Source: a virus. Taken from it: a DNA stretch of 64,000 nucleotides. The translations under genes were made by a program, and so were the position numbers. Of this stretch, positions 1 to 64,000 are shown one piece after another. The stretch spans positions 23,944 to 87,943 of IMG/VR virus record IMGVR_UViG_3300020185_002701. The stretch is one strand, 5' to 3'. Under the pieces are notes generated by a model. It had not been told where the DNA came from. It saw only the letters and a list, made by a program, of their open reading frames with translations, and did no database searches. How positions within the stretch are numbered: position 1 is the first letter of the stretch; the number at the start of each line of letters is the position of its first letter.

Positions 1-3000
1 TTAGTTAGATCAGTAAAAAGAGAAACTAAATTCCCTGTAGTGACAACACTTGATCATAATAGAATTAATATGAACGGTAGTGAAATAACTGTTGACAGCT
101 ATAATAACTTGTCTGGTATGAACGAAGCTATTAATAGAGCTATTGCTCTGCGCCGAGCATACACTGACTTAACACAACCTACTAGTGCAGGATTTCGATT
201 AGCATTCAATATGTTAACAGATCCTTTCACTCCTGTTGCACAAACCAGCTCAGGTAATAAGCTACCAGCAGCATTTATTTCTAATTATGGTCCTTACGTG
301 CGTGATGCAGAGACGATTAATCGATTAGGAAACCAAAATGCACAAGCAACTGGCGAATTAAAAATTGCTGACACTGTAGAACAGATATACAATGAAAACT
401 TTAACCAAGGGCCGAAGATAGCTGGTCCTACTCAAGGATTAAGTTACACTGATGCTATAACAGGAATCAAGTATAACTGGAGCCCAAGTATAAAAGATTA
501 CAGAGCAGAATATACTGCTCAGCAGGAATTAGAAGAACAAAGCATCACTAATACTGTTGAATACCCTGATCCAGAAGGACATATAACAACAATTCAAGGA
601 CCTGCAATATCAAGTTGGAGTTCGGAAGGAATATTATATGAAGTACCTGGTGTATATGGAGATATTGCATATCCTGAGGGTAGTGTGGTAATTTACAATT
701 CGCAATATTGGATTGCGCTAATAGATATAATGTTGTCAGACAATACTACATTTGGTTCTGACGGCGGTAATCCGTATCAAGATCGTGAATTTCCAGATCA
801 AGACCTAATACGCACTAATATTAATGGCAAATTTGTTTACACTTGGCGAGCAATTAACAATTCAGATGCTATTAAGTCAGCAATAAATGAACAGCTAACT
901 CTTACTACCTTGCCTGGCACTGGGACTAGTACAGCAAATATACCAGGAGTAAAACGTAAGAGTTATAACATGCTTGAAAAAACTGATTTAAACGGACTGC
1001 TAGTACAACCTAGCTACAATGATCCGGTCGGCACAGTCATACCAAGATACAGATTACAGCCCAATCAGTATAAATCATATGCAATTTATCAAGCTGTAAG
1101 GAACGACAATAATGACATATATTACATAAAACTAGATGAGGTTAGCCCGCCATTAACTCGACATGATTTTTATAGGACTATAAATGCATACAGTAACTTT
1201 AGTGGGTACGAAGCAGTAGACTTTTATTATACTAATAATATTACATTAAGCAATTACCTGGATGTTAATCAGAGAATAACCTACAACCGTGATCCGTTAA
1301 AGATGAAACAGACTGGTTATGTGTTAGAAATAGGACCAGCAGAACCTGCATCTTTTATAGGCAAGCAATTGCTCGCAGAACCATTTGCTGTTTCAGGTGG
1401 CAACAATACTAATGCAATTGAAAACTTTAGAAACTTACCATACTTGGAAATAGCGTCATCAGATCAAAATGGTAGTTTAGGTAAAGCAACAATTACGCTA
1501 GGCAATGAAAATGACAACGCAAACGGATATAACAGTTTCTTATTGTGGACGCCGGGACTAACACCAGGTAAGTGGGAGCCTTCACCAGAAGGCCCTGGCC
1601 CATTAAATGGATACAACGGCGTTCCAGTATCAGCAGGCTTCGGCAAGGGCTATTACAGTGCTGGCGATGGCCACACTGATGCAGGTAACTATCCTGGTTA
1701 CACAGTAAAATACGATCGTCCAATTCCTAGATTTGTATATTCTAAAAATTATAAAGTAAGTCCTCCTGTAACTAATAGAGATGACACATTAGAATACATA
1801 CCTCTAACAAATACTGATTTAGGTGAGCTTGGATTACGTCCAGATCAGATATATGTAGCATGTTTTTGGACTGAACCTTTCGTTTATACTAATCAACTAG
1901 TTGGATATAATAACAATAACATTGACAGTTCCGGCAAACCGGCACCAATTTACAGCGATTATGAAGGCACTGTTGTTAGGTTTAAGTATATTAGAATTAC
2001 AGAGTTACCAGCAAATGCTATAACACGTAGATTAATCCCTGATACAGGTTGGGGTGGTAAACCTTGGTCAAATAGAATAGTTGACAATGTAGGTGTGCAA
2101 TTTACCAACGACAATGAAAATCAAATTTGGGATTTATTTAAGCCAGCAGACGTATCAGCAGGTACAACAACAGAAGCATTAACAACAGCTACTGTACAAA
2201 ACACTGCTGATGCCCCTACCGGCGAACAAATTCAAAGTAGCACTGCTCCTGAAACGCAGCCAATATTCGTTCCTACTACAGCTTTAGGACCAGTTATTAC
2301 AGGCGGTGTGCTTGATGGACTTACTGGTCCGTGTGACACTGTGCAACAACCTGGGGATCCTGAGTCAGGCATCGGCGGCGATTGCGATAAAGTTCCTCAG
2401 GAATCAGTACAAGCTTTAACACTTACTAAAGACGATATGGAGCTGATATCAGATCCTACAATCATCAGTGATTATAATGTATACTATAAAACAGTTAAGA
2501 TTGCAGGAAGCCGCTCGCCGTTTACAGTATTTTTTAACTCAGGAGGTAGCTCAATTGCTCTAGGGTTAACACAATCCAAAAATATATACACTCCAACTGA
2601 AACAACTGTTCAGGCACAGTTTGGTGGAGAACAGCCGTTTATTAAAAATAATACAGGTACTAGCAGAGCAGGAAGTCTACAAGGACAAGTGTTCGCATAT
2701 GGAGACATTAATACTGGCGTACCTGTTACTAACATTGTTAGTAATGCATTAGGATTAATAACAAACGCACCGTTACCTGGCATACAAACTTACACTGCTG
2801 CTGGTAGCGAAGTAACATTCCCTAGCATAACTGGGTCAGCATTCAATTTGCTATTCCCAGATAACGAAATGGCTGTAAGTGGTATCGGGTTTATCAGAGA
2901 AGAACAATTAATTTGTAGTGTACCTGGACCATATGTGACTGTGTTTGTTGCAACAGATAGTCGCGCTAGCACCGATGACTTCACACTAGTATTAAGTTAC

Positions 3001-6000
3001 CTCAAAGAACTTGTAGTTACAGAAGAAGTAGCTCCAATAACTGGTGAGTGCACGGACGACGTTTTAACAAACAGCAGAAACTATTCTGCTGGCGCAACTG
3101 TAAGAGCATGGAGCAACAATGTAACTCCTCTAAATGGAACGTTTAGTACTATATTTGCAAATTCCAGTGGCAATCCCATATTATACGATTTTTTTAGTAG
3201 TATATCTGAATCAGGCTCAGTAACATCGTTTGTGGATTTTAGATCTAGAGTGGATAATATTTATTGGACAGCAGGAGCAGCCGATTCTCCTTATGCAAAT
3301 AAAGATACTTATAAAGCATTAGAACTGCAAATACCTCTAGGAACTAGAACTGGCTTTACATACGACACAATTGATAACTGGGCCGACACTCCGAACCCAG
3401 ATGTAGTTAACCTCACTTCTCATGTGGATAAAACTAATAATTTGCTGGTGTCAGAAAACATAGTTAATGCGTTTAATACTCCTGTTAAAGCAGGAAATAC
3501 GAATAGTGGTTCTACTATAGAACTTAAAGGTTATTTTAGAGCACCTAAAACAGGCTGGTATAAATTTGATAATATAACCAATGAAACCGAAAATCTATCT
3601 AGGTCGTGGATTTGGGTAAGTTCGGCAGCTGATCCTTCTAACAGTTTAACACATGTAAACTCCAGGATTTTATGGAAAAGATACGGGGTTGATGATGCTA
3701 AACTTCAAATAGATTCTGCAGGGAATGAAACAGCAGTAGCAGAAGAATATTTTGTAAATGACGGCTACCAATTAACTGGTGACGAAACTCAGGAGCAATA
3801 TATTAATAGTGTAGCATACCACAGAGACAATGCAGCTAGTTCACATACTCATTCACAGACCGGTCAAACTACAGTGATTTTCTTAAAAGAAGGATCATTT
3901 TATTTTACTAGAGCATTAGCTACTAACCACCTAGTAGAAGCAGTGATGCACTTGCAGTATGCGTTTAGTGATGCACCAGAAAACTTGCTCCCTAGTTCAA
4001 CTAATTTTACTACTGGACGTTTAGGCTTCTCAGGAAGAACTTGCGCTGCTGATATTCAGGATAATGCACCTCCAGTAGTGCAGGATCCTGCACAACCAAT
4101 AGATCCAGTGACTAATCCTGCACCAGTTTATGATTGCTTTGGAACACCTATCGGTCAAAATTTTAACCTTTATCAAACTTCTACAACACTAGCAATTGAT
4201 GTATCATATGAAGGCGAATCAGGGGTATATAGTTATATTGACATTAACGATGGTGCTGTTAACACTTTAGATTTTTATACTAATACAGATCCTAACTTTT
4301 CAGGAACAATACCTACGTCTATTACTACTAGTATTGCAACGTTTTGTACAGCTGATTTAGCTGCTTGCATAACCAATCAGTTAACATCACAGTATGCTGG
4401 ACAATCATTAAACGACCAACAAAAACTTGCAATTATAAATTCATGTAGCAATGTTACACAGGAACCAGAAACACCTATATATCCTGCGGACCAAGGTAAC
4501 GATCCAGATAATGCTGAACAAACACAAGAAATTGTTTTCGAGCCATTAATAGATGATCGCCAAGATGTGCAGAGAGGGTGGACTGGTGGTATTGCAACCT
4601 CAGAGCAAGGGCAAACCAGAGGTTATGTTTGGGGTAACTATGTAGGATACAGCAAGCCACAGATGACCGGATACAATTTTTATCCTGGCGTGTTTAAGAA
4701 AACCACTGTGAAGTTAGTGCAACCAAGCCAAAATACTTATACCACACAAAATACTATACCAGAAGGTCAAGTAGTTGGTCCTAATAGTCAACGTATATCA
4801 GGTGGTGCAATTATATCTTTAGCTAAACCACTTACAACAACTGTACCAAAGACCCCAACAGTGTTAAAAAGATACGAAGTACAAGATCAGCCATGGGCTG
4901 ATAATTTAACAAATGTAAATTCTTTAACCTATAACCCTCGCAGAATTGGCAGTAGTATTAATGTTAACAACAGTAATTTAACGAATGTTAAACCTAACAT
5001 TAACAGTAATGATTTAGATTATAATGGTCCAGCATTCACAACCCCTGACACGGTTTTGCAGGAAGATCGCAGCGATGTAACTAGAGTTGTAGCAAATCAA
5101 ACTACGAGCTTACAACCGTTACAGTTTTCTAAAGTAAACACAGGTATAAGATTTACCAAAGTGCCTGTTATTGATATAACACCGCTAGATATTGATGCTA
5201 ACGGAAACTACTTGCCAGCAGGTACTACTGTGCAAGCACAAATTTCTCGACCTACACCTACAGCAAGTATTACCCAAGAAGATTTGCTGGGCACCAAAGA
5301 AGGAGAAGAACTTTACATAAATGGAAGGCGACTTGTTGTTAGAGCTAGAACACTAGAGGATCTTAAAAATCAAATTAACTGCGGTGTGTTCGGATTAGAG
5401 GCTGGTATTGTAAACCAGGCAGGACAACCTACACTAGTTATATCAAGTTGTACTGGACAAGCATGGAGAGTAGCAAATGGCTGCGGTGGCGGAGTATATT
5501 CGCAAGTTGGTGACTTCCATATTAACAGAGGTTTTGAACAATCTCGAACAGCAGTAAGTAGCTTAACTGATGCTGTTGTTGATACAGGACAGGCAGCCGC
5601 TAGCACAGTATATACAAAATATACTTATGTTACAGAACAAACTATAGGTGTTGCAGGCGAAATTATACCAGCAAATACCTATGTTAGATTTGGTTTAAAT
5701 ACTGGTACTGGGGAAACAGGATACACCACAAACCAAACTTATGTTGATGCTGCTGGTGATATAAACCTTGTTGAATTTGAAGGCAACAGCACTGGCACTA
5801 TTGCCCCTATGCCCAGTACAAGCACCACTAGTGAATATCAGACAGCTGGTAGTGGATATAGAATAGGTGACAGACTGAGATTAATTGGCGGTACCCCAAT
5901 AAATTCTGCAAAAGCTCCTCTAACTAAAATTTGTATAGACAGTGCAGGATCAGGTTATACCGATGTTACTAAATTGCAAGTAGTAATTAATTCAAATAAC

Positions 6001-9000
6001 GCTACGCCTGGAGTAGGCGCAGCCGCAATAGTTACTGCACTGGATATTAATGGCGGTATAGCAGAAATAGAAATAGTTAACGGCGGTACTGGGTACGACA
6101 TAAATAGACCACCACTTGTAGAAATTATTGATTTAGCTAATCCTAGTGCTGCAACAAGAACTATAGACAGCAGATGGCCAGGCGCATCCGCCGGCGGCAG
6201 TTTAAGTGTTAATGGTGGAGATATTTTAGAAATAGATAATTATAGTAGTTCTATAGACGGCAAAGATTTATATATAGACAAGCGTCATCTCAAAGCTACC
6301 GCTCCGTTTACGATAGGACAACGACTTTTTGACGGGTTAGTTTCCCCAGTAAATATAAACAGTAATGTGGCATGGATCGATCCGCAAACGCTGGATAATA
6401 GTTTTACTGGAAGAGCACAAATTACATTGACTGGCGTTAGTTCAGGCTCAGCTATATTAGAAAGTATCCGACCAAACAGTTTTGTAGAAATCGCTCATTT
6501 TCCGAGAACTGCATTCGATAACGTAGCCACAATTACAGCTGGAAGCTTGTCTAAGTTAAGCAGCACAATGACCATACCAGGAAACTATCAGTCAATTATA
6601 CAGCCAGGAGATGTAATTACATTCCTCGATCAAAATGAACAGTTAGAAAAAGAAGATGGTTCGATTAGTTTGCCAGATCCAAGATATATACAGTTACAGA
6701 TAGATAGTGCAACAGATAACGGAGGCAGCACTGACCTCGTATTTACAACCACTGTCGATGCACGATATACTTTCGCAGACGCTACTGTAGGCGGAACTGA
6801 CAGACCAGTACTTATAGGTAGAGCAATTGAATCTAAATTCTTTATTCCTCAGCCTACTGACAACAATCCTACTGTTACATATAATAGTGGATTAAGCACA
6901 CTTACTGTAGTTATAGAAAGTGACATGTTTAGAACGTTCCCATCATTTAAAAATAGTGGCATGTTTGGCAACGGTTTCTTACCAGATGTTTATACAGGGA
7001 TTATGCAGCCCGACACTGTTTATGTTTATTATAAGAAGGCATGGTGGACCGAAACACTGGTTAATCCTCCAGGCGGCGTTCCTGTATTACAAGATATTGT
7101 TGATCCTAGTGTGCCTAGAAATAGTGCAAAATTAAGTGCATTAATGGGAACCAGTGATACATACGGCACTAACTTAAATTTCAATGATAATGCACTGAAA
7201 GCTGGATACCAAGGCATGGCAGGCCCACAGCGTATTGCTAAGTTCATTGTTACTGGTGTAGATAGTTTTGGTGCTATTACTAGTTTAAGGATTATCGACA
7301 GAGGAGTATACAAAATATTCCCAAGTGATTTAACCCGTGGATTACCTTTAGAGTATGATTACGAAATACCAGGAACAAGTAGCGGACAATTATTAAACGG
7401 AGTAGCAACAGTACTTCCTAGCCAACGTGGCACTACATTAGGCGTCAGCGACCCACTGTGGTCTGTGCAATACGGACCAGATCATCCAGAATATAAGGTT
7501 GATCCGTACGGCGATACTTCAAATGAGCGCCATCCAGACTGGTTTAGATATCCTGAATTTTATTTTAATGGTGTGCAATGGGTTCCTTATAAAGGAACTC
7601 CAGGAGAGTATGATCCTAGCACATGGGTAATTGTTGATACCAGAGATCCTTCTACCAGCCAAGACATTAGTATTAATGATGCGTGGGAAAATTTAACAGC
7701 AGAACAAATTGAGAGATTTTATGTTACTGGACAGTTACTACGTAAAACATATCTTATAGACGACAATGTAGCGAGCACCACATACGGAAAATATATTACA
7801 CCTAGAACGCTTGCAGGAGGCTCAGGTGCTAGAGTGTTTTTAACAGCGCAAGAAATACCTGATTGTTCCGAAAAAGGCACTGCTAGAGAAGCATTAGGTT
7901 TACCAGAGATTGTTGAGAAAGTAAATGCTCCGTTATCCTTAGCAAAAAATATCAACGATGCTATTGCGGCTGCAGGATATAATCCAAATACACTAAATGC
8001 AAGTGTTACTCCTAACGGTGATTTGGGGGAGTTTGGTTTAAGCACCAGTTTCCCTGGAATAAGATTAGATTCGTCAACACCTGGTTTCTTAGAGAAATTT
8101 GGATTACCCACAGGTGATTATAATTTGGGCATGTTGTGTATTGAAAGCACACTCCAAGATCCGAATACAACAGACGAAGAAGCACAGCAAGTAATTAATG
8201 AACTGTACCAATCAGGATCGTATGGTAACCTCAGTACAGACGAGCTAAGTTCTATTACTGGCCGTTCAAGAGAAGATGTTAAAAACGTTGATGTATTAAG
8301 TTTTGCTTGTGTTCAGCGTATATCTCCTAAAGTACCAGCTGGTGTTAACACTGGGGATCTGTTAAATGATAATAACAGTATATTTCCTGGTAACAACATT
8401 ATACGTTTAAGAGAATTATTTAAGTATACAGTTAGCAACATATTTGGCGAAGATATTAGTTTAAACACGGTTAGCAATAGACAGGACGTTAGCGTTAATG
8501 TTTTTGAAAGCAGAAGATATAATAATTTTAATACACTACCTGTAAACTTTGAGACTACCGATGCAGCCACTAATGCGGTTAATACAGTATTATACCCTGG
8601 TCAACCAGTTATTAACACAAATGTCCCTTCTACAAACCTACCAGTTGTCGAAAAGCGTTGGATTGACAATTATAACGGCAGTTGGGCTTATTTCGAGAAT
8701 GGTGTGTTAATCAGGCAGCAAGAGCCATTAGTTGATTCTCGGTATGTCAGTAGCACATTAATGTACAATGGAACTACTGGCGAGAAATTCTTAGATTTAT
8801 ACCAATGGGATCCGTTTAAAGGGGTGTTACCTAAATTTATTGCTGACGAAGTTTACTATATTAGCGAAGTAGACCCTGTAGGTTACAGCAGTGCAAGAAG
8901 TGTGTTTGGTAGAAATAATATAGGCAAAACTTGGTGGGATACCAGTACAATACGTTATTTTTGGTATGAGCAAGGGTCAGCAGTTGAGCGCCGGAACGCT

Positions 9001-12000
9001 TGGGGAAGTGCCTTCCCTGGAAGCAGCATTACAATATGTGAATGGATAGAAAGCGAAGCTTTGCCAGAAAATTGGGCTGGCGATGGAACTCCTCGATTCC
9101 TTGATAGATATATCACAGAAAGACATCAAGATCCTATAACAGGCGAGTTTAAATTGTATTACTATTACTGGGTGCAGAATAGATCAATAATAGATGACAG
9201 AATCAAGAGAGATTTAAACAGGTCCCTTGATACACGCACTATCGCAAGATACATAGCTAATCCTTACAAGTATGGTATTGAAACTGTTTCGTATATAAGT
9301 CCCTCGTCAATGTTAATAGGTAACACAGGACCTAGCTTAAATAAATTTGAAAATAGATTGCAAATTAATTTTAGTAGAAACCTTAATCCCGACGGCATAG
9401 ATCACACTGCATGGGAATTAGCAAGAGAAGGCGACAAGGATAGCGTTATCCCAAATGATTTATCAAACAAGCTTATAGATAGTTTAGCAGCAGAAAACGC
9501 AATAGGCCAAGTAGTACCGTCACCGTTGTTAAGTGATGTAGAACGTTACGGTATAGGTTTCCGACCTCGTCAAACAATGTTTAAAAACATCAAAGAAGCA
9601 AGACGAGTTATGGTTAATGTAATTAATAGACTGCTTAGTGACTTGAGATTAGAAACAGAGTATCCTGAATGGGATTCAACTTTACCATCAGTTAGAACAT
9701 ATATTAAAACTGTTGATTGGTTTGCTGTTAGAACAGTTGATAACGAAACAAACGAAAATATTAGATTTAATGATTCTTATAAGCCTGTCTACAAAGTTAG
9801 CAGTGTAGCAGAATTATACAGATTGCAAAATGTTCCAGATGGTAGTATTGCACAAGTAAGTAACGAGCAAAACACTAGTGTTGAATTATGGATTTACATA
9901 GGAAACAAGAATAGATACAAGCAGATTAATATCAAAGACGAAACAATTCAGTTAAGCTCTGCGTTGTACACTGATGATACTAATGCTATTATGAGTAACG
10001 AAATACGTTTACTGTTAACTACACTAAAAGATAAAGTATTCTTCAACACAAACAAATGGAATGAGTTGTTCTTTGAAATGTTAAAGTATGCATATGTTGA
10101 GCAAGGACAGTTGAGCTGGGCATTTAAAACTTCTTATTTGTTTGTCAAAAAAGAAGAAGAAGACTTAGTTAAATTTACTGGATTTAAGCCTGACAACTTC
10201 CAGAAAGTACTTGACTACATGAATGAAGTTAAACCATACAATGCTAAGATTCGTGAATACAAAGATGGTAAGCGAGCCCCACTTGATTACATAGGACAAA
10301 ACAATATCAGCGATTATGATAAACCTCCCTTTGTTGATCCGGAAGCCAACAAAATTAGAGTGTTGGACGAAACAATACCAGCAGACCTAGAACTTATGGG
10401 AACAAATGCTCGATACGTTGACTATTGGACAGCCATCACAACTGATAATACTACTCCTATAAGAAAAGGCAAAGTCAATCTTACTTTCGACAGAACAAAC
10501 TGGTTACCAACATTGTTTGGATGGGATCCGGCTACTGATACAGAAAGTATAGCTATATCTAAAAATATTGCGTTTTTATCAGTAGCTAATGCAGCAGTTA
10601 TGGCTGATCCTAGCAGTAACATAAGAGCAATAGATAGAATATTTAAATATGATTCAGATGTTCAGGCAGCATTCAACACTGAAGTAAACACGTTCTTTAA
10701 TGACCCTACTGCGTCTGCTAATATAAGTATTGTAGGGAACTATTTGTTACTCAATAACATGATTGGCAGCAATCAAATGGATACTACACTATCGCTGCTA
10801 AAAACAAAATCTGGCGGAGATTTCCAAGGGGAAACTGTAAATGCATACACCTTCAAAGAATATGTTGATAATTTTGATTCCATAACTGACGTAGTTACAC
10901 AGTTTGGTTTCGACAGCGACCCGTGGGACGAAAACACTGATTATGATAACGTAACAGTTACGGACAGCAGAAATAGTGCCAATTACGGTAATGTTACAAG
11001 CATAGGAGTTGGAGATCATCCTTGGGACCAAGTAAAAGAATATGTAATCTATGAAGGCATAATTAATAAAGATATAGATGGCCCTGTAACGCTGAGACGT
11101 AACGATGAAGTTTACGAAGGATTTGATAGTATTACTTTTCATAGAATGCTTTACGGCGAAGAAATGCCAGAAGAGTTAGCATTGTTTGATCCGTTAGAGT
11201 CTGTTGTAATGACAGTTGTAACCTCAGAATTTGCTAGAGGTACCACGGATGTTGTGGCACAGTATGATGTTTTACCTGCAAACATTGATCTTCAACATAC
11301 TGTATACAATTTAGTAAGCACTACAGTATTAGATGGTGGAAGGGGTTGGATTAATCCTACAGTTACTTTCTATAACGATTTTACTAACAGTGAGCCTGCC
11401 CTGTGGTCAGCAACTGCTACAGTAGTACCAGATGGCGACGGTTCGACCATTAGTGCTATAAACATTACCCTTGGTGCCGCGCAAATTATCGGATTACAAA
11501 GTCAACTTAACATAGTTGTTTCTGAAAGTTATACTCAAACTTTAACAGCGCAAGCAAACAAAAGAACAAACGTACTTAAATTAAGTAATCCTGCAGAATT
11601 AATTGTTGGACAAAGTGTAACCAGTGTTACAGGTAATATATTGTATGGAGAAATTGTGTCAATAGATGGTGCAAATGCAACTATCAGCACTTTCTTAGAA
11701 GATACACTGCTTAACGGATCAACAGTGTCAGTTAGCGGAAGTAACTTTACTGGTAGAAGTTTTTATGGAATAACAACTGAAGCAAGTGTTTTAATTGATA
11801 AGAAATTTGCAGAAGAAAATTATGATCCATCAGAATACACTATAATTTCTCCAACACTTGCAGAGTTTACAAATATTGATTTTGTTAACGCAGTGATTCA
11901 GGCTGGTGTAGATCCTACTAGCAATACTAATTTCTACGGCATCGATACAGTCTCTGGGTGGGATACTGCTATAGAAAATGGTACTATTGGAGCTTGGGAC

Positions 12001-13389
12001 TTGCTTGATGAAACCATACAACAAAATATCGTTGAGCAAGTAGCACCCAACTCACGTGAAGTTACACATAGAGTGCATATGAACTTATTTGGCGGTACAG
12101 ATTATTTAAGAATAAGCAGTAGAAAGACATCTGCCCTATCAAAAGACTTAGAAATATGGGGGAGCGAATTATTCCTTGACAATGTTTCGTGGGTACAGCC
12201 AGCATCTTTAGACCAGCCTCAGGCTTTGTGGATAGGTGATGAGTTAATACAATATGGTAGGAAGATCGACGATAAAGTTGATTTTATAACTAGGGGTGCT
12301 AAAGGCACCACTATACAACACCACCCAGCAGGAACTCCAGTGTACTCTGCTTACAATGTAGATTTGTTTAATGACTTGATGCCAGAGAGCGCAGTATGGC
12401 TTGAAATAGGAACACGTTACGAAGACGTAACTAAGTGGGATCAAGCAGGAGATGCTACTCTTGGTAATCAGGATGATAACTTTTGGTTACAGATTAATAG
12501 CTGGGACGAAAATGCCAATGTATTAAGCACACAGAGCGATACCGCAGTATTAATAGAGAGTGGTGCAGAAACAAGTAACTTAGTAATGACTACAGGAATG
12601 TTTGATATAACTAACAAAGCTATTAAGATAAAATCTACTATCTCACAACCAGCTGTACTAGCGCAGTCGGCAGTACAATATACTAATATTTTACAATTAC
12701 AAGCTCCATTGTACACTAGTACGGCTGTCGTAATGGAAGATGTTCCTCAAGGTAATAGTACTATAAGAGTAAGTAGTCCAGGACATAATGTTAATGATAT
12801 ACTAATTGTGCAGACAGCTAGTGGAACAGCTGGTGAATATATTGGACAAATTCAGTCCTACTTAGGCGAACCAGAGCCTGGTAAACATGAATACCAGTTG
12901 TATACTCCAGTGTATCAGAAAGTTAATGAACTTACACAATTGTGGTTCTCAAGATATGTACCAGGAATGGAAATTAAACGGGGTATTAATACCTTAGGGT
13001 TTATAGGAGACTTGAATTATGGGTCAGGTAATATTACACTAAGTAATCAATTATCTGGTCTCTTACCAACAGCAGGACAAACTGTTGAGTTGTATTGGAG
13101 AGATGTTGCAATTGTAAATGAAACATTTGGTGCAGGCCCGGGACAAATAGTTAATGTTGTTCCTAGTGCAGCTGAAGGTTGGCAGTCAACGTTTAATAGA
13201 ATTTTATTCAACGACGCTGTTACTGTTGAAGTTGAAGTGATTGAAACAGGCAATTCAGATGTAGCGTGGGATAGTGCAAGACTTGCTGGTCAAACAGCAC
13301 AAAGTTTGGCAGATAGAGCAAATGCTGATTATAGTTCTTTTAACAGCATTATGCGATTTATGCACTTCGGCGAAGATCCGACCCCATAA
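1..13389 (+). CDS. Giant virion structural protein, 5' end outside window
   Basis: The reading frame is open from base 1, so the gene probably starts upstream; the first possible in-window start is a GTG at base 40 without a convincing ribosome binding site. At least 4,463 residues are encoded. Composition (rich in N, T, S, G, Y, few Cys) and lack of enzyme motifs fit a phage tail or baseplate-associated adhesion protein. Around residues 1940-2060 there are GSGY and GTGY turns of the kind repeated in T4-like cyanophage structural proteins. A stretch encoded at about 3490-4040 (GYFRAPKTGWYKF, then a later FLKEGSFYFTRAL) resembles a PA14-type carbohydrate-binding module. Residues near 220-240 (YPEGSVVIYNSQYWIAL) look like a small carbohydrate-binding strand pair. 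It is the first of six consecutive fibre or structural genes. The virion role is inferred from size, composition and neighbours; no specific T4 homologue is recognised. Confidence 0.7.
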   Translation, partial: LVRSVKRETKFPVVTTLDHNRINMNGSEITVDSYNNLSGMNEAINRAIALRRAYTDLTQPTSAGFRLAFNMLTDPFTPVAQTSSGNKLPAAFISNYGPYVRDAETINRLGNQNAQATGELKIADTVEQIYNENFNQGPKIAGPTQGLSYTDAITGIKYNWSPSIKDYRAEYTAQQELEEQSITNTVEYPDPEGHITTIQGPAISSWSSEGILYEVPGVYGDIAYPEGSVVIYNSQYWIALIDIMLSDNTTFGSDGGNPYQDREFPDQDLIRTNINGKFVYTWRAINNSDAIKSAINEQLTLTTLPGTGTSTANIPGVKRKSYNMLEKTDLNGLLVQPSYNDPVGTVIPRYRLQPNQYKSYAIYQAVRNDNNDIYYIKLDEVSPPLTRHDFYRTINAYSNFSGYEAVDFYYTNNITLSNYLDVNQRITYNRDPLKMKQTGYVLEIGPAEPASFIGKQLLAEPFAVSGGNNTNAIENFRNLPYLEIASSDQNGSLGKATITLGNENDNANGYNSFLLWTPGLTPGKWEPSPEGPGPLNGYNGVPVSAGFGKGYYSAGDGHTDAGNYPGYTVKYDRPIPRFVYSKNYKVSPPVTNRDDTLEYIPLTNTDLGELGLRPDQIYVACFWTEPFVYTNQLVGYNNNNIDSSGKPAPIYSDYEGTVVRFKYIRITELPANAITRRLIPDTGWGGKPWSNRIVDNVGVQFTNDNENQIWDLFKPADVSAGTTTEALTTATVQNTADAPTGEQIQSSTAPETQPIFVPTTALGPVITGGVLDGLTGPCDTVQQPGDPESGIGGDCDKVPQESVQALTLTKDDMELISDPTIISDYNVYYKTVKIAGSRSPFTVFFNSGGSSIALGLTQSKNIYTPTETTVQAQFGGEQPFIKNNTGTSRAGSLQGQVFAYGDINTGVPVTNIVSNALGLITNAPLPGIQTYTAAGSEVTFPSITGSAFNLLFPDNEMAVSGIGFIREEQLICSVPGPYVTVFVATDSRASTDDFTLVLSYLKELVVTEEVAPITGECTDDVLTNSRNYSAGATVRAWSNNVTPLNGTFSTIFANSSGNPILYDFFSSISESGSVTSFVDFRSRVDNIYWTAGAADSPYANKDTYKALELQIPLGTRTGFTYDTIDNWADTPNPDVVNLTSHVDKTNNLLVSENIVNAFNTPVKAGNTNSGSTIELKGYFRAPKTGWYKFDNITNETENLSRSWIWVSSAADPSNSLTHVNSRILWKRYGVDDAKLQIDSAGNETAVAEEYFVNDGYQLTGDETQEQYINSVAYHRDNAASSHTHSQTGQTTVIFLKEGSFYFTRALATNHLVEAVMHLQYAFSDAPENLLPSSTNFTTGRLGFSGRTCAADIQDNAPPVVQDPAQPIDPVTNPAPVYDCFGTPIGQNFNLYQTSTTLAIDVSYEGESGVYSYIDINDGAVNTLDFYTNTDPNFSGTIPTSITTSIATFCTADLAACITNQLTSQYAGQSLNDQQKLAIINSCSNVTQEPETPIYPADQGNDPDNAEQTQEIVFEPLIDDRQDVQRGWTGGIATSEQGQTRGYVWGNYVGYSKPQMTGYNFYPGVFKKTTVKLVQPSQNTYTTQNTIPEGQVVGPNSQRISGGAIISLAKPLTTTVPKTPTVLKRYEVQDQPWADNLTNVNSLTYNPRRIGSSINVNNSNLTNVKPNINSNDLDYNGPAFTTPDTVLQEDRSDVTRVVANQTTSLQPLQFSKVNTGIRFTKVPVIDITPLDIDANGNYLPAGTTVQAQISRPTPTASITQEDLLGTKEGEELYINGRRLVVRARTLEDLKNQINCGVFGLEAGIVNQAGQPTLVISSCTGQAWRVANGCGGGVYSQVGDFHINRGFEQSRTAVSSLTDAVVDTGQAAASTVYTKYTYVTEQTIGVAGEIIPANTYVRFGLNTGTGETGYTTNQTYVDAAGDINLVEFEGNSTGTIAPMPSTSTTSEYQTAGSGYRIGDRLRLIGGTPINSAKAPLTKICIDSAGSGYTDVTKLQVVINSNNATPGVGAAAIVTALDINGGIAEIEIVNGGTGYDINRPPLVEIIDLANPSAATRTIDSRWPGASAGGSLSVNGGDILEIDNYSSSIDGKDLYIDKRHLKATAPFTIGQRLFDGLVSPVNINSNVAWIDPQTLDNSFTGRAQITLTGVSSGSAILESIRPNSFVEIAHFPRTAFDNVATITAGSLSKLSSTMTIPGNYQSIIQPGDVITFLDQNEQLEKEDGSISLPDPRYIQLQIDSATDNGGSTDLVFTTTVDARYTFADATVGGTDRPVLIGRAIESKFFIPQPTDNNPTVTYNSGLSTLTVVIESDMFRTFPSFKNSGMFGNGFLPDVYTGIMQPDTVYVYYKKAWWTETLVNPPGGVPVLQDIVDPSVPRNSAKLSALMGTSDTYGTNLNFNDNALKAGYQGMAGPQRIAKFIVTGVDSFGAITSLRIIDRGVYKIFPSDLTRGLPLEYDYEIPGTSSGQLLNGVATVLPSQRGTTLGVSDPLWSVQYGPDHPEYKVDPYGDTSNERHPDWFRYPEFYFNGVQWVPYKGTPGEYDPSTWVIVDTRDPSTSQDISINDAWENLTAEQIERFYVTGQLLRKTYLIDDNVASTTYGKYITPRTLAGGSGARVFLTAQEIPDCSEKGTAREALGLPEIVEKVNAPLSLAKNINDAIAAAGYNPNTLNASVTPNGDLGEFGLSTSFPGIRLDSSTPGFLEKFGLPTGDYNLGMLCIESTLQDPNTTDEEAQQVINELYQSGSYGNLSTDELSSITGRSREDVKNVDVLSFACVQRISPKVPAGVNTGDLLNDNNSIFPGNNIIRLRELFKYTVSNIFGEDISLNTVSNRQDVSVNVFESRRYNNFNTLPVNFETTDAATNAVNTVLYPGQPVINTNVPSTNLPVVEKRWIDNYNGSWAYFENGVLIRQQEPLVDSRYVSSTLMYNGTTGEKFLDLYQWDPFKGVLPKFIADEVYYISEVDPVGYSSARSVFGRNNIGKTWWDTSTIRYFWYEQGSAVERRNAWGSAFPGSSITICEWIESEALPENWAGDGTPRFLDRYITERHQDPITGEFKLYYYYWVQNRSIIDDRIKRDLNRSLDTRTIARYIANPYKYGIETVSYISPSSMLIGNTGPSLNKFENRLQINFSRNLNPDGIDHTAWELAREGDKDSVIPNDLSNKLIDSLAAENAIGQVVPSPLLSDVERYGIGFRPRQTMFKNIKEARRVMVNVINRLLSDLRLETEYPEWDSTLPSVRTYIKTVDWFAVRTVDNETNENIRFNDSYKPVYKVSSVAELYRLQNVPDGSIAQVSNEQNTSVELWIYIGNKNRYKQINIKDETIQLSSALYTDDTNAIMSNEIRLLLTTLKDKVFFNTNKWNELFFEMLKYAYVEQGQLSWAFKTSYLFVKKEEEDLVKFTGFKPDNFQKVLDYMNEVKPYNAKIREYKDGKRAPLDYIGQNNISDYDKPPFVDPEANKIRVLDETIPADLELMGTNARYVDYWTAITTDNTTPIRKGKVNLTFDRTNWLPTLFGWDPATDTESIAISKNIAFLSVANAAVMADPSSNIRAIDRIFKYDSDVQAAFNTEVNTFFNDPTASANISIVGNYLLLNNMIGSNQMDTTLSLLKTKSGGDFQGETVNAYTFKEYVDNFDSITDVVTQFGFDSDPWDENTDYDNVTVTDSRNSANYGNVTSIGVGDHPWDQVKEYVIYEGIINKDIDGPVTLRRNDEVYEGFDSITFHRMLYGEEMPEELALFDPLESVVMTVVTSEFARGTTDVVAQYDVLPANIDLQHTVYNLVSTTVLDGGRGWINPTVTFYNDFTNSEPALWSATATVVPDGDGSTISAINITLGAAQIIGLQSQLNIVVSESYTQTLTAQANKRTNVLKLSNPAELIVGQSVTSVTGNILYGEIVSIDGANATISTFLEDTLLNGSTVSVSGSNFTGRSFYGITTEASVLIDKKFAEENYDPSEYTIISPTLAEFTNIDFVNAVIQAGVDPTSNTNFYGIDTVSGWDTAIENGTIGAWDLLDETIQQNIVEQVAPNSREVTHRVHMNLFGGTDYLRISSRKTSALSKDLEIWGSELFLDNVSWVQPASLDQPQALWIGDELIQYGRKIDDKVDFITRGAKGTTIQHHPAGTPVYSAYNVDLFNDLMPESAVWLEIGTRYEDVTKWDQAGDATLGNQDDNFWLQINSWDENANVLSTQSDTAVLIESGAETSNLVMTTGMFDITNKAIKIKSTISQPAVLAQSAVQYTNILQLQAPLYTSTAVVMEDVPQGNSTIRVSSPGHNVNDILIVQTASGTAGEYIGQIQSYLGEPEPGKHEYQLYTPVYQKVNELTQLWFSRYVPGMEIKRGINTLGFIGDLNYGSGNITLSNQLSGLLPTAGQTVELYWRDVAIVNETFGAGPGQIVNVVPSAAEGWQSTFNRILFNDAVTVEVEVIETGNSDVAWDSARLAGQTAQSLADRANADYSSFNSIMRFMHFGEDPTP

Positions 13390-13412
13390 GTAAATTAGTG
13401 TTTTTTAAAAGT

Positions 13413-13420
13413 GATAAATA
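13413..13420 (+). promoter_or_regulatory. T4-type late promoter octamer GATAAATA
   Basis: GATAAATA lies in the short gap between the giant gene and the next structural gene. T4 late promoters carry TATAAATA about 6-13 bases before the transcription start. The predicted start would be near 13426, one base before the first ATG of the next gene, so transcripts would be almost leaderless unless translation begins at the later ATG at 13463. Confidence 0.65.
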
Positions 13421-13426
13421 ACAACA

Positions 13427-14095
13427 ATGGATGTTAATAAACCAAATTCGGAAAAACAAGTTATGAATCAATCTACAAAACCAGATGACCAAATGGGATT
13501 GAACGTGAGCGGGCATATTTTAATCCGCGACAAGCAAACCGGTCAGGAGATCGTAAACAAAAGAAATGCTATTCATTACGGTAATATGGCATACATAGTA
13601 GCTCAAGCATTAAGTAATAATGAAACAGCATATATTCATTATCTTGCTTTCGGAAATGGCGGAACTAGTGTAGATACAGCTGGAAAAGTATCATATAAAA
13701 CCCCTAGGGTCACCGAAGGATATGAATCAGGTGCAAACTTATACAGTAGGACATATTGGAAGGCTATTAGCGACAGCGACGAAAACAGCGATCAAGTTAA
13801 TAATAATATATCGATAATCCCAGGACAAAGTTACACTGATATTAAATGTACCTGTACGTTAGCATATAATGAACCAAGTGGTCAAGACACGTTTGATAGT
13901 AGTACAACAAATGAAGGAGATTACATTTTCGATGAGCTTGCTTTATTTTCTTACCCAACTGATACTGGATTAGCAACCCCAGAAGAAATTATAAACACAA
14001 GCACAATGTTAACCCATGTACTTTTTCATCCAGTACAAAAAAGTTCAAACAGAGAGATAGAAGTAATTTACACTATTAGAGTACAACTAAGCTAA
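13427..14095 (+). CDS. Putative virion structural protein (222 aa)
   Basis: A 222-residue protein without enzyme motifs, lying between two fibre genes. It opens with a polar, probably disordered stretch and then a region around residues 25-60 (SGHILIRDKQTGQEIV, then KRNAIHYGNMAYIVAQAL) of a type I associate with structural proteins of T4-like marine phages. The C-terminal half is beta-rich and ends in an IYTIRVQLS strand. The first ATG (13427) is only six bases after the late-promoter octamer and has no Shine-Dalgarno. A second in-frame ATG at 13463 has a GGAAA nine bases upstream and would give 210 residues, so the start is uncertain. The next gene begins 12 bases after its stop. Function is inferred from location only. 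Confidence 0.7.
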   Translation: MDVNKPNSEKQVMNQSTKPDDQMGLNVSGHILIRDKQTGQEIVNKRNAIHYGNMAYIVAQALSNNETAYIHYLAFGNGGTSVDTAGKVSYKTPRVTEGYESGANLYSRTYWKAISDSDENSDQVNNNISIIPGQSYTDIKCTCTLAYNEPSGQDTFDSSTTNEGDYIFDELALFSYPTDTGLATPEEIINTSTMLTHVLFHPVQKSSNREIEVIYTIRVQLS

Positions 14096-14107
14096 GAGGA
14101 TTAAACA

Positions 14108-16162
14108 GTGCCATATATTATTGAGAATGCAAGCGGCGAACCAATAACGATACCTGACGGTAGTCTTAACAGTGACTACAGTATCGATCTTATTGGACGT
14201 AACTATGAGAATTATGGTCAAGTTATTGCAAAAACCCAAATCGATTTATTAGATAATTTCGCCTCTGACGGTACTCCGCCAGCTGATCCAACAAGTGGTC
14301 AATTATGGTACGATAAAAACTTTAAAGTGTTGAGATCATACGACGGCACTACGGGTGCATGGCTGCCAAATCGCCCTCTTGTAGTAAACTCCCCTCCTAC
14401 AAATATACACGGCCAAAACAAAGCAGGTACAGAATATTTTAACATTGGTACAGGTCAATTATATATTAACACGGGCTCTACTGGGTATCAACTAGCAAAC
14501 AAGCCAGGGGAAATATCCCTACTGTATGATACAAACTCTGAACTAAGCAATCCAACTTTTTATGGAACCAGTATAAGAAATATCTTCTTAGTTGATACTG
14601 ATGGAATACCGCGCTCAGTATTAGCATTATATTATAAAAATGATGGTGAAATAACAGCAAGCGGCTATTATGACGGCGAGCGTATTATTGCATTATATAG
14701 TGGACACGAAACTTCTTTTACTGTTGCAGATGCAGTAAGTACTACAGATGGAGATACTCATAATTTTCATCCTCAATTCGATATTGTACAAAGTATAGGC
14801 GGTATAGGTACTACTATATATCCTGGGATGAATACTCGATTAGACGATCAAACAGTAGTTAATTCAGCAAGATTATCACAAAGATCTAATGCTGCTTATA
14901 ATTTAAACACTGGTTCTTATTACCTTGAATTAGTTAACGGACAAATTGAAGATAACGGTGGTACAAACATTGCTGCTGCTAATGTGTTTCATCATGGTGC
15001 AAACACTGTTCCTGTAGTAAGTAATACATATAATTTAGGTAGTACTACTAACCTATTCTCACAAGGTTATATAAATGATTTAAAAATTGGCAATAGCATT
15101 TTATCTAATGGTGGTACATACACCATTGGGTCTCAAGCTGATCCAGTTGATGTTGTAAGCGCATCTACTATTAATGTCTATACTAATATACTTTTTCCAT
15201 CAGGCGGAGACATTGCATCAACTAGTGACCGAGTAAACAACATTAGTGCAGCTAACGTAAACATTCAGGGACATGCTGATATTAATGGCTACAGAATGCC
15301 TGCTAGTACTGGTACTAACGGTCAGCTTATGTATTTAAATAATGTAACTGGCGGAAGTGAATTTGCAGACCCTATAAGTAATATTAAATATGTTACTAGC
15401 AGTAATGGTAGTATTGATGTAGTAGAATCATCTTCGACAGAAACACCAATTGGTAGTTTATCATTAAATGTTAGATCATTAGATTTTCAATCAAATGTTA
15501 ATTATACAAGAGAATTAATTTCTATTGCAACAGCATCAAATACTGCACTAGAGTATAATAATACTACGGGCGAAATTAGTTTTATTAGAACAACACCGTT
15601 TGATAATCTAGTTCCTGCTACGCATTTCTTATTACTACAAGGTACTACCAGCCAAACAGCAACAGGGGTTAAGACGTTTACGGCAAGAGCAGATTTTCCA
15701 GCAGGAATAGATATATCAAAAAATATTCGATACGGTGCATCCGCAGATTTTCCAGCAGGAATACCTACATCAACGACAAATTTAGTTTTTAACACTCGCG
15801 ACGATAGCACTGCTACAAATCATAGCATAACGTTTTCAAAGAAAGGCGACATTACTGCATCAGGCGACATTACTGCATTTAGTGATTTAAGACTAAAAGA
15901 AAATTTAGAACCTATTACCGATGCAGTATCAAAAGTTAAAGCAATTACGGGATACACATACACATTGATAGGAGATTCGGTTAAGCACACAGGAGTTATT
16001 GCACAAGATGTAGAATCAGTACTACCAGAAGTTGTTCACACTGGCGACGATCCTGACGGGACAAAGAGTGTTGCATACGGAAATATGGTGGGATTGTTAA
16101 TAGAAGCAATAAAAGATTTATCTAATGAAATAGACGCTCTGAAACAACGACTCGGCGATTAA
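14108..16162 (+). CDS. Tail fibre protein with C-terminal S74 self-cleaving chaperone domain
   Basis: A 684-residue fibre starting at GTG, supported by an AGAGGA site and by the paralogue at 28582, which begins with the same MPYI. Residues 1-130 form a conserved head (LIGRN, NYGQ, NFAS, GQLWY) shared with that paralogue. The middle is repetitive beta-rich shaft. The last 95 residues are a Peptidase_S74 intramolecular chaperone: SDLRLKEN at residues 592-599 supplies the Ser592/Lys597 dyad (spaced as in known S74/MYRF domains), followed by GVIAQDVESVLPEVV and a closing helix. Family knowledge predicts trimerisation, autocleavage before Ser592 and release of the chaperone. Two perfect 21-base direct repeats 54 bases apart (15689 and 15743) and a GDITAS/GDITAF tandem lie just before the domain. 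Confidence 0.88.
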   Translation: MPYIIENASGEPITIPDGSLNSDYSIDLIGRNYENYGQVIAKTQIDLLDNFASDGTPPADPTSGQLWYDKNFKVLRSYDGTTGAWLPNRPLVVNSPPTNIHGQNKAGTEYFNIGTGQLYINTGSTGYQLANKPGEISLLYDTNSELSNPTFYGTSIRNIFLVDTDGIPRSVLALYYKNDGEITASGYYDGERIIALYSGHETSFTVADAVSTTDGDTHNFHPQFDIVQSIGGIGTTIYPGMNTRLDDQTVVNSARLSQRSNAAYNLNTGSYYLELVNGQIEDNGGTNIAAANVFHHGANTVPVVSNTYNLGSTTNLFSQGYINDLKIGNSILSNGGTYTIGSQADPVDVVSASTINVYTNILFPSGGDIASTSDRVNNISAANVNIQGHADINGYRMPASTGTNGQLMYLNNVTGGSEFADPISNIKYVTSSNGSIDVVESSSTETPIGSLSLNVRSLDFQSNVNYTRELISIATASNTALEYNNTTGEISFIRTTPFDNLVPATHFLLLQGTTSQTATGVKTFTARADFPAGIDISKNIRYGASADFPAGIPTSTTNLVFNTRDDSTATNHSITFSKKGDITASGDITAFSDLRLKENLEPITDAVSKVKAITGYTYTLIGDSVKHTGVIAQDVESVLPEVVHTGDDPDGTKSVAYGNMVGLLIEAIKDLSNEIDALKQRLGD
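15689..15763 (+). repeat. Pair of 21-bp direct repeats, 54-bp period
   Basis: The same 21 bases occur at 15689-15709 and 15743-15763, encoding ADFPAGI twice with an 18-codon period inside the fibre shaft. An 18-base near-repeat (GDITAS, GDITAF) follows at about 15844-15879. The exact nucleotide identity suggests a recent in-frame duplication rather than ancient protein repeats. Confidence 0.8.
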
Positions 16163-16178
16163 AGCAAGGATTTTTTTG

Positions 16179-19100
16179 ATGGTACATAGAGAATACAATG
16201 TCATTGTACATAAAGATGTGGATTTAGCTGAGCTAGAACAAGAACTGTGTGCTGCATTTGGTAACGAAACGATCCCTGATCGTGAAGTAGAAATTGTTGA
16301 TCCAAGATATAAAAATCCACGTATTACTAGTTTTAATCTCAGTGATGACGAAGCTGAACAGTTACGTGCAGATCCTAGAATACTAGAAGTAGAAATTCCA
16401 CCACTTCAACAACCAGGTATGATTGTTGAAAGATTTGTAGTGACTACCCAATCAGGAGATTTTGATAGAAGTAGTAGTACTGCTGATGATCATGTTAACT
16501 GGGGTTTACGTAGAGTTATTGAAACTACCAATACATTTGGTGGTAGCACAACTATTGCAGGGGATTATAGTTATAGCAGAGATGGAACCGGCGTCGACTT
16601 TGTAGTAATGGATAGCGGAATACAAGCCGATCATCCTGAATTCGAAGACGCAGATGGAAATAGTCGTGTAAGACAAATTGATTGGTATGATGCTGCTGAT
16701 ATTCCAGGAACTATGCCAACTAATTTTTACACTGACTTTGAGGGACATGGAACACATTGCGCCGCAATTGCTGCTGGTAAAACATATGGATGGGCTAAAA
16801 ACGCAGATATATATTCGTTAAAAATGGCAGGACTAGAAGGACCAACAGATCCTAATAATGGTATTAATTATTCAGTAATATTTGACCTTGTTGTAGCATG
16901 GCATAATCGTAAAAACAATCCTGCTGATCCTATCTACACTGGACGTCCTACAGTAATGAATATGAGCTGGGGGTTTCTTTACCAGAACGAAAATGAACCA
17001 GATTCCGGTGAATACAGGGGTACACCGTGGACATTTGGAGATCCCGGATACACGGTAGGCACGACGCTGTGGAATAGCACAGGGATAGTACCAAAATTAG
17101 GAAATGCCACATCAGGTTATAGGTATAAATTACCAGGTAGCAATACTAGTGCGAACACAGACATTGACACTATTGCATCAGCAGGAATAATAGTAACAAT
17201 TTCAGCAGGAAACAACTATTATAAAAATACTCTACCAGGCGATGTAGAGTACGATAATTCAGTTTCGTGGGGTGCCATAACAAGATTTTATCATCGACAG
17301 GGATCTCCTTACAGCCCTGATGTTTTTTTTGTAGGAAGCATAGACACAGATCAAATATTAGACGGCACTTATAAAGACCGTGTAGCTTCGAGCAGCACCA
17401 GAGGTCCAGCAGTAAACATATTTTCTCCAGGCGATAGCATAGCAAGTGCTACTTCTACAGTTAATTCGTATGCAAGTTTAGATGTTTATAATTATATTCC
17501 AGACACTAATTTTAGAATGGTAGAACTTGGCGGTACTAGTATGGCCGCACCACAGGTGGCAGGCATAGCAGCATTACATTTGCAAGCTAATCCTAATTTA
17601 ACACCAGCACAAATACAAGACCGGATTATAAACGATAACAGTTATAATGTAATGTACAGTACAGGATCAGACACTGACTATACAGCGTTCACTAGTTCAC
17701 TCCTGGGCGCTGCTGGTAATGTTGTATATTCTAAATATTCTATAGACGTTAACGAATCACTAAGTGATATTACTTTGAGCAATCCTTCATTAGTGACTAC
17801 AAATTTAAACCAGCCAGCAACTATTAATTTACGGGATTTAACAAGCAACGTAGCTGTAACAAATTTTCGTGAATTTACGGTTACTACTACGCCAACCAAC
17901 GGCACGGTTACTTTAATTGATCCATCCCAAGGCACAGTGGAATATACTCCAAATAATAGTTATACTGGGCCAGACAATTTTTCTTTTACCTTAAAAAATA
18001 ATTTAGGTAATGTTAGCACTAATCAATCTGATGTTTCTGTGCAAGTTGGTAGCGGACAACTCGTAACAGTAGCCGATGATTCTTTTACTACATTTGGATT
18101 AGAAACCACAGTACTTGATGTTTTAGCAAACGATGGTATAAATGCTAATGTATCCACAGTGGTAGTTGATACTAGTCCTTCTAATGGCACAGCATCTCCA
18201 AACATAGATGGTACAATTGATTATACATCGAGCATAAGATACGGACTAGATTCTTTTACGTACACAGTAGATAGTACCACTGACGTAACTAGCGATATTT
18301 CAAATGTTACAGTATACATAAATCAGAGAGTAGCTGTTTCAGATTTCTCGTTTGAGGCAAGTAGCCCTGGTACATCAACAATACCTGTACTAAAAAATTC
18401 TACAAGTTACGATCCTCATTTTGCAAATGTTAGAGCTATTTACAATTTTATATCTCCCAGTTTAGGCACAGCAGCCAGTGCTACCGGCAGCACTTATCTC
18501 GGTAATATTACTCCAGTTGGCTCGTCGATAGAATTTGTAACCACTGGTGGCGAACATGATCTTGGCAGCTTATATTTTGGAGATAAGGATTTTCATACAG
18601 GAGCATCAATCGATTCTACAAATTTAGCTGCTAGTAATTTCTTTACAAGTCCTGAGTGGACTGTGGAATGGAGCTTTAAAATATCTAGTAGCAGTGTTAC
18701 TGGTACGCAATCGATGATGTGTGCTAAAAGCGTTAACAACGGTCCGTTACGTGTATTTTTTAACGGCACAGGTTTAACATGTTTAGTTAATTCCTCTAGT
18801 TCTATTATTAGAAATTTTCAAGGATTAACTGGCTGGGTCTATGACGATTGGAACAAAATTGCAATACAACGAAATAATGATTCGTTAGCTGTGTTTATAA
18901 ACGGAGTACTAGTAAGAGAAAGTTCTACTGGTACAAGTCTTAACAATATATCTGAAACAGACAGTATTATATATCTCGGTAGAGATGCATTTAGTACCAC
19001 CACATATAAACTTAACGATTGTTACATGGATAACATTCGATTTACTGCATCTGCAAGATACGATATAGCAGATAGTTATTATCCTGCGACACAGACATTT

Positions 19101-22100
19101 GCCACTAGTAATTCTGATTTAGCAAACGTCAGCACATTAACAATTGCAGAACAACCTACTTACGGTACCGCAGTACTTGATTTAGGAAATGCTGCAATAT
19201 TATACACAGCTGACGAAGGATATGTAGGAGCAGACTCTTTCAAATATAATGTAACTAGCCTTAATCCAACACTGAGCGGCAATGCAATTGTTACGCTTGA
19301 AGTATCAGGTATAGGAACGTATGATACAATGCTGGTTTCTCCTGCATCAGTAGACGAAGACGGTAGCACAGTAACATTTACTATTAATACTGCATTTGTA
19401 TTAGATGGTACCACTGTTGGATATACTGTAGGCGGTACTGGCATAACAGTTGATGATATCAGTTTGGGTAGTTTAACTGGAACAATTAATGTAAATTCTA
19501 ATCAAGGCACACTAGCATTACAGGTGTTAACTGATAACTTAACTGAGGGTGCTGAAACACTTACTTTGACACTAGATGCAACTGACAGTGCGGGATGGGC
19601 AACAAACAGTTTAAGCAATGTATTACTAATTAATGATACCAGCCTAAGTAAAATATATGATTCATTAGATGTTTCGCCTGTATCGGTAGACGAAGACGGC
19701 AGTAATGTAACATTTACAGTTAATACCACTAATGTAACAGATGCTACAACAATTGGTTACACCATAAGCGGTACTGGTATAACAACTAACGATATTAGTT
19801 TAGGCAGTTTAACAGGTTCTATAACTATTACAGCAAACGAAGGTACACTAGAATTCCAGGTGTTAGCCGACACGTTTACGGAAGGTCCAGAAACCTTAAT
19901 TTTAACACTAGATGCTAATGATAGTTTTGGTACTAGTACAGGATCACTGAGTAATACTGTAACCATCAATGATACTAGTGTAACAGCAGGAGTTTATAAC
20001 ACCTCAACTTTTAATATTAACAGTGTTAACGAAGACTCAGACGGGGACAACACTGATGTAATATTTACTGTGAACACTACAGCAGTACTTGATGGGACCA
20101 CTGTTGGTTATACTATTAGTGGTGCTGGAATCACAGTTGATGATATCAGTTTGGGCAGTTTAACTGGTAATATTACTATCAACAGTAATACAGGTAATGT
20201 GTCTTTCAATGTAATTGCTGATAATTTAACAGAAGGAAACGAAACTTTAATCTTAACCCTGGATGCAACAGATAGTGCAGGATGGTCAACAGGCGGGTTA
20301 AGTGACACTGTGTTACTTGTTGATACCTCAGTTAATGATCCTATATATGATAATGTATACTTTAATTTAACTAACGTTGACGAAGATTCGTCAACACAAG
20401 TAGTTTTCACAGTAGATACTAGTTACGTAATAGACGGAACTACAATTGGTTATACTGTAGGCGGGACAGGAATTACTGTTAATGATATAAGTTTAATATC
20501 TCTAACCGGAGATTTTACAATAATCAATAATACTGATAGTATTGATTTTACTGTAAATACAGATAGTTTAACAGAAGGAAACGAAACTTTAACGATTACG
20601 TTGGACGCACAAGACTCTGTTGGAACTAACACAGGTAGTTTAGCAAATAGTATTATTTTAAACGACACCAGCCAATCACCGCTGCCCGGCACACCTACTT
20701 ATAACACAGTAGGTTTTAATTTTCCTACTGTTAACGAAGATGGCACAACTATTGTTATTTTTACAATTAATACCACTGACGTTGTGTCAGGAACAACAGT
20801 ACCTTACACAATCAGCGGCGGCGGCATTACAACTGATGATTTAAATCTTAACTCTTTAACAGGCGATATAGTTATAGTTCAAGGTAACATAGGGCAACTT
20901 GCGTTTACAGTAAACCAAGACTTCTTCACAGAAGGACCAGAAATATTAACTGTAACACTTGGTGCTACAGACAGTAACGGCGACCCAACTGGATCATTAT
21001 CGGGGCAGGTAACATTAATTGACACTAGCAAAACCCCTGCCTACTTGTCTGCTGCGTTTGATGTAGATAGCATAACAGAAAATGGAACAGATTTTGCAGT
21101 GTTTAGAGTTGATACTGAAAACGTAGCTGTCAATACTGAAATTGGATATGTAATAACAGGTGTTGGCAGCGGAGATATATCAGTCCCGCTAACAGGCAAT
21201 ATATTTATTAACAATACAGACTACGGCATACTTGCATTTACTGCCACAGAAGACTTTACAACAGATGGCAATATGACTGCTACTGTTACACTAGTAGCTC
21301 AGGATAGTTTTGGTACATTTACTGGAGGACTAAGTGACAGTGTTATAATTATTGACACTAGTAAAACACCAAATACTCCGCCTACTGCTACCAGTGTAAA
21401 TACATCTACTGGAGAATCGACAACAATCATCATAGATTTATCAGGTAATATTTCCGATAGCGGCCCATTTTCGGGACTAACTGCATTAAATATTGTTACA
21501 CCTCCGGATTTTGGTACTGCAAATGTAACTTTTAGTTTACCTGATGCTTACATTACATATACCCCTAATCCTGGTTTCTATGGCACAGACATAATTGCAT
21601 ATAACGTAACTGACAACGAGGATACAGACAGTAATACTGCATTTGTTACTATTAGAGTTTTTCAAGCACCAATTGCTGCTAATAATACAGTAACAATGAA
21701 TCAAGCGGAAGTAGAAACTTTTGATATTTTATCAAATGATTCCCCCGGCGAAGGCGCCTTAGTTCCAACATTAACTGTTATTGAAACAGTGCCTAGCAAC
21801 GGTACTGTGATTAATAATTTAGACGGCACAATTACTTATACTCCGTTTTCACAGTTCTTTGGTCTTGATACTCTAACATATAATGTTACAAATAGCAATA
21901 ACGCTACCAGTCTGACACCTGGCACAGTATTTATTACTGTAAATCAAGCAGATCCACCGGTAGCAGAGGACGACGAATTCATTGGGCTTGTTAATACTGC
22001 ATTTAATATAAACGTAGTATCTAATGACCTTACAGGAAATGATCCAATAGATTTAAACACATTGATTATAACAGTTCCTCCAGTAAACGGCGCAGCAATT

Positions 22101-25100
22101 TATTTAAATGATGGTACGATTACGTATACACCAAATACAGGATTTATTGGCGTAGATACCTTATCATACACAATAAGTGATACTGTTGGTAGAACTTCTA
22201 ATCCTGCTAATGTGACCATTACAATATCAGGTCCTGATGCATTGTTATTACACACTGTGAATAACGAAAATGCATATGGTTCTTCAGTTGGTGATAATTT
22301 TGGTGAAGTGGTAGCAATGTCCGATCGATATAGTATAGTAGGCGCACCAAACGAAGACGATGATAATGGTACTAGTTCAGGTAAAGCATATATATTTAAT
22401 AATACAACTGGCGAATTACTGCACACATTAGTAAATCCTAATCCTGACAATTTAAGTATAAATGATTATTTTGGATCCGCTGTAGGAATAACAGACAACT
22501 ATGCTATTGTAGGTTCTTACGGCGAAGATGCTACCACTGGTGTAAGCCCTGGAAGGGCATATATTTATAATGCTTTTACTGGCTTACTACTGCATACAAT
22601 ATCTGATCCTAGCCCACCTTACGAGTTTAATAACTTTGGTCAAACAGTCGCAATAACAGATAATTATTTCATAGTGGGCGACCCTACTTTTACCCAAGGT
22701 GGCGCAAGCAGTGGCATAGTGTATGTTTATGACCTCGCAACTGCTACACTGCTGCATACAATAATTAATCCTAATCTCTATTATTCAGGCTCGGGAGACC
22801 GTTTTGGTAGTGCAATAGCAATGACAGATACTTATTTTGTTGTGGGTGCTCCTGGCGAAGACGCGACTGTCGCACCGCTAGGCGATACTGGTATAGCGTA
22901 TATATACAATACAGTCACTGGCGCACAATTGTACACGTTAGAAAACCCTGCTAACCCTGGCACACAAGACCTCTTTGGTTCTTCAGTAGCAATAACAAAT
23001 GATTATGCAGTAATTGGCGCACCAAGAGCCACTGGAGATTCTCTAACCTATTCTGGAATTCAGTGGGGCGCTGCTTATATTTTTAACACTAGCACCGGTG
23101 CACTATTGCACACTCTAGATAATCCCGAAGAAAGCGCCCTTCCAATGTTTATGGGCTCTTCAGTAGCAATAGACAATGTCCGAACTTTAGTTTCCGTTCC
23201 AGACGGCAACAATCAAACAGGCATAGTGCATGTTTATGATACAGCAACTGGCAGTTATCTTTATGCTATAGTTGATCCTAATGCCGATATAAACAGTAGA
23301 TTTGGCAACTACGTTGGATTATCAGATAACTATAGCATAGTCACTTCGCCTGGATCAGTATTAGGCGGTATTGAAGGAGCAGTATATATATTTCTCACTA
23401 CTGTAGGAATAAACACAGCGCCAATATCAGTAAATGATTCAATAACCACATTCGAAAATGATACTGTCATTATAGATGTGTTGGCAAACGATATAGATTT
23501 AGAAAATAACATTAGACCTAGCACAGTAAGAATGACTAGTACTCCGCTTAATGGTACTGCAATTGTCCAACAGAATGGTACTATTCAATATACTCCAGCA
23601 TTTGGTTATACGGGACTAGATTCGTTTACATATAAAGTATCAGATGTTTATAACCTTCCTGCTTCAAACGCTACAGTCTCAGTAGATATTCTGCAGCTAC
23701 CACTAGCTGTCAACGATTCAGTAACTATAGAAAAAAACACTATTGCAGAAATCAACTTACCCAGTAACGATATAGGAGCCAGTATAGATCCGTCTAGCGT
23801 AACAATTATTTCTTTACCTTTGAATGGTATAGTACAGTTAGACCAACCTACAGGCAATGTGGTTTATGTACCTAACACAAACTGGGTGGGCACTGATACT
23901 TTTCAATACACAATAAAAAATACCTTTGGGAATATTAGTACTAATATTGGAACAGTAACAATTATTGTTGAACAACCACCCGGCGACGGAAACATAATAT
24001 CAATTCAAGGTAATCAGTTTGATCAATTTGGTACTGTAGTTGACAAGCCGGTTGATGTAGAAGAATTTTCGGATAAACTAGCTCCAGTAATTGACACCGA
24101 TATACAGTCATTTCCTGTTAGTTTCTTTTACGATAATCCAACATTGTTATACAGCGCAACGTCAAAGCCTACATATAAATGGGCAGGTTATAATCCCAGT
24201 GTTTATCCAAGGAAAAAGGTAACAGACAGGATACCGTTTAAGTGGAGTGATATGGTTGGATACCAGAATTATTATCTACCATTCCCTGATCCAGTAATAA
24301 AAATTACTAATCTTGGTGATGTTTCAGGTTACACTAATGATACTGAAAGCCTTATCGCATCTTCTGCAACTATTAGTGTGGATTGGCAACAATCTTCATG
24401 GCCTATTCCACCAAGACCTAGTCCATCTCAATATCAGTATACACGGTCTGTAACATTCACCTGGTACCGAGACGGAGTATTCTTATCAAGAGAAACAAAA
24501 GTTAATGATTCAGTGTTTACTGTCAGTTCTCCGCCTTTATTACCTCTTGGTGATGCAAAAAACTATAACATAAGACTAGACGTTATAGCAATACTGTATG
24601 GTCCAGATGACAGAGTAGTTCCTTTTAAGAACGATGCATCTTTTGCACATGCTAGTAGCAGTAAAATATCCAATGCTGCATTTAAAGTATCTACATATCA
24701 ACCATCAGCATCAGCGTTAACAACTAGTGTGCTGCCAATAAAACCTAATTCTACTGGTACTCAGTATGTAACAGTGTATAGAAGATTTGTTGATGATACG
24801 CTTATAAGTACAATTGGAAACTCAGTTACTTTTGGCTCATTTAAAAGAGGATATATTTATCCCAACTTTGATTCTGCTCCAGGAAGAACTCCTGACAATT
24901 ACGTAGATTACGAATGGCAGAGACGTATCGATCCTGGCAAAGAATGGTTTGCTGAAAATCTTACTGACAACACGCAGTTCTATTGGGACGCTGGCAGTAA
25001 CGACGGCTTGGGTGGCAGCCAAGATTTAAACGGACATCAAATTAGATTTAGAGCAAGGGCAAGACAAGAGTTAAATGATCCAGATCAGACGATCACTGGA

Positions 25101-28100
25101 GATTGGGCAACCACTAGTCCTATAACTGTGCAATATTTTACAGAATACTATGTACCAATATTCAGTTTAGGTGGTGTTACTAGCGCAATAAAAGGCGGGG
25201 AAATATTAGCAGTGTTTACCCCATACAATATGGGTGCTGGAGCCACTACTTACTACTGGCGTATAGTTCCTCTTGGAGCATTTGCAAACGAGTTTGTCAC
25301 AGACAGTGGAAGTTTTAGTTTAGATGAAAATTTATATTATGATGGAAGTAGACCTATCGATCATAGACAAACTATAACAAGTCTGGTTAACGTTGGTGAT
25401 ACTGTGGATCGAACTTATTCTATAGAATTTTTTACAAATTCTGGTTACACAGGCGATCCTATTTTTGCAGACACGTTAACCACAGTATCTTCTGTACCAG
25501 CATACAATATTCAGGCACGATGGTTAGGGTCCAACGGCAAAAATTATACTGGTAATATTGATAAATGGGAAGTATATGTTAGAGAAGAATCTGTTGTAGA
25601 TTTGTTTGACATACAAATTAAAAACTTGCCGTACAAAGTTGGTGACATTGTTTACTTGCAAAATGATCGCATAGTAGGAGATGGAACTAGTGCTAATGAT
25701 ATTTACTTTAGAAAAAATAGTAATCAAGCATGGGCAAAATATAACAGCGGAACTAGAGTAGCAGTAGAATGTTATAATGTAACAGTAACTGACACAGATT
25801 ATATTGCCCACTTTGCTATACAATTTAAAGGCGAAGACGATTCACCATTGGGCGGTAGCGCTGCTAATTATGAACTGTTTAATTTTACATTCTATAATGC
25901 TGCGGTTGCTGGAACAGCACTAGTAGACTTTACGGCTAGAATTTACGACAATGTAGAATTCTTCTTTGCTATTACTAGCGAATTAGAAGCATCTGAGGTA
26001 ACTTATTATACTATTAATAATGTATTATCTCAAACTGGCGACGGTTACGTTAAATGGAAATCGTATGACATTGCTTCTAATACAGGTAATAACGATCATT
26101 ATTTTTTAAATCCAGGTACGTATGCACTAGAAGATTTAACTTTCTTTTATCAGTGGGAGCGTATACAGGATGGCAAGTGGACCTCTTTTAGAAACGATCT
26201 AGGTGGTTCTGACTGGGTTAATAAGACATCTAGCGCTTATTATTTGGGGAGCGGTGACGAAGGGTTTTATTTTAATGACATAGGAGATACAACTGTTATC
26301 CATAATTGGGCAAACGGTATAGACATACGACAGAGAATAATTATATATAATAATCGAGGAAAAATTATAGCAGACCAATACAGTAATGTGGTTACCATGA
26401 AAATTAATGTAAGCAACACTGCAAGCTCTGTGGGAATCAACAGTATTAGTGTACAAAATGCTACAGAAGGTAGCACTACTTATACTCTAACAATTAACAG
26501 CAAAGGAATGATAGGAAAAGGAGTTCGTGTACAACTAACTAACAATAATTTCTATCACACATCAACAGATTTTTATACTTTAATAAAAAGAAATACTACA
26601 AATGTGCGCTTAAATGATCTTATTCCACAAAAATATTACAATACTGCGGCCACAGAAACTATAACTGTGACTGCTCCTGCTGGAACTGCTGCTGCTGGGT
26701 ACGAAAGTAAATCTACAACATACACTATTGCGCAAGCGCCCATGGAGTTTGTGTTTGGAAAAGTTGATTATACTTCAGGCGGAAGCACTCTTGAGAAAGG
26801 GTTTGGTCAGAGCACTGCGATAACAAGTGAAGAAGGCGGTGTGTTAAACTTCCGAGGCTTCTTTAATAACGTACCGCCAGGAGAAGACATTATATTAGAG
26901 TTCTACGCATTCACTGATGATGGCTCACTTGTGCCTAACGCTAGCATAGTAAACTTAATAAGCGGTACTGATGGTTTAGGCAGTCTTGATAAACCTTATA
27001 AAACAGGAACAATAACATATCCTTATGTTCCAGCAAATAGTTTGGTTAAAAGAAATCAATCATATCTAGCAAAAATGGAAGGATTAACTTTAAAATATGA
27101 TCCTAGTTCCTTTGACACGTTTAAAGGAAATTGGCGAGTTACTACTACGCCGAATAGATTAGTAGACATCACTGGATCAATTAAAAGTGTTAACACTTTG
27201 CCTGTGCCATGGAGTCCATCAGGACAAGATATCAATGTTATTGCTTCTGAAAATATAAAAGAAGATGGTACAACTGCTAATCCTGTACTACAAGGATACG
27301 TGTTTTTCTGGGGTATAAGTTCAGCGCCAGCAGGAACAACCATTTACTGGAGAATAAATTCTAGTAAAACTACTGCTGTAGCTGGTGTTAATTATGACGG
27401 TACACAAAATAACGCAACACTGACCACAGATGCGAGTGGTGTCGCATTTCAAAATAAGCCAGGAGTTAGACAAGACGGTGACCCAACAGCTCCTTTGTTT
27501 TTCCCTGTAATTAATGACGGAACATACGCTGTAACAGATCCTGTGATAGCAGTAGACATGTCATTTTACAGTGATTTTAGAACGTCGTACACTGCATCAA
27601 CTAAGATACTTAATGTTAATCCAGCGCCAATACCTGCTCCCACTGTCAATTTAGCACAAGCGTATAGTACTGGAATATTATGGACTTATATCAATGTACA
27701 AAATTTTGCAGTAGGAGATTATCCTACAGGAACAATACTTACATTTATAATAGACGATGATGGTACAATAAAGAACATAGCAGGGTCAAAAGGAACAATT
27801 ACAACTGTAAGTACTTGGTTACCAGCAGGCGAAAGTGCTAGTGATTATGAATGGAAAGTATCATATAGACATAGTGATAGTGCTCTTGCCGACCAAACTG
27901 GTGCAATAATGTATGCATATAATAATGGGTCTACTGGCAATGCTCAATCGTTTAATACTTGGTATAGTACTACTGGCTCTCAAATAATATTTTCCAGTGG
28001 TGCTCAAGGTGTTAACGCTGATCCTGCAACATCAGTCATGACTATTGAAGTGCGATCTAAGAGTAATAACGCAGTTAAAGATTCAGATTCAACCTCAATA

Positions 28101-28511
28101 TATTGGCTACCGGGTAGTTATACATTGCCAAGTGAGGATGTACCAGTAGAAGAACAACCAACTACACCAGCGACACCGCCACCGACACCAGTAATTAAAT
28201 ACTTCTTCTGGGAGCCAGCAACAATAGAAGTAGGTCAATCTAATACATTGTATTGGAGTGTATCTAACGCAACTTCAGTAGAAGTAACAGGTGACACTGG
28301 AACTTACAGGTTATCAGGATCGGGTTCACGAGTAAATGGCCCGTACAAAAGTGCCGGCAACTTTAGTACAACACTAACAGCATACAAAGCAGGCGCAGTG
28401 CCGACTACCGCCACTGCCACTGCCCCAATTACAGTAAAAGCCGTATCTTCTACACCACCGCCTGACCTTGACCCACGCAGAGGAGGCAGGCCCAGAATTT
28501 CTGAAAGATAG
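16179..28511 (+). CDS. Giant subtilisin-domain adhesin (S8 protease, Ig-like, LamG-like, Calx-beta and beta-propeller domains)
   Basis: About 4,110 residues. ATG 16179 follows an AAGGA site at the usual distance and is preferred over the adjacent TTG at 16176. Residues 1-110 resemble a propeptide. An S8 serine protease follows with the full set visible: Asp145 (VVMDSG), His190 (GHGTH), oxyanion Asn345 (SAGNN) and Ser454 (GGTSMAAPQVAG). Then come cadherin/Ig-like repeats with the NGT...Y.P signature (about 540-720 and more near 1740-2020 and 2410-2600), a LamG/concanavalin-like domain (about 800-975), six Calx-beta-like repeats of about 115 residues (about 1046-1730), a seven-blade FG-GAP propeller (about 2022-2408) and a long Ig-like C-terminal half. 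It sits between two fibre genes, so a virion adhesin or host-surface protease is inferred. No signal peptide is evident. Confidence 0.82.
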   Translation: MVHREYNVIVHKDVDLAELEQELCAAFGNETIPDREVEIVDPRYKNPRITSFNLSDDEAEQLRADPRILEVEIPPLQQPGMIVERFVVTTQSGDFDRSSSTADDHVNWGLRRVIETTNTFGGSTTIAGDYSYSRDGTGVDFVVMDSGIQADHPEFEDADGNSRVRQIDWYDAADIPGTMPTNFYTDFEGHGTHCAAIAAGKTYGWAKNADIYSLKMAGLEGPTDPNNGINYSVIFDLVVAWHNRKNNPADPIYTGRPTVMNMSWGFLYQNENEPDSGEYRGTPWTFGDPGYTVGTTLWNSTGIVPKLGNATSGYRYKLPGSNTSANTDIDTIASAGIIVTISAGNNYYKNTLPGDVEYDNSVSWGAITRFYHRQGSPYSPDVFFVGSIDTDQILDGTYKDRVASSSTRGPAVNIFSPGDSIASATSTVNSYASLDVYNYIPDTNFRMVELGGTSMAAPQVAGIAALHLQANPNLTPAQIQDRIINDNSYNVMYSTGSDTDYTAFTSSLLGAAGNVVYSKYSIDVNESLSDITLSNPSLVTTNLNQPATINLRDLTSNVAVTNFREFTVTTTPTNGTVTLIDPSQGTVEYTPNNSYTGPDNFSFTLKNNLGNVSTNQSDVSVQVGSGQLVTVADDSFTTFGLETTVLDVLANDGINANVSTVVVDTSPSNGTASPNIDGTIDYTSSIRYGLDSFTYTVDSTTDVTSDISNVTVYINQRVAVSDFSFEASSPGTSTIPVLKNSTSYDPHFANVRAIYNFISPSLGTAASATGSTYLGNITPVGSSIEFVTTGGEHDLGSLYFGDKDFHTGASIDSTNLAASNFFTSPEWTVEWSFKISSSSVTGTQSMMCAKSVNNGPLRVFFNGTGLTCLVNSSSSIIRNFQGLTGWVYDDWNKIAIQRNNDSLAVFINGVLVRESSTGTSLNNISETDSIIYLGRDAFSTTTYKLNDCYMDNIRFTASARYDIADSYYPATQTFATSNSDLANVSTLTIAEQPTYGTAVLDLGNAAILYTADEGYVGADSFKYNVTSLNPTLSGNAIVTLEVSGIGTYDTMLVSPASVDEDGSTVTFTINTAFVLDGTTVGYTVGGTGITVDDISLGSLTGTINVNSNQGTLALQVLTDNLTEGAETLTLTLDATDSAGWATNSLSNVLLINDTSLSKIYDSLDVSPVSVDEDGSNVTFTVNTTNVTDATTIGYTISGTGITTNDISLGSLTGSITITANEGTLEFQVLADTFTEGPETLILTLDANDSFGTSTGSLSNTVTINDTSVTAGVYNTSTFNINSVNEDSDGDNTDVIFTVNTTAVLDGTTVGYTISGAGITVDDISLGSLTGNITINSNTGNVSFNVIADNLTEGNETLILTLDATDSAGWSTGGLSDTVLLVDTSVNDPIYDNVYFNLTNVDEDSSTQVVFTVDTSYVIDGTTIGYTVGGTGITVNDISLISLTGDFTIINNTDSIDFTVNTDSLTEGNETLTITLDAQDSVGTNTGSLANSIILNDTSQSPLPGTPTYNTVGFNFPTVNEDGTTIVIFTINTTDVVSGTTVPYTISGGGITTDDLNLNSLTGDIVIVQGNIGQLAFTVNQDFFTEGPEILTVTLGATDSNGDPTGSLSGQVTLIDTSKTPAYLSAAFDVDSITENGTDFAVFRVDTENVAVNTEIGYVITGVGSGDISVPLTGNIFINNTDYGILAFTATEDFTTDGNMTATVTLVAQDSFGTFTGGLSDSVIIIDTSKTPNTPPTATSVNTSTGESTTIIIDLSGNISDSGPFSGLTALNIVTPPDFGTANVTFSLPDAYITYTPNPGFYGTDIIAYNVTDNEDTDSNTAFVTIRVFQAPIAANNTVTMNQAEVETFDILSNDSPGEGALVPTLTVIETVPSNGTVINNLDGTITYTPFSQFFGLDTLTYNVTNSNNATSLTPGTVFITVNQADPPVAEDDEFIGLVNTAFNINVVSNDLTGNDPIDLNTLIITVPPVNGAAIYLNDGTITYTPNTGFIGVDTLSYTISDTVGRTSNPANVTITISGPDALLLHTVNNENAYGSSVGDNFGEVVAMSDRYSIVGAPNEDDDNGTSSGKAYIFNNTTGELLHTLVNPNPDNLSINDYFGSAVGITDNYAIVGSYGEDATTGVSPGRAYIYNAFTGLLLHTISDPSPPYEFNNFGQTVAITDNYFIVGDPTFTQGGASSGIVYVYDLATATLLHTIINPNLYYSGSGDRFGSAIAMTDTYFVVGAPGEDATVAPLGDTGIAYIYNTVTGAQLYTLENPANPGTQDLFGSSVAITNDYAVIGAPRATGDSLTYSGIQWGAAYIFNTSTGALLHTLDNPEESALPMFMGSSVAIDNVRTLVSVPDGNNQTGIVHVYDTATGSYLYAIVDPNADINSRFGNYVGLSDNYSIVTSPGSVLGGIEGAVYIFLTTVGINTAPISVNDSITTFENDTVIIDVLANDIDLENNIRPSTVRMTSTPLNGTAIVQQNGTIQYTPAFGYTGLDSFTYKVSDVYNLPASNATVSVDILQLPLAVNDSVTIEKNTIAEINLPSNDIGASIDPSSVTIISLPLNGIVQLDQPTGNVVYVPNTNWVGTDTFQYTIKNTFGNISTNIGTVTIIVEQPPGDGNIISIQGNQFDQFGTVVDKPVDVEEFSDKLAPVIDTDIQSFPVSFFYDNPTLLYSATSKPTYKWAGYNPSVYPRKKVTDRIPFKWSDMVGYQNYYLPFPDPVIKITNLGDVSGYTNDTESLIASSATISVDWQQSSWPIPPRPSPSQYQYTRSVTFTWYRDGVFLSRETKVNDSVFTVSSPPLLPLGDAKNYNIRLDVIAILYGPDDRVVPFKNDASFAHASSSKISNAAFKVSTYQPSASALTTSVLPIKPNSTGTQYVTVYRRFVDDTLISTIGNSVTFGSFKRGYIYPNFDSAPGRTPDNYVDYEWQRRIDPGKEWFAENLTDNTQFYWDAGSNDGLGGSQDLNGHQIRFRARARQELNDPDQTITGDWATTSPITVQYFTEYYVPIFSLGGVTSAIKGGEILAVFTPYNMGAGATTYYWRIVPLGAFANEFVTDSGSFSLDENLYYDGSRPIDHRQTITSLVNVGDTVDRTYSIEFFTNSGYTGDPIFADTLTTVSSVPAYNIQARWLGSNGKNYTGNIDKWEVYVREESVVDLFDIQIKNLPYKVGDIVYLQNDRIVGDGTSANDIYFRKNSNQAWAKYNSGTRVAVECYNVTVTDTDYIAHFAIQFKGEDDSPLGGSAANYELFNFTFYNAAVAGTALVDFTARIYDNVEFFFAITSELEASEVTYYTINNVLSQTGDGYVKWKSYDIASNTGNNDHYFLNPGTYALEDLTFFYQWERIQDGKWTSFRNDLGGSDWVNKTSSAYYLGSGDEGFYFNDIGDTTVIHNWANGIDIRQRIIIYNNRGKIIADQYSNVVTMKINVSNTASSVGINSISVQNATEGSTTYTLTINSKGMIGKGVRVQLTNNNFYHTSTDFYTLIKRNTTNVRLNDLIPQKYYNTAATETITVTAPAGTAAAGYESKSTTYTIAQAPMEFVFGKVDYTSGGSTLEKGFGQSTAITSEEGGVLNFRGFFNNVPPGEDIILEFYAFTDDGSLVPNASIVNLISGTDGLGSLDKPYKTGTITYPYVPANSLVKRNQSYLAKMEGLTLKYDPSSFDTFKGNWRVTTTPNRLVDITGSIKSVNTLPVPWSPSGQDINVIASENIKEDGTTANPVLQGYVFFWGISSAPAGTTIYWRINSSKTTAVAGVNYDGTQNNATLTTDASGVAFQNKPGVRQDGDPTAPLFFPVINDGTYAVTDPVIAVDMSFYSDFRTSYTASTKILNVNPAPIPAPTVNLAQAYSTGILWTYINVQNFAVGDYPTGTILTFIIDDDGTIKNIAGSKGTITTVSTWLPAGESASDYEWKVSYRHSDSALADQTGAIMYAYNNGSTGNAQSFNTWYSTTGSQIIFSSGAQGVNADPATSVMTIEVRSKSNNAVKDSDSTSIYWLPGSYTLPSEDVPVEEQPTTPATPPPTPVIKYFFWEPATIEVGQSNTLYWSVSNATSVEVTGDTGTYRLSGSGSRVNGPYKSAGNFSTTLTAYKAGAVPTTATATAPITVKAVSSTPPPDLDPRRGGRPRISER
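19318..21370 (+). repeat. Six Calx-beta-like protein repeats of about 340-354 bp
   Basis: Six units begin near 19320, 19657, 19996, 20346, 20700 and 21042. Most share an NEDG or DEDG opening, a GTTxGYTxxGxGIT strand, an LTEGxETLxxTLDAxDS core and a closing DTS. Related Calx-beta and similar acidic beta-sandwich repeats bind calcium in cell-surface proteins. Divergence between units shows they are not a recent expansion. Confidence 0.8.
22243..23403 (+). repeat. Seven-blade FG-GAP beta-propeller segment
   Basis: Seven successive units each contain a [FM]G..VA.[ST]D.Y..VG.P core, an intervening G.[AV]Y[IV][FY] strand and a (T)G.LLHT(I/L) ending followed by NP or DP. The count of exactly seven units would close a complete integrin-like propeller. 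The segment is internal to the subtilisin-domain adhesin. Confidence 0.75.
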
Positions 28512-28544
28512 GATTTTAAAATTAAAACGTATTTTATAAAAAAT

Positions 28545-28552
28545 GATAAATA
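28545..28552 (+). promoter_or_regulatory. T4-type late promoter octamer GATAAATA
   Basis: GATAAATA lies in the 70-base gap between the giant adhesin and the second fibre. The predicted start near 28558 leaves a leader of about 24 bases that includes a TGAGGA Shine-Dalgarno at 28567-28572 before the ATG at 28582. Confidence 0.75.
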
Positions 28553-28581
28553 ACAAGTATATAAATTGAGGAATATTAACA

Positions 28582-30420
28582 ATGCCATATATAGTAACTA
28601 ACAGTGATGGTAGCTCTACAATAACAGTAGCAGATAGTACAGTCGACACTGGTACGTATTCCCTTGCCCTTATTGGACGTAATGTTGCAAATTATGGGCA
28701 ATATTTTGCTCAAAATACAATTAGACAATTAGAAAATTTTGCTAGTACTACTGCACCTAATCCTGGTACAACGCTAGAAGGACAACTTTGGTACAATAAA
28801 ACTGAACAGCAATTAAGTGTATGGCAAGGATCTACTTGGAAAAGAATTGGAGTTGTAGTAGGATCAGATAACCAAAAGCCCACTCAGTTTAGAACATCCG
28901 GTACAAGTTTTTTCAATACAACCACAGACAAACTGGAAATTTGGAATAACGGTTGGCAAGAAGCGGCATATGGTGGTACAGTTACAGATGAATTTTCTTC
29001 GGATAGTAGCATCCAAAGTCCAACTACATACGGAACAAGATTAAGAACATTATTTTTTAAGGAAGCATCAACAGACAACATGCTGCCTGTTTTAGCATTA
29101 GTATATACTAAAAGTCCACAAATTAATCCAACTGATCCTACTAGTAATAGAGGTTCGACCGAGGTACCATCAGGTTCAGGTAATTACGAAACAATCATGG
29201 CGTTTTGGAGTGATTTTGACTTCTATGTTAACAGTGGAGGTACTGATTCTCCAGTCAATGGCAGTATTGTAGACTATTACAACGAGTTAGTAGAAGTTGA
29301 TTCAGGAATACTTGCTGCTAGAGCAGGTAGATCGACTGGGCAAGTATTTAAAGGTTTGAACCAACGTGCTGAATATGAAGGTTCTAGTATTGCTACATTT
29401 GACAGCGTTTTTATTACCAGCGCATTGGGCTCAGCTAGTTTACCGGTTCCAGAAGGATACTTTTCTAGTTTAACCATTGGATCAGATATTACTGTGCAAA
29501 CACTGACTGTTAATAATGACGGATCTGTAGGAGGACAACTTACTGTTACTGGCAATATTACTTCTACATCAGGTACTATTAATACAACAGACTTAGTTGT
29601 TACTAATTCTAGTATCTTAAACGGAACTACAACCATAAATGGCTCTATTGTAGTTAATGGCGTAAACAGCCAAACATTAGGAACTGTTACTGAAGTAATT
29701 GAAGACAGCTATTTTGGAAACGTTACTGCTGCAAACGCAACCATTAATAATTTAACGGTTACCGGAGACGTTGTTGGTTTATCAGTAGCAGGATTGGAAT
29801 CTAGTGGTGACGTGGTTATACAAACAGGTTCTACTCTTATTATTCAAGACACAATTCAAGGAAGCATAGCTAATGTAACAACTCTTGATGCAAGTACATC
29901 AGGAGCAACACATTATCTTACTTTTGGGACAAGTGACCTCGACTCTACTGCCCAACCACTTAACACAGATAGCGGAATAAACTATGTACCTAACACTGGT
30001 ACCTTAAGTGCAACTACATTTTCTGGTACAGCAACCTCAGCTGAGTTTGCGGATTTAGCTGAAATATACTCAACGGATGCTGTATACTTACCTGGTACTG
30101 TTGTAACAATCGGCGGCGCTGCTGAAATAACATTGTGCACAGAAGATGCTAGCACAGATGTATTTGGAGTTGTGTCAACAGACCCAGCGTACTTAATGAA
30201 CAGCAAAGCAGAAGGTGTAGCGGTTGCATTACAAGGTCGTGTACCAGTTAGAGTTATAGGTAGTTGTTCTAAAGGCGACAGATTGGTTAGCGCAGGTGAA
30301 GGTGTTGCTAGAACAATAGGAAATACACCATATGATCCACGTATGGTAATAGGTCGAGCACTGTCTGGCAAATCAAGTCAAGCAGAAGATTTTGTAGAAA
30401 CAGTAGTAGGAGTTAAGTAA
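28582..30420 (+). CDS. Tail fibre / virion structural protein (612 aa)
   Basis: A 612-residue fibre whose first 130 residues match the S74 fibre at 14108 (MPYI, LIGRN, NYGQ, NFAS, GQLWY), pointing to a shared attachment head. The shaft is a run of short T/N/V/G repeats. The C-terminus differs: instead of an S74 chaperone it carries the module FADLAEIYSTDAVYLPGTVV, DVFGVVSTDPAYLMNS, ALQGRVPVRVIG, KGDRLVSAGEG, which is frequent at the ends of T4-like cyanophage fibre or structural proteins and recalls intramolecular-chaperone or autocleavage (G2-like) domains. The start has a good ribosome binding site and its own late promoter. Its stop overlaps the next start (TAATG). Confidence 0.82.
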   Translation: MPYIVTNSDGSSTITVADSTVDTGTYSLALIGRNVANYGQYFAQNTIRQLENFASTTAPNPGTTLEGQLWYNKTEQQLSVWQGSTWKRIGVVVGSDNQKPTQFRTSGTSFFNTTTDKLEIWNNGWQEAAYGGTVTDEFSSDSSIQSPTTYGTRLRTLFFKEASTDNMLPVLALVYTKSPQINPTDPTSNRGSTEVPSGSGNYETIMAFWSDFDFYVNSGGTDSPVNGSIVDYYNELVEVDSGILAARAGRSTGQVFKGLNQRAEYEGSSIATFDSVFITSALGSASLPVPEGYFSSLTIGSDITVQTLTVNNDGSVGGQLTVTGNITSTSGTINTTDLVVTNSSILNGTTTINGSIVVNGVNSQTLGTVTEVIEDSYFGNVTAANATINNLTVTGDVVGLSVAGLESSGDVVIQTGSTLIIQDTIQGSIANVTTLDASTSGATHYLTFGTSDLDSTAQPLNTDSGINYVPNTGTLSATTFSGTATSAEFADLAEIYSTDAVYLPGTVVTIGGAAEITLCTEDASTDVFGVVSTDPAYLMNSKAEGVAVALQGRVPVRVIGSCSKGDRLVSAGEGVARTIGNTPYDPRMVIGRALSGKSSQAEDFVETVVGVK

Positions 30421-31391
30421 TGGCATCAGGAGCAACTATCACAATTACAGGCGGCACAAATATGCGATTAGTTGTAGCCGGTGTAGACGGTGTTGAAGCC
30501 GACGACTATAACTTGCCTAGAGCAAATGTAAATGATTTATTATCATCCCCGCAAGATGTAACACTTGGTACATTTACATTAGCTAGTACTTTTGGATACA
30601 ATCAAGGTGGTGCAAGTGTTAATCCAAACAGTCAAGGTTCAACAGTTCTTGCAGCAGGAAGTTCTAGAGGTCTTAAAGACTTGCAAGACGATGTACAGGC
30701 ATTACAGGTATTTTTAAATGAAACTAGTGAAACTGTTACTGATGTGGCAGCTGGAGATATTATTACAGCCGCGACTTTTAACAGCTTGATGTTAGCAGTA
30801 GAAGATTGTTGGAATGCTAGATTTAACCACACTCCTAGCGCAGCAGTTACTGATGCAACTGTACAAAGAACAACTGCATGGACTAATACTCTTACTTCTG
30901 TATTAACGTGGACTTTTGCCAGTGAAGCTGCTTGCAGAGCATTCTTCAACGGTGGCGGCGAACTAGGTTTTAGTGTAGGTAGAACTGGTGGCTCAGCGAG
31001 TGATCAAAATACAAGGTGGGACGAAACGTTTACAGCAGTTGGTGATATATTGTTAGACCACGAAACAACTCAAGCGGGTTCTGGAACAAATTCAAATATA
31101 GGATTTTATGAACTAACTACTAGTCCTCAGCAGTTGCTTGAAAAATTTACTGCTACAGCTCCATACACTGCTGACGTACTTCGAGTTACAGCAAACGTAA
31201 ACAGCACAACCAACCCAACAGTTATTACAATGACACTGACTTTAACTGATGCAGGCGACAATATTATTGATGCCCAACCAGATGGAACACTGAGCATTAA
31301 TGCACGTAGACGCCAGCCTGATGTTACTGGTACTGGTTTTAGTGCTTTTGCCACTCCAACTGACAGCTTAGGTGCAATAACTGGTTCATAA
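30420..31391 (+). CDS. Putative virion structural protein (323 aa)
   Basis: A 323-residue protein starting at an ATG that overlaps the preceding stop (TAATG), so it should be translationally coupled to the fibre. The N-terminal ATITITGGTNMRLVVAG segment and the following Leu-rich helix (LQDDVQALQVFLNE) are followed by a beta-rich, Thr-rich C-terminal half. There are no enzyme motifs. It is the last gene of the structural block; a terminal fibre or fibre-associated protein is inferred from position and composition. Confidence 0.65.
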   Translation: MASGATITITGGTNMRLVVAGVDGVEADDYNLPRANVNDLLSSPQDVTLGTFTLASTFGYNQGGASVNPNSQGSTVLAAGSSRGLKDLQDDVQALQVFLNETSETVTDVAAGDIITAATFNSLMLAVEDCWNARFNHTPSAAVTDATVQRTTAWTNTLTSVLTWTFASEAACRAFFNGGGELGFSVGRTGGSASDQNTRWDETFTAVGDILLDHETTQAGSGTNSNIGFYELTTSPQQLLEKFTATAPYTADVLRVTANVNSTTNPTVITMTLTLTDAGDNIIDAQPDGTLSINARRRQPDVTGTGFSAFATPTDSLGAITGS

Positions 31392-31416
31392 ACTTATATT
31401 TTAATTGATACTTGCT

Positions 31417-31424
31417 TATAAATA
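31417..31424 (+). promoter_or_regulatory. T4-type late promoter octamer TATAAATA
   Basis: An exact match to the T4 late consensus in the 64-base gap after the last fibre-type gene. The predicted start near 31430 gives a leader of about 26 bases before the ATG at 31456. It opens the glycan-biosynthesis region. Confidence 0.75.
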
Positions 31425-31455
31425 GTGATAACACACTTACATTACAGGTATCTTT

Positions 31456-31815
31456 ATGAGCGCAAAACTTTCAAAAGCATTAGAATTTGCTAATTATCGT
31501 GTTACTTTAAACAATCAAAAAGAAGCTCTGAGAGCTAAAGCACATTCTCTACTAAGTTACAGCATTAATGGCGGAACTTTTACCATAGACAGAACACTAA
31601 TATCGTTTTGTAGAAATCTCATTGACGAACAGTTAGTTGAAGCTATACTGCTTGACGATTATAACAATCCTATTAAAATAGAAATTGTTGAATTTTACGA
31701 AGAAATTTTAAGCAGATATAGCGAAACTACCAATGACTATTACGTAGAATACGAAAAAATAAAAAAGGCTAGAAGTGTAAACAAGGTAGTGGATATCAAT
31801 GAAGATAATGTCTAA
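31456..31815 (+). CDS. Unrecognised 119-aa protein
   Basis: A 119-residue, mostly helical, charged protein (Lys/Glu-rich, with LISFCRNLIDEQLVEAILL in the middle). It is the first gene after a TATAAATA late promoter and overlaps the following glycosyltransferase-like gene by 17 bases, so the two are probably co-translated. The family is not recognised. Because it lies between the fibre block and the glycan cluster it could belong to either. Confidence 0.6.
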   Translation: MSAKLSKALEFANYRVTLNNQKEALRAKAHSLLSYSINGGTFTIDRTLISFCRNLIDEQLVEAILLDDYNNPIKIEIVEFYEEILSRYSETTNDYYVEYEKIKKARSVNKVVDINEDNV

Positions 31816-32713
31816 GACTAACACAATTGATCGAGGTATTATAATGTTCGCTCATAATAATACTGAAATAGATTATTTTCGTTTAGCAGTGGTAAATGCA
31901 ACACTGATACAACGCTACTTAGGCTTAGAAAAACAAAATATTGCTGTGGTCACTGACTTACACTCTCTTGAACACGCCCAAAAACAATTGGGCAAAAGAT
32001 TTATTAAAAACGCAATCGGGCATATAATTATAAACGAAAAAGATGTTAATTTTAAACATTCCAATGTCCGCACATACAAAGATACTAGTTTACATTCTAA
32101 ACATTTAAGTTTTTATAACAAAAACAGAAGTGATGCATACGATTTAAGTCCGTTCCAAGAAACCATACTAATAGATGCTGACTATCTTGTTTTAAGCGAT
32201 TCTCTTAATCAGTGCTGGGGACATAATAACGAATTAATGATGAACTGGGAATATAAAGATGTATATAGTAGTAGAAAATATCCTTCGTTAACACGATTAC
32301 ATAACTTAGGAATTAGCATGTATTGGGCTACTGTGGTGTATTTCCGCAAAACAGATTACTGCGAAACATTTTTCAATCTAGTCAAACAAGTCAGAGATAA
32401 TAAAGACTACTATGGACAACTGTTTAGAATTAATAATAAACTGTATAGAAACGATTTTAGTTTTAGTGTAGCAGCACATATATTAGGCGGATTCCAAGAT
32501 AAAACATTGCCGCAGTTACCTTTTCAGTTGTTCAAAACATTTGATACAGATGATGTTTATGAGGTGAACAGTGATTTAAGTTTAGTTCTTTGTTTAGAGA
32601 AACCAGATTCGCCTGGAGATTTTATTGCCACTAAGTGGAAGGGAGTAGATGTGCACATAATGAACAAATGGGCGTTATCTAGGATATCAAACGGATTATT
32701 AGAATATGTCTAA
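31799..32713 (+). CDS. GT-A-like glycosyltransferase (304 aa)
   Basis: The N-terminus has a Rossmann-like strand with NN (IIMFAHNNTEIDYFRLAVVNA) and VVTD. The centre has FQETILIDADYLVLSD, where DAD fits the metal/nucleotide-sugar-binding DxD of GT-A glycosyltransferases. It is paralogous to the next gene, which has the same order of motifs (AQNN, YDETVILDTD). Two starts are possible: ATG 31799 (chosen, giving a 17-base overlap) and ATG 31808. The reaction is probably transfer of a sugar from a nucleotide sugar; donor and acceptor are unknown. Fold and role are inferred from motifs. Confidence 0.6.
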   Translation: MKIMSKTNTIDRGIIMFAHNNTEIDYFRLAVVNATLIQRYLGLEKQNIAVVTDLHSLEHAQKQLGKRFIKNAIGHIIINEKDVNFKHSNVRTYKDTSLHSKHLSFYNKNRSDAYDLSPFQETILIDADYLVLSDSLNQCWGHNNELMMNWEYKDVYSSRKYPSLTRLHNLGISMYWATVVYFRKTDYCETFFNLVKQVRDNKDYYGQLFRINNKLYRNDFSFSVAAHILGGFQDKTLPQLPFQLFKTFDTDDVYEVNSDLSLVLCLEKPDSPGDFIATKWKGVDVHIMNKWALSRISNGLLEYV

Positions 32714-33563
32714 AGGGTATATTGTGATTGCTCAAAATAACGCCACTGTTGATTACTTACAACAGGCGTATGCCCTTGCATTAAATTTAAAGTTAACTCA
32801 GAGCGAAGTTAACAAGTTAACTGTTTGTGTTGATAAGGCAACAAAACGATTAATAACAGATAAACACAGACAAGTATTTGATTGCATAGTAGATATTCCC
32901 TGGATCGATGATGCTGAAAACAGTGATTGGAAAATACAAAACAAGTGGAAATATTATTACATGACACCTTACGATGAAACTGTAATATTAGATACAGACA
33001 TGATATTTCCTGTAGATGTTAGTTTCTGGTGGGATGTACTCAGCGAACGAGACGTTTGGGCAAGTACTAGTGTGAGAAACTTTAAAAACGAAACTGTGAC
33101 TAATGATTATTATCGAAAAGTGTTTACTAACAACCAGCTTCCTAACGTGTATACTGCATTTATGTATTTTAAAAAATCCGAAGTTGCCGGGGAGTTGTTT
33201 GGATTAGCAGAGATAATATTCCAGCATTGGGAAAGATTTTTTTATCTTTATATACCTAATAATAAACCAGACAATGTTAGCGGCGATGTGGTTTTTGCAC
33301 TAGCAATGAAACTGTTGGGCGTGGAAAACGAATGCACTAAGCCTAAACTAACTAATTTGCCTACATTTGTTCACATGAAAAGCAAATTACAGAATTCACC
33401 ACAGTTAAACGATGAGTGGACTGCTAGTTTACCAACCTATTATCATAGCTACAGAGATTTTAAAATAGGCAATTTCCAGCAACAGTTACCCTTCCATTAT
33501 GTAAACAAAGAATGGATGACACCTGCAAAGATTGCACAAATGGAAAACGATTATGACAGTTAA
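32706..33563 (+). CDS. GT-A-like glycosyltransferase (285 aa), paralogue of preceding gene
   Basis: This shares with its upstream neighbour the AQNN/AHNN opening, the conserved PYDETVILDTDMIFPVD segment (DTD as DxD motif) and a tryptophan-rich segment after it. It starts within the end of the preceding gene (8-base overlap), so the pair is probably co-translated. The family seems widespread in marine T4-like phages, where it is usually only called glycosyltransferase-like; substrates are unknown. The next gene begins inside its 3' end. Confidence 0.6.
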   Translation: MSKGYIVIAQNNATVDYLQQAYALALNLKLTQSEVNKLTVCVDKATKRLITDKHRQVFDCIVDIPWIDDAENSDWKIQNKWKYYYMTPYDETVILDTDMIFPVDVSFWWDVLSERDVWASTSVRNFKNETVTNDYYRKVFTNNQLPNVYTAFMYFKKSEVAGELFGLAEIIFQHWERFFYLYIPNNKPDNVSGDVVFALAMKLLGVENECTKPKLTNLPTFVHMKSKLQNSPQLNDEWTASLPTYYHSYRDFKIGNFQQQLPFHYVNKEWMTPAKIAQMENDYDS

Positions 33564-34233
33564 TCAAGCTGCAATTGACCGTAAAAATAGATTTTTAGAA
33601 GAAAAAAAGTCTGTATCATCTGTGAAAGAGTTAGTTAAGCATAAAGTTGAACAACCTTTTACTTTGTGGTTCAATAGTGAAGGTGATATATTATCGTTTT
33701 CGCAAAATGAAATAGCACCGAGGAACGGATGGTACACATATGATTTTGAACCAGAACAGCTATCAGTGTTATACAACGGAACACATAATTATATAGTTGT
33801 AAAAGATCAATTAGTTGAAAACAAATATTCTATACAACGAAAAGTTTTAGAGGAACAGCTAATTTCTAAAGAGGAATATTTCTTACATGAAGTTCCTTTT
33901 GTTCGCGTATCACCTAGAGGGATAAGACTAGAATTAACAAAAAATCATTTAAAAATTGCTCTCGACACTAACATTAAACAATTATACGAAGGCATTAGTC
34001 CAGTTAAAGCAACTGCAAAATCGCAACGTACATTTGAATTTTATATAACTAAAACTGGCGATCCGCATATACTTTACGATCAAGGATCTGTGTACTTTAG
34101 TCAGTTATTAACTAGCGACGTAGTTAAGATTAAATTAAATAAACAACTGCCAAAAGAAGTAAGTATATATACTAAAAAACTTTTTGAAAGTAAATATCGT
34201 TACAGTGTTACAGACAAAAGGAAAACGAATTAA
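33553..34233 (+). CDS. Unrecognised protein (226 aa) in glycosyltransferase operon
   Basis: ATG 33553, inside the end of the upstream gene, is preferred over the upstream in-frame TTG 33532 and gives 226 residues. The first 40 residues are a charged helix (MTVNQAAIDRKNRFLEEKK). The rest looks beta-rich, with WFNSEGDIL, PFVRVSPRGIRLEL and FEFYITKTGDPHIL stretches. No catalytic motif is recognised. It lies between two glycosyltransferase-like genes and overlaps both (11 bases upstream, TAATG downstream), so a role in the same pathway or in a structural accessory is possible but unproven. Confidence 0.6.
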   Translation: MTVNQAAIDRKNRFLEEKKSVSSVKELVKHKVEQPFTLWFNSEGDILSFSQNEIAPRNGWYTYDFEPEQLSVLYNGTHNYIVVKDQLVENKYSIQRKVLEEQLISKEEYFLHEVPFVRVSPRGIRLELTKNHLKIALDTNIKQLYEGISPVKATAKSQRTFEFYITKTGDPHILYDQGSVYFSQLLTSDVVKIKLNKQLPKEVSIYTKKLFESKYRYSVTDKRKTN

Positions 34234-35237
34234 TGAAAGTAGAAGTAACAGAATTAGATATTGTGTATATTAGTTATGACGAACCTAACTGCGAAGAACA
34301 CTGGTCTGATCTCTTAAATAAAGTTCCATGGGCAAAACGTGTTCATGGTGTAAAAGGTTTTGATGCTGCACATAAACGTGCTGCACAAATAGCAGAAACA
34401 GACCGGTTCATCACAGTAGACGGCGACAATATAGTAATGCCAGACTTTTTTGATCAAACGCTAGATATACCAGACACTGATATGTATGGTAATGAAATAA
34501 GCGAAAGCATCTTTAGTTGGAACGGAAGAAATTTGCTAAACGGATTAGTCTACGGCAACGGCGGACTTAAATGTTGGCCTACAGAATACACTAAAACTAT
34601 TAGCACACATGAAGCAGCCACCGACGGCGAAGGTATGGAGTTTTGTTGGAAGTTAAACTATATTCAACTTAACGACACGTTCTCAGAAGTTCATCAAACT
34701 GCAAGCCCATTCCAGGCGTTCCGCGCAGGATTTAGAGAAGGCGTTAAGATGAGTTTAGATCAAGGCAAGCGAGTACAAGCTAACGAGTTTAAGGAAAAAA
34801 TCTGGTACGGCAACTATAATAGATTACAAGTTTGGTGCAATATTGGTGATGATGTGGAAAATGGGGTGTGGGCTATATATGGTGCAAGGCTGGGCTGCAA
34901 AATGACAGTGCTGTCAGATTGGGACACTAACAACATTGCAGATTACACTTGGTTTAAGGATTTCTTTTACAAGCAAGTCGCTCCTCAATTTAATGGCAAC
35001 AAGCAAAATCAGTGTCCTCATACCAAGCAGCAGTGGGATGATCATTTATTATATAAAGAGATAACAGCGTTAGGAAATGAAATAAACACTGAAGTTAACC
35101 AAATGTTGTTATTTGATCCAAATCCACTAGTGAGTAAGTTCTTTAAAACAACCTACACTGCTCCTAGGCGTTGGGGTGTTATGGTTAGGGAAAAACAGAT
35201 TCAAGAATTACTTGAGAAAGGGTTAATAGGACATTAA
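34233..35237 (+). CDS. Glycosyltransferase-like protein with VDGD motif (334 aa)
   Basis: The first 130 residues (DIVYISYDEPN, WAKRVHGVKGFDAAHKRAA, FITVDGDN, then GNGGLKCWP) have GT-A character with DGD as DxD motif. The same arrangement forms the complete last domain of the 1,132-aa repeat protein at 55834 (FDVALITYRNEN, HIKDVKGIFEAHKAAA, LWVVDGDAEI, YGGVKLF). Both also share a following segment SPFQAFRAGFREGVKMSL / SPLSTWRSAFREVVKLTL. This gene is therefore the single-domain relative of that repeat protein. It starts by TAATG overlap with the gene before and is followed by a 65-base gap with a late promoter. Glycosyltransferase function is inferred; substrates are unknown. Confidence 0.6.
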   Translation: MKVEVTELDIVYISYDEPNCEEHWSDLLNKVPWAKRVHGVKGFDAAHKRAAQIAETDRFITVDGDNIVMPDFFDQTLDIPDTDMYGNEISESIFSWNGRNLLNGLVYGNGGLKCWPTEYTKTISTHEAATDGEGMEFCWKLNYIQLNDTFSEVHQTASPFQAFRAGFREGVKMSLDQGKRVQANEFKEKIWYGNYNRLQVWCNIGDDVENGVWAIYGARLGCKMTVLSDWDTNNIADYTWFKDFFYKQVAPQFNGNKQNQCPHTKQQWDDHLLYKEITALGNEINTEVNQMLLFDPNPLVSKFFKTTYTAPRRWGVMVREKQIQELLEKGLIGH

Positions 35238-35267
35238 CCATATAAAATTAACAAATGTTTTTATTCA

Positions 35268-35275
35268 GATAAATA
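35268..35275 (+). promoter_or_regulatory. T4-type late promoter octamer GATAAATA
   Basis: GATAAATA in the gap before the nucleotide-sugar dehydrogenase. The predicted start near 35281 leaves a leader of about 22 bases including AAAGGA (35290-35295) before ATG 35303. Confidence 0.75.
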
Positions 35276-35302
35276 TTAACACAATACACAAAGGATACAC
35301 AG

Positions 35303-36643
35303 ATGGCCTCGATCGGATTTATTGGGGTAGGCAAGTTAGGACAAGCCTGCGCCGAGATGGTCGCTGAGATCCATGATGTTGTTGGTTATGATGTAGAACC
35401 CAGAGAGCCTGAAAATTTTACAATGGTTTCAGACTTGCGGGATGCTGTAATAGGACAAGATATTGTTTTTATTGCTGCACCTACACCACACGACCCACAG
35501 TATGATGGACGAGCACCCACCAGCCATTTACCCAACAAAGACTTTGACTATACTATAGTCAAGGATATCTTAAAACAGGTAAATGAAGTAGCAACACCTA
35601 AGCAATTAGTTGTACTAATTAGCACAGTATTACCTGGCACTGTTCGCAGAGAACTAATACCTCTATTAACAAACGCCCGTTTCATATATAACCCTTACTT
35701 GATTGCCATGGGCACAGTCAAGTGGGATATGGTTAATCCAGAAATGGTTATGATTGGCACTGGAGACGGTTCAGAAACTGGTGATGCAAAACAGTTAGTA
35801 GATTTTTACAAAACAATCATGCAAAACGATCCCAAGTATGTTGTAGGTACCTGGGATGAATGTGAATGCATCAAAGTGTTCTACAATACGTTTATTAGTG
35901 CTAAAGTTAGTTTGGTAAACATGATACAAGACGTTGCTGAAAAGCAGGGTAATATAAATGCAGAAGTTGTATGCGATGCTCTTGCTAATGCTGATAGGCG
36001 TATTATGGGTCCGGGTTACATGAAGCCTGGTATGGGCGATGGTGGTGCTTGTCACCCCAGAGATAATATTGCGTTACGCTGGATGGCTGAGGAGTTGGAT
36101 CTAGGTTATGATTTATTTGATTCAGTAATGCGTAGCAGAGAAGTACAAGCAGAGAACATGGCAAAGCGTTTGGTACAACTAAGTTTACCTGCTAATATTG
36201 CGCCTATGCATTATATTCCTAAGCTACCAATTGTTATTGTGGGTAAAGCTTATAAACCTCTTGTGCCTTATGAAGCAGGTAGCAGCAGTATGCTAGTTGG
36301 CCATTATATAGAAAAATTAGGCGGCGAACTTTATTATTTAGATGAAGAATGTGGAGAAACACCACCTGAAAACATTTTAAATAACCCAGCAGTTTATTTA
36401 ATGGCCCATAATCCTGAAGTAACTTATGGCGAACAATTAGATTTTGTAAAAAGTTGGTATGCAGGCAATCACGCCGTTACAAACTGTGATACTGCATTAA
36501 CAGTCGAAACTGCAAATGGTTCAGAATTGACTTTCAGTACAGGAAGTGTTATACTAGATCCTTGGAGAAAAGTTCCAAACAATATCCCTGGGGTCGAAGT
36601 CATACATTACGGGAATACAAGGGGAGAGAGATCATGGCAATAG
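35303..36643 (+). CDS. Nucleotide-sugar dehydrogenase (UDP-glucose/GDP-mannose dehydrogenase family)
   Basis: A 446-residue member of the family that oxidises the C6 hydroxyl of a UDP- or GDP-hexose twice with NAD to give a uronic acid. The NAD-binding GFIGVGKLG (Gly8, Gly10, Gly13) is at the N-terminus, AAPTPHD and STVLPGTVRREL follow, and the catalytic cysteine is Cys250 in GDGGACHPRDN. The C-terminal UDP-binding domain has VGKAYKPLVPYEAGSS, so the length is near normal. The final part of about 60 residues (YAGNHAVTNCDTALTVE, then a run to DPWRK) is Thr/Ser-rich. First gene after a late promoter; its 3' end overlaps the methyltransferase start by 10 bases. Donor (UDP-Glc, UDP-HexNAc or GDP-Man) cannot be told. 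Confidence 0.85.
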   Translation: MASIGFIGVGKLGQACAEMVAEIHDVVGYDVEPREPENFTMVSDLRDAVIGQDIVFIAAPTPHDPQYDGRAPTSHLPNKDFDYTIVKDILKQVNEVATPKQLVVLISTVLPGTVRRELIPLLTNARFIYNPYLIAMGTVKWDMVNPEMVMIGTGDGSETGDAKQLVDFYKTIMQNDPKYVVGTWDECECIKVFYNTFISAKVSLVNMIQDVAEKQGNINAEVVCDALANADRRIMGPGYMKPGMGDGGACHPRDNIALRWMAEELDLGYDLFDSVMRSREVQAENMAKRLVQLSLPANIAPMHYIPKLPIVIVGKAYKPLVPYEAGSSSMLVGHYIEKLGGELYYLDEECGETPPENILNNPAVYLMAHNPEVTYGEQLDFVKSWYAGNHAVTNCDTALTVETANGSELTFSTGSVILDPWRKVPNNIPGVEVIHYGNTRGERSWQ

Positions 36644-37251
36644 TAACAAAATATAAAATTAATACAGAGATACCCGGCTGGACTACTGAAAAAAAATTAA
36701 ATATGTTGGCGGAAAAAGCCGCAGCAGTACCTGAAAATGGCACAATTGTCGAGCTAGGAACTTTTTGCGGAAGAAGTGCATACAGTCTTGGTAGTAATAA
36801 ACTAGATTCTGTGAAACTGGTATGTGTAGATATGTTCCCTGACAACTTTATACAGATTCTGGCTAAAGACTTCCCTGGCATTGAGCATGGCTTCGGCAAT
36901 TTAGATACTCCATATACATGGCAAGCATGTTCTTACGCCCTCAAAGATGTTGTTAATCTAGAATATCTTAGAACAGTATTGCCCCTTCCTAGTTTTGTAC
37001 AAATAGATTTGGAGGTTGATTTATTGTTTATTGACACAGTACACACTGCTGAGGGAGCCCAAAGTGATATAGATCAATGGTTTCCTCTATTAACAGATAA
37101 TGCAGTTGTTGTTTTTGATGATTATTGTGATGTGTTTCCTGAATATTCAGAAATAATAGACAAGCACCTTCTTACTCTAGATGTACAAAACAGAGAAGTA
37201 TACGAACATGCATTATGGGTACAGCTAGGAAAAAAAGAGGAAAACAAATAA
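36634..37251 (+). CDS. Class I SAM-dependent methyltransferase (205 aa)
   Basis: ATG 36634 has a GGGGAGAG site four bases upstream, so it is preferred to the longer frame from 36562. The SAM-binding motif I is IVELGTFCGRSAYSLG, followed by VKLVCVDMFPDN. Later motifs DLLFIDTVHTAEGAQSDID and VVVFDDYCDV match the Methyltransf_24 type, many of which methylate sugars or small molecules in surface-glycan clusters. It overlaps the dehydrogenase stop and is followed after one base by the first radical SAM gene. The acceptor is unknown; O-methylation of a sugar is the likely inference from context. Confidence 0.75.
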   Translation: MAIVTKYKINTEIPGWTTEKKLNMLAEKAAAVPENGTIVELGTFCGRSAYSLGSNKLDSVKLVCVDMFPDNFIQILAKDFPGIEHGFGNLDTPYTWQACSYALKDVVNLEYLRTVLPLPSFVQIDLEVDLLFIDTVHTAEGAQSDIDQWFPLLTDNAVVVFDDYCDVFPEYSEIIDKHLLTLDVQNREVYEHALWVQLGKKEENK

Positions 37252-37252
37252 C

Positions 37253-38803
37253 ATGGCATATAAAAAAGGTATAACAAAATTTCACGGGGCTGGCTCTCAA
37301 CAAACATTTGATGCTTTAAGTGAAGTGAGCGATTCCTTTTGTTTAGCAAAATGGCTGCAGGTTACATTGCATTTACAAAATGGGCACAACCATAGTTGCC
37401 ACCATCCCGTTACACATCGGGCAGACGAAAATGAAATTGCAAATAATCCTAATGCGCTACACAATACTCTGTACAAAAAAGCCAAGCAAGCACAAATGTT
37501 AACAGGAGAACGGCCTACAGAATGCCAATACTGCTGGAACATAGAAGACATAGGGCAAGACAGTGATGACACGAGTTTTGCAAGTGACAGGATTCACAAG
37601 TCAGGCGATATTACTTGGGCCGGTACAAACCAAATACAGCCGTTGTTAGACAAAATAAAACGGGGCGAAAAAATAAATCCGCGTTATGTTGAAATTTCAT
37701 TCAGTAATGTGTGTAATTTTAAATGCAGTTATTGTTCTCCTGTACACAGCAGTCTATGGACTAGCGAAATCAAAAACAAAGGTCCATATGAGTTGCTGTC
37801 TAATCCAGGACATAATAATCTAGAATGGTTAGAGAAAGAAGATAAACTACCTATACACCACAAAGATTATAATCCATATGTAGAAGCATTTTGGGAATGG
37901 TGGCCTGATCTTGTTCAAGATCTAGTGTCGTTTAGAATTACTGGCGGCGAGCCATTACTTGAAGAAAATACGTTTAAAGCGATCAAGATGTTACAAGAAT
38001 CTGAAACTGGATCGCTAAAAGAGATGAGTATTAACAGCAATGCGTGTGTACCAGACGAAGTTATAGATCGGTATATTCTAGAAATGAATAAATTATTAGA
38101 TTCTGGAAAAGTTGAAATTTCTCGGTTCTTTACAAGCTGCGATACCCATGGCGAGCAAGCTGAATATATCAGGCACGGATTTGATTATAAGAGGTGGCTT
38201 AAAAATGTAGACAAAATTCTAACAGAAATACCTAAATCTAGAGTGACAATTATGTGCACTGCTAATCTCATGAGCTTACCAAGATTTCATTTATTTCTCC
38301 AAGACGTACATGCGTTAAAGAAAAAACACTGGAATAATCCACTTAAAGGGCGTGACCAAGGATTAACATTAGATATACCTATATTGCGTCATCCCGCTCA
38401 TCAAAGTGTAGCTATACTACCTAGCACATATGCAGACATGTTAACTCCTAGTTTAGCCTATATGACCAGCCACTGGGTGGATGGACAGAACCGTGATGCC
38501 TGGACAAAAAGAACTACTAACAAATTCTCACCTGATCTTTTACAAGATATACAAGAAGATGATAAAATGTTTACTGATTTAGAAATGCAGAGGTTTCAAA
38601 GACTGATAAAATCAGTTGAGGAAGATGTAAATGTTAACGAAGGTGTTAATTCTAAAACTTCAATGATTGATTTTTATTTGTTTGTAAACGAACATGATAG
38701 AAGACGTGGTACAGATTTCAAAAAAACTTTTCCAGAACTTATGGATTTTTATAGGTTATGTGAAGAAGAACATAATAAAAGAATTATGGTGAGGAATATA
38801 TAA
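37253..38803 (+). CDS. Twitch-domain radical SAM protein, copy 1 (516 aa)
   Basis: The radical SAM cluster motif CNFKCSYC supplies Cys154, Cys158 and Cys161. Upstream lies a Cys-rich N-terminal segment (SFCLAKWLQVTLHLQNG, HSCHHP, then ECQYCWN), which fits an auxiliary cluster or N-terminal twitch domain. TGGEPLL (SAM-binding GGE) follows, and a conserved C-terminal DFYLFVNEHDRRRGTDF also occurs in the next gene. The protein is about 45% larger than simple radical SAM enzymes. Family knowledge supports [4Fe-4S]-dependent cleavage of SAM to a 5'-deoxyadenosyl radical; substrate is unknown. Start ATG follows AAAGAGGA. The stop overlaps the start of copy 2 (TAATG). Confidence 0.8.
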   Translation: MAYKKGITKFHGAGSQQTFDALSEVSDSFCLAKWLQVTLHLQNGHNHSCHHPVTHRADENEIANNPNALHNTLYKKAKQAQMLTGERPTECQYCWNIEDIGQDSDDTSFASDRIHKSGDITWAGTNQIQPLLDKIKRGEKINPRYVEISFSNVCNFKCSYCSPVHSSLWTSEIKNKGPYELLSNPGHNNLEWLEKEDKLPIHHKDYNPYVEAFWEWWPDLVQDLVSFRITGGEPLLEENTFKAIKMLQESETGSLKEMSINSNACVPDEVIDRYILEMNKLLDSGKVEISRFFTSCDTHGEQAEYIRHGFDYKRWLKNVDKILTEIPKSRVTIMCTANLMSLPRFHLFLQDVHALKKKHWNNPLKGRDQGLTLDIPILRHPAHQSVAILPSTYADMLTPSLAYMTSHWVDGQNRDAWTKRTTNKFSPDLLQDIQEDDKMFTDLEMQRFQRLIKSVEEDVNVNEGVNSKTSMIDFYLFVNEHDRRRGTDFKKTFPELMDFYRLCEEEHNKRIMVRNI

Positions 38804-40320
38804 TGTCAGGGTACGACCAAGAATTAAAAGATTTTAAAAAAGTATTAGATGGCGTGAGTCCTAGTTTTTGCAGTGCCAAATGGTTGCAAACAACGTTGCA
38901 TTTACAAAATGGAAGAACACATAGTTGCCACCATCCCTCACCGCATGCAATCCCTATACAGGAATTGGAGAATTACGGACCCACAGCATTACATAACACA
39001 AAGTACAAGAAAGAGCAGCGCCGTCAGATGTTAGCTGGTGAGAGACCTAAAGAGTGTCAATACTGTTGGAATATTGAAGATTTGCCAGGGGACCATACTA
39101 GTGATAGACCACGTAAAAGTATGGAACCTTGGGCTAAAGATAAGTTAGATAGTATTATTGCTAGCGATTCTGATGCCAACATATTGCCTACCTATGTAGA
39201 AGTTAGTTTTAGTAATGCGTGTAATTTTAAATGTAGTTATTGCTCCCCTGTGCATAGCAGTCAATGGGTTAAAGAAATACGTGATCATGGACCATATAAT
39301 TTAGGAAGTAGGATGCACAATGGGTTAGAATATTTTGAGGAGACTGGGCAACTACCTTCACCTGACGCTGACACGTATATACTCCATTTTCGGAGTTGGT
39401 TGCTGAATACTCTAGGACCAAGTAGATCATTACAAGTATTGAGAATTACAGGAGGAGAGCCTACTCAAACAAAAGAGTTCGCTAAACTATGGGATATACT
39501 TTATCAGGTTCCACAACCTCAAATGGAGTTATGCATAAACACTAATTTAGGCATGGATAAAAAAGGTTTGGAAGATTTTGCAGACAAAATTAATCTCGCT
39601 TATCATCTCAATCTAGTTAAAAGTGTGACAATACACACCAGTTGCGATGCAGCTGGCGCTCAAGCAGAATACACAAGACATGGTTTAAATTATAATCAGT
39701 GGTTAGAGAATTGCCAGGTTCTTTTAAATACTTTTCCAAATTTAACAATAAACATAATGTGCACTACAAATATATTCTCTTTAACTAGTATGGATCGTTT
39801 TTTAGCCGACGTACTAGCATTAAAATTATGTTATCATACTACTGAACGGACAGTACCAGTAACAATAGATTTCAGTATATTACGCTGGCCCGGCCATCAA
39901 TCTCTTTCTATTATGCCATATGACTATGCCGATATGTTTAATACTAGTTTAGCATTTATGGAGAAGTGGAAAGATGATACTGAGTTAGTTGGTGGCAGCG
40001 AATCGATAGAGGCTTACGGAGTACACTATAATAAAACTCATAGTAGACAGTTAAATAAAGGCTTCTATGATTTTGAAATAAGCAAATTTAAAAGAATGAT
40101 GGAGTTTACCAGGAACCCCCCTGATCTCAATGAGGGTGTAGTTAGTATCCAGGGGGCGTGGAGAGATTTTTATTTGTTTGTAGACGAACATGATAAAAGA
40201 CGTGGAACAGATTTTAAAAAAACTTTTCCTGAGCTAGTAGAATTTTACAATCTCGCTAAAGCTACACATAAAAATAATGTGCATGTGATTTTAACTAATC
40301 ATAGTACAACATACGAGTAG
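38803..40320 (+). CDS. Twitch-domain radical SAM protein, copy 2 (505 aa)
   Basis: A tandem paralogue of the preceding gene with identical layout: FCSAKWLQTTLHLQNG, HSCHHP, ECQYCWNIED, cluster motif CNFKCSYC (Cys140, Cys144, Cys147), TGGEPTQ and C-terminal DFYLFVDEHDKRRGTDFKK. Both copies keep all visible cluster ligands, so neither looks like a dead copy. Differences in the middle (about residues 180-330) suggest different substrates or heterodimers. It begins on the stop of copy 1. A 13-base gap follows before the next gene. Function is known only at family level. Confidence 0.8.
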   Translation: MSGYDQELKDFKKVLDGVSPSFCSAKWLQTTLHLQNGRTHSCHHPSPHAIPIQELENYGPTALHNTKYKKEQRRQMLAGERPKECQYCWNIEDLPGDHTSDRPRKSMEPWAKDKLDSIIASDSDANILPTYVEVSFSNACNFKCSYCSPVHSSQWVKEIRDHGPYNLGSRMHNGLEYFEETGQLPSPDADTYILHFRSWLLNTLGPSRSLQVLRITGGEPTQTKEFAKLWDILYQVPQPQMELCINTNLGMDKKGLEDFADKINLAYHLNLVKSVTIHTSCDAAGAQAEYTRHGLNYNQWLENCQVLLNTFPNLTINIMCTTNIFSLTSMDRFLADVLALKLCYHTTERTVPVTIDFSILRWPGHQSLSIMPYDYADMFNTSLAFMEKWKDDTELVGGSESIEAYGVHYNKTHSRQLNKGFYDFEISKFKRMMEFTRNPPDLNEGVVSIQGAWRDFYLFVDEHDKRRGTDFKKTFPELVEFYNLAKATHKNNVHVILTNHSTTYE

Positions 40321-40333
40321 AATAGTAAAAACT

Positions 40334-41812
40334 ATGACAGCCAATAAAATCAACAAACAAAAAATAATATTTGGTTATGACTATTTTTTCCCAAGTGGTC
40401 CACTACCTAACGCATTAGATTTTGATGCAACATTGTTAAATCTCATAAATTCTAAACATCAGAATGCAAAACGTGGTTCTAGTATATTTACTTCTCCCCA
40501 ACTTTTTCATACAAACATATTAGGTATGGTTAGAGGCAATCCTGTACATCATTGGCCTGTAACAGAATACTCTAATTTACAAGCTGCTAATTATTGGGAC
40601 ATACTGGATATACAAATGTGTAGTGTGTATAGTATCCCCCCAGATGTAAAATACATATACCCAATTGTGTTACCGCCTCATTTAAACGAATGGATTTCTT
40701 TAGACGTTGTCCATACAAAACCTGGCAACTTTTTTTTCAACAACATGAGTGCGGTGGCACGTCAAGACGTATGTGAAGGAAGAGCTACTATATTTCTAGA
40801 TTTTGGACAAGAAAATTTTATATCGAAATGGGATTTGGACAATTTACATCAGATGTTAGACCTGGTTAACCTGCGTGGTCCCAGTAGAGATAACTCGAAT
40901 AAGATACCACCAGAACAAATAGTATTAGGACATAATACGTTTAACGGCCAGGAGATTTACGAAAACTGGTATTCAGAGGAAGAAAGAAAAATAACGTACA
41001 GAAATTGGGACAGTGTTTTACATCAAACCTCGAGGTTTTACGATCATGAACATGCGAATTCTTCAGCGTTGCCAACGTTGGAAGAATTAAATAAAGATGT
41101 AATTAGACAGTATTATTTTGTATTCAATAACAAACAGCCTAGACCATGGAGAATAGATTTGTTACTAGCTTTTGAAAGAATGGGATTGCTAGAAAATAAA
41201 ATCAATTGGAGCTGGCTCAGTGACCGGGAGTTTGATTTAGATGATCTTAAAAGAAGTTTAGCACTGTTTCCTTTAGACAACAAGTCAGACAAGGATTTGG
41301 TCCAGTTAAACAGTCAATTACCACGTCCATTAGATGGCGAACCTAACTCCACATTTGATAATGTAAGCGCTTGGACTGACAAAGATAGTAAACACATATT
41401 CTTAGACAGTTATTTCTATTTGTGTACTGAAACTTACATGGATCAAGACGGCTATGAAAGCATCACAGAAAAAATAGCAAAGCCTATTGCTAACGGCCTT
41501 CCGTTTTTATTTGCTAGTTTTCCTGGTGTATTACGAAAATTAAGAGAATTAGGATTCCGTACATTCAATGGCTTTATCGACGAAAGCTATGACTTAGAGC
41601 CTGATGCAACAAAAAGAATGGTAATGATAGGAAATGAAGTTGCACGATTATGCGCACTACCAAAAGGTGTAATACATGAATGGTACCACTCGCAGCAAGA
41701 AACTTTAATACATAATCAACAAAATCTTTTAAAATATTACCAAAATTCTAGCCACACAACATCACTGATAGACGAGTTAGTAAAAAAATCCGGGGGTACA
41801 GAGGATAAATGA
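40334..41812 (+). CDS. Putative glycosyltransferase-like protein, family copy A (492 aa)
   Basis: One of three paralogues in this cluster (others at 42925 and 46242). The shared C-terminal signature is a YLCTET strand, then ITEKIAKPIANGLPFLF, then LRKLRELGFRTF, FIDESYDLEPD and a final LIHNQQNL. The TEK/KP arrangement near a small-residue turn recalls the nucleotide-sugar-binding part of GT-B or FT10-type fucosyltransferases, but the family is not firmly recognised. The N-terminal halves share FGYDYFFPSGPLPNA / LYDYAFPNYYLPNA and an LDFGQEN / LDYGLEN segment. It ends on an ATGA overlap with the third radical SAM gene. A transferase role is inferred from context. Confidence 0.6.
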   Translation: MTANKINKQKIIFGYDYFFPSGPLPNALDFDATLLNLINSKHQNAKRGSSIFTSPQLFHTNILGMVRGNPVHHWPVTEYSNLQAANYWDILDIQMCSVYSIPPDVKYIYPIVLPPHLNEWISLDVVHTKPGNFFFNNMSAVARQDVCEGRATIFLDFGQENFISKWDLDNLHQMLDLVNLRGPSRDNSNKIPPEQIVLGHNTFNGQEIYENWYSEEERKITYRNWDSVLHQTSRFYDHEHANSSALPTLEELNKDVIRQYYFVFNNKQPRPWRIDLLLAFERMGLLENKINWSWLSDREFDLDDLKRSLALFPLDNKSDKDLVQLNSQLPRPLDGEPNSTFDNVSAWTDKDSKHIFLDSYFYLCTETYMDQDGYESITEKIAKPIANGLPFLFASFPGVLRKLRELGFRTFNGFIDESYDLEPDATKRMVMIGNEVARLCALPKGVIHEWYHSQQETLIHNQQNLLKYYQNSSHTTSLIDELVKKSGGTEDK

Positions 41813-42921
41813 GCGATCAAGAGATATTGCGCAATTGGGTATGTATGAACCCATTTAAATATTTAGACATTCAGGAAAATTTTTCTTGGGTTTGTTGTCC
41901 TAGTTGGATAACACTAACTCCTATTTCCAGACACTATGAGTTAGAGAACAACGGGGAAATTACTATTGCTGAAGATTGGTTTAATGGAGAAATAATTAAA
42001 GATATCAGGCACAGCGTATTAGATGGTTCTTACGAGTACTGTGATAAAAAAGTGTGCCCTCATCTTAGCGAAATCGTTAACAATAAACAACCTACACACC
42101 CTTTGCCTATAATAACTAGAGCTGAATTCCAAGAACAATATCTAAAAGAAAAAGATCCTATAACATTTGTTGAGGAATTCAAAGAAGGACCAGAGGAAAT
42201 ATTGTTTGGTTTTGATCGCGCCTGCAATCTTAAATGTCCCAGTTGCCGTGATGATACAGTAATTAATCTCAAAGAGGAAGATCCATTACAAATTAAAAAA
42301 AGAAAGATTGCAGATATTATCACTGATAATTTTGCACACAATGCTAAAAAGTTAATGATAACAGGAAGCGGAGATCCTTTTTACAGCAGAGCATTTAGGA
42401 ATTACTTGCAAGAATTTCCTATTGACAATTATCCTAACATGGAGATGATACACATAATTACGAATGGTAACTTACTCAATAAAAAAATGTGGGATAGTCT
42501 TAATGCCAAAGAGTTTATTCGCAGTATTGAATTTAGCGTAGACGCAGGAACACAACACACATACGAAACAGTAACTAGGTTAAATGGAGACTGGAATAAA
42601 CTGTTACAAAACATATCGTTTGTTGCAACACAAGAACAAATTAACGATATTACCTTAAGCATGGTTGTAAGTGAATTAAACTACACGGAGATGCATACCT
42701 TTTGGCTAACTATGACAGATTTATTAAAAGATTTTCAGGGTAACCTAACGCTGAATTTTAGACGTATTGTGCATTGGCAACACAGCGCATATCGCCCAGA
42801 AGACATAAGAAACATTTCTGTATTTGATCGTGATCATCCGCAGCACGATAATTTTTTAACTGAAACAAACAAAATAAAAGATTTACCTTTTGTAAGTCAT
42901 AACTTTCACGAGGTAATATAA
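41809..42921 (+). CDS. Radical SAM protein, third type (370 aa)
   Basis: The cluster motif CNLKCPSC gives Cys139, Cys143 and Cys146 after the strand EEILFGFDRA. The N-terminal 130 residues hold further cysteines (VCMNPF, VCCPSW, CDKKVCPHL), which fits an N-terminal SPASM/twitch-type auxiliary cluster. ITGSGDPFYS replaces the usual GGEP, and IEFSVDAGTQHTYETV matches the later radical SAM strand. It is shorter than the two tandem copies and clearly different from them. It begins on an ATGA overlap between two copies of the transferase-like family, implying joint action. Substrate unknown. Confidence 0.8.
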   Translation: MSDQEILRNWVCMNPFKYLDIQENFSWVCCPSWITLTPISRHYELENNGEITIAEDWFNGEIIKDIRHSVLDGSYEYCDKKVCPHLSEIVNNKQPTHPLPIITRAEFQEQYLKEKDPITFVEEFKEGPEEILFGFDRACNLKCPSCRDDTVINLKEEDPLQIKKRKIADIITDNFAHNAKKLMITGSGDPFYSRAFRNYLQEFPIDNYPNMEMIHIITNGNLLNKKMWDSLNAKEFIRSIEFSVDAGTQHTYETVTRLNGDWNKLLQNISFVATQEQINDITLSMVVSELNYTEMHTFWLTMTDLLKDFQGNLTLNFRRIVHWQHSAYRPEDIRNISVFDRDHPQHDNFLTETNKIKDLPFVSHNFHEVI

Positions 42922-42924
42922 ACT

Positions 42925-44391
42925 ATGCGACTACTGGCTCAAACTCACCCTAAACCTGAAAAACAAATTACATTTTTATATGATTATGCATTTCCTAACT
43001 ACTATCTGCCTAATGCAACTAGTATGGATTTATTCATGTTAAATTATATGAACAGCCAGCACGATGACGCTCCCAGCCCGTTTACAATAAACAATCATGA
43101 TGCTGTAAGCAAATTGTTTAATAATAGAAATTATAATATGGCTGCAAGCAATCACGGATCTACACTATCCGCTTCTTGCTTTGCAAGGATAATAACCATA
43201 AACTGTGACACAATGGCTAATCGTACAAAGTATCACCGTTATGTATACCCAATACATTTAACAGCGCATCTGGATCACTTTAATGGTAGGCCAGAGGGTG
43301 ACAACAAGCTTAGTAAGTTTAAAGTAAATGGGGACTATTTCTATAAGTTTATGAGTGAACAAGCAATTCAAGATGTTCGCAGCGGCAAAGCAACATTATT
43401 ACTTGATTACGGTTTAGAAAATTGGATACTTCGCACAGAATACGAACAAATACATGCGACACTAGACGCCGCTGGATTTCCAGCAGAAAACGTTGTGGTG
43501 TTTATTAATTCTTTGAATGCAGAAGATGTTTATAATGAATGGTTCCCAGATAATAAAAGATTACAAGTAGCAAATTTCCCCTATTTAATGATTGCGTCAA
43601 GCCAAACTTATTCCTCAGGAGAGCATTCAGTTACCGAAAAAAACTTATTAGCAAATAAAGACAACCTACGCACTTATCATTATTTGTTTAAAAGTCGTCG
43701 GCCTAGATTTCACCGCCAAGTCATTGGTTTGCATTTACTTAGTAAAGATAATTTAAAAAAAGGCAATTGGAGCTATTTAAGAGCAGGGGAGTTACCTGAT
43801 CACACATTAAATTCTCTCAGGATACATTTTCCTGATATTGACTATATAAACATGGACTTAGTTGATTCATTTAACAGTATGCTTCCCAAAACACTGGTTG
43901 GCGAAGAAGACCTCACAGAACAAACTGTTCAAACTTGGAGAGACTCTGAGTTAAACATATACTCTAACAGCTATTTTTATATCTGCACTGAAACTGGTTT
44001 TGGCTGGGAAAGTTGGCATCAGAAAAGGGAGCACCATATCCTAACAGAAAAAGTGTGGAAACCCGTAGCTAATTTTCAACCATTTATTTTTTGCACTGTG
44101 CCAGGCACACTTGGACGATTGCGCGAGTTAGGATACCGCACATTTGATGGCTATATTGACGAAAGTTATGATCTAGAACCAGATTACAACAAAAGAATGC
44201 TTATGATATTAAAAGAAATAGACAAGTTATGTGCATTGCCACAAGAAGAAATACACAACTGGTATTGGTCCCAATGGGATATTTTGGTACACAACCAGCG
44301 TCATTTGATTGATCAATGCAAATTTGATAATGCTAACCTTCTTATAGAACCTTTAGTACGTAAATTACCAGCTAGGTGGATAAATGAATGA
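42925..44391 (+). CDS. Putative glycosyltransferase-like protein, family copy B (488 aa)
   Basis: Paralogue of the proteins at 40334 and 46242. It shares with copy A the N-terminal LYDYAFPNYYLPNATSMD segment, YVYPIHLTAHL, a LDYGLENWI segment and the C-terminal signature YICTET, LTEKVWKPVANFQPFIF, LGRLRELGYRTF, YIDESYDLEPD and ILVHNQRHLI. All the positions conserved in copy A are present, so it is probably active. Start ATG lies three bases after the upstream stop; its own end overlaps the epimerase by four bases (ATGA). Glycosyltransferase activity is inferred only from motif shape and context. Confidence 0.6.
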   Translation: MRLLAQTHPKPEKQITFLYDYAFPNYYLPNATSMDLFMLNYMNSQHDDAPSPFTINNHDAVSKLFNNRNYNMAASNHGSTLSASCFARIITINCDTMANRTKYHRYVYPIHLTAHLDHFNGRPEGDNKLSKFKVNGDYFYKFMSEQAIQDVRSGKATLLLDYGLENWILRTEYEQIHATLDAAGFPAENVVVFINSLNAEDVYNEWFPDNKRLQVANFPYLMIASSQTYSSGEHSVTEKNLLANKDNLRTYHYLFKSRRPRFHRQVIGLHLLSKDNLKKGNWSYLRAGELPDHTLNSLRIHFPDIDYINMDLVDSFNSMLPKTLVGEEDLTEQTVQTWRDSELNIYSNSYFYICTETGFGWESWHQKREHHILTEKVWKPVANFQPFIFCTVPGTLGRLRELGYRTFDGYIDESYDLEPDYNKRMLMILKEIDKLCALPQEEIHNWYWSQWDILVHNQRHLIDQCKFDNANLLIEPLVRKLPARWINE

Positions 44392-44936
44392 ATTATAAAT
44401 TACAAAAGTGGGACGAAGTAGCTACAAGCTACTTACAATCATTTGGGCAACAAGTTCCTGTTTACTCGCCTTCAGTATTTAGGGAATACAGAGGAGAAAT
44501 TTTTACAACTTTCCACAGTCAAAAACATCCAGTACTAGAATACTTGACTAGCAATGTGAACATACACGCAAGATTTAGTAAAAGTTACAAAGGAGTTTTG
44601 CGAGGATTACATTACGACAACAAAACTTGGAAATTAGTTCAAGCAATAGTGGGTGATATGTACTTCGTAGTATTAGACGTTAGACCAGATAGCAGTACAT
44701 ATGGTTTGTGGGAAAGTTATATACTCAGTGAACACACCAGAGATCAAGTATTAGTTCCGCCAGGATTTGCTAACGGGTTTTTTGCTTTAACTGATTGCAT
44801 GTTCCACTACAATTTATTTTATGAAGGAGAATATGTAGATGAAAATGCACAAGGCATTGTTAAGTGGAATGATAAAAATTTTAACATCAAATGGCCCACA
44901 AATAATCCTATTTTACAAACAAGGGATGAATCTTGA
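44388..44936 (+). CDS. dTDP-4-dehydrorhamnose 3,5-epimerase-like protein (RmlC family)
   Basis: A 182-residue cupin-fold epimerase, the usual RmlC length. The catalytic histidine is His75 in LRGLHYD, preceded by the conserved phosphate-binding arginine stretch (HARFSKSYKGVLRG). VPPGFANGFFAL and HYNLFYEGEYV hold the usual active-site tyrosine region, and DKNFNIKWP is the family's C-terminal signature. RmlC enzymes epimerise C3 and C5 of a 4-keto-6-deoxy nucleotide sugar; related members act on other keto sugars. No glucose-1-phosphate thymidylyltransferase or 4,6-dehydratase (RmlA/RmlB) is evident in the window, so its keto-sugar substrate must come from the host or from one of the local SDR genes. 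ATGA overlap at its start, TTGA overlap at its end. Confidence 0.85.
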   Translation: MNYKLQKWDEVATSYLQSFGQQVPVYSPSVFREYRGEIFTTFHSQKHPVLEYLTSNVNIHARFSKSYKGVLRGLHYDNKTWKLVQAIVGDMYFVVLDVRPDSSTYGLWESYILSEHTRDQVLVPPGFANGFFALTDCMFHYNLFYEGEYVDENAQGIVKWNDKNFNIKWPTNNPILQTRDES

Positions 44937-45631
44937 CATACAATGAATGCCATGCTTTTGGATGCAGTTTTACTTTTGGAACCTCGTTAGAGCTAGAAAG
45001 CAGCAACTGGAATCGCATGGACAGATTCTCATCATTGGTTGCTGAACACTTAGGATGTAAGGAAGTAAATCATGGACTTCAAGGATGTTCGACGGCTGGT
45101 ATCTTGGACAGTGTGTACAAATTTGCTAATACTCGCAGTAAGCAACAAGCAGCAGACAATCACAATACTTTATTAATTATACAAACCTCTATTCTTTCTA
45201 GGTTGCAAGTATCTAGCAGTAGCCATAATAATTATTATCAGGTAATGAACTCAGACCAACCTGAGCCATGGATTAAAGATTTTTATAACATGTATCTAGC
45301 ATATTCCTATAATAATTTACTTGCATCTCAACAGTTAACTCAAAACATCACTGTGGTTGATGGTTATTTAAAGCATCAAGGATATTCGGTTATTTGGGTA
45401 CCACTTGATTGGGATGTTAATTCACCAAAATCGAGTGATTTTGATCCCAGAATATCAATTGTAGACTTTGGCGATAAAGACCGACTTACTGATATGTTAG
45501 TGTTCGCTGACAGACACAGACTGCGTTTAGTAGATTTACCTGACGGTCCGAAAGATTACCACCTTTCCAAGAAAGGCCATCAAGAAGTAGCACAAAAGAT
45601 AATTAATTGTATACAACGGGACAAGCCATGA
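44933..45631 (+). CDS. SGNH/GDSL-like hydrolase (232 aa), copy 1
   Basis: The N-terminus HAFGCSFTFGTSLE carries the nucleophile Ser12 in a GCSFTxG block typical of phage SGNH-type proteins. The C-terminal KDYHLSKKGHQEVA supplies the D/H pair near residues 208-210. These proteins are usually esterases, often O-acetyl esterases or acyltransferase-like enzymes on sugars. The start is TTG, overlapping the epimerase stop as TTGA and preceded by AAGGGATGAA; no in-frame ATG exists before the conserved nucleophile block. It ends on an ATGA overlap with the TPP enzyme gene. Substrate unknown; action on an acylated sugar is inferred from the cluster. Confidence 0.7.
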   Translation: MTYNECHAFGCSFTFGTSLELESSNWNRMDRFSSLVAEHLGCKEVNHGLQGCSTAGILDSVYKFANTRSKQQAADNHNTLLIIQTSILSRLQVSSSSHNNYYQVMNSDQPEPWIKDFYNMYLAYSYNNLLASQQLTQNITVVDGYLKHQGYSVIWVPLDWDVNSPKSSDFDPRISIVDFGDKDRLTDMLVFADRHRLRLVDLPDGPKDYHLSKKGHQEVAQKIINCIQRDKP

Positions 45632-46257
45632 TCAAAAATTTATCTGCATATGAAAAAGTGCGTGACATCGATTACTCAGTACAAGATCTTAAAGACTTTG
45701 AGTTGGATATAGTTGAACACTGGGAAGCAGGCAAAATACATGGACCTGTACATCTTAGTCATGGGAACGAACAACAACTAATAGAAATATTCCAGTGTAT
45801 AAGTAAACAAGATTGGGTGTTCAGTACATGGAGAAGTCACTACCATGCATTGCTAAAAGGAGTTCCGCCTGATCAGGTAAAATCAGATATATTAGCAGGA
45901 AACAGCATTACACTGTCTAATGTTGAACATAATTTTACTAGTAGTGCAATAGTAGGTGGGTGTTTAAGTATAGCATTAGGTTTAGCACTGGGGTTAAAAG
46001 AAACCGGCAGTAAAGATCGTGTTTGGTGCTTTATTGGTGACATGTGTTTTGAGAGTGGATTGTTTTATGAGACACACAAATATGCACGTAACTTTAATTT
46101 ACCTTTACACTTTATAGTAGAAGATAACGGCGTAGCAACTAACACGCCAACTAAAGAAACCTGGAACGGAAAACGTGATATACCAGACGATGTAATTTAT
46201 TACACATACGAATCAAAATATCCTCATTACGGTACGGGGAAATGGGTAATATTTTGA
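45628..46257 (+). CDS. TPP-dependent E1-alpha-like subunit (2-oxo acid dehydrogenase type, 209 aa)
   Basis: ATG 45628 overlaps the previous stop (ATGA). The sequence follows the E1-alpha pattern: STWRSHYHALLKGVP (the family's YR.HGHALA.G), an Ala/Gly-rich helix, then the TPP-binding motif from Gly137-Asp138 to Asn167 (GDMCFESGLFYETHKYA, LPLHFIVEDN) and GVATNTPT. Ordinary E1-alpha is about 320-400 residues; this one stops soon after the cofactor motif. The matching Pyr-domain subunit is encoded separately at 51077. No E2 or E3 genes are present, so oxidative decarboxylation through lipoate is unlikely. Transfer of a two-carbon unit to a nucleotide sugar, as proposed for AviB1/AviB2 in avilamycin, is a reasonable inference. 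Confidence 0.78.
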   Translation: MIKNLSAYEKVRDIDYSVQDLKDFELDIVEHWEAGKIHGPVHLSHGNEQQLIEIFQCISKQDWVFSTWRSHYHALLKGVPPDQVKSDILAGNSITLSNVEHNFTSSAIVGGCLSIALGLALGLKETGSKDRVWCFIGDMCFESGLFYETHKYARNFNLPLHFIVEDNGVATNTPTKETWNGKRDIPDDVIYYTYESKYPHYGTGKWVIF

Positions 46258-47696
46258 ATGTAAAATTTGTTTATCAAAATTGGCATGATGGTTATCCTAT
46301 TACTAATGGTTTGAATGCAGCGGCACTAAAAGAAGTGATACGCAGATGGGAAGAACCTTCGTGTAATGCGCAATCTCCAAATGATTTAGCTCACGAAGCC
46401 TGCCACGCAGTTGGACTAAATTTCCCCTACCATCTAAAATCACAATGGTGGAAGCAAGCCGGTATTGAAGAAGTGAGAGTCCAAGACATAGACCCTCAGA
46501 GCGATACTATATGGATATATCCTAACAACATAATGCGCGATTTCGGTGGTGTTGTGAGTGATTCCTACGATTTTTTTAGTGTATTATCTCCTGAATTGTT
46601 AGCATTTATGAGATCAGGAACAGTAAAAATTCTGTTCGACAACTCTCACGATCCCACAGTGAACCAGGCACACTGTGGCCAAAAGAGTATATCGTATAAG
46701 TTCGAACTTAATGGTATTAATCCTAACAACGTATTGTTTATAGCTGGCGACACCGACAGTGCGGTAGAAACTACAAAACATCTTAAGATGAAAATAATCC
46801 CGTTGGGTAAGTTTTATCCTTGGTGCGCCGCAAATACTTTTGTTGAGGCCTCTAAAGACAGCATTATAGATCCCATAGGCTTAAAGTCAGAGTATGTTAC
46901 AGCAGCTGATTTGGATTCTAGTAAGATAAGAAAACACAAATTTTTAAGTTTTAATAGATCTTTACGCCCTCATAGACTTTGGCTTCTATGTAAAAGCATA
47001 GAACAAAACTGGTTAAAAGACAATTTATTTAGTTTTTTGTCAATGGCTGGTGGCCGGGAGGTAGCGCAGGATATATTACTCAATATAAATTCTGATTACG
47101 ATATTGCATCCAAAATTCCAAACAGCGGCTTAAAGAATATTATAGACCGCGATTCGATGCCCTGGTTGCCCCCTATTGCTAAGTTTAGCCAAAAAGTGGT
47201 AGACGAAGCTAAAAAAATTATTCCGTTAGAATTAGATACACAATCAGTGCCCAGGGACAATCTGGGAGGGTTTAGTACTAGTAGTTGTAATAACAAACAA
47301 TTTTACTCAGAAAGTTACTTTAATATCACTACAGAAACTGGACTTGATTATATGTTTCTTAGTGAAAAAACATTTAGACCTATTCAAAATTTACAACCAT
47401 TTATTTTTATAGGACCAGCAGGTGCTTTAAAATATTTAAAAACTCAAGGCTTTAAAACTTTTGATTCAGTAATAGATGAATCCTACGATTTGGAAGCAGA
47501 TCCCAGCATACGACTTACAATGATAGCAGAGCAAATAAACAAAATTAACAATATGGACATGCAAACTGTCCACGATATGTACTATAGTTTAACAGATATA
47601 CTTATACATAATCAACAACACCTACTTACATTTTGCGGAGATTCTCCGTATATAGAAAGTATGGAATACATAAAAGGAATATATAGTGGAAATTAA
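46242..47696 (+). CDS. Putative glycosyltransferase-like protein, family copy C (484 aa)
   Basis: Third and most divergent paralogue of the 40334/42925 family. The C-terminal half keeps YFNITTETG, LSEKTFRPIQNLQPFIF, ALKYLKTQGFKTF, VIDESYDLEADPS and ILIHNQQHLL. The N-terminal half differs and includes LFDNSHDPTVNQAHC and KHKFLSFNRSLRPHRLWLL; the last resembles the KFLcFNRRPRxHR segment of several uncharacterised phage transferases. The start overlaps the E1-alpha gene by 16 bases, with GGGGA just before it at a very short distance, so the exact start is not certain. It overlaps the following SDR gene by 11 bases. Confidence 0.6.
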   Translation: MGNILNVKFVYQNWHDGYPITNGLNAAALKEVIRRWEEPSCNAQSPNDLAHEACHAVGLNFPYHLKSQWWKQAGIEEVRVQDIDPQSDTIWIYPNNIMRDFGGVVSDSYDFFSVLSPELLAFMRSGTVKILFDNSHDPTVNQAHCGQKSISYKFELNGINPNNVLFIAGDTDSAVETTKHLKMKIIPLGKFYPWCAANTFVEASKDSIIDPIGLKSEYVTAADLDSSKIRKHKFLSFNRSLRPHRLWLLCKSIEQNWLKDNLFSFLSMAGGREVAQDILLNINSDYDIASKIPNSGLKNIIDRDSMPWLPPIAKFSQKVVDEAKKIIPLELDTQSVPRDNLGGFSTSSCNNKQFYSESYFNITTETGLDYMFLSEKTFRPIQNLQPFIFIGPAGALKYLKTQGFKTFDSVIDESYDLEADPSIRLTMIAEQINKINNMDMQTVHDMYYSLTDILIHNQQHLLTFCGDSPYIESMEYIKGIYSGN

Positions 47697-48651
47697 ATCA
47701 AAAAACATCATTGTTACAGGCGCAAACGGGCTTGTAGGCTTACCTGCTGTTGAAAAATGTTTAGCAGAAGGAGCAAGTAATGTTTATGCAGTGGATATTA
47801 ATACTAACAAATTAGAACAATTAGGAAAACATCCTAATCTACACATAGTCAACTCAGACTTGACTTATCTAGATAAGTGTGAAGATCTTTTTAAAAATAA
47901 AGACATTAACATAGTATTACATATTGCAGGCATTAAAGGATCTCCTGCAAGGTCTTCAAAACAACCTTGCGACTTTTTGTTTCCGATGTTAATGTTTAAT
48001 ACAAATATGATTAAAGCAGCATTTGATGCAAAAGTGGACTGGTTTGTTTATCTATCTTCTGTAGGCGTGTACCAACCTAGCCAAATTATGTATGAAGATG
48101 ATGTATGGGCAACAGTTCCATCTAAAAATGATTGGTATCCAGGCTGGACAAAGCGCATGGGTGAATTAACATTAGAATCTTTACAGGTACAATATGGATG
48201 GAACAATTGGACTGTTATTCGACCGTCAAACATTTACGGGGTTAACGATAACTTTGCTCAAGATGCAACAGTTATTAGTAGTAATATTTGGAAATTAAAA
48301 AATGTTCCAGGAAACATTGTGGCGTGGGGCGATGGATCCCCAAAACGAGACTTTGTATTTAGTGACGATGTTGCTCAAGCAAGCATTGATGCAGTAAAAA
48401 AAGAAGTAAATGATATTATTAACTTTGGATGCGGCAAAGCAGTAAGTATTAAAGAAACTATAGAAACTATAGTAGATGTTTACACAGAAATTTCAGGCGA
48501 AGAACGAAATATTGTTTGGGATGAAACAAAAATGAACGGAGATCCTATAAGATGTTTAAGTTCAGCTCGCCAAGAAAAATATGATATACTACCTAATACT
48601 TCTCTCAGAGATGGGATCAAAAAAACTATAACTACGTATTTTGATTTATAA
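47686..48651 (+). CDS. NAD-dependent epimerase/dehydratase family protein (321 aa)
   Basis: An extended-SDR sugar enzyme starting at GTG 47686 inside the end of the upstream gene, with AAAAGGAAT about eight bases before it. The Rossmann motif is TGANGLVG; YLSSVGVYQP marks the catalytic serine region; RPSNIYG and WGDGSPKRDFVFSDDVA are the usual substrate-binding and C-terminal signatures seen in GDP-fucose-synthase-like members. The YxxxK position reads P-G-W-T-K with Tyr one residue too early (WYPGWTK), so the catalytic Tyr is displaced or replaced. Probably a nucleotide-sugar epimerase or reductase; exact substrate cannot be told. It is the last gene before a late promoter. Confidence 0.75.
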   Translation: MEIKSKNIIVTGANGLVGLPAVEKCLAEGASNVYAVDINTNKLEQLGKHPNLHIVNSDLTYLDKCEDLFKNKDINIVLHIAGIKGSPARSSKQPCDFLFPMLMFNTNMIKAAFDAKVDWFVYLSSVGVYQPSQIMYEDDVWATVPSKNDWYPGWTKRMGELTLESLQVQYGWNNWTVIRPSNIYGVNDNFAQDATVISSNIWKLKNVPGNIVAWGDGSPKRDFVFSDDVAQASIDAVKKEVNDIINFGCGKAVSIKETIETIVDVYTEISGEERNIVWDETKMNGDPIRCLSSARQEKYDILPNTSLRDGIKKTITTYFDL

Positions 48652-48699
48652 GAAAATAGTTTTGCATTACCGAATTTTTTTGCTGTAAAAGACTGCCAC

Positions 48700-48707
48700 G
48701 ATAAATA
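48700..48707 (+). promoter_or_regulatory. T4-type late promoter octamer GATAAATA
   Basis: GATAAATA in the 80-base gap between two SDR genes. The predicted start near 48713 gives a leader of about 19 bases before ATG 48732; the leader has only a weak purine stretch (AGAGA). Confidence 0.72.
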
Positions 48708-48731
48708 TTACACACAAACACAGAGACAAAC

Positions 48732-49724
48732 ATGGAACTTACAGACAAAATATTAATAACAGGTGCCAGCGGATTTATTGGCAGTAATATTCTTAAAAAT
48801 CTTTACAGTAAAGGATATAGGAACATACGAACTACAAGTCTTTCAAGAGATTTAAGAAATGACTTTACTGGTTGCGAAACAATCGAACATCTTAAAGGTG
48901 ATTTAAAAGAAGAACAGTTCTGTACTAGTGTAACCAAGGACTGTGATGTAGTTATAAATTGCGCTGCAAGCACGTCAAATGCACTGGACACCAAAGTCAA
49001 TCCATTAATCCACGTAACCCCTAACATAATTATGAATGTTAATTTGCTAGAACAATCATGGAGAAACTCTGTGAGTAAATTTGTATTCATTAGTAGTAAC
49101 ACTGTATACCCCGAGATGGGTAACGAGTATTGCCACGAAGAAATAGACTGTATAGGAAGCAAGTTAATTCCTGTGTATGCAGCGGTTGGCGGAATGAAAA
49201 GATACTTTGAACAATTGTGTGATTACTTTAGCAATCAAATACACAATCCTATGCAATGTATTATAGTACGACCTAGTAATGCATTTGGGCCTAACGATAA
49301 GTTTGATTATGATAAATGTCATGTAACTCCTGCTAATATACGCAAGGTAGCAGACGGGTTGAATCCGATACCAATTTGGGGCGATGGTAAAGACATTAGA
49401 GACTTAATGTATGTAGAAGATATGTCAGACAGCATAGTTTTTCTAGCAGAAAATATTCACAAGTATGATATTGTAAATGTTTGTTACGGTAAGGGATATA
49501 GTATCAATGAAGTTCTAGCTGTCATGAAAGATATTGAAAATAATGATAATCCAGTGGACTATGTTAATAATAAAGCATTCATGATATCTGTGAGACTTTT
49601 AAGTAGCAAAAAACTTAACGATATGGGATGGAAGCCTAAGTATACTCTTCGCGAAGGTTTGGAAAAAACTTTAAACTGGTATAAGCAAAATACACATTTA
49701 TTCGATCCGGACAGCAAACCATGA
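48732..49724 (+). CDS. NAD-dependent epimerase/reductase, GDP-fucose-synthase-like (330 aa)
   Basis: An extended-SDR enzyme: LITGASGFIGSN for NAD(P), FISSNTVYPE for the serine strand, VRPSNAFGPNDKFD and WGDGKDIRDLMYVEDM as C-terminal signatures. The catalytic segment reads YAAVGGMKRYFEQLC, so Lys is present but Tyr is not at the usual four-residue distance. I believe this GxMKRY arrangement is a recurrent variant of GDP-fucose-synthase-like proteins. It heads a new late transcript and ends on an ATGA overlap with the third SDR gene. A 4-keto-sugar reductase/epimerase role is inferred. Confidence 0.75.
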   Translation: MELTDKILITGASGFIGSNILKNLYSKGYRNIRTTSLSRDLRNDFTGCETIEHLKGDLKEEQFCTSVTKDCDVVINCAASTSNALDTKVNPLIHVTPNIIMNVNLLEQSWRNSVSKFVFISSNTVYPEMGNEYCHEEIDCIGSKLIPVYAAVGGMKRYFEQLCDYFSNQIHNPMQCIIVRPSNAFGPNDKFDYDKCHVTPANIRKVADGLNPIPIWGDGKDIRDLMYVEDMSDSIVFLAENIHKYDIVNVCYGKGYSINEVLAVMKDIENNDNPVDYVNNKAFMISVRLLSSKKLNDMGWKPKYTLREGLEKTLNWYKQNTHLFDPDSKP

Positions 49725-50653
49725 AAATTCTTATTACAGGTGGAGCAGGGTATTTGGGCTCCACAATGGCGGAATATCTCCTTGACTGTGGACATACAGT
49801 AACAGTTCTAGACAATTTAATGTACAAGCAGTTGAGTTTACTGCATTTATTTAAATGGGAAGGATTCAACTTTATAAAAGGTGATGTTAGAAATGTTAAA
49901 CTGTTAAAAGAACTAGTAGGAATACATGATGTTATTATACCTCTTGCTGCTATAGTAGGGATGCCTGCATGTAATGCCGACCCTGAACTTGCTGTAGCTG
50001 TAAATCAAAAACACGTAGAAAACATTATTGCGTCAATGAACGACAACACCAAGATAATTATGCCTAACACTAACAGCCAATATGGAAGCAGTCAGGAAAT
50101 TATTACAGAAGAAAGTGATTTTAATCCACTTAGTTTATATGCTGAAACTAAATGTGCTGCTGAGGATGCAGTAATTGCTGCTGGCGGAGTAGCATTGCGA
50201 TTAGCAACAGTATTCGGAGTAAGTCCAAGAATGCGTCAAGATTTGCTGGTTAACGATTTTGTTTACAGATCTGTAGTGGACGGTTATCTGGTTTTATTTG
50301 AAAGCCACTACAAACGTAATTATATACATGTTCAAGATATAGCTAGAGTGTTTGCTTTTATGATCCAGAACTATGATGCTGCGAGTGGGCAAGCATTCAA
50401 TGTAGGTCTAAGCAGTGCTAATTTAAGTAAACTTGAACTGGCAGAAAAAATCCATGAACACATACCTAATTTAGTTATATGCCAAGAAGAATTTAAAAAA
50501 GATTTCGACCAAAGAAATTATATTATTAGTAATGACAAAGTAGAAAGCCTAGGTTGGAAACCACAATTTGGATTAGACTTCGGTATAGCCCAATTAATAA
50601 CTGCATATCAAATGGTGCAAACTTACAACAACAGGAGTTTTACGAATTTATGA
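49721..50653 (+). CDS. NAD-dependent epimerase/dehydratase family protein (310 aa)
   Basis: An extended SDR with ILITGGAGYLGS, then DVRN, PLAAIVG and NTNSQYG. The catalytic motif YAETK is canonical, unlike in the other two SDR genes of this cluster. YIHVQDIARVF and the C-terminal LGWKPQFGLDFGI match nucleotide-sugar epimerases. The sequence FNPLSLYAETKCAAEDA fits the family well, and the length is normal. It overlaps the preceding and following genes by ATGA junctions, so the three SDR genes and the small gene after them are likely translated together. The substrate is not determined. Confidence 0.8.
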   Translation: MKILITGGAGYLGSTMAEYLLDCGHTVTVLDNLMYKQLSLLHLFKWEGFNFIKGDVRNVKLLKELVGIHDVIIPLAAIVGMPACNADPELAVAVNQKHVENIIASMNDNTKIIMPNTNSQYGSSQEIITEESDFNPLSLYAETKCAAEDAVIAAGGVALRLATVFGVSPRMRQDLLVNDFVYRSVVDGYLVLFESHYKRNYIHVQDIARVFAFMIQNYDAASGQAFNVGLSSANLSKLELAEKIHEHIPNLVICQEEFKKDFDQRNYIISNDKVESLGWKPQFGLDFGIAQLITAYQMVQTYNNRSFTNL

Positions 50654-51075
50654 AATCTAGAAAATACAATCACACACTAGGAGACCTAATAGATAGGTTA
50701 TCAATTGTTCAACTTAAAGAAGTGTTTATACCAGAGTTTAAAAATGAATATGCAGATGAAATTAACGACATTGTGCATGACATACAGCTAATTTTAGATG
50801 AAGAAAATCCTAAACTTGATGCGAAAACCCTTAGAGCTATCATAGTATGTGCTCAAATGAATTTACATATTTGGCATAATGAGTCTAATTACCGACGAGG
50901 AATCAAGGAGGGTAATAATCTAGAACTAACGCATGGATTAAATGGTATTCGTAATACCAGTAAAAATGTAATACAAGAAGCAGTGGGCGGTAGAAAAGAT
51001 TATAAAGTAGACTGCTTGGCAGCTGATTGGAAAGATTGGTCAGTTAGTTGGGATGAACAAACAGGAGATAGATAG
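50650..51075 (+). CDS. Small helical protein, possibly DUF4254-like (141 aa)
   Basis: ATG 50650 overlaps the SDR stop (ATGA) and has AGGAG 12 bases upstream; the longer frame from 50554 runs inside the SDR gene and is rejected. The protein is helical: TLGDLIDRLSIVQLKEVFIPE, then an alternating pattern around IWHNESNYRRG and LTHGLNGIRNTSKNVI. That layout (WH followed by E and R, then LN.IRN) recalls DUF4254 proteins found in surface-polysaccharide clusters, but the match is weak and made by eye. It sits immediately before the TPP Pyr-domain gene, one base apart. Function unknown. Confidence 0.6.
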   Translation: MKSRKYNHTLGDLIDRLSIVQLKEVFIPEFKNEYADEINDIVHDIQLILDEENPKLDAKTLRAIIVCAQMNLHIWHNESNYRRGIKEGNNLELTHGLNGIRNTSKNVIQEAVGGRKDYKVDCLAADWKDWSVSWDEQTGDR

Positions 51076-51076
51076 G

Positions 51077-51607
51077 ATGCTGTACAAGGACGAACTAAAA
51101 AATGCAATGACCTACATAGGCAAAAAACCTTTAAGTAAATTTATTGGGCAGCAAACGGTTTATCCTGGTAACGTTACAAGCGGCACTTTGGTAAATGTCC
51201 CTAGAGATAAATTATTAGAAGTGCCAGTGTTCGAAGAAGTACAAATGGGTATGAGTTTGGGTTATGCACTAACAGGAGGTACAGTAGTATCAATTTTTCC
51301 TAGATGGGACTTTTTGATAAGTGCTACTAACCAACTAGTCAATCATGCCGACAAATGGAAACTTTTAACTAATAAGGAAGTTAATTTGATAATTAGAGTG
51401 TGCAAAGGATCAAACACACCGCTTAATCCTGGGCTTCAACACCAAGGTGATTATTTTGATGAATTCCAATCAATGTGTAAAAACGTCAATTTCGTAAAAT
51501 TAACTAAACCAGCTCAAATTTACAACAGTTATGCAGAAGCAACAGATCAAGGAGGTGTACATTTAATACTGGAGTACCCTGACTTATATGAAACAACCGA
51601 TGAATAA
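51077..51607 (+). CDS. TPP-dependent E1-beta-like subunit, Pyr domain only (176 aa)
   Basis: ATG 51077 follows AGGAG by nine bases and is preferred to ATG 51053 inside the upstream gene. The sequence is the transketolase-type Pyr domain of E1-beta: VFEEVQMGMSLGYALTGG, where the Glu53/Glu54 pair holds the residue that activates the TPP aminopyrimidine, IFPRWDFLISATNQLVNHADKW, then NPGLQHQGDYFDEF (the family's GxQHS). Ordinary E1-beta has about 325 residues with a C-terminal transketolase domain; that domain is absent here. It pairs logically with the E1-alpha-like gene at 45628, although seven genes separate them. A heteromeric minimal carboligase acting on a sugar is inferred. Confidence 0.75.
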   Translation: MLYKDELKNAMTYIGKKPLSKFIGQQTVYPGNVTSGTLVNVPRDKLLEVPVFEEVQMGMSLGYALTGGTVVSIFPRWDFLISATNQLVNHADKWKLLTNKEVNLIIRVCKGSNTPLNPGLQHQGDYFDEFQSMCKNVNFVKLTKPAQIYNSYAEATDQGGVHLILEYPDLYETTDE

Positions 51608-52448
51608 CAATACACGTTGGACTGAGAAAGCAATTGCATTTGCAGGATGCAGTTTTACCTGGGGACAAGGCCTTTATTATTATAGCGATTTAAGCACAGT
51701 GGTCCCAGTAGGCGAATATGATTATCAAGATAATCTTGTTACTGAGATACAAAAAAAGTATGTAATGAGAAATAATTATAGCTGGCATGTTGCAAACTAT
51801 TTTAACAGTGTTCAACTAAACCAACTTAGGAACGGAGGGTCAAACTCCGATTGGATTAATTACTGGGGCGAAGATATATTGGGGGGTCCCAATCGGGAAC
51901 ATTATTACTATCCTGAGGAAATACACCTTTTTGTTGTCCAAATGACACAACCCCACAGAGACAATAACAGCCAATTATTTCCTTCAGATATGACCTATTT
52001 GGATGCATTAAACGATCCTAATCTACTTCCTGAAATAATGGAAATTCACGGCTTTAAAACAATACAAGAATTTACCAACGCTCATAATAAAATGGTTGTG
52101 GGAAATGTAAAAGCATTTTTACAAAAATTAGAAGCTCATGGAATACCTACTATGCTATATACCTGGCCAGCCGAGAATGTAAATCACATAATAAGTGATC
52201 CTTGGCTAGCTGAAAGATTTATGCGCATAACATATAATGGAATCACTTATGATTGTCAGTATGACTTGATGAACGATAATCCTCATCTAGTAATCAAGCA
52301 CGACAAAAGTACGTTTGGTGAAAATTGCCCTACCGATCATCACCCTTCGTTAGAATGTCATAAAATAATAGCAGATAATGTAATACAACACATTACAACA
52401 CACGATTTAATAAAGGAAAGAAATGAACGAGAGTTGGCAAGATCTTAA
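51588..52448 (+). CDS. SGNH/GDSL-like hydrolase (286 aa), copy 2
   Basis: FAGCSFTWGQGL carries nucleophile Ser22; RNGGSNSDWI contributes the second block (Gly/Asn of SGNH); and PTDHHPSLECHKIIADNV supplies the C-terminal D..H pair. It is longer than copy 1 at 44933 and not closely similar to it outside these blocks. Start ATG 51588 lies within the E1-beta gene (20-base overlap) after GGAG; ATG 51600 is an alternative. The inserted middle contains several aromatic residues (YYYSDL, EHYYYPEE). An esterase or acyl-sugar hydrolase/transferase role is inferred from family and context. Confidence 0.7.
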   Translation: MKQPMNNNTRWTEKAIAFAGCSFTWGQGLYYYSDLSTVVPVGEYDYQDNLVTEIQKKYVMRNNYSWHVANYFNSVQLNQLRNGGSNSDWINYWGEDILGGPNREHYYYPEEIHLFVVQMTQPHRDNNSQLFPSDMTYLDALNDPNLLPEIMEIHGFKTIQEFTNAHNKMVVGNVKAFLQKLEAHGIPTMLYTWPAENVNHIISDPWLAERFMRITYNGITYDCQYDLMNDNPHLVIKHDKSTFGENCPTDHHPSLECHKIIADNVIQHITTHDLIKERNERELARS

Positions 52449-52497
52449 ACATAATTTTTTTGAGCAGAAAGCCCGCCCTACTAGCAGAACGGATTAG
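52423..52497 (+). CDS. 24-residue mini-ORF upstream of nucleotidyltransferase gene
   Basis: ATG 52423 has a good AAAGGAAAG site and overlaps the 3' end of the SGNH gene. The product is MNESWQDLKHNFFEQKARPT plus four residues, ended by TAG at 52495. The frame is the same as that of the nucleotidyltransferase gene, whose ATG is at 52501, so only TAG plus one codon separate them. It could be a translational-coupling leader, a remnant of a longer deleted gene, or an N-terminal extension cut by an amber codon. No homology recognised. Confidence 0.4.
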   Translation: MNESWQDLKHNFFEQKARPTSRTD

Positions 52498-52500
52498 CGT

Positions 52501-52893
52501 ATGAAAATATTTGTTAATGGTACCTTTGATATTTTACATCCTGGACATATGGCATTATTTGAATACGCAAAATCGCTAGGTAAGGTGAGAGTAGCAATAG
52601 ATTCTGATGCACGAATAAAGTTAATGAAGGGCGATAGTAGGCCTATTAACAGTGTGGAAGTTAGGAAACGCATGTTAGAATGCATAAGATATATTGATGA
52701 AGTTAGTGTTTTCGGCAGCGATCAAGAACTGATTGACACGGTAAAGACTTATGCACCTGATATAATGATAGTGGGTTCAGATTATAAACACAAAACAGTT
52801 ATTGGAAGTGAACATGCAAAAAAATTGTTTTTCTTTGAAAGAGACGATAGATATTCTTCAACTAGCATCATCCAAAATATTAATAATAGGTGA
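52501..52893 (+). CDS. Cytidylyltransferase-type nucleotidyltransferase, HldE C-domain-like (130 aa)
   Basis: The N-terminus VNGTFDILHPGH is the nucleotide-binding block with HxGH at residues 13-16. NSVEVRKRMLECIRYIDEV, IVGSDYKHKTVIGSE and a late STSII (the family's ISST) follow, and the length is normal for a stand-alone domain. It resembles the adenylyltransferase half of HldE (heptose 1-phosphate to ADP-heptose) and TagD-type glycerol-3-phosphate cytidylyltransferases. The neighbouring HldE-type kinase favours a heptose-like sugar. It overlaps that kinase gene by 80 bases in another frame. ATG 52501 lacks a clear Shine-Dalgarno, so coupling to the mini-ORF is likely. Confidence 0.8.
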   Translation: MKIFVNGTFDILHPGHMALFEYAKSLGKVRVAIDSDARIKLMKGDSRPINSVEVRKRMLECIRYIDEVSVFGSDQELIDTVKTYAPDIMIVGSDYKHKTVIGSEHAKKLFFFERDDRYSSTSIIQNINNR

Positions 52894-53611
52894 CGGCTGT
52901 AAAGATATCTACCACTACGGCGATGTAAATAAGATCAGCCAGGAAGCCCCTGTGCCTATTTTTAAGCAAGTAAAAACGGATTTTAAATTAGGCATGAGTT
53001 ACAATGTGTGTAGAAATTTTAATGCTCTTGGATCAAACACAGTACTGCAAAGTTATGTTGCAGAGAATAAACATCGATACATAGATAGAAAAAGTAATCA
53101 GCAAGTATACAGAGTTGACGAATCTTTAGCAACACCTCGATCTGAATTTGATTGTAGTGGAGACTTTGATGCAGTAGTGATTAGCGATTATGACAAAGGC
53201 GCTTTAAGCTATGAAGATATCGAAGAGATAATTACATCCGCGAATGCACCAGTTTTTATTGATACAAAAAAATCTGATCTTGCAAGATTTAAGGATTGTA
53301 TAGTAAAAATAAATGAGATAGAATACAATGATAGTGTTAGCTTGCCAGAGAATTTAATTGTTACTAGAGGCAGCAAAGACGTAATTGTTCTAGATCAAGG
53401 TAAAGTTACAAGTACGCATCCTGTTAATTCAGTAGAGTTATATGATACTACAGGAGCAGGAGATAGCTTTTTAGCCGCATTTGTGTTATACTATATAGCT
53501 ACAGATCATTTAGTAGACTCAATAAACTTTGCTGTTAGAAGTAGCCAAATAAGTATAACTAAACGTGGGGTATATGCACCTACTCTGGAGGAAATATGTC
53601 AACTAGACTAA
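52814..53611 (+). CDS. PfkB-family sugar kinase, HldE N-domain-like (265 aa)
   Basis: ATG 52814 has GGAAG upstream and lies inside the nucleotidyltransferase gene; the earlier TTG 52802 is rejected. ILIIGDGCKDIYHYGDVNKI and SQEAPVPIF closely follow the start of HldE kinase domains (GD...D.Y.YG....ISPEAPVP). The ATP/active-site motif DTTGAGDSF places the catalytic base at Asp217, with VISDYDKGAL before it. The protein is about 50 residues shorter than a full HldE kinase domain. It probably phosphorylates heptose 7-phosphate or a similar sugar phosphate at C1. Order nucleotidyltransferase-kinase is the reverse of the fused HldE enzyme. It overlaps the cupin gene by 16 bases. Confidence 0.82.
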   Translation: MQKNCFSLKETIDILQLASSKILIIGDGCKDIYHYGDVNKISQEAPVPIFKQVKTDFKLGMSYNVCRNFNALGSNTVLQSYVAENKHRYIDRKSNQQVYRVDESLATPRSEFDCSGDFDAVVISDYDKGALSYEDIEEIITSANAPVFIDTKKSDLARFKDCIVKINEIEYNDSVSLPENLIVTRGSKDVIVLDQGKVTSTHPVNSVELYDTTGAGDSFLAAFVLYYIATDHLVDSINFAVRSSQISITKRGVYAPTLEEICQLD

Positions 53612-53955
53612 GTGGTGACGTGCAAAAAACATGGGGGTCAGAAACAATTTGGTGTTCTAACGATTTGTATTGTGGCAAAATGCTTAATTTTAACACAGGA
53701 CATAGTTTCAGTATGCACTTCCACAAGGAAAAAGATGAGACATGGTATGTGCTTAGTGGTAAATTCCAGTTAACAACTATTAATACAACAAATGCTGAAC
53801 AACTAGTTGAAACACTACACGCAGGAGATGTAAAACATATACCGCCTATGCTGCCTCATCAGTTACTGTGTTTAGAAGCTGGCACCGTTATTGAAGTTAG
53901 CACACCTGATAGCGTAGAAGACAACTACCGAATGTGGAGAGGACAACCATCATGA
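53596..53955 (+). CDS. Cupin protein, phosphomannose-isomerase-like (119 aa)
   Basis: A single cupin domain: GHSFSMHFHKEKDETWYVLSG (metal-binding H.H.....E) and GDVKHIPPMLPHQL, then VIEVSTPD. This is the pattern of type II phosphomannose isomerase and of small sugar-phosphate-binding cupins. Start ATG has GGAGGAAA at optimal distance. It overlaps the kinase upstream by 16 bases and the HAD gene downstream by ATGA. In this setting it may isomerise or epimerise a sugar phosphate feeding the kinase/nucleotidyltransferase pair; that role is inferred. Confidence 0.75.
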   Translation: MSTRLSGDVQKTWGSETIWCSNDLYCGKMLNFNTGHSFSMHFHKEKDETWYVLSGKFQLTTINTTNAEQLVETLHAGDVKHIPPMLPHQLLCLEAGTVIEVSTPDSVEDNYRMWRGQPS

Positions 53956-54317
53956 AATACATAATTGACATTGACGGAACTATATGTTATACCGATAAAA
54001 GTGAATATACTAAATCTAAGCCTATAAGTAGTAATATAGACCAAGTTAACAATTTGTATGACCAAGGACATGAGATTGTTTACTGGACTGCACGTGGAGG
54101 CAATAGCGGTATCGATCATTCCGAACTAACATTAAAGCAATTGAGTGATTGGGGATGTAAATATCACTCAGTGATGTTTAACAAACCTACTTACGATGTG
54201 TGGGTTGACGACAAAGCTTCTTGGATTTTTTCTGAAACACCAAAGGCGCAGTTTAGTGACGAATTAAAAGAAAGATTAAAAAAATTAAGAGAACGGGATC
54301 CGTTTATATACAGATGA
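53952..54317 (+). CDS. Small HAD-family hydrolase (121 aa)
   Basis: ATG 53952 (ATGA overlap with the cupin stop) is preferred over the longer frame from 53934. IIDIDGTICY gives the nucleophile pair Asp6 and Asp8 of motif I; IVYWTARGG is motif II with Thr; the C-terminal KPTYDVWVDDKA is motif III/IV with the Lys and Asp pair. The core lacks a large cap. Such proteins occur in capsule clusters and could remove the 7-phosphate of a heptose bisphosphate as GmhB does between kinase and nucleotidyltransferase; sequence alone does not prove this. It ends in an ATGA overlap with the carbamoyltransferase. Confidence 0.78.
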   Translation: MKYIIDIDGTICYTDKSEYTKSKPISSNIDQVNNLYDQGHEIVYWTARGGNSGIDHSELTLKQLSDWGCKYHSVMFNKPTYDVWVDDKASWIFSETPKAQFSDELKERLKKLRERDPFIYR

Positions 54318-55810
54318 ATAGAATATTAGGTATTAGCAGTATGTTCCATGATGCAGCAGTATGCGTTATAGAAGATGGAGAAATATTGTTTGCGAGTCAT
54401 GCTGAACGTTATAGTAAAGAAAAGAATGATCCTTTTCTTAACGAACAACTAATGACTGAAGCTCTCAGTTATGGTCTACCTGATGTCATAGTGCTGCATG
54501 AAAAAACTTGGGCAAAGCGTTTGAGGAATATTGCTGGCAGACAATGGAGCGGATTGCGTGAACCTAGTGCAGAATCTTTTATTAAAACAAGCATGCCGTT
54601 TTTAAATGATGTACCAATTAAAAGCTATTGGCATCACGAAACACACGCAGCAGCTGGTGTACTAACAAGCAATTTAGATAGTGCTGCTGTTATGGTTATT
54701 GACGCTATTGGAGAATTTGATACTGCTAGTATATGGCATTGGAAAGATAATAAATTAACAAAGAAACACAGTATAAAATTCCCTCACAGCTTAGGGTTGT
54801 TTTATAGCGCAGTAACACATTTTGTCGGATTAAAACCCATGGAGGATGAATACATTCTAATGGGAATGGCAGCATATGGGAATGATGTTGTTGCTGCTGA
54901 TATCGAAAGTGCAATGACAGATGTTTACTTTAATAATAAACAAGGCCCTATTAAATTTAGAGAAAATTTACAACGTGGGTTACCACATAAAAGCCATTTT
55001 AATCAATATGATAATATGGACATAGCATTAGCTGCACAAAACATTACAGAAAAACACATACTGGACTATGCTAACATAGCAAAAAATATAACTGGAGAAA
55101 ACAATCTAGTATTTATGGGAGGTGTTGCTCTTAACTGTGTTGCTAACAGTCGACTGTGTTCTTTGTTTGAAAATGTACACATAATGCCTAATCCTGGTGA
55201 TGCAGGTAGTGCATTAGGTGCCGCAGCATTAGAATATTTTAATCAAACTGGAAATAAAGTAAACTGGAAAAGCCCTTACTTAGGAACAAACATACCAGGA
55301 AAGTATCCTGTGAATAAAGCAATGGGTGCACTAACATCAAATAAAATTTTTGGTATAGCAAACGGCCGGGCGGAGTTTGGACCAAGAGCGTTAGGTAATC
55401 GCAGTTTGATGGCAGATCCCAGAGGAGAACAAATTAAACAAAGAGTTAACGTAATTAAGAAGCGCCAACAATTTCGCCCTTTTGCTCCTGTTGTTTTAGA
55501 ACAATACGCTAATAAATATTTTGATATGCCAGTAGCATCAAGTCCTTATATGCAATTTGTTGCTAAATGTAAATTCCCTAATATGTATCCTGCTATTGTT
55601 CATGCAGACGGTTCAAGCCGTGTGCAGACAGTTAACAAGTCCCAACATCCTGGATTGTACCAACTGCTAATGGAATTTTACTCTTCAACAGGATGCCCTA
55701 TGTTGCTGAACACTAGTTTAAATATTAAAGGACAGCCAATAATTAACGACGAGGATGACGCTAAAGCATGGACATTACAATATGGTAGGCCTGTATTTAC
55801 ACATGATTAA
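54314..55810 (+). CDS. Carbamoyltransferase, NodU/CmcH family (498 aa)
   Basis: The N-terminal HSP70/actin-like half contains LGISSMFHDAAVCVIEDGEI, HHETHAAAGV (conserved HH and H), VMVIDAIGEFDTASIW and MGMAAYGN. The middle has MGGVALNCVANS and NPGDAGSALGAA. The C-terminal domain has EFGPRALGNRSLMADPR, RQQFRPFAPVV and LLNTSLNIKGQPI. All hallmark motifs of NodU/CmcH enzymes, which transfer a carbamoyl group from carbamoyl phosphate to a hydroxyl, are present, but the protein is shorter than usual (about 550-600). In this cluster O-carbamoylation of a sugar is expected. It is the last gene before a late promoter. Confidence 0.87.
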   Translation: MNRILGISSMFHDAAVCVIEDGEILFASHAERYSKEKNDPFLNEQLMTEALSYGLPDVIVLHEKTWAKRLRNIAGRQWSGLREPSAESFIKTSMPFLNDVPIKSYWHHETHAAAGVLTSNLDSAAVMVIDAIGEFDTASIWHWKDNKLTKKHSIKFPHSLGLFYSAVTHFVGLKPMEDEYILMGMAAYGNDVVAADIESAMTDVYFNNKQGPIKFRENLQRGLPHKSHFNQYDNMDIALAAQNITEKHILDYANIAKNITGENNLVFMGGVALNCVANSRLCSLFENVHIMPNPGDAGSALGAAALEYFNQTGNKVNWKSPYLGTNIPGKYPVNKAMGALTSNKIFGIANGRAEFGPRALGNRSLMADPRGEQIKQRVNVIKKRQQFRPFAPVVLEQYANKYFDMPVASSPYMQFVAKCKFPNMYPAIVHADGSSRVQTVNKSQHPGLYQLLMEFYSSTGCPMLLNTSLNIKGQPIINDEDDAKAWTLQYGRPVFTHD

Positions 55811-55820
55811 GATACCGCTT

Positions 55821-55828
55821 AATAAATA
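55821..55828 (+). promoter_or_regulatory. Putative T4-type late promoter octamer AATAAATA
   Basis: AATAAATA lies in the 23-base gap before the 1,132-aa repeat protein. With T4 spacing the predicted transcription start would fall on the A of the ATG at 55834, giving a leaderless transcript, and there is no Shine-Dalgarno in front of that ATG. One mismatch to the other octamers makes the call weaker. Confidence 0.5.
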
Positions 55829-55833
55829 TTCCT

Positions 55834-58800
55834 ATGTTTGATATATATTATACTGGTACAAATTCCTTACTGCATAGCACATATCCCTTTGCAAAAAAAT
55901 ACACGGAAGATGCTAATCCATTGACAAAAATGTATTGGCTAGTAGACTCTGACATAGAAATTGTTGATCATAGTATTTTTGAATACCGTCCTCCTGCACA
56001 TCAGGAACAATATGAACATATCTGGAAATGGAATAGTAAAAATTACGGCGGTGTACGGCTGCTACCTAAAAAATCTCCTAAAGGTGTTGTAGAGATAAAC
56101 AAAGTTGTATGTAAAAAAACTATTAGGATACTTTTTGATTGTGATGATCCAGACGAATATTTTGAGAATAATACAGCAGAGTACGTATGGTGTGTAGATT
56201 CTAGATATAAGTTGCCAGAAGGTGGTTTAGAATGGGCACCTGATAACACTGAACTTCCTTATATACATAATTTCCATTTAAAAAATCAACTTCAAGACTA
56301 TTATCCTGAAGATGAAGGTGGGGTGACGCTGTATCCTAGAGACTGGAAAAAGCTGACAAAAAAATATCACGGGATTATGCATTTGGATAGCAGATTGTAT
56401 CCTGTAATGTATGTTAGTGATCCTTCAGATTACTCGCAACGTAATATATACAATCATGATTATGTGTGGTTAATAGACAAAAACTATAAGATAAATGAAG
56501 AAACCCTTCAATGGACTCCTAGTGTGGGAGAGCCTGAACAGTACATACATAATTTTCGAATGCCACAACAACTAAAAGAAAAATATCCACGAGCAATGGG
56601 AGGCATTTACTTAGTACCTAAAAACTGGATGGATGCTCAGATAAAAATACACAAAGGTTGCCATGTTGAAAATGAGGAATATGATACATTTTTCACTAAT
56701 AAACCGTTTAATGCAAGTACATATGAATTCTATGCAAACCGTAGCCTAACCGATTGGTTTTGGATTGTTGACTTAGAATACAATTTTAACGGTAAACTAA
56801 GCTTTGTTCCTGACAAACACGATGGTAAAGTAACCCACGTTTTTCACTTTCCTGGGCAATTGCCTGCCCGCTATCCAGACAACGTAGCTGACCTTCCTCC
56901 TGACGATACTCGTAATGGCGGAATAAGATTAGTACACAAACAATTTGATATAACTAAAAACAAAGTGTGCAGAGATATATTACCTATAATTTATGACGTA
57001 TTTTTTGTACATCACACAGAATTAAATAATTACACCAAGTATGAAAAACTATCTAATACAAGTATGTTTTATCTGGTAGACGAGGAGTTAGTGTTCGACA
57101 TTGACTCACTGAATTATGTTCCTGAACCTTGGGCGTATCAATACGTACACACATGGCATTTACCTCCTCAGCTGGAATATAGATATGATAACGAAGGAGT
57201 TGGTCCCATAAAACTTGTACCAAATACTTTTGTTAATGATGGTCACTATAAGTTAATTGAAGGAGATTTGTTTATTGGTAACTATGAAAATCTATCTAAA
57301 ATTACATATCCGGTAATCAGGTCAAAAACCGTGTCAGATTTATTTGATATAGATGAGGATATACCTGGGCTATGTTGGCTTGTTGACGATAATTATATTA
57401 TAGATAATGATAAGTTAAGCAAGATATGGAATCCTTCTAGCGATACTATTAACTATATACACAACTTTAAACTTGCTAATCAGTTAACTGAACTGTATCC
57501 AGATGAGATGGGGGGTATATACTGGCTTCCCGATAACTGGAGAGAATTAAAAAATACAAAAAATACATTAGTAATACACGGATCGCAAGCTTGGCAAGAA
57601 ACTAATATTGATGCCGAATTCCCAATATTTTATAACGAAGAAGAAGCTAATAATAAGTGTAAAGATGAAAGATTCTACTGGTTAATTGACCCTGATGTAA
57701 CAGTAGTAGACGACTTTGATTTTAATTTCCAACCAGAATTCTGGGATCATGATAAAACACATATTTGGCAAAAATGTAATCCAGTGACTAATTCAGTTTT
57801 TGATTACGGGGGTATACAATTAGTAAGTCGACATGCCGACAAAAAGAAACGACCAAAACATATACTAGAACCTGGCTGTTACCAGAAACAGATTCCTATT
57901 CACACTTTAACAAATGAAACTTCACTAGCAAAGCAAATGTTTGACTTTAGTGTCCAAGCAAAAAATAACGGATTTAAGATGTTTTGGGTATTAGATAGTA
58001 GTGTTGTATTACATGACGAATGGGACTTTAGTTATTACCCATCGCAATGGGAGCAAAACTTTGTGCATGTTTTTCAAAATACTAATGGTGAGTATCGAGA
58101 TGTGCGGTTAGTTCCGACTAATTTTATAGAAGATAATGCTGATTTAACACTAAGTGATTTTACATACAATAATCTAGAAAACTTAAAATATATAGATATT
58201 ATTGCTACTACGATACGAGAATGGCCAGTGATAAAGTTAAACGTAATTAATGTAGAGATTTTCTTGCAAGAGTTGCAGTCATACAGAAACCAAGGAATTT
58301 CTTATGTATGGACTGTTTCTTCCTATGTTGATGTAAATGAACAGTTAATAAAAGATAGTTTCCAGCCAGCAGGAGTAGATAACGCAAAAATTCATATATT
58401 CCAAGATTTTTCTCCTCATACAGGTCGTTTACACAGTTATGGTAGGGTTATGCTGTGGCCAACAGATGGAAATTACAGCAATCTTACTAGCAAACAAATC
58501 GAAACAGCAAGTATAAAAGATAAAAAATACGTTAAAGAAGTTGGATCTACATATAAAAAGTTTGATGTTGCCTTAATTACTTACCGTAACGAGAACGCTG
58601 ATGAAAGATTTGCAAAGCTAAAAGAAAAAGCACCACACGCAATACATATAAAAGATGTTAAAGGTATTTTTGAAGCACATAAAGCAGCAGCAGGCCAGTC
58701 CACTACGGAGATGTTGTGGGTAGTAGACGGCGATGCTGAGATAGTAGATGACTTTAATTTTGATTACATACCAGATATATATGATACTAACACTGTACAC

Positions 58801-59232
58801 GTCTATACCACTATTAACCCAATCACAGGTGACAAATACGGCTATGGCGGAGTAAAACTATTTAATAGAAATCAAATTATGAAAGTTGATAATTGGGGAT
58901 TAGATTTTACCACAGGCCTCAGCAAAGATTTTAAATTAATGGACGAAGTAAGTAATATCACTGCTTTTAATACCAGTCCATTAAGCACATGGCGTAGTGC
59001 ATTTAGAGAAGTAGTAAAATTAACATTAAAGGGCGACAATGAAAGCTTCCAGCGTTTGTTTATATGGTCTGAACCTGAGATAGAAGATGCAGATTATATA
59101 CAATATGCAAAAGACGGGGCAGAGCAGGGTTATAATTTTGTAATAGAAAATTCAAACAAACCTGAAAAACTACAGATAATAAACGATTTTGATGAATTAG
59201 AAAAGATGTTTAATGCCAAATATGAAACTTAA
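55834..59232 (+). CDS. 1,132-aa protein of ten glycosyltransferase-like repeats
   Basis: Ten units start near residues 33, 117, 210, 308, 411, 513, 614, 716, 824 and 960. Each has an aromatic-W/Y-(L/V/I)-(V/I)-D strand, a W.P or F.P turn, an H-(N/V/T)-(F/W) strand and a (Y/G)G(G)(I/V).L.P ending. The last unit is complete (ALITYRNEN, HIKDVKGIFEAHKAAA, LWVVDGDAEI) and matches the glycosyltransferase-like protein at 34233. The DxD position reads DSD, DSR, DKN, DLE, DEE, DDN, DPD, DSS, SSY and DGD, so a metal-binding pair survives only in units 1, 7 and 10. It may be a processive transferase with binding repeats, or a lectin-like scaffold; neither is proven. No ribosome binding site precedes the start. 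Confidence 0.65.
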   Translation: MFDIYYTGTNSLLHSTYPFAKKYTEDANPLTKMYWLVDSDIEIVDHSIFEYRPPAHQEQYEHIWKWNSKNYGGVRLLPKKSPKGVVEINKVVCKKTIRILFDCDDPDEYFENNTAEYVWCVDSRYKLPEGGLEWAPDNTELPYIHNFHLKNQLQDYYPEDEGGVTLYPRDWKKLTKKYHGIMHLDSRLYPVMYVSDPSDYSQRNIYNHDYVWLIDKNYKINEETLQWTPSVGEPEQYIHNFRMPQQLKEKYPRAMGGIYLVPKNWMDAQIKIHKGCHVENEEYDTFFTNKPFNASTYEFYANRSLTDWFWIVDLEYNFNGKLSFVPDKHDGKVTHVFHFPGQLPARYPDNVADLPPDDTRNGGIRLVHKQFDITKNKVCRDILPIIYDVFFVHHTELNNYTKYEKLSNTSMFYLVDEELVFDIDSLNYVPEPWAYQYVHTWHLPPQLEYRYDNEGVGPIKLVPNTFVNDGHYKLIEGDLFIGNYENLSKITYPVIRSKTVSDLFDIDEDIPGLCWLVDDNYIIDNDKLSKIWNPSSDTINYIHNFKLANQLTELYPDEMGGIYWLPDNWRELKNTKNTLVIHGSQAWQETNIDAEFPIFYNEEEANNKCKDERFYWLIDPDVTVVDDFDFNFQPEFWDHDKTHIWQKCNPVTNSVFDYGGIQLVSRHADKKKRPKHILEPGCYQKQIPIHTLTNETSLAKQMFDFSVQAKNNGFKMFWVLDSSVVLHDEWDFSYYPSQWEQNFVHVFQNTNGEYRDVRLVPTNFIEDNADLTLSDFTYNNLENLKYIDIIATTIREWPVIKLNVINVEIFLQELQSYRNQGISYVWTVSSYVDVNEQLIKDSFQPAGVDNAKIHIFQDFSPHTGRLHSYGRVMLWPTDGNYSNLTSKQIETASIKDKKYVKEVGSTYKKFDVALITYRNENADERFAKLKEKAPHAIHIKDVKGIFEAHKAAAGQSTTEMLWVVDGDAEIVDDFNFDYIPDIYDTNTVHVYTTINPITGDKYGYGGVKLFNRNQIMKVDNWGLDFTTGLSKDFKLMDEVSNITAFNTSPLSTWRSAFREVVKLTLKGDNESFQRLFIWSEPEIEDADYIQYAKDGAEQGYNFVIENSNKPEKLQIINDFDELEKMFNAKYET

Positions 59233-59884
59233 TACCTGGTCCGAAGTAGAAAAATTTACTGATAAAAATCTAAGAATATCACCCACCTATCTTTCAGAAG
59301 TTGGAACAGGAAAGTATCCTTGTGAAGCTTTTAGTTTGGGCCAGCTTGCAAGTAAAGCGTGGCTAATACGTTGTATTAATCAATATGTTAATCCTTTACA
59401 AGCTAATGTAACCGTTGCTATTTTAGGCAGCTGGATAGGTGTATTAGTAGAATTTTTACATCAAAGTTTTCTTATTGATCGAATCTATGGCATAGATCTA
59501 GACGAATTCAGTATAAAATTAAGCGAGGAACTTAATAAAAAACATGTCAACAATTCATGGAAATATAAAGGTGTAGTAGCAGATGTTTTGACACTGTCTA
59601 CAAACAATATGGAATTTCTTACTGATAACGAATTAATAAATGTTAAACCTGAATGGATTATAAACGCCAGTTGCGAACATATGGGCTCTCAATGGTTTAA
59701 TACTGCGGATTCAGATCAGTTAATTATTATGCAAACAAATAACTATCATAGATGGCATGAGCACACAAACACTGTGGACAGTATAACAGACATGCAAGAT
59801 AAATATCCATTATCTAATACCTTATATGCAGGAGAATTAGATATGCCATTATACACTAGGTACATGCAAATAGGATATAAGTAA
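59213..59884 (+). CDS. Putative class I SAM methyltransferase-like protein (223 aa)
   Basis: The segment VTVAILGSWIGVLVEFLHQ resembles a class I methyltransferase motif I, although the glycine pattern GSWIG is less regular than usual, and IDRIYGIDLDEFSIKLSEEL resembles motif II with an acidic residue for the SAM ribose. INASCEHM follows where motif IV is expected. The fold assignment is tentative and the substrate is unknown. It overlaps the repeat protein by 20 bases and the next small gene by TAATG. A second ATG at 59222 is possible. Confidence 0.6.
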   Translation: MPNMKLNTWSEVEKFTDKNLRISPTYLSEVGTGKYPCEAFSLGQLASKAWLIRCINQYVNPLQANVTVAILGSWIGVLVEFLHQSFLIDRIYGIDLDEFSIKLSEELNKKHVNNSWKYKGVVADVLTLSTNNMEFLTDNELINVKPEWIINASCEHMGSQWFNTADSDQLIIMQTNNYHRWHEHTNTVDSITDMQDKYPLSNTLYAGELDMPLYTRYMQIGYK

Positions 59885-60027
59885 TGGGTGATAACGTCGA
59901 CAAAGCCCAAGCAATATTAGAAGGCCGTTGTGAGGAATGTGGATGGAAGGATGCACATAATGTGAGTTGTTCTAAAAATGCTATGCCAATTCAGTTAGAG
60001 CTAAATTTTGGGTGTATAACCCCTTAG
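59884..60027 (+). CDS. Small Cys-rich (zinc-ribbon-like) protein (47 aa)
   Basis: ATG 59884 overlaps the methyltransferase-like stop (TAATG), giving translational coupling. The 47-residue product has Cys16 and Cys19 (CEECGW), His25 and Cys29 (HNVSC), a C-x2-C-x5-H-x3-C layout suitable for one zinc ion. It ends in FGCITP. Its stop (60025-60027) overlaps that of the convergent minus-strand gene. It is the last gene of the plus-strand region. Function unknown. Confidence 0.6.
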   Translation: MGDNVDKAQAILEGRCEECGWKDAHNVSCSKNAMPIQLELNFGCITP

Positions 60028-60293
60028 ATCCCACTAAAGTATAAATTAACAGCATCCTGTTTGTGCTTAAAGTAAACAACCGTCTCTTCCATTAAGCCAT
60101 CATACGCTATTGCGGTGTTTTCTTGCTCTATTTGCAATTGCCTATACCTACGTTTAAGTCGGTCATTACGTTTACGAGTAGTTATATTGTACTCTTTATA
60201 ATTCCATGTAATACTAACAAACGCTTCCCAAGGACCAGGCGCAGTATAAGGATGCAATTGTAATGTTGCTATGTTATTATTATGGTTGTGCAT
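60024..60293 (-). CDS. Unrecognised basic protein (89 aa)
   Basis: The frame is open to a TTG at 60305, but ATG 60293 is a more likely start and gives 89 residues. The N-terminus is His/Asn-rich (MHNHNNNIATLQLH); the centre is strongly basic and probably helical (TTRKRNDRLKRRYRQLQIEQ), followed by an acidic C-terminal part. No family is recognised. It overlaps the upstream gene by 14 bases and is the last gene of the minus-strand operon, converging with the plus-strand genes on overlapping stop codons. Confidence 0.6.
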   Translation of the reverse strand: MHNHNNNIATLQLHPYTAPGPWEAFVSITWNYKEYNITTRKRNDRLKRRYRQLQIEQENTAIAYDGLMEETVVYFKHKQDAVNLYFSGI

Positions 60294-60642
60294 CGTTCTC
60301 AGCAAAAATATTATCTAGTATTGAGGCAGCTTCATAACGTATAAACGTATCCGCATCAGCAATGTCTAATAAGATTTCTATTTTTGTGATATTGTTTGGA
60401 ACTCCAATCTGTGATAAAATTTTATCTATTTCAGGCAGTAGAATATCGTTTCCTAATGCACCCTGATTAACTTTATATTTTTCACCTGTTGTTAAAGTTA
60501 CAAAGATACTGTCCAACAACTCTAGTGGTATTGATTGCTGATTATCATGTCCTGTGTTTAAAAACTCGTGCAATACAGACGTTGGATTTGATTTGCCTTT
60601 ACTTAAAATAACAATATCGGGACCTTGTTGTTTATTTGACAT
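60280..60642 (-). CDS. Unrecognised acidic protein (120 aa)
   Basis: A 120-residue protein, acidic overall and rich in Leu/Ile, with a strand-rich middle (IFVTLTTGEKYKV) and a C-terminal helix (YEAASILDNIFAEN). No family is recognised. Its AGGAG ribosome binding site lies within a long hairpin that also contains the last codons of the upstream gene, so its translation probably depends on upstream translation. It overlaps the following gene by 14 bases. Confidence 0.65.
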   Translation of the reverse strand: MSNKQQGPDIVILSKGKSNPTSVLHEFLNTGHDNQQSIPLELLDSIFVTLTTGEKYKVNQGALGNDILLPEIDKILSQIGVPNNITKIEILLDIADADTFIRYEAASILDNIFAENDAQP

Positions 60643-60686
60643 AAAACTACTCCTAGCTATATTATTATTTAGCTAAGAGTAGTTTT
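60643..60686 (-). promoter_or_regulatory. Intercistronic hairpin that sequesters a Shine-Dalgarno
   Basis: Arms 60643-60658 and 60671-60686 pair over 16 positions with a single mismatch (C60653/A60676) around a 12-base loop. On the minus-strand RNA the 5' arm contains the last codons (KTTLS) of the 209-aa gene, its stop lies in the loop edge, and the 3' arm contains the GGAG ribosome binding site of the 120-aa gene. It could act as a translational-coupling switch. A run of T follows the arm in the plus direction as well, so a weak terminator for plus-strand readthrough is also possible. Confidence 0.75.
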
Positions 60687-61298
60687 TTTAGGACGTCCTG
60701 GACCTTTCTTTGGAACAAGCTCGGGATTTAATTCGTATGCTTGATTTATTTTTGCTTCTGCGTCCGCTAACATTGCTTCAGCATCTTCTTTCATTAACTG
60801 TGCTTGTACTAACAATCCTTCTGCAATATTACTATCGTCGATAGTTTCTACTTCCTGATTTGCTGTAGTTCCCTCAATGTCAGCAGTAGTGACACGAGTT
60901 TGTTGATCTTCTGGAAGGATTCGGTTAGTTTTATGATTTTCTGATCGAGATTCTATCTTCCTAATTTCAGCATTAACTTCTGACAACATGATAGTTTGAG
61001 TAGGAGTAGGTTTTAGTACTACTTGCGCTACTGGTACTTTTTTAATTTGTTTGTTATTATGCAACGAGTTTAATGCATTGTTACCATCAGTAAATGTTTT
61101 CCTTGCTAGTACTTGACTGATGTCATTAGCCTCTTGACCTTCTGCACTTTGCACAAACATCATTAAGTCATCATGTGTTCTAGGATCAAGCTGGCCAGAT
61201 TCTACTATTAAACAATTTTCTGGTTCGTTTGGAACTTCTCTATATAGCACAATACAAGGTCTATCTCCATATGCGCCCATGTGTTTTAAAACAGTCAT
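60669..61298 (-). CDS. Phage protein with GRPKK basic tail (209 aa)
   Basis: A 209-residue protein. Residues 1-90 are compact (GAYGDRPCIVLYREVPNEPE, then DDLMMFVQSAEGQEANDI). The middle (about 100-150) is polar and likely disordered. A helix (EGLLVQAQLMKEDAEAMLAD) precedes the C-terminal KKGPGRPKKTTLS, an AT-hook-like basic end that suggests DNA contact. I associate this layout with conserved hypothetical proteins of T4-like cyanophages. GGGAG in the preceding gene's end is its ribosome binding site, and one base separates the two genes. Function unknown. Confidence 0.7.
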   Translation of the reverse strand: MTVLKHMGAYGDRPCIVLYREVPNEPENCLIVESGQLDPRTHDDLMMFVQSAEGQEANDISQVLARKTFTDGNNALNSLHNNKQIKKVPVAQVVLKPTPTQTIMLSEVNAEIRKIESRSENHKTNRILPEDQQTRVTTADIEGTTANQEVETIDDSNIAEGLLVQAQLMKEDAEAMLADAEAKINQAYELNPELVPKKGPGRPKKTTLS

Positions 61299-61299
61299 A

Positions 61300-61548
61300 C
61301 TATTCTCCCTTAGCTTCTTGCGCTGCTGCTGCTTCTTGCGCTGCTGCTGCTTCTTGCGCTGCTGCTACCCCCTCTAAAAATGCTCCTAGTTTGTCTCTAA
61401 CTGCACCAATCTGAGTGAGTTCTGGACCTTTAAAAGCTCCTCTTTCAGCAGACAAGTCGACAATTTGTAATAACGATTGTAAATCGTTTAAGTTGATACT
61501 TTCTCCAGTAGCTGGTGTAGGTGTTCCCTGTTGTAGTTGTTCGGACAT
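61300..61548 (-). CDS. Small phage protein with AAAQEA repeats (82 aa)
   Basis: An 82-residue protein with a strong AGGAGGAAC site before its ATG. The first 60 residues (SLLQIVDLSAERGAFKGPEL, VRDKLGAFLE) form the conserved-looking part. The C-terminus is three exact AAAQEA repeats, encoded by three perfect 18-base copies, forming an Ala-rich helix of variable length. It overlaps nothing and lies one base before the 209-aa gene. Function unknown; similar small proteins with the RGAFKG-type segment occur in T4-like marine phages as far as I recall. Confidence 0.65.
   Translation of the reverse strand: MSEQLQQGTPTPATGESINLNDLQSLLQIVDLSAERGAFKGPELTQIGAVRDKLGAFLEGVAAAQEAAAAQEAAAAQEAKGE
61313..61366 (-). 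repeat. Three perfect 18-bp tandem repeats
   Basis: The units 61313-61330, 61331-61348 and 61349-61366 are identical 18-mers, in frame with the 82-aa gene and encoding AAAQEA. Perfect identity including synonymous positions indicates recent slippage or duplication, so copy number may vary between related phages. Confidence 0.9.
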
Positions 61549-61567
61549 TATTGTTCCTCCTATGTTA

Positions 61568-61834
61568 CTAGTGATATTTACTTTCTTTTATGACTTCAGG
61601 TCGTATTTTATGGCATAAATTAACAGTATTCTCTTTATCAATAACATTTTCAAAATAGATATAAGAATATCCAGTAGGGTCTACACGTACATGGTAAAAG
61701 CCTGTACTGTACTCATCCACAAAGTCTAATACTTCGTCCAGCATATCCTTTGTAAGGGTAATACGGTTACGAATTAGCGTAACAGCTAATTCGGTACCTG
61801 CCAACATAACAAACTCTGCCATATCAAGTTTCAT
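61568..61834 (-). CDS. Unrecognised protein (88 aa)
   Basis: An 88-residue protein starting on an ATGA overlap with the VWA gene, so the two are coupled. It has a helical N-terminal half (EFVMLAGTELAVTLI, DEVLDFVDEY) and a beta-like second half (FYHVRVDPTGYSYIYF). No catalytic motif or family is recognised. Its position suggests a partner of the HEXXH/VWA protein. Confidence 0.65.
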   Translation of the reverse strand: MKLDMAEFVMLAGTELAVTLIRNRITLTKDMLDEVLDFVDEYSTGFYHVRVDPTGYSYIYFENVIDKENTVNLCHKIRPEVIKESKYH

Positions 61835-63189
61835 GATTCTCTCTCATAATGTACACTAGTACCAAAAGGTGCTTCAGGAGATTGCCCGTTATAGCCACCG
61901 TGTACAATAAACAGTGTCTCACAATAGTTTTCATCTCCCCAACTGTTCCAAGGGTATCCGTCAGTGAACATCACAAACAGTTTAGGATTGATACCCTGAT
62001 CTTTCATGTAGTCCCAACAGCACATAAAGTCCGTACCGCCACCGCCCATAGATTCATATTCTAAAAATTCATCTATGTTATTTTCGTCAAAATCCTGAGG
62101 ATTGTGTACCTCAGTATCAAAACAAAACAAATGTATATTGAAGTTGGTATACTGATCCATGCAGCCTTGTGTCTCTGACAATATGTCTTGTAGCATATCC
62201 TGAGACATACTACCTGAAGTATCAATTGCAATTGCAATATCAATACTTTCATCATAGTCCATGCTGGGCAAGTAAAAGCCTGCATCAACTCCCTTACGGC
62301 TAGGACGTCTATACGTGTAGTCGCTCTTTACAGTGCTTTGTATTTTAGTAGGTAACATATCGCGCCAATTTAATTGAGGAGAAAGAAACTCGTTAATGAG
62401 CCTCCGAACACCACTGGGTAAATTGCCAGCATCCTGGCCACGTGCACTTTGCAATACAGTACTCTGTACTTCCTGACTGATTTGCTCTTTCTCTTCTTGG
62501 GTGTACCGAATAGGACCATTGGTACCATCATTGTTTCCAGTACCAGGAGCATCATCTTCCTCTCCAGCATCATTACCATCTAGATGCATATCAAAAGGTG
62601 AGTATTGTATTACTCTGCCATTCTCTTCTGCATCTGTGATCATCTCGTCATATAGTTCTTCTGACGTCTTACCACGAGCCTGATGATCGTATATAATTTG
62701 TATACTTTCAATCTTTTTACCAATTCGAGCTTCAACCAAATCGCTATTTACAATCTTGTCGTTGGCAATGTTCCAGATGTCAGCTTGTCTTGTGGTGTTG
62801 TTAACGTAATCCACATACTGCTCATCTGTATCAAAATCCTTTCGATTCTTAGTGATCTCCCAGTCACGATTGCGTCTCCCCATATGATCATATACACAAT
62901 GTAATACTTCGTGACCAAAGCCAAACTCGTTTTCCCCTTCGTGTTCGTTAAACATTGCAACTAAATTACGATTGTAGTAAAAGTTCTTGCCGTCTGTTGC
63001 AAGGGTAGGACACCAGCTTGTAGCATCTACTAGGTTAAGTCTGGTTGCTTGGTTGCCAAAGAACGGAGCACTCATTAAGAGTTTCACACGAGCTTTAATT
63101 AGGATATCTCGAATTTCTTCGCTAGATAAATCAGTTTCTGGGATATGAAAGCTGGGTTTTTTCTGGGCAGTAGTATCTTTAGTACTCAT
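61831..63189 (-). CDS. VWA-like protein with N-terminal HEXXH metallopeptidase-like domain (452 aa)
   Basis: The N-terminal domain has HEVLH (His93, Glu94, His97) followed by YDHMGRRN, the layout of DUF2201-type putative metallopeptidase domains. A linker of Asp/Gly/Asn-rich residues (about 200-230) leads to the VWA-like domain with the MIDAS motif AIDTSGSMS (Asp323, Ser325, Ser327), GGGGTDF and VMFTDGYPW. Family knowledge: such proteins work with MoxR-type AAA+ ATPases, encoded here just upstream. A near-consensus sigma70 promoter (63221-63248) and an AGGAG site precede the ATG, so it may be expressed early by host RNA polymerase, separately from the ATPase. Confidence 0.85.
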   Translation of the reverse strand: MSTKDTTAQKKPSFHIPETDLSSEEIRDILIKARVKLLMSAPFFGNQATRLNLVDATSWCPTLATDGKNFYYNRNLVAMFNEHEGENEFGFGHEVLHCVYDHMGRRNRDWEITKNRKDFDTDEQYVDYVNNTTRQADIWNIANDKIVNSDLVEARIGKKIESIQIIYDHQARGKTSEELYDEMITDAEENGRVIQYSPFDMHLDGNDAGEEDDAPGTGNNDGTNGPIRYTQEEKEQISQEVQSTVLQSARGQDAGNLPSGVRRLINEFLSPQLNWRDMLPTKIQSTVKSDYTYRRPSRKGVDAGFYLPSMDYDESIDIAIAIDTSGSMSQDMLQDILSETQGCMDQYTNFNIHLFCFDTEVHNPQDFDENNIDEFLEYESMGGGGTDFMCCWDYMKDQGINPKLFVMFTDGYPWNSWGDENYCETLFIVHGGYNGQSPEAPFGTSVHYERES

Positions 63190-63220
63190 ATAAACTCCTA
63201 ATTTCTTAACCTACTCTTAT

Positions 63221-63248
63221 ATTATAGCAGATTTCACAGTATTGTCAA
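63221..63248 (-). promoter_or_regulatory. Sigma70-type promoter, consensus -35 and -10
   Basis: On the minus strand TTGACA (63243-63248) and TATAAT (63221-63226) are separated by 16 bases, both perfect matches to the bacterial housekeeping consensus. A start near 63214 gives a leader of about 25 bases with AGGAG before the VWA gene at 63189. It contrasts with the late octamers of the plus strand and implies early transcription by the unmodified host polymerase. Confidence 0.85.
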
Positions 63249-63275
63249 GCTCTAAGTGTTTGATTTAAAAGAGGA

Positions 63276-63334
63276 AATTAGTGCCCGGGCTGTAGGTAGG
63301 AGTAGGGAGTGTGTAGATTGCCCGGGCACCAATT
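63276..63334 (-). other. GC-rich inverted repeat / possible terminator
   Basis: Arms 63276-63290 and 63320-63334 pair at 14 of 15 positions; the core GTGCCCGGGC pairs with GCCCGGGCAC without mismatch. The loop is 29 bases, purine-rich on the plus strand. Each arm also contains the palindrome GCCCGGGC. It starts a few bases after the stop of the AAA+ ATPase gene and lies upstream of the sigma70 promoter, so a transcription terminator or mRNA-end structure is plausible, although the following T-run is interrupted and the loop is long. Confidence 0.7.
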
Positions 63335-63337
63335 AAA

Positions 63338-64000
63338 CTATACGATATACTTGGTATATCGCTCCGAAAAGACCTTGTATAAGTCTTTGTCAAGATCAGT
63401 TCGGATGTTGAACCGAATTTTGTAATCCTTCATAATGGTCTTGAAGAACAGGATTACTTGTTCGGGTTGAAAATTACTGTACGCAAATCGTACAGTGTTA
63501 TTAAAGAACTTCTTAAAGTCGCCCTTGATGCCATCTCGCTTGTAAATATTGTGGATTTCATAACTCAGTCCAACTACTAAACTGGTCATTGCACTTACTT
63601 CGTTCTTAAGCTCTTTATCAATTGTAGTTACAGAACCGTCCAAGATGCTTTCTGGATTAGGTAAACGTCCTGCTGAACGTCTATGTTCCATAAACTTAGC
63701 AGCCATACCATCGCCTACTGAGCCAGCAATCTCTGCCTTACGCTCGTAATCAGGTGCAGCATCAAAGTCAGGATGCCACAAAGCGTCTGATACATCTACC
63801 CAACTACGTGGTGACGCCCATGCTTCGCTAGCACTCTTGGGGTCAAATGCAAACAAATCCTGTTTTGCAAAACTTAGATAACCAACTACATCAGGATGCA
63901 CTTCTTGATGGATGGCCCAGTCTTTCCAGTCTTCAAAGTCTACTACTAACTCAACATGTCGGAAACGATTAGCAAGGGGAGCAGGCATACGATATGTAAC
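63338..64000 (-). CDS. MoxR-like AAA+ ATPase, C-terminal part, 5' end outside window
   Basis: The frame continues through the right edge (VTYRMPAPLANRF...), so the ATG at 63988 is internal and the P-loop half lies outside. The visible 220 residues begin with the MPAPLANRFRHVEL segment characteristic of AAA+ ATPases of the MoxR/dynein-like type (end of the core domain with an arginine), followed by ASPRSWVDVSDAL (sensor 2-like region with conserved Arg) and helical C-terminal extensions. Such ATPases pair with VWA/HEXXH proteins, encoded next at 61831. A GC-rich hairpin follows its stop. Walker motifs cannot be checked here. Confidence 0.75.
   Translation of the reverse strand, partial: VTYRMPAPLANRFRHVELVVDFEDWKDWAIHQEVHPDVVGYLSFAKQDLFAFDPKSASEAWASPRSWVDVSDALWHPDFDAAPDYERKAEIAGSVGDGMAAKFMEHRRSAGRLPNPESILDGSVTTIDKELKNEVSAMTSLVVGLSYEIHNIYKRDGIKGDFKKFFNNTVRFAYSNFQPEQVILFFKTIMKDYKIRFNIRTDLDKDLYKVFSERYTKYIV

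Follow-up and report, generated by a model that had tools for sequence, protein, structure and literature searches.

Directly behind the fibre genes of a T4-like phage lies a long run of sugar-type genes, and the question it raises is what this run makes, when it does so and for which acceptor. The window analysed here is a stretch of 64,000 nucleotides from IMG/VR virus record IMGVR_UViG_3300020185_002701. Within it, positions 31456-59884 are filled by 29 ORFs, every one on the + strand and mostly overlapping, with six gaps longer than 8 b, the one that opens the block included. The preliminary description had spoken of about 30 overlapping sugar-type genes after the fibres, and the ORFs agree with this. 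Ahead of the block stand two giant proteins and smaller genes of fibre type. That the block serves glycan synthesis is highly probable. That it is, as a whole, a late, phage-borne locus for a GDP-heptose-derived, perhaps branched and carbamoylated glycan of the virion is an evenly balanced proposition.

The block and its phage

The following genes, named below by their first positions, lie ahead of the block.

40..13389, + strand: giant fibre-like protein of 4449 aa (ORF list) that heads the fibre block; no Pfam domain above cut-off; relatives match parts of it before the block
13427..14095, + strand: fibre-block gene of 222 aa, a conserved marker found in 12 of the 33 contigs searched
14108..16162, + strand: fibre-like protein with S74 chaperone domain (Pfam PF13884)
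16176..28511, + strand: giant protein of 4111 aa; subtilase N-terminal, cadherin-like, Ig-like and FG-GAP repeats
28582..30420, + strand: fibre-like protein of 612 aa, related to 14108 (37% over 191 aa)
30420..31391, + strand: last fibre-block gene, 323 aa, conserved directly before the glycan block

Both giants (40..13389 and 16176..28511) are probably fibres. The structural genome is T4-like: the same record holds gp25 (Pfam PF04965, 2.3e-11) and a gene that we take, by recall and without a Pfam match, to be gp6-like, and Gp23 is present on G001, a near-identical 111-kb contig. G001 is a second record, of other length, in which the same block, at 98-100% protein identity, follows the same fibre genes. 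A bacterial O-antigen island misjoined to a phage contig, which the similarity of the gene set to cellular sugar loci might suggest, is barely credible in view of the block, fibre genes and Gp23 of G001 and of the fibre-then-glycan order, which is kept on the same strand in nine other viral contigs. In three of these (G003, G006, G007) the fibre genes lead into 31456, 31799, 32706, 33550 and 34233, and in six (G011, G012, G013, G016, G028, G033) into 31456 or 31799 onwards. All eight other TPP contigs with the marker 13427 (G016 and G017 hold the same locus) carry it upstream of the TPP gene, at a distance of 12.4-16.3 kb and on the same strand; this spacing is 32 kb in the window. The 29-gene block of this T4-like phage is real, its position behind the fibre genes is conserved and its enzyme families are as tabulated below.

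Conservation of the cluster beside the fibre genes in relatives holds for the order and fails for part of the content. In the four relatives whose dehydrogenase-carbamoyltransferase interval was read whole (G002, G003, G007, G008), the TPP/RmlC/SDR core is absent and six or seven other ORFs stand in its place; the block can therefore do without the core. Its second half, with the carbamoyltransferase, 55834 and 59213, lies in G006 and G007 on the other strand from the fibre genes and the first half.

With its T4-like structural genome and, in the structural region, a variable island that combines fibres with many sugar genes, this phage has the makings of a host recognition cluster. Such clusters of fibre and glycan genes, situated between VrlC and gp14, average 44.6 kb in pelagimyophages and 34.2 kb in cyanophages (PMC7029224, in the part cited), and what they share with the block, as there described, is a T4-like genome, a variable island of fibre, sugar-enzyme, glycosyltransferase and radical SAM genes, and a similar size. 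In Synechococcus phage S-SM2 about 26 genes of this kind stand in a row. The Pelagibacter phage Mosig EXVC030M has, next to its fibre and baseplate genes, a cluster of similar size, about 25 genes, several of them hypothetical; the annotations in common are MoaA-like, carbamoyltransferase, methyltransferase and epimerase, oxygenases and nitroreductases are its own, and only a carbamoyltransferase (30%) and an SDR (27%) in the Mosig stretch match genes of the window's cluster. Sugar islands of this kind are thus already known in phages, and the view that the size and chemical range are unusual was not borne out by these comparisons.

Late-promoter-like octamers

Octamers resembling T4-type late promoters were found at these positions.

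13413..13420, + strand: GATAAATA, precedes fibre-block gene 13427; also before four of eight homologues
28545..28552, + strand: GATAAATA, precedes 28582
31417..31424, + strand: TATAAATA, precedes the glycan block (31456)
35268..35275, + strand: GATAAATA, precedes 35303; before three of three homologues
48700..48707, + strand: GATAAATA, precedes 48732
55821..55828, + strand: AATAAATA, precedes 55834; before none of five homologues

Below 60 kb there are nine ATAAATA sites on the + strand, six of which fall within the 429 b of + strand gaps, where 0.06 would be expected if the sites were uniform (binomial, 1e-11); all six sites on the - strand are inside genes. Such promoters had been claimed before most segments, which is correct for four of the six block gaps and incorrect for those before 40334 and 52501. 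An octamer lies at most 110 b upstream of five of seven homologues of 31456 and of all three homologues of the dehydrogenase gene 35303; the opposite strand of those stretches has none. The corresponding counts are three of 11 rows for 34233, one of five for 59213 and none of five for 54314. These motifs support the proposed late co-expression of the block with the fibres in this lineage, and late expression of the block is likely. Across 48 TPP loci the gap enrichment of the octamer is equal on both strands (13/217 plus, 11/170 minus), and lateness is therefore not shown for this wider set.

The core and the sugar it may produce

The middle of the block contains the genes listed here; all except 50650 make up the core.

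44388..44936, + strand: RmlC-like 3,5-epimerase (PF00908, 2.3e-34)
45607..46257, + strand: TPP-binding (E1-alpha-like) half of a split TPP enzyme (PF00676, E1_dh, 1.6e-15; PHROG 34187, 8.5e-52)
47686..48651, + strand: SDR, NAD-dependent epimerase/dehydratase (PF01370, 6e-36)
48732..49724, + strand: SDR of the GDP-fucose synthase / GDP-mannose epimerase group, candidate C4 reductase (PF01370, 1.2e-42)
49721..50653, + strand: SDR, Cj1427-like nucleotide-sugar C4 dehydrogenase
50650..51075, + strand: conserved, 141 aa, no family assigned; in 21 of 45 loci together with the core; 68 of 141 positions at least 95% identical in 27 sequences
51053..51607, + strand: pyrimidine-binding (E1-beta-like) half of the split TPP enzyme (PHROG 34187, 7.3e-19)

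This core of TPP halves, RmlC-like epimerase and three SDRs recurs in many uncultured phages, a finding that is new here. When 45 dereplicated viral loci with full flanks (ending 8 kb away) were scored at an identity of at least 40%, all six genes were present in 20 and five in 16, a total of 36. Taken singly, 44388 occurs in 44, 47686 and 49721 in 41 each, 48732 in 32 and 51053 in 30. Among named phages the alpha half was found in 8 of 50,697 records, always below 60% identity, and a pattern search for close relatives only, over 84,980 prokaryotic species represented by a single genome apiece, returned six loci.

That the TPP enzyme is split, as in the preliminary description, is upheld. Its first half exceeds the Pfam cut-off and its second does not (Transket_pyr, 3.8e-4, 20.6 bits, cut-off 27), and both match a single 405-aa PHROG, 34187, in columns 2-198 and 236-401. 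The usual TPP motif is GDG...N, whereas 45607 has GDM...EDN, at least 95% identical across 60 aligned sequences; in 51053 an EE motif is at least 95% identical in 38 sequences. With PP and Pyr domains, a TPP motif and a catalytic Glu, the pair is predicted to be of the E1/transketolase type. Both halves stop after the second domain, the third (transketolase C) domain being absent. The best solved-structure match of 45607 reaches 32 bits.

The same pair might instead be a small transketolase that provides sedoheptulose 7-phosphate to make ordinary heptose, and no sugar would then be branched. The PP-then-Pyr order is that of transketolase as well as of E1, and S-SM2 and the Prochlorococcus phage P-TIM68 have counterparts of 45607 (42-43%) and of 51053 (30-35%) close to homologues of 52802 and 52501 and to genes annotated phosphoheptose isomerase. 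However, the C domain is missing, the alpha half is matched best in NCBIfam by PDH E1 alpha, and in the 45 loci, scored as above, 52501 accompanies the core twice and the kinase 52802 once, while the C4-dehydrogenase-like SDR is found with the TPP pair in 41. We consider a transketolase role unlikely. The two phages share with the block the TPP enzyme, the HldE-like kinase, the nucleotidyltransferase and the cupin and HAD genes, but their TPP enzyme is one gene, an RmlC-like match is lacking, their SDRs are only 22-34% alike and, in the stretches seen, their clusters adjoin nrd/tRNA or photosystem-type genes and not fibres.

The SDR 49721 matches the solved sequences 6vo6/6vo8 at 298 bits, the next solved sequence reaching 73. 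We take 6VO6 to be Campylobacter Cj1427, a GDP-heptose C4-dehydrogenase; 49721 would be a dehydrogenase of this kind. The best PDB matches of 44388 are GDP-heptose epimerases such as MlghB and DdahB (top eight 117-123 bits, next 86), and in a by-eye alignment five of six MlghB residues (H67, K74, N121, Y132, Y134, D173; listed in PMC7949155) are identical, Y132 being F. RmlC also has residues of this type, so that the match does not fix the nucleotide. The third enzyme, 48732, matches GDP-mannose epimerases and GDP-fucose synthases equally, including 7anh, which is MlghC (PMC7949155), and has no specific match (NF047922, 140 bits, below the cut-off of 500). A C4-dehydrogenase-like SDR, a 3,5-epimerase and an Fcl-type SDR are shared with the GDP-heptose modification pathway of Campylobacter jejuni (Cj1427, Cj1430, Cj1428; MlghB/MlghC; PMC10680097, PMC7949155). 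A third SDR and the split TPP enzyme are additions of the phage, and the window lacks HddA and HddC. In Campylobacter the C4-dehydrogenase converts alpha-ketoglutarate to L-2-hydroxyglutarate (PMC10680097, in the part cited). A Methylacidiphilales locus, L117, contains the TPP pair, RmlC, a Cj1427-like SDR (46%), an L-2-hydroxyglutarate oxidase (519 bits, cut-off 299) and genes resembling HddA and HddC (models ranked best and second-best, neither above cut-off), and in a SAR11 single-cell genome the TPP pair sits among PseB, PseC-like and NeuB genes.

We infer that the core produces one special nucleotide sugar. In the proposed pathway, 49721 would oxidise GDP-heptose (or GDP-hexose) at C4, 44388 would epimerise the 4-keto sugar, 45607 and 51053 together would add a two-carbon branch to it, and 48732 or 47686 would carry out a reduction. 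From these likenesses, a sugar of the GDP-heptose type has about an even chance of being correct, and the two-carbon branch is less likely than not. The conserved TPP motifs and the C4-dehydrogenase-like SDR make a branched, carbamoylated sugar plausible.

Transferases, decoration and the acceptor

The remaining genes discussed comprise probable transferases and then other enzymes and conserved proteins.

31799..32713, + strand: GT-A-like transferase, DxD = DAD by eye; weak PHROG 1903 match (0.0037); paralogue of 32706
32706..33563, + strand: GT-A-like transferase, DxD = DTD by eye; PHROG 1903 (unknown function), 1.9e-6
34233..35237, + strand: GT-A-like transferase, 334 aa, DGD by eye; 71-74% identity in four relatives
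40334..41812, + strand: GT-B family glycosyltransferase without model, paralogue of 42925 (35%)
42925..44391, + strand: GT-B glycosyltransferase, modelled (AF2 pLDDT 83, pTM 0.84)
46242..47696, + strand: third GT-B family member, by paralogy
55834..59232, + strand: 1132-aa protein in which a GT-A-like unit is repeated ten times; its C-terminal region is homologous to 34233
31456..31815, + strand: first block gene, 119 aa, no family assigned; 54-67% in G003, G006, G007, G008, 40-44% in G011, G013, G016
33550..34233, + strand: 227 aa, no family assigned, positionally conserved; 21-25% in relatives
35303..36643, + strand: nucleotide-sugar 6-dehydrogenase, UDPG/MGDP family (PF00984, 4e-18; PF03721, 8.8e-13)
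36634..37251, + strand: class I methyltransferase (PF13578, 1.7e-14)
37253..38803, + strand: twitch-domain radical SAM protein (NF033640, 292 bits, cut-off 170)
38803..40320, + strand: twitch-domain radical SAM protein, paralogue (43%) of 37253 (NF033640, 306 bits, cut-off 170)
41809..42921, + strand: divergent radical SAM protein (PF04055, 27.8 bits, cut-off 29.5; NF033640, 62 bits, cut-off 170)
44933..45631, + strand: SGNH-hydrolase-like
51588..52448, + strand: SGNH-hydrolase-like
52501..52893, + strand: cytidylyltransferase-like nucleotidyltransferase (PF01467, 1.1e-14; 50% to S-SM2, 51% to P-TIM68)
52802..53611, + strand: HldE-like sugar kinase, PfkB (PF00294, 1.6e-18; TIGR02198, 122.8 bits, cut-off 345)
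53596..53955, + strand: cupin (PF07883, Cupin_2, 3.6e-9)
53934..54317, + strand: HAD-type phosphatase-like (PHROG 1238, 1.5e-26)
54314..55810, + strand: O-carbamoyltransferase of the NodU/TobZ kind (PF16861, 1.7e-52; PF02543, 1e-42)
59213..59884, + strand: last block gene, methyltransferase-like by eye, no family match; 52-56% in five loci

Most of the families named beforehand are sound. The dehydrogenase, RmlC, three SDRs, PfkB kinase, CTP_transf-like nucleotidyltransferase, Cupin_2 and both Carbam_trans domains, N and C, as in NodU/TobZ enzymes, are above Pfam cut-offs, and the HAD phosphatase is recognised by its PHROG though its Pfam match is below cut-off. Two of the three claimed radical SAM proteins, 37253 and 38803, also exceed the Pfam cut-off; the third, 41809, is below both cut-offs. 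The SGNH label of 44933 and 51588 comes from a GCSFT motif seen by eye, and neither has a Pfam or PHROGs match. GHMP kinase and NTP_transferase gave no Pfam match at E 0.01 among the 29 proteins. As to a supply of GDP-heptose, the HldE-like kinase, a nucleotidyltransferase nearest to cytidylyltransferases and the lack of HddA/HddC in the window speak against it.

The three proteins 40334, 42925 and 46242, which have no Pfam or PHROGs match, appear from the model and paralogy to be one GT-B family, new here, as are the ten GT-A-like repeats of 55834. Neither these nor the TPP/SDR core is described in the part of PMC7029224 cited, and its main text mentions neither transketolase nor carbamoyltransferase. 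Among the fold matches of 42925, T4 beta-glucosyltransferase ranks first (1c3j, VIA, Z 11.8, rmsd 5.3 over 288). Phage glycosyltransferases often act on DNA, and 36634 matches a PHROG named DNA methyltransferase (7.3e-14), so that the block might glycosylate or hypermodify phage bases. But an alpha-1,3-fucosyltransferase (2nzw, VIA, Z 11.2, rmsd 4.7 over 279) is tied with the T4 enzyme, so that the fold does not single out GT10 fucosyltransferases either; 36634 is a general Methyltransf_24 in Pfam; and the Pfam and PHROGs searches of the block proteins gave no other base-modification family. DNA modification would presumably work during replication, yet the block genes follow the fibres with late octamers. 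This role is very improbable.

The chain would be built by the GT-B proteins 40334, 42925 and 46242 and the GT-A-like 31799, 32706, 34233 and perhaps 55834, and decorated by the carbamoyl-, methyl- and radical SAM enzymes. The acceptor would be a soluble virion protein, foremost the fibres produced at the same time. In a hydrophobicity scan, at a strict threshold and without a positive control, no 19-residue stretch with a mean Kyte-Doolittle value of at least 1.9 occurred in the 29 proteins; export by a phage-coded flippase or polymerase therefore seems unlikely, which makes a soluble virion protein the likeliest acceptor. The Gtr system of seroconverting phages consists of the membrane flippase GtrA and the membrane transferase GtrB, and proteins of these types were not found in the 29 at this threshold. 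We lean slightly towards virion or fibre as the acceptor.

Alternatively, the sugar may be passed to host lipid-linked intermediates and remodel the infected cell's envelope, either O-chain or capsule, which would keep competing phages from adsorbing or save progeny from loss on debris. The authors of PMC7029224, in the part cited, favour a change of the host O-chain for related pelagimyophage genes; the core resembles Campylobacter capsule enzymes, and the cellular TPP pairs sit in surface-sugar-like loci. On the other hand, no protein of the flippase, polymerase or GtrA/B type is suggested by the scan, the late octamers are common to block and fibre genes, and the exclusion of rivals would probably be more useful early. 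Envelope remodelling is a real though less probable possibility.

As a whole, these results recast what was a list of "auxiliary" genes for sugars as a pathway open to testing, a short enzyme set with predicted substrates, whose core enzymes are conserved across many viral contigs and rare in named phages. If the fibre is the acceptor, phages would have swappable surface sugars of their own; with the host envelope as acceptor, these enzymes would show how rival phages are excluded. It is a speculative and rather improbable extension that many uncultured T4-like phages place on their own fibres a core-made, GDP-heptose-derived sugar, with a two-carbon branch added by a split E1-type TPP enzyme, carbamoylated and otherwise decorated, from cassettes that are exchanged at one constant place after the fibre genes. 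If true, this would be a sugar not yet described in viruses, with a swapping of cassettes much like that of bacterial O-antigens.

The gene block and its phage background

The window covers positions 23944-87943 of a virus record of 87,943 bases. Between 31456 and 59884 there are 29 genes, every one on the + strand and most overlapping their neighbours by a few bases. Upstream of this block lie the genes for two giants, of 4449 and 4111 aa, and four smaller fibre-type genes, one of which carries an S74 chaperone domain. Genes are named by their start coordinates in the window, and those needed below are the following.

13427: marker gene of the fibre block
16176-28511: 4111-aa giant protein
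31456-59884, + strand: the block of 29 genes
34233, + strand: GT-A-like transferase
40334, 42925 and 46242, + strand: three paralogues, 30-35% identical
44388, + strand: RmlC-like epimerase
45607 and 51053, + strand: alpha and beta halves of a TPP enzyme
47686, 48732 and 49721, + strand: three SDRs
50650-51075, + strand: 141-aa protein without a clear family
54314, + strand: carbamoyltransferase
55834, + strand: 1132-aa repeat protein
61831-63988, - strand: DUF2201 metallopeptidase/VWA-like gene and gene 63338

The families of sugar enzymes that the preliminary description had listed are indeed present in the block. Three genes (HAD, second TPP half, third radical SAM) fall short of the Pfam cut-offs, and the SGNH genes are assigned by motif alone. 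At E 0.01, Pfam gave no match for 12 of the 29 proteins (31456, 31799, 32706, 33550, 34233, 40334, 42925, 44933, 46242, 51588, 55834 and 59213).

The phage is T4-like. The record's leftmost 24 kb contain gp25, a 1378-aa gene that we take to be gp6-like, and a weak match to a baseplate OB domain, and a second record of a different length (G001, 111 kb) has the same block (98-100% protein identity), the same fibres and Gp23. Because of these genes and of G001, the T4-like assignment is well founded, and a misassembly in which the block was wrongly joined to a phage contig is unlikely and given low weight. Gp23 was found in 20 of the 33 contigs searched (19 over the cut-off). The portal model PF07230 matched neither the record nor the controls and is therefore uninformative.

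Several neighbouring features were recorded. At the N terminus of the 4111-aa giant is a subtilase domain (PF00082, 5e-30), followed by cadherin-like, Ig-like and FG-GAP repeats; locus L051 has a subtilase ORF of its own close to the TPP module, within a cluster seen in four loci. The DUF2201 gene and 63338 are both kept near the block in L024 (45%), and by eye the DUF2201 gene is also kept near it in L007 and L013.

A conserved core and its probable sugar

A search of IMG/VR for relatives of the alpha half of the TPP enzyme gave 257 stretches, of which the best 80 loci were used; these are 62-73% identical, the window's twin excepted. Without the twin there are 79, which group at 95% into 54 distinct loci, 45 of them with full flanks. 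Counting a gene as present at ≥40% identity over ≥60% of its length, the 45 loci (from the best 80 of 257) have 44388 in 44, 47686 and 49721 in 41 each, 48732 in 32, 51053 in 30 and 50650 in 21. All six core genes are kept in 20 of these loci, five in 16, four in 6 and three in 3. A looser count at E ≤ 1e-5, giving six of six in 27/45, was set aside because of possible cross-matches among SDRs. The catalytic motifs, GDM...EDN in 60 alpha halves and EE in 38 beta halves, are kept at ≥95%. In the same best 80 of 257 loci, the GT-B and twitch radical SAM genes that accompany the core have median identities of 31-40%. The steps that make the sugar are thus constant, and it is the transferases that vary.

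The core is exchangeable. In four relatives (G002, G003, G007 and G008), the interval between the dehydrogenase and the carbamoyltransferase, read whole, contains no TPP, RmlC or SDR core and holds six or seven other ORFs instead, most of them no more than 21-34% similar by blastp to the window's radical SAM or GT-B genes. The frame is retained: dehydrogenase, then, after the interval, carbamoyltransferase, repeat protein and 59213.

Beyond these loci, the TPP gene was found in 8 of 50,697 named-phage records, each at <60% identity; the carriers include S-SM2, P-TIM68, an uncultured 735-kb phage and an Acinetobacter phage (28%). With one genome per prokaryote species, at least six TPP loci were found, a lower bound on cellular occurrence since pattern-based scans recover close relatives only. 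Two of the six cellular matches (L113 and L114; 16.8 and 3.1 kb, MAG-derived) have a TPP gene at 64-66% identity and may in fact be viral, having ended up in a bacterial bin. The 141-aa product of 50650 is unusually rigid, with 68 of 141 positions ≥95% identical in 27 phage sequences; it presumably resembles DUF4254, and a homologue (47%) is present in the cellular locus L115.

As to which sugar is made, the best solved match of 49721 is 6vo6/6vo8 at 298 bits, the next scoring 73, and we take 6VO6 to be Campylobacter Cj1427. According to PMC10680097, Cj1427 carries out the C4 oxidation of GDP-heptose with alpha-ketoglutarate as electron acceptor, which yields L-2-hydroxyglutarate. For 44388, eight PDB sequences score 117-123 bits (next 86). 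They include 7ANG/7AN4 (MlghB) and 7ANI/7ANJ (DdahB), as identified in PMC7949155, and the others are GDP-heptose epimerases by their depositors' names; five of the six residues mutated in that paper are identical in 44388. SDR 48732 belongs to the GDP-fucose synthase/GDP-mannose epimerase group, with no specific match.

Two cellular neighbourhoods of the TPP pair were read as well. In L117 (Methylacidiphilales) the pair occurs with a Cj1427-like SDR, an RmlC protein and an L-2-hydroxyglutarate oxidase (well over the cut-off), the last being what a reaction of the Cj1427 type would need; for its kinase and nucleotidyltransferase, HddA and HddC are the best or second-best models, both under the cut-off. 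The order at L117:1389-9695 is Cj1427-like SDR, directly followed by the oxidase, then HddC-like, Nudix, HddA-like, B12 radical SAM, TPP pair and RmlC. L117 is a possible cellular pathway to a branched heptose. L118:241-9109 is from a SAR11 single-cell genome, and its TPP pair (alpha 56%) stands among PseB (over the cut-off), PseC-like (under it) and NeuB genes, with a long masked stretch after.

Given the matches of 49721 and 44388 and these cellular neighbourhoods, the core substrate is most likely a GDP-linked 4-keto sugar. The presence of a TPP enzyme beside such a C4 ketone suggests that a two-carbon branch may be added, a step that we infer. The pair might instead be a small transketolase rather than a branch-forming enzyme; in favour of this, the TPP gene of S-SM2 and P-TIM68 lies near a kinase, a nucleotidyltransferase and genes annotated as phosphoheptose isomerase.

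Putative transferases

The paralogues 40334, 42925 and 46242 have no match in Pfam or PHROGs. An AlphaFold2 model of 42925, built with 25 further sequences, reached pLDDT 83 and pTM 0.84. Foldseek gave weak matches (five below E 0.001; TM 0.27-0.37 by query length), but VIA-align had glycosyltransferases at the top of its list, with a tie between T4 beta-glucosyltransferase 1c3j (Z 11.8, rmsd 5.3, 288 aligned) and alpha-1,3-fucosyltransferase 2nzw (Z 11.2, rmsd 4.7, 279 aligned). Both are GT-B folds. The three paralogues are read as a glycosyltransferase family that no Pfam or PHROGs model covers.

An HMM seeded with the last unit of 55834 and built from four relatives detects ten copies in this protein, with i-E values of 1.4e-7 to 1.1e-20; it matches nothing in reversed proteins, in 34233 or in other window genes. 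The last copy sits in a C-terminal region homologous to 34233 (31% over 172 aa), and a DxD-like motif is kept, by eye, in three of the ten. From this homology, the ten matches and the motif, the repeats are probably GT-A-like; the structure model is poor (pLDDT 57, pTM 0.30). A homologue (34-36%) is encoded in seven other viral loci, about four of them distinct, as L008-L010 gave identical matches and L007 and L013 are near twins. Searching named phages by tblastn found no record with 55834.

Position, timing and acceptor

The order of fibre genes followed by glycan genes is found in nine contigs besides the window. In G003, G006 and G007 the fibre genes precede 31456, 31799, 32706, 33550, 34233 (71-74% identical), after which come twitch radical SAM genes; the glycan genes of G008 keep this order on a contig that stops before the fibre genes. 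The more distant G011, G012, G013, G016, G028 and G033 have the marker 13427 and fibre-like genes, then 31456 or 31799 onwards. The marker is present in 12 of the 33 contigs, and in all eight further TPP contigs that have it (G016 and G017 being the same locus) the TPP gene follows on the same strand after 12.4-16.3 kb; the distance in the window is 32 kb. The carbamoyltransferase, repeat protein and 59213 of G006 and G007 are on the opposite strand, which counts against one tight unit.

Six of the nine + strand ATAAATA sites in the window fall within 429 b of + gaps, and all six - strand sites lie inside genes. With gene starts placed approximately, coding-strand copies of the octamer precede homologues of 31456 (5/7), 35303 (3/3), 13427 (4/8) and 14108 (6/9), but seldom or never those of 34233 (3/11 rows), 59213 (1/5), 54314 (0/5) and 55834 (0/5); on the opposite strand the octamer is absent from all these stretches. 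The late expression proposed by the preliminary description is thus probable, and the case is good, for this lineage only. Across 48 TPP loci at large, the gaps of either strand are equally enriched in the octamer; with no strand preference there, it was dropped as evidence of lateness for the wider set. The exact octamer TATAAATA occurs twice in the window (both strands) against 10.6 expected from dinucleotide shuffles. One copy is a promoter-like site preceding the glycan block, and the octamer may be avoided elsewhere.

The size of the locus had been thought unusual, a view that fails: PMC7029224 describes fibre-plus-sugar islands in T4-like marine phages with a mean of 44.6 kb. No description of the TPP/SDR core was found in the open-licence literature. 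Pelagibacter phage Mosig carries a modification cluster of its own between fibre and baseplate genes (L005:6560-23660), with oxygenases, nitroreductases, MoaA-like genes and a carbamoyltransferase. Among cultured relatives, HTVC008M also has a carbamoyltransferase.

A scan at a strict threshold found no membrane-type hydrophobic stretch in any of the 29 proteins, and so no sign of a flippase, polymerase or Gtr transferase encoded by the phage. The glycan might nevertheless be destined for the host envelope, an acceptor we consider distinctly less probable than the virion; the authors of PMC7029224 favour a change of the host O-chain by pelagimyophage sugar genes. A role of the block in DNA modification is given low weight. 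Virion glycans are known in mycobacteriophages (PMC12619734). Because no stretch of that membrane type was found, and because of the place behind the fibres and the shared octamers, we somewhat favour the virion as acceptor, with the sugar carried on its soluble proteins.
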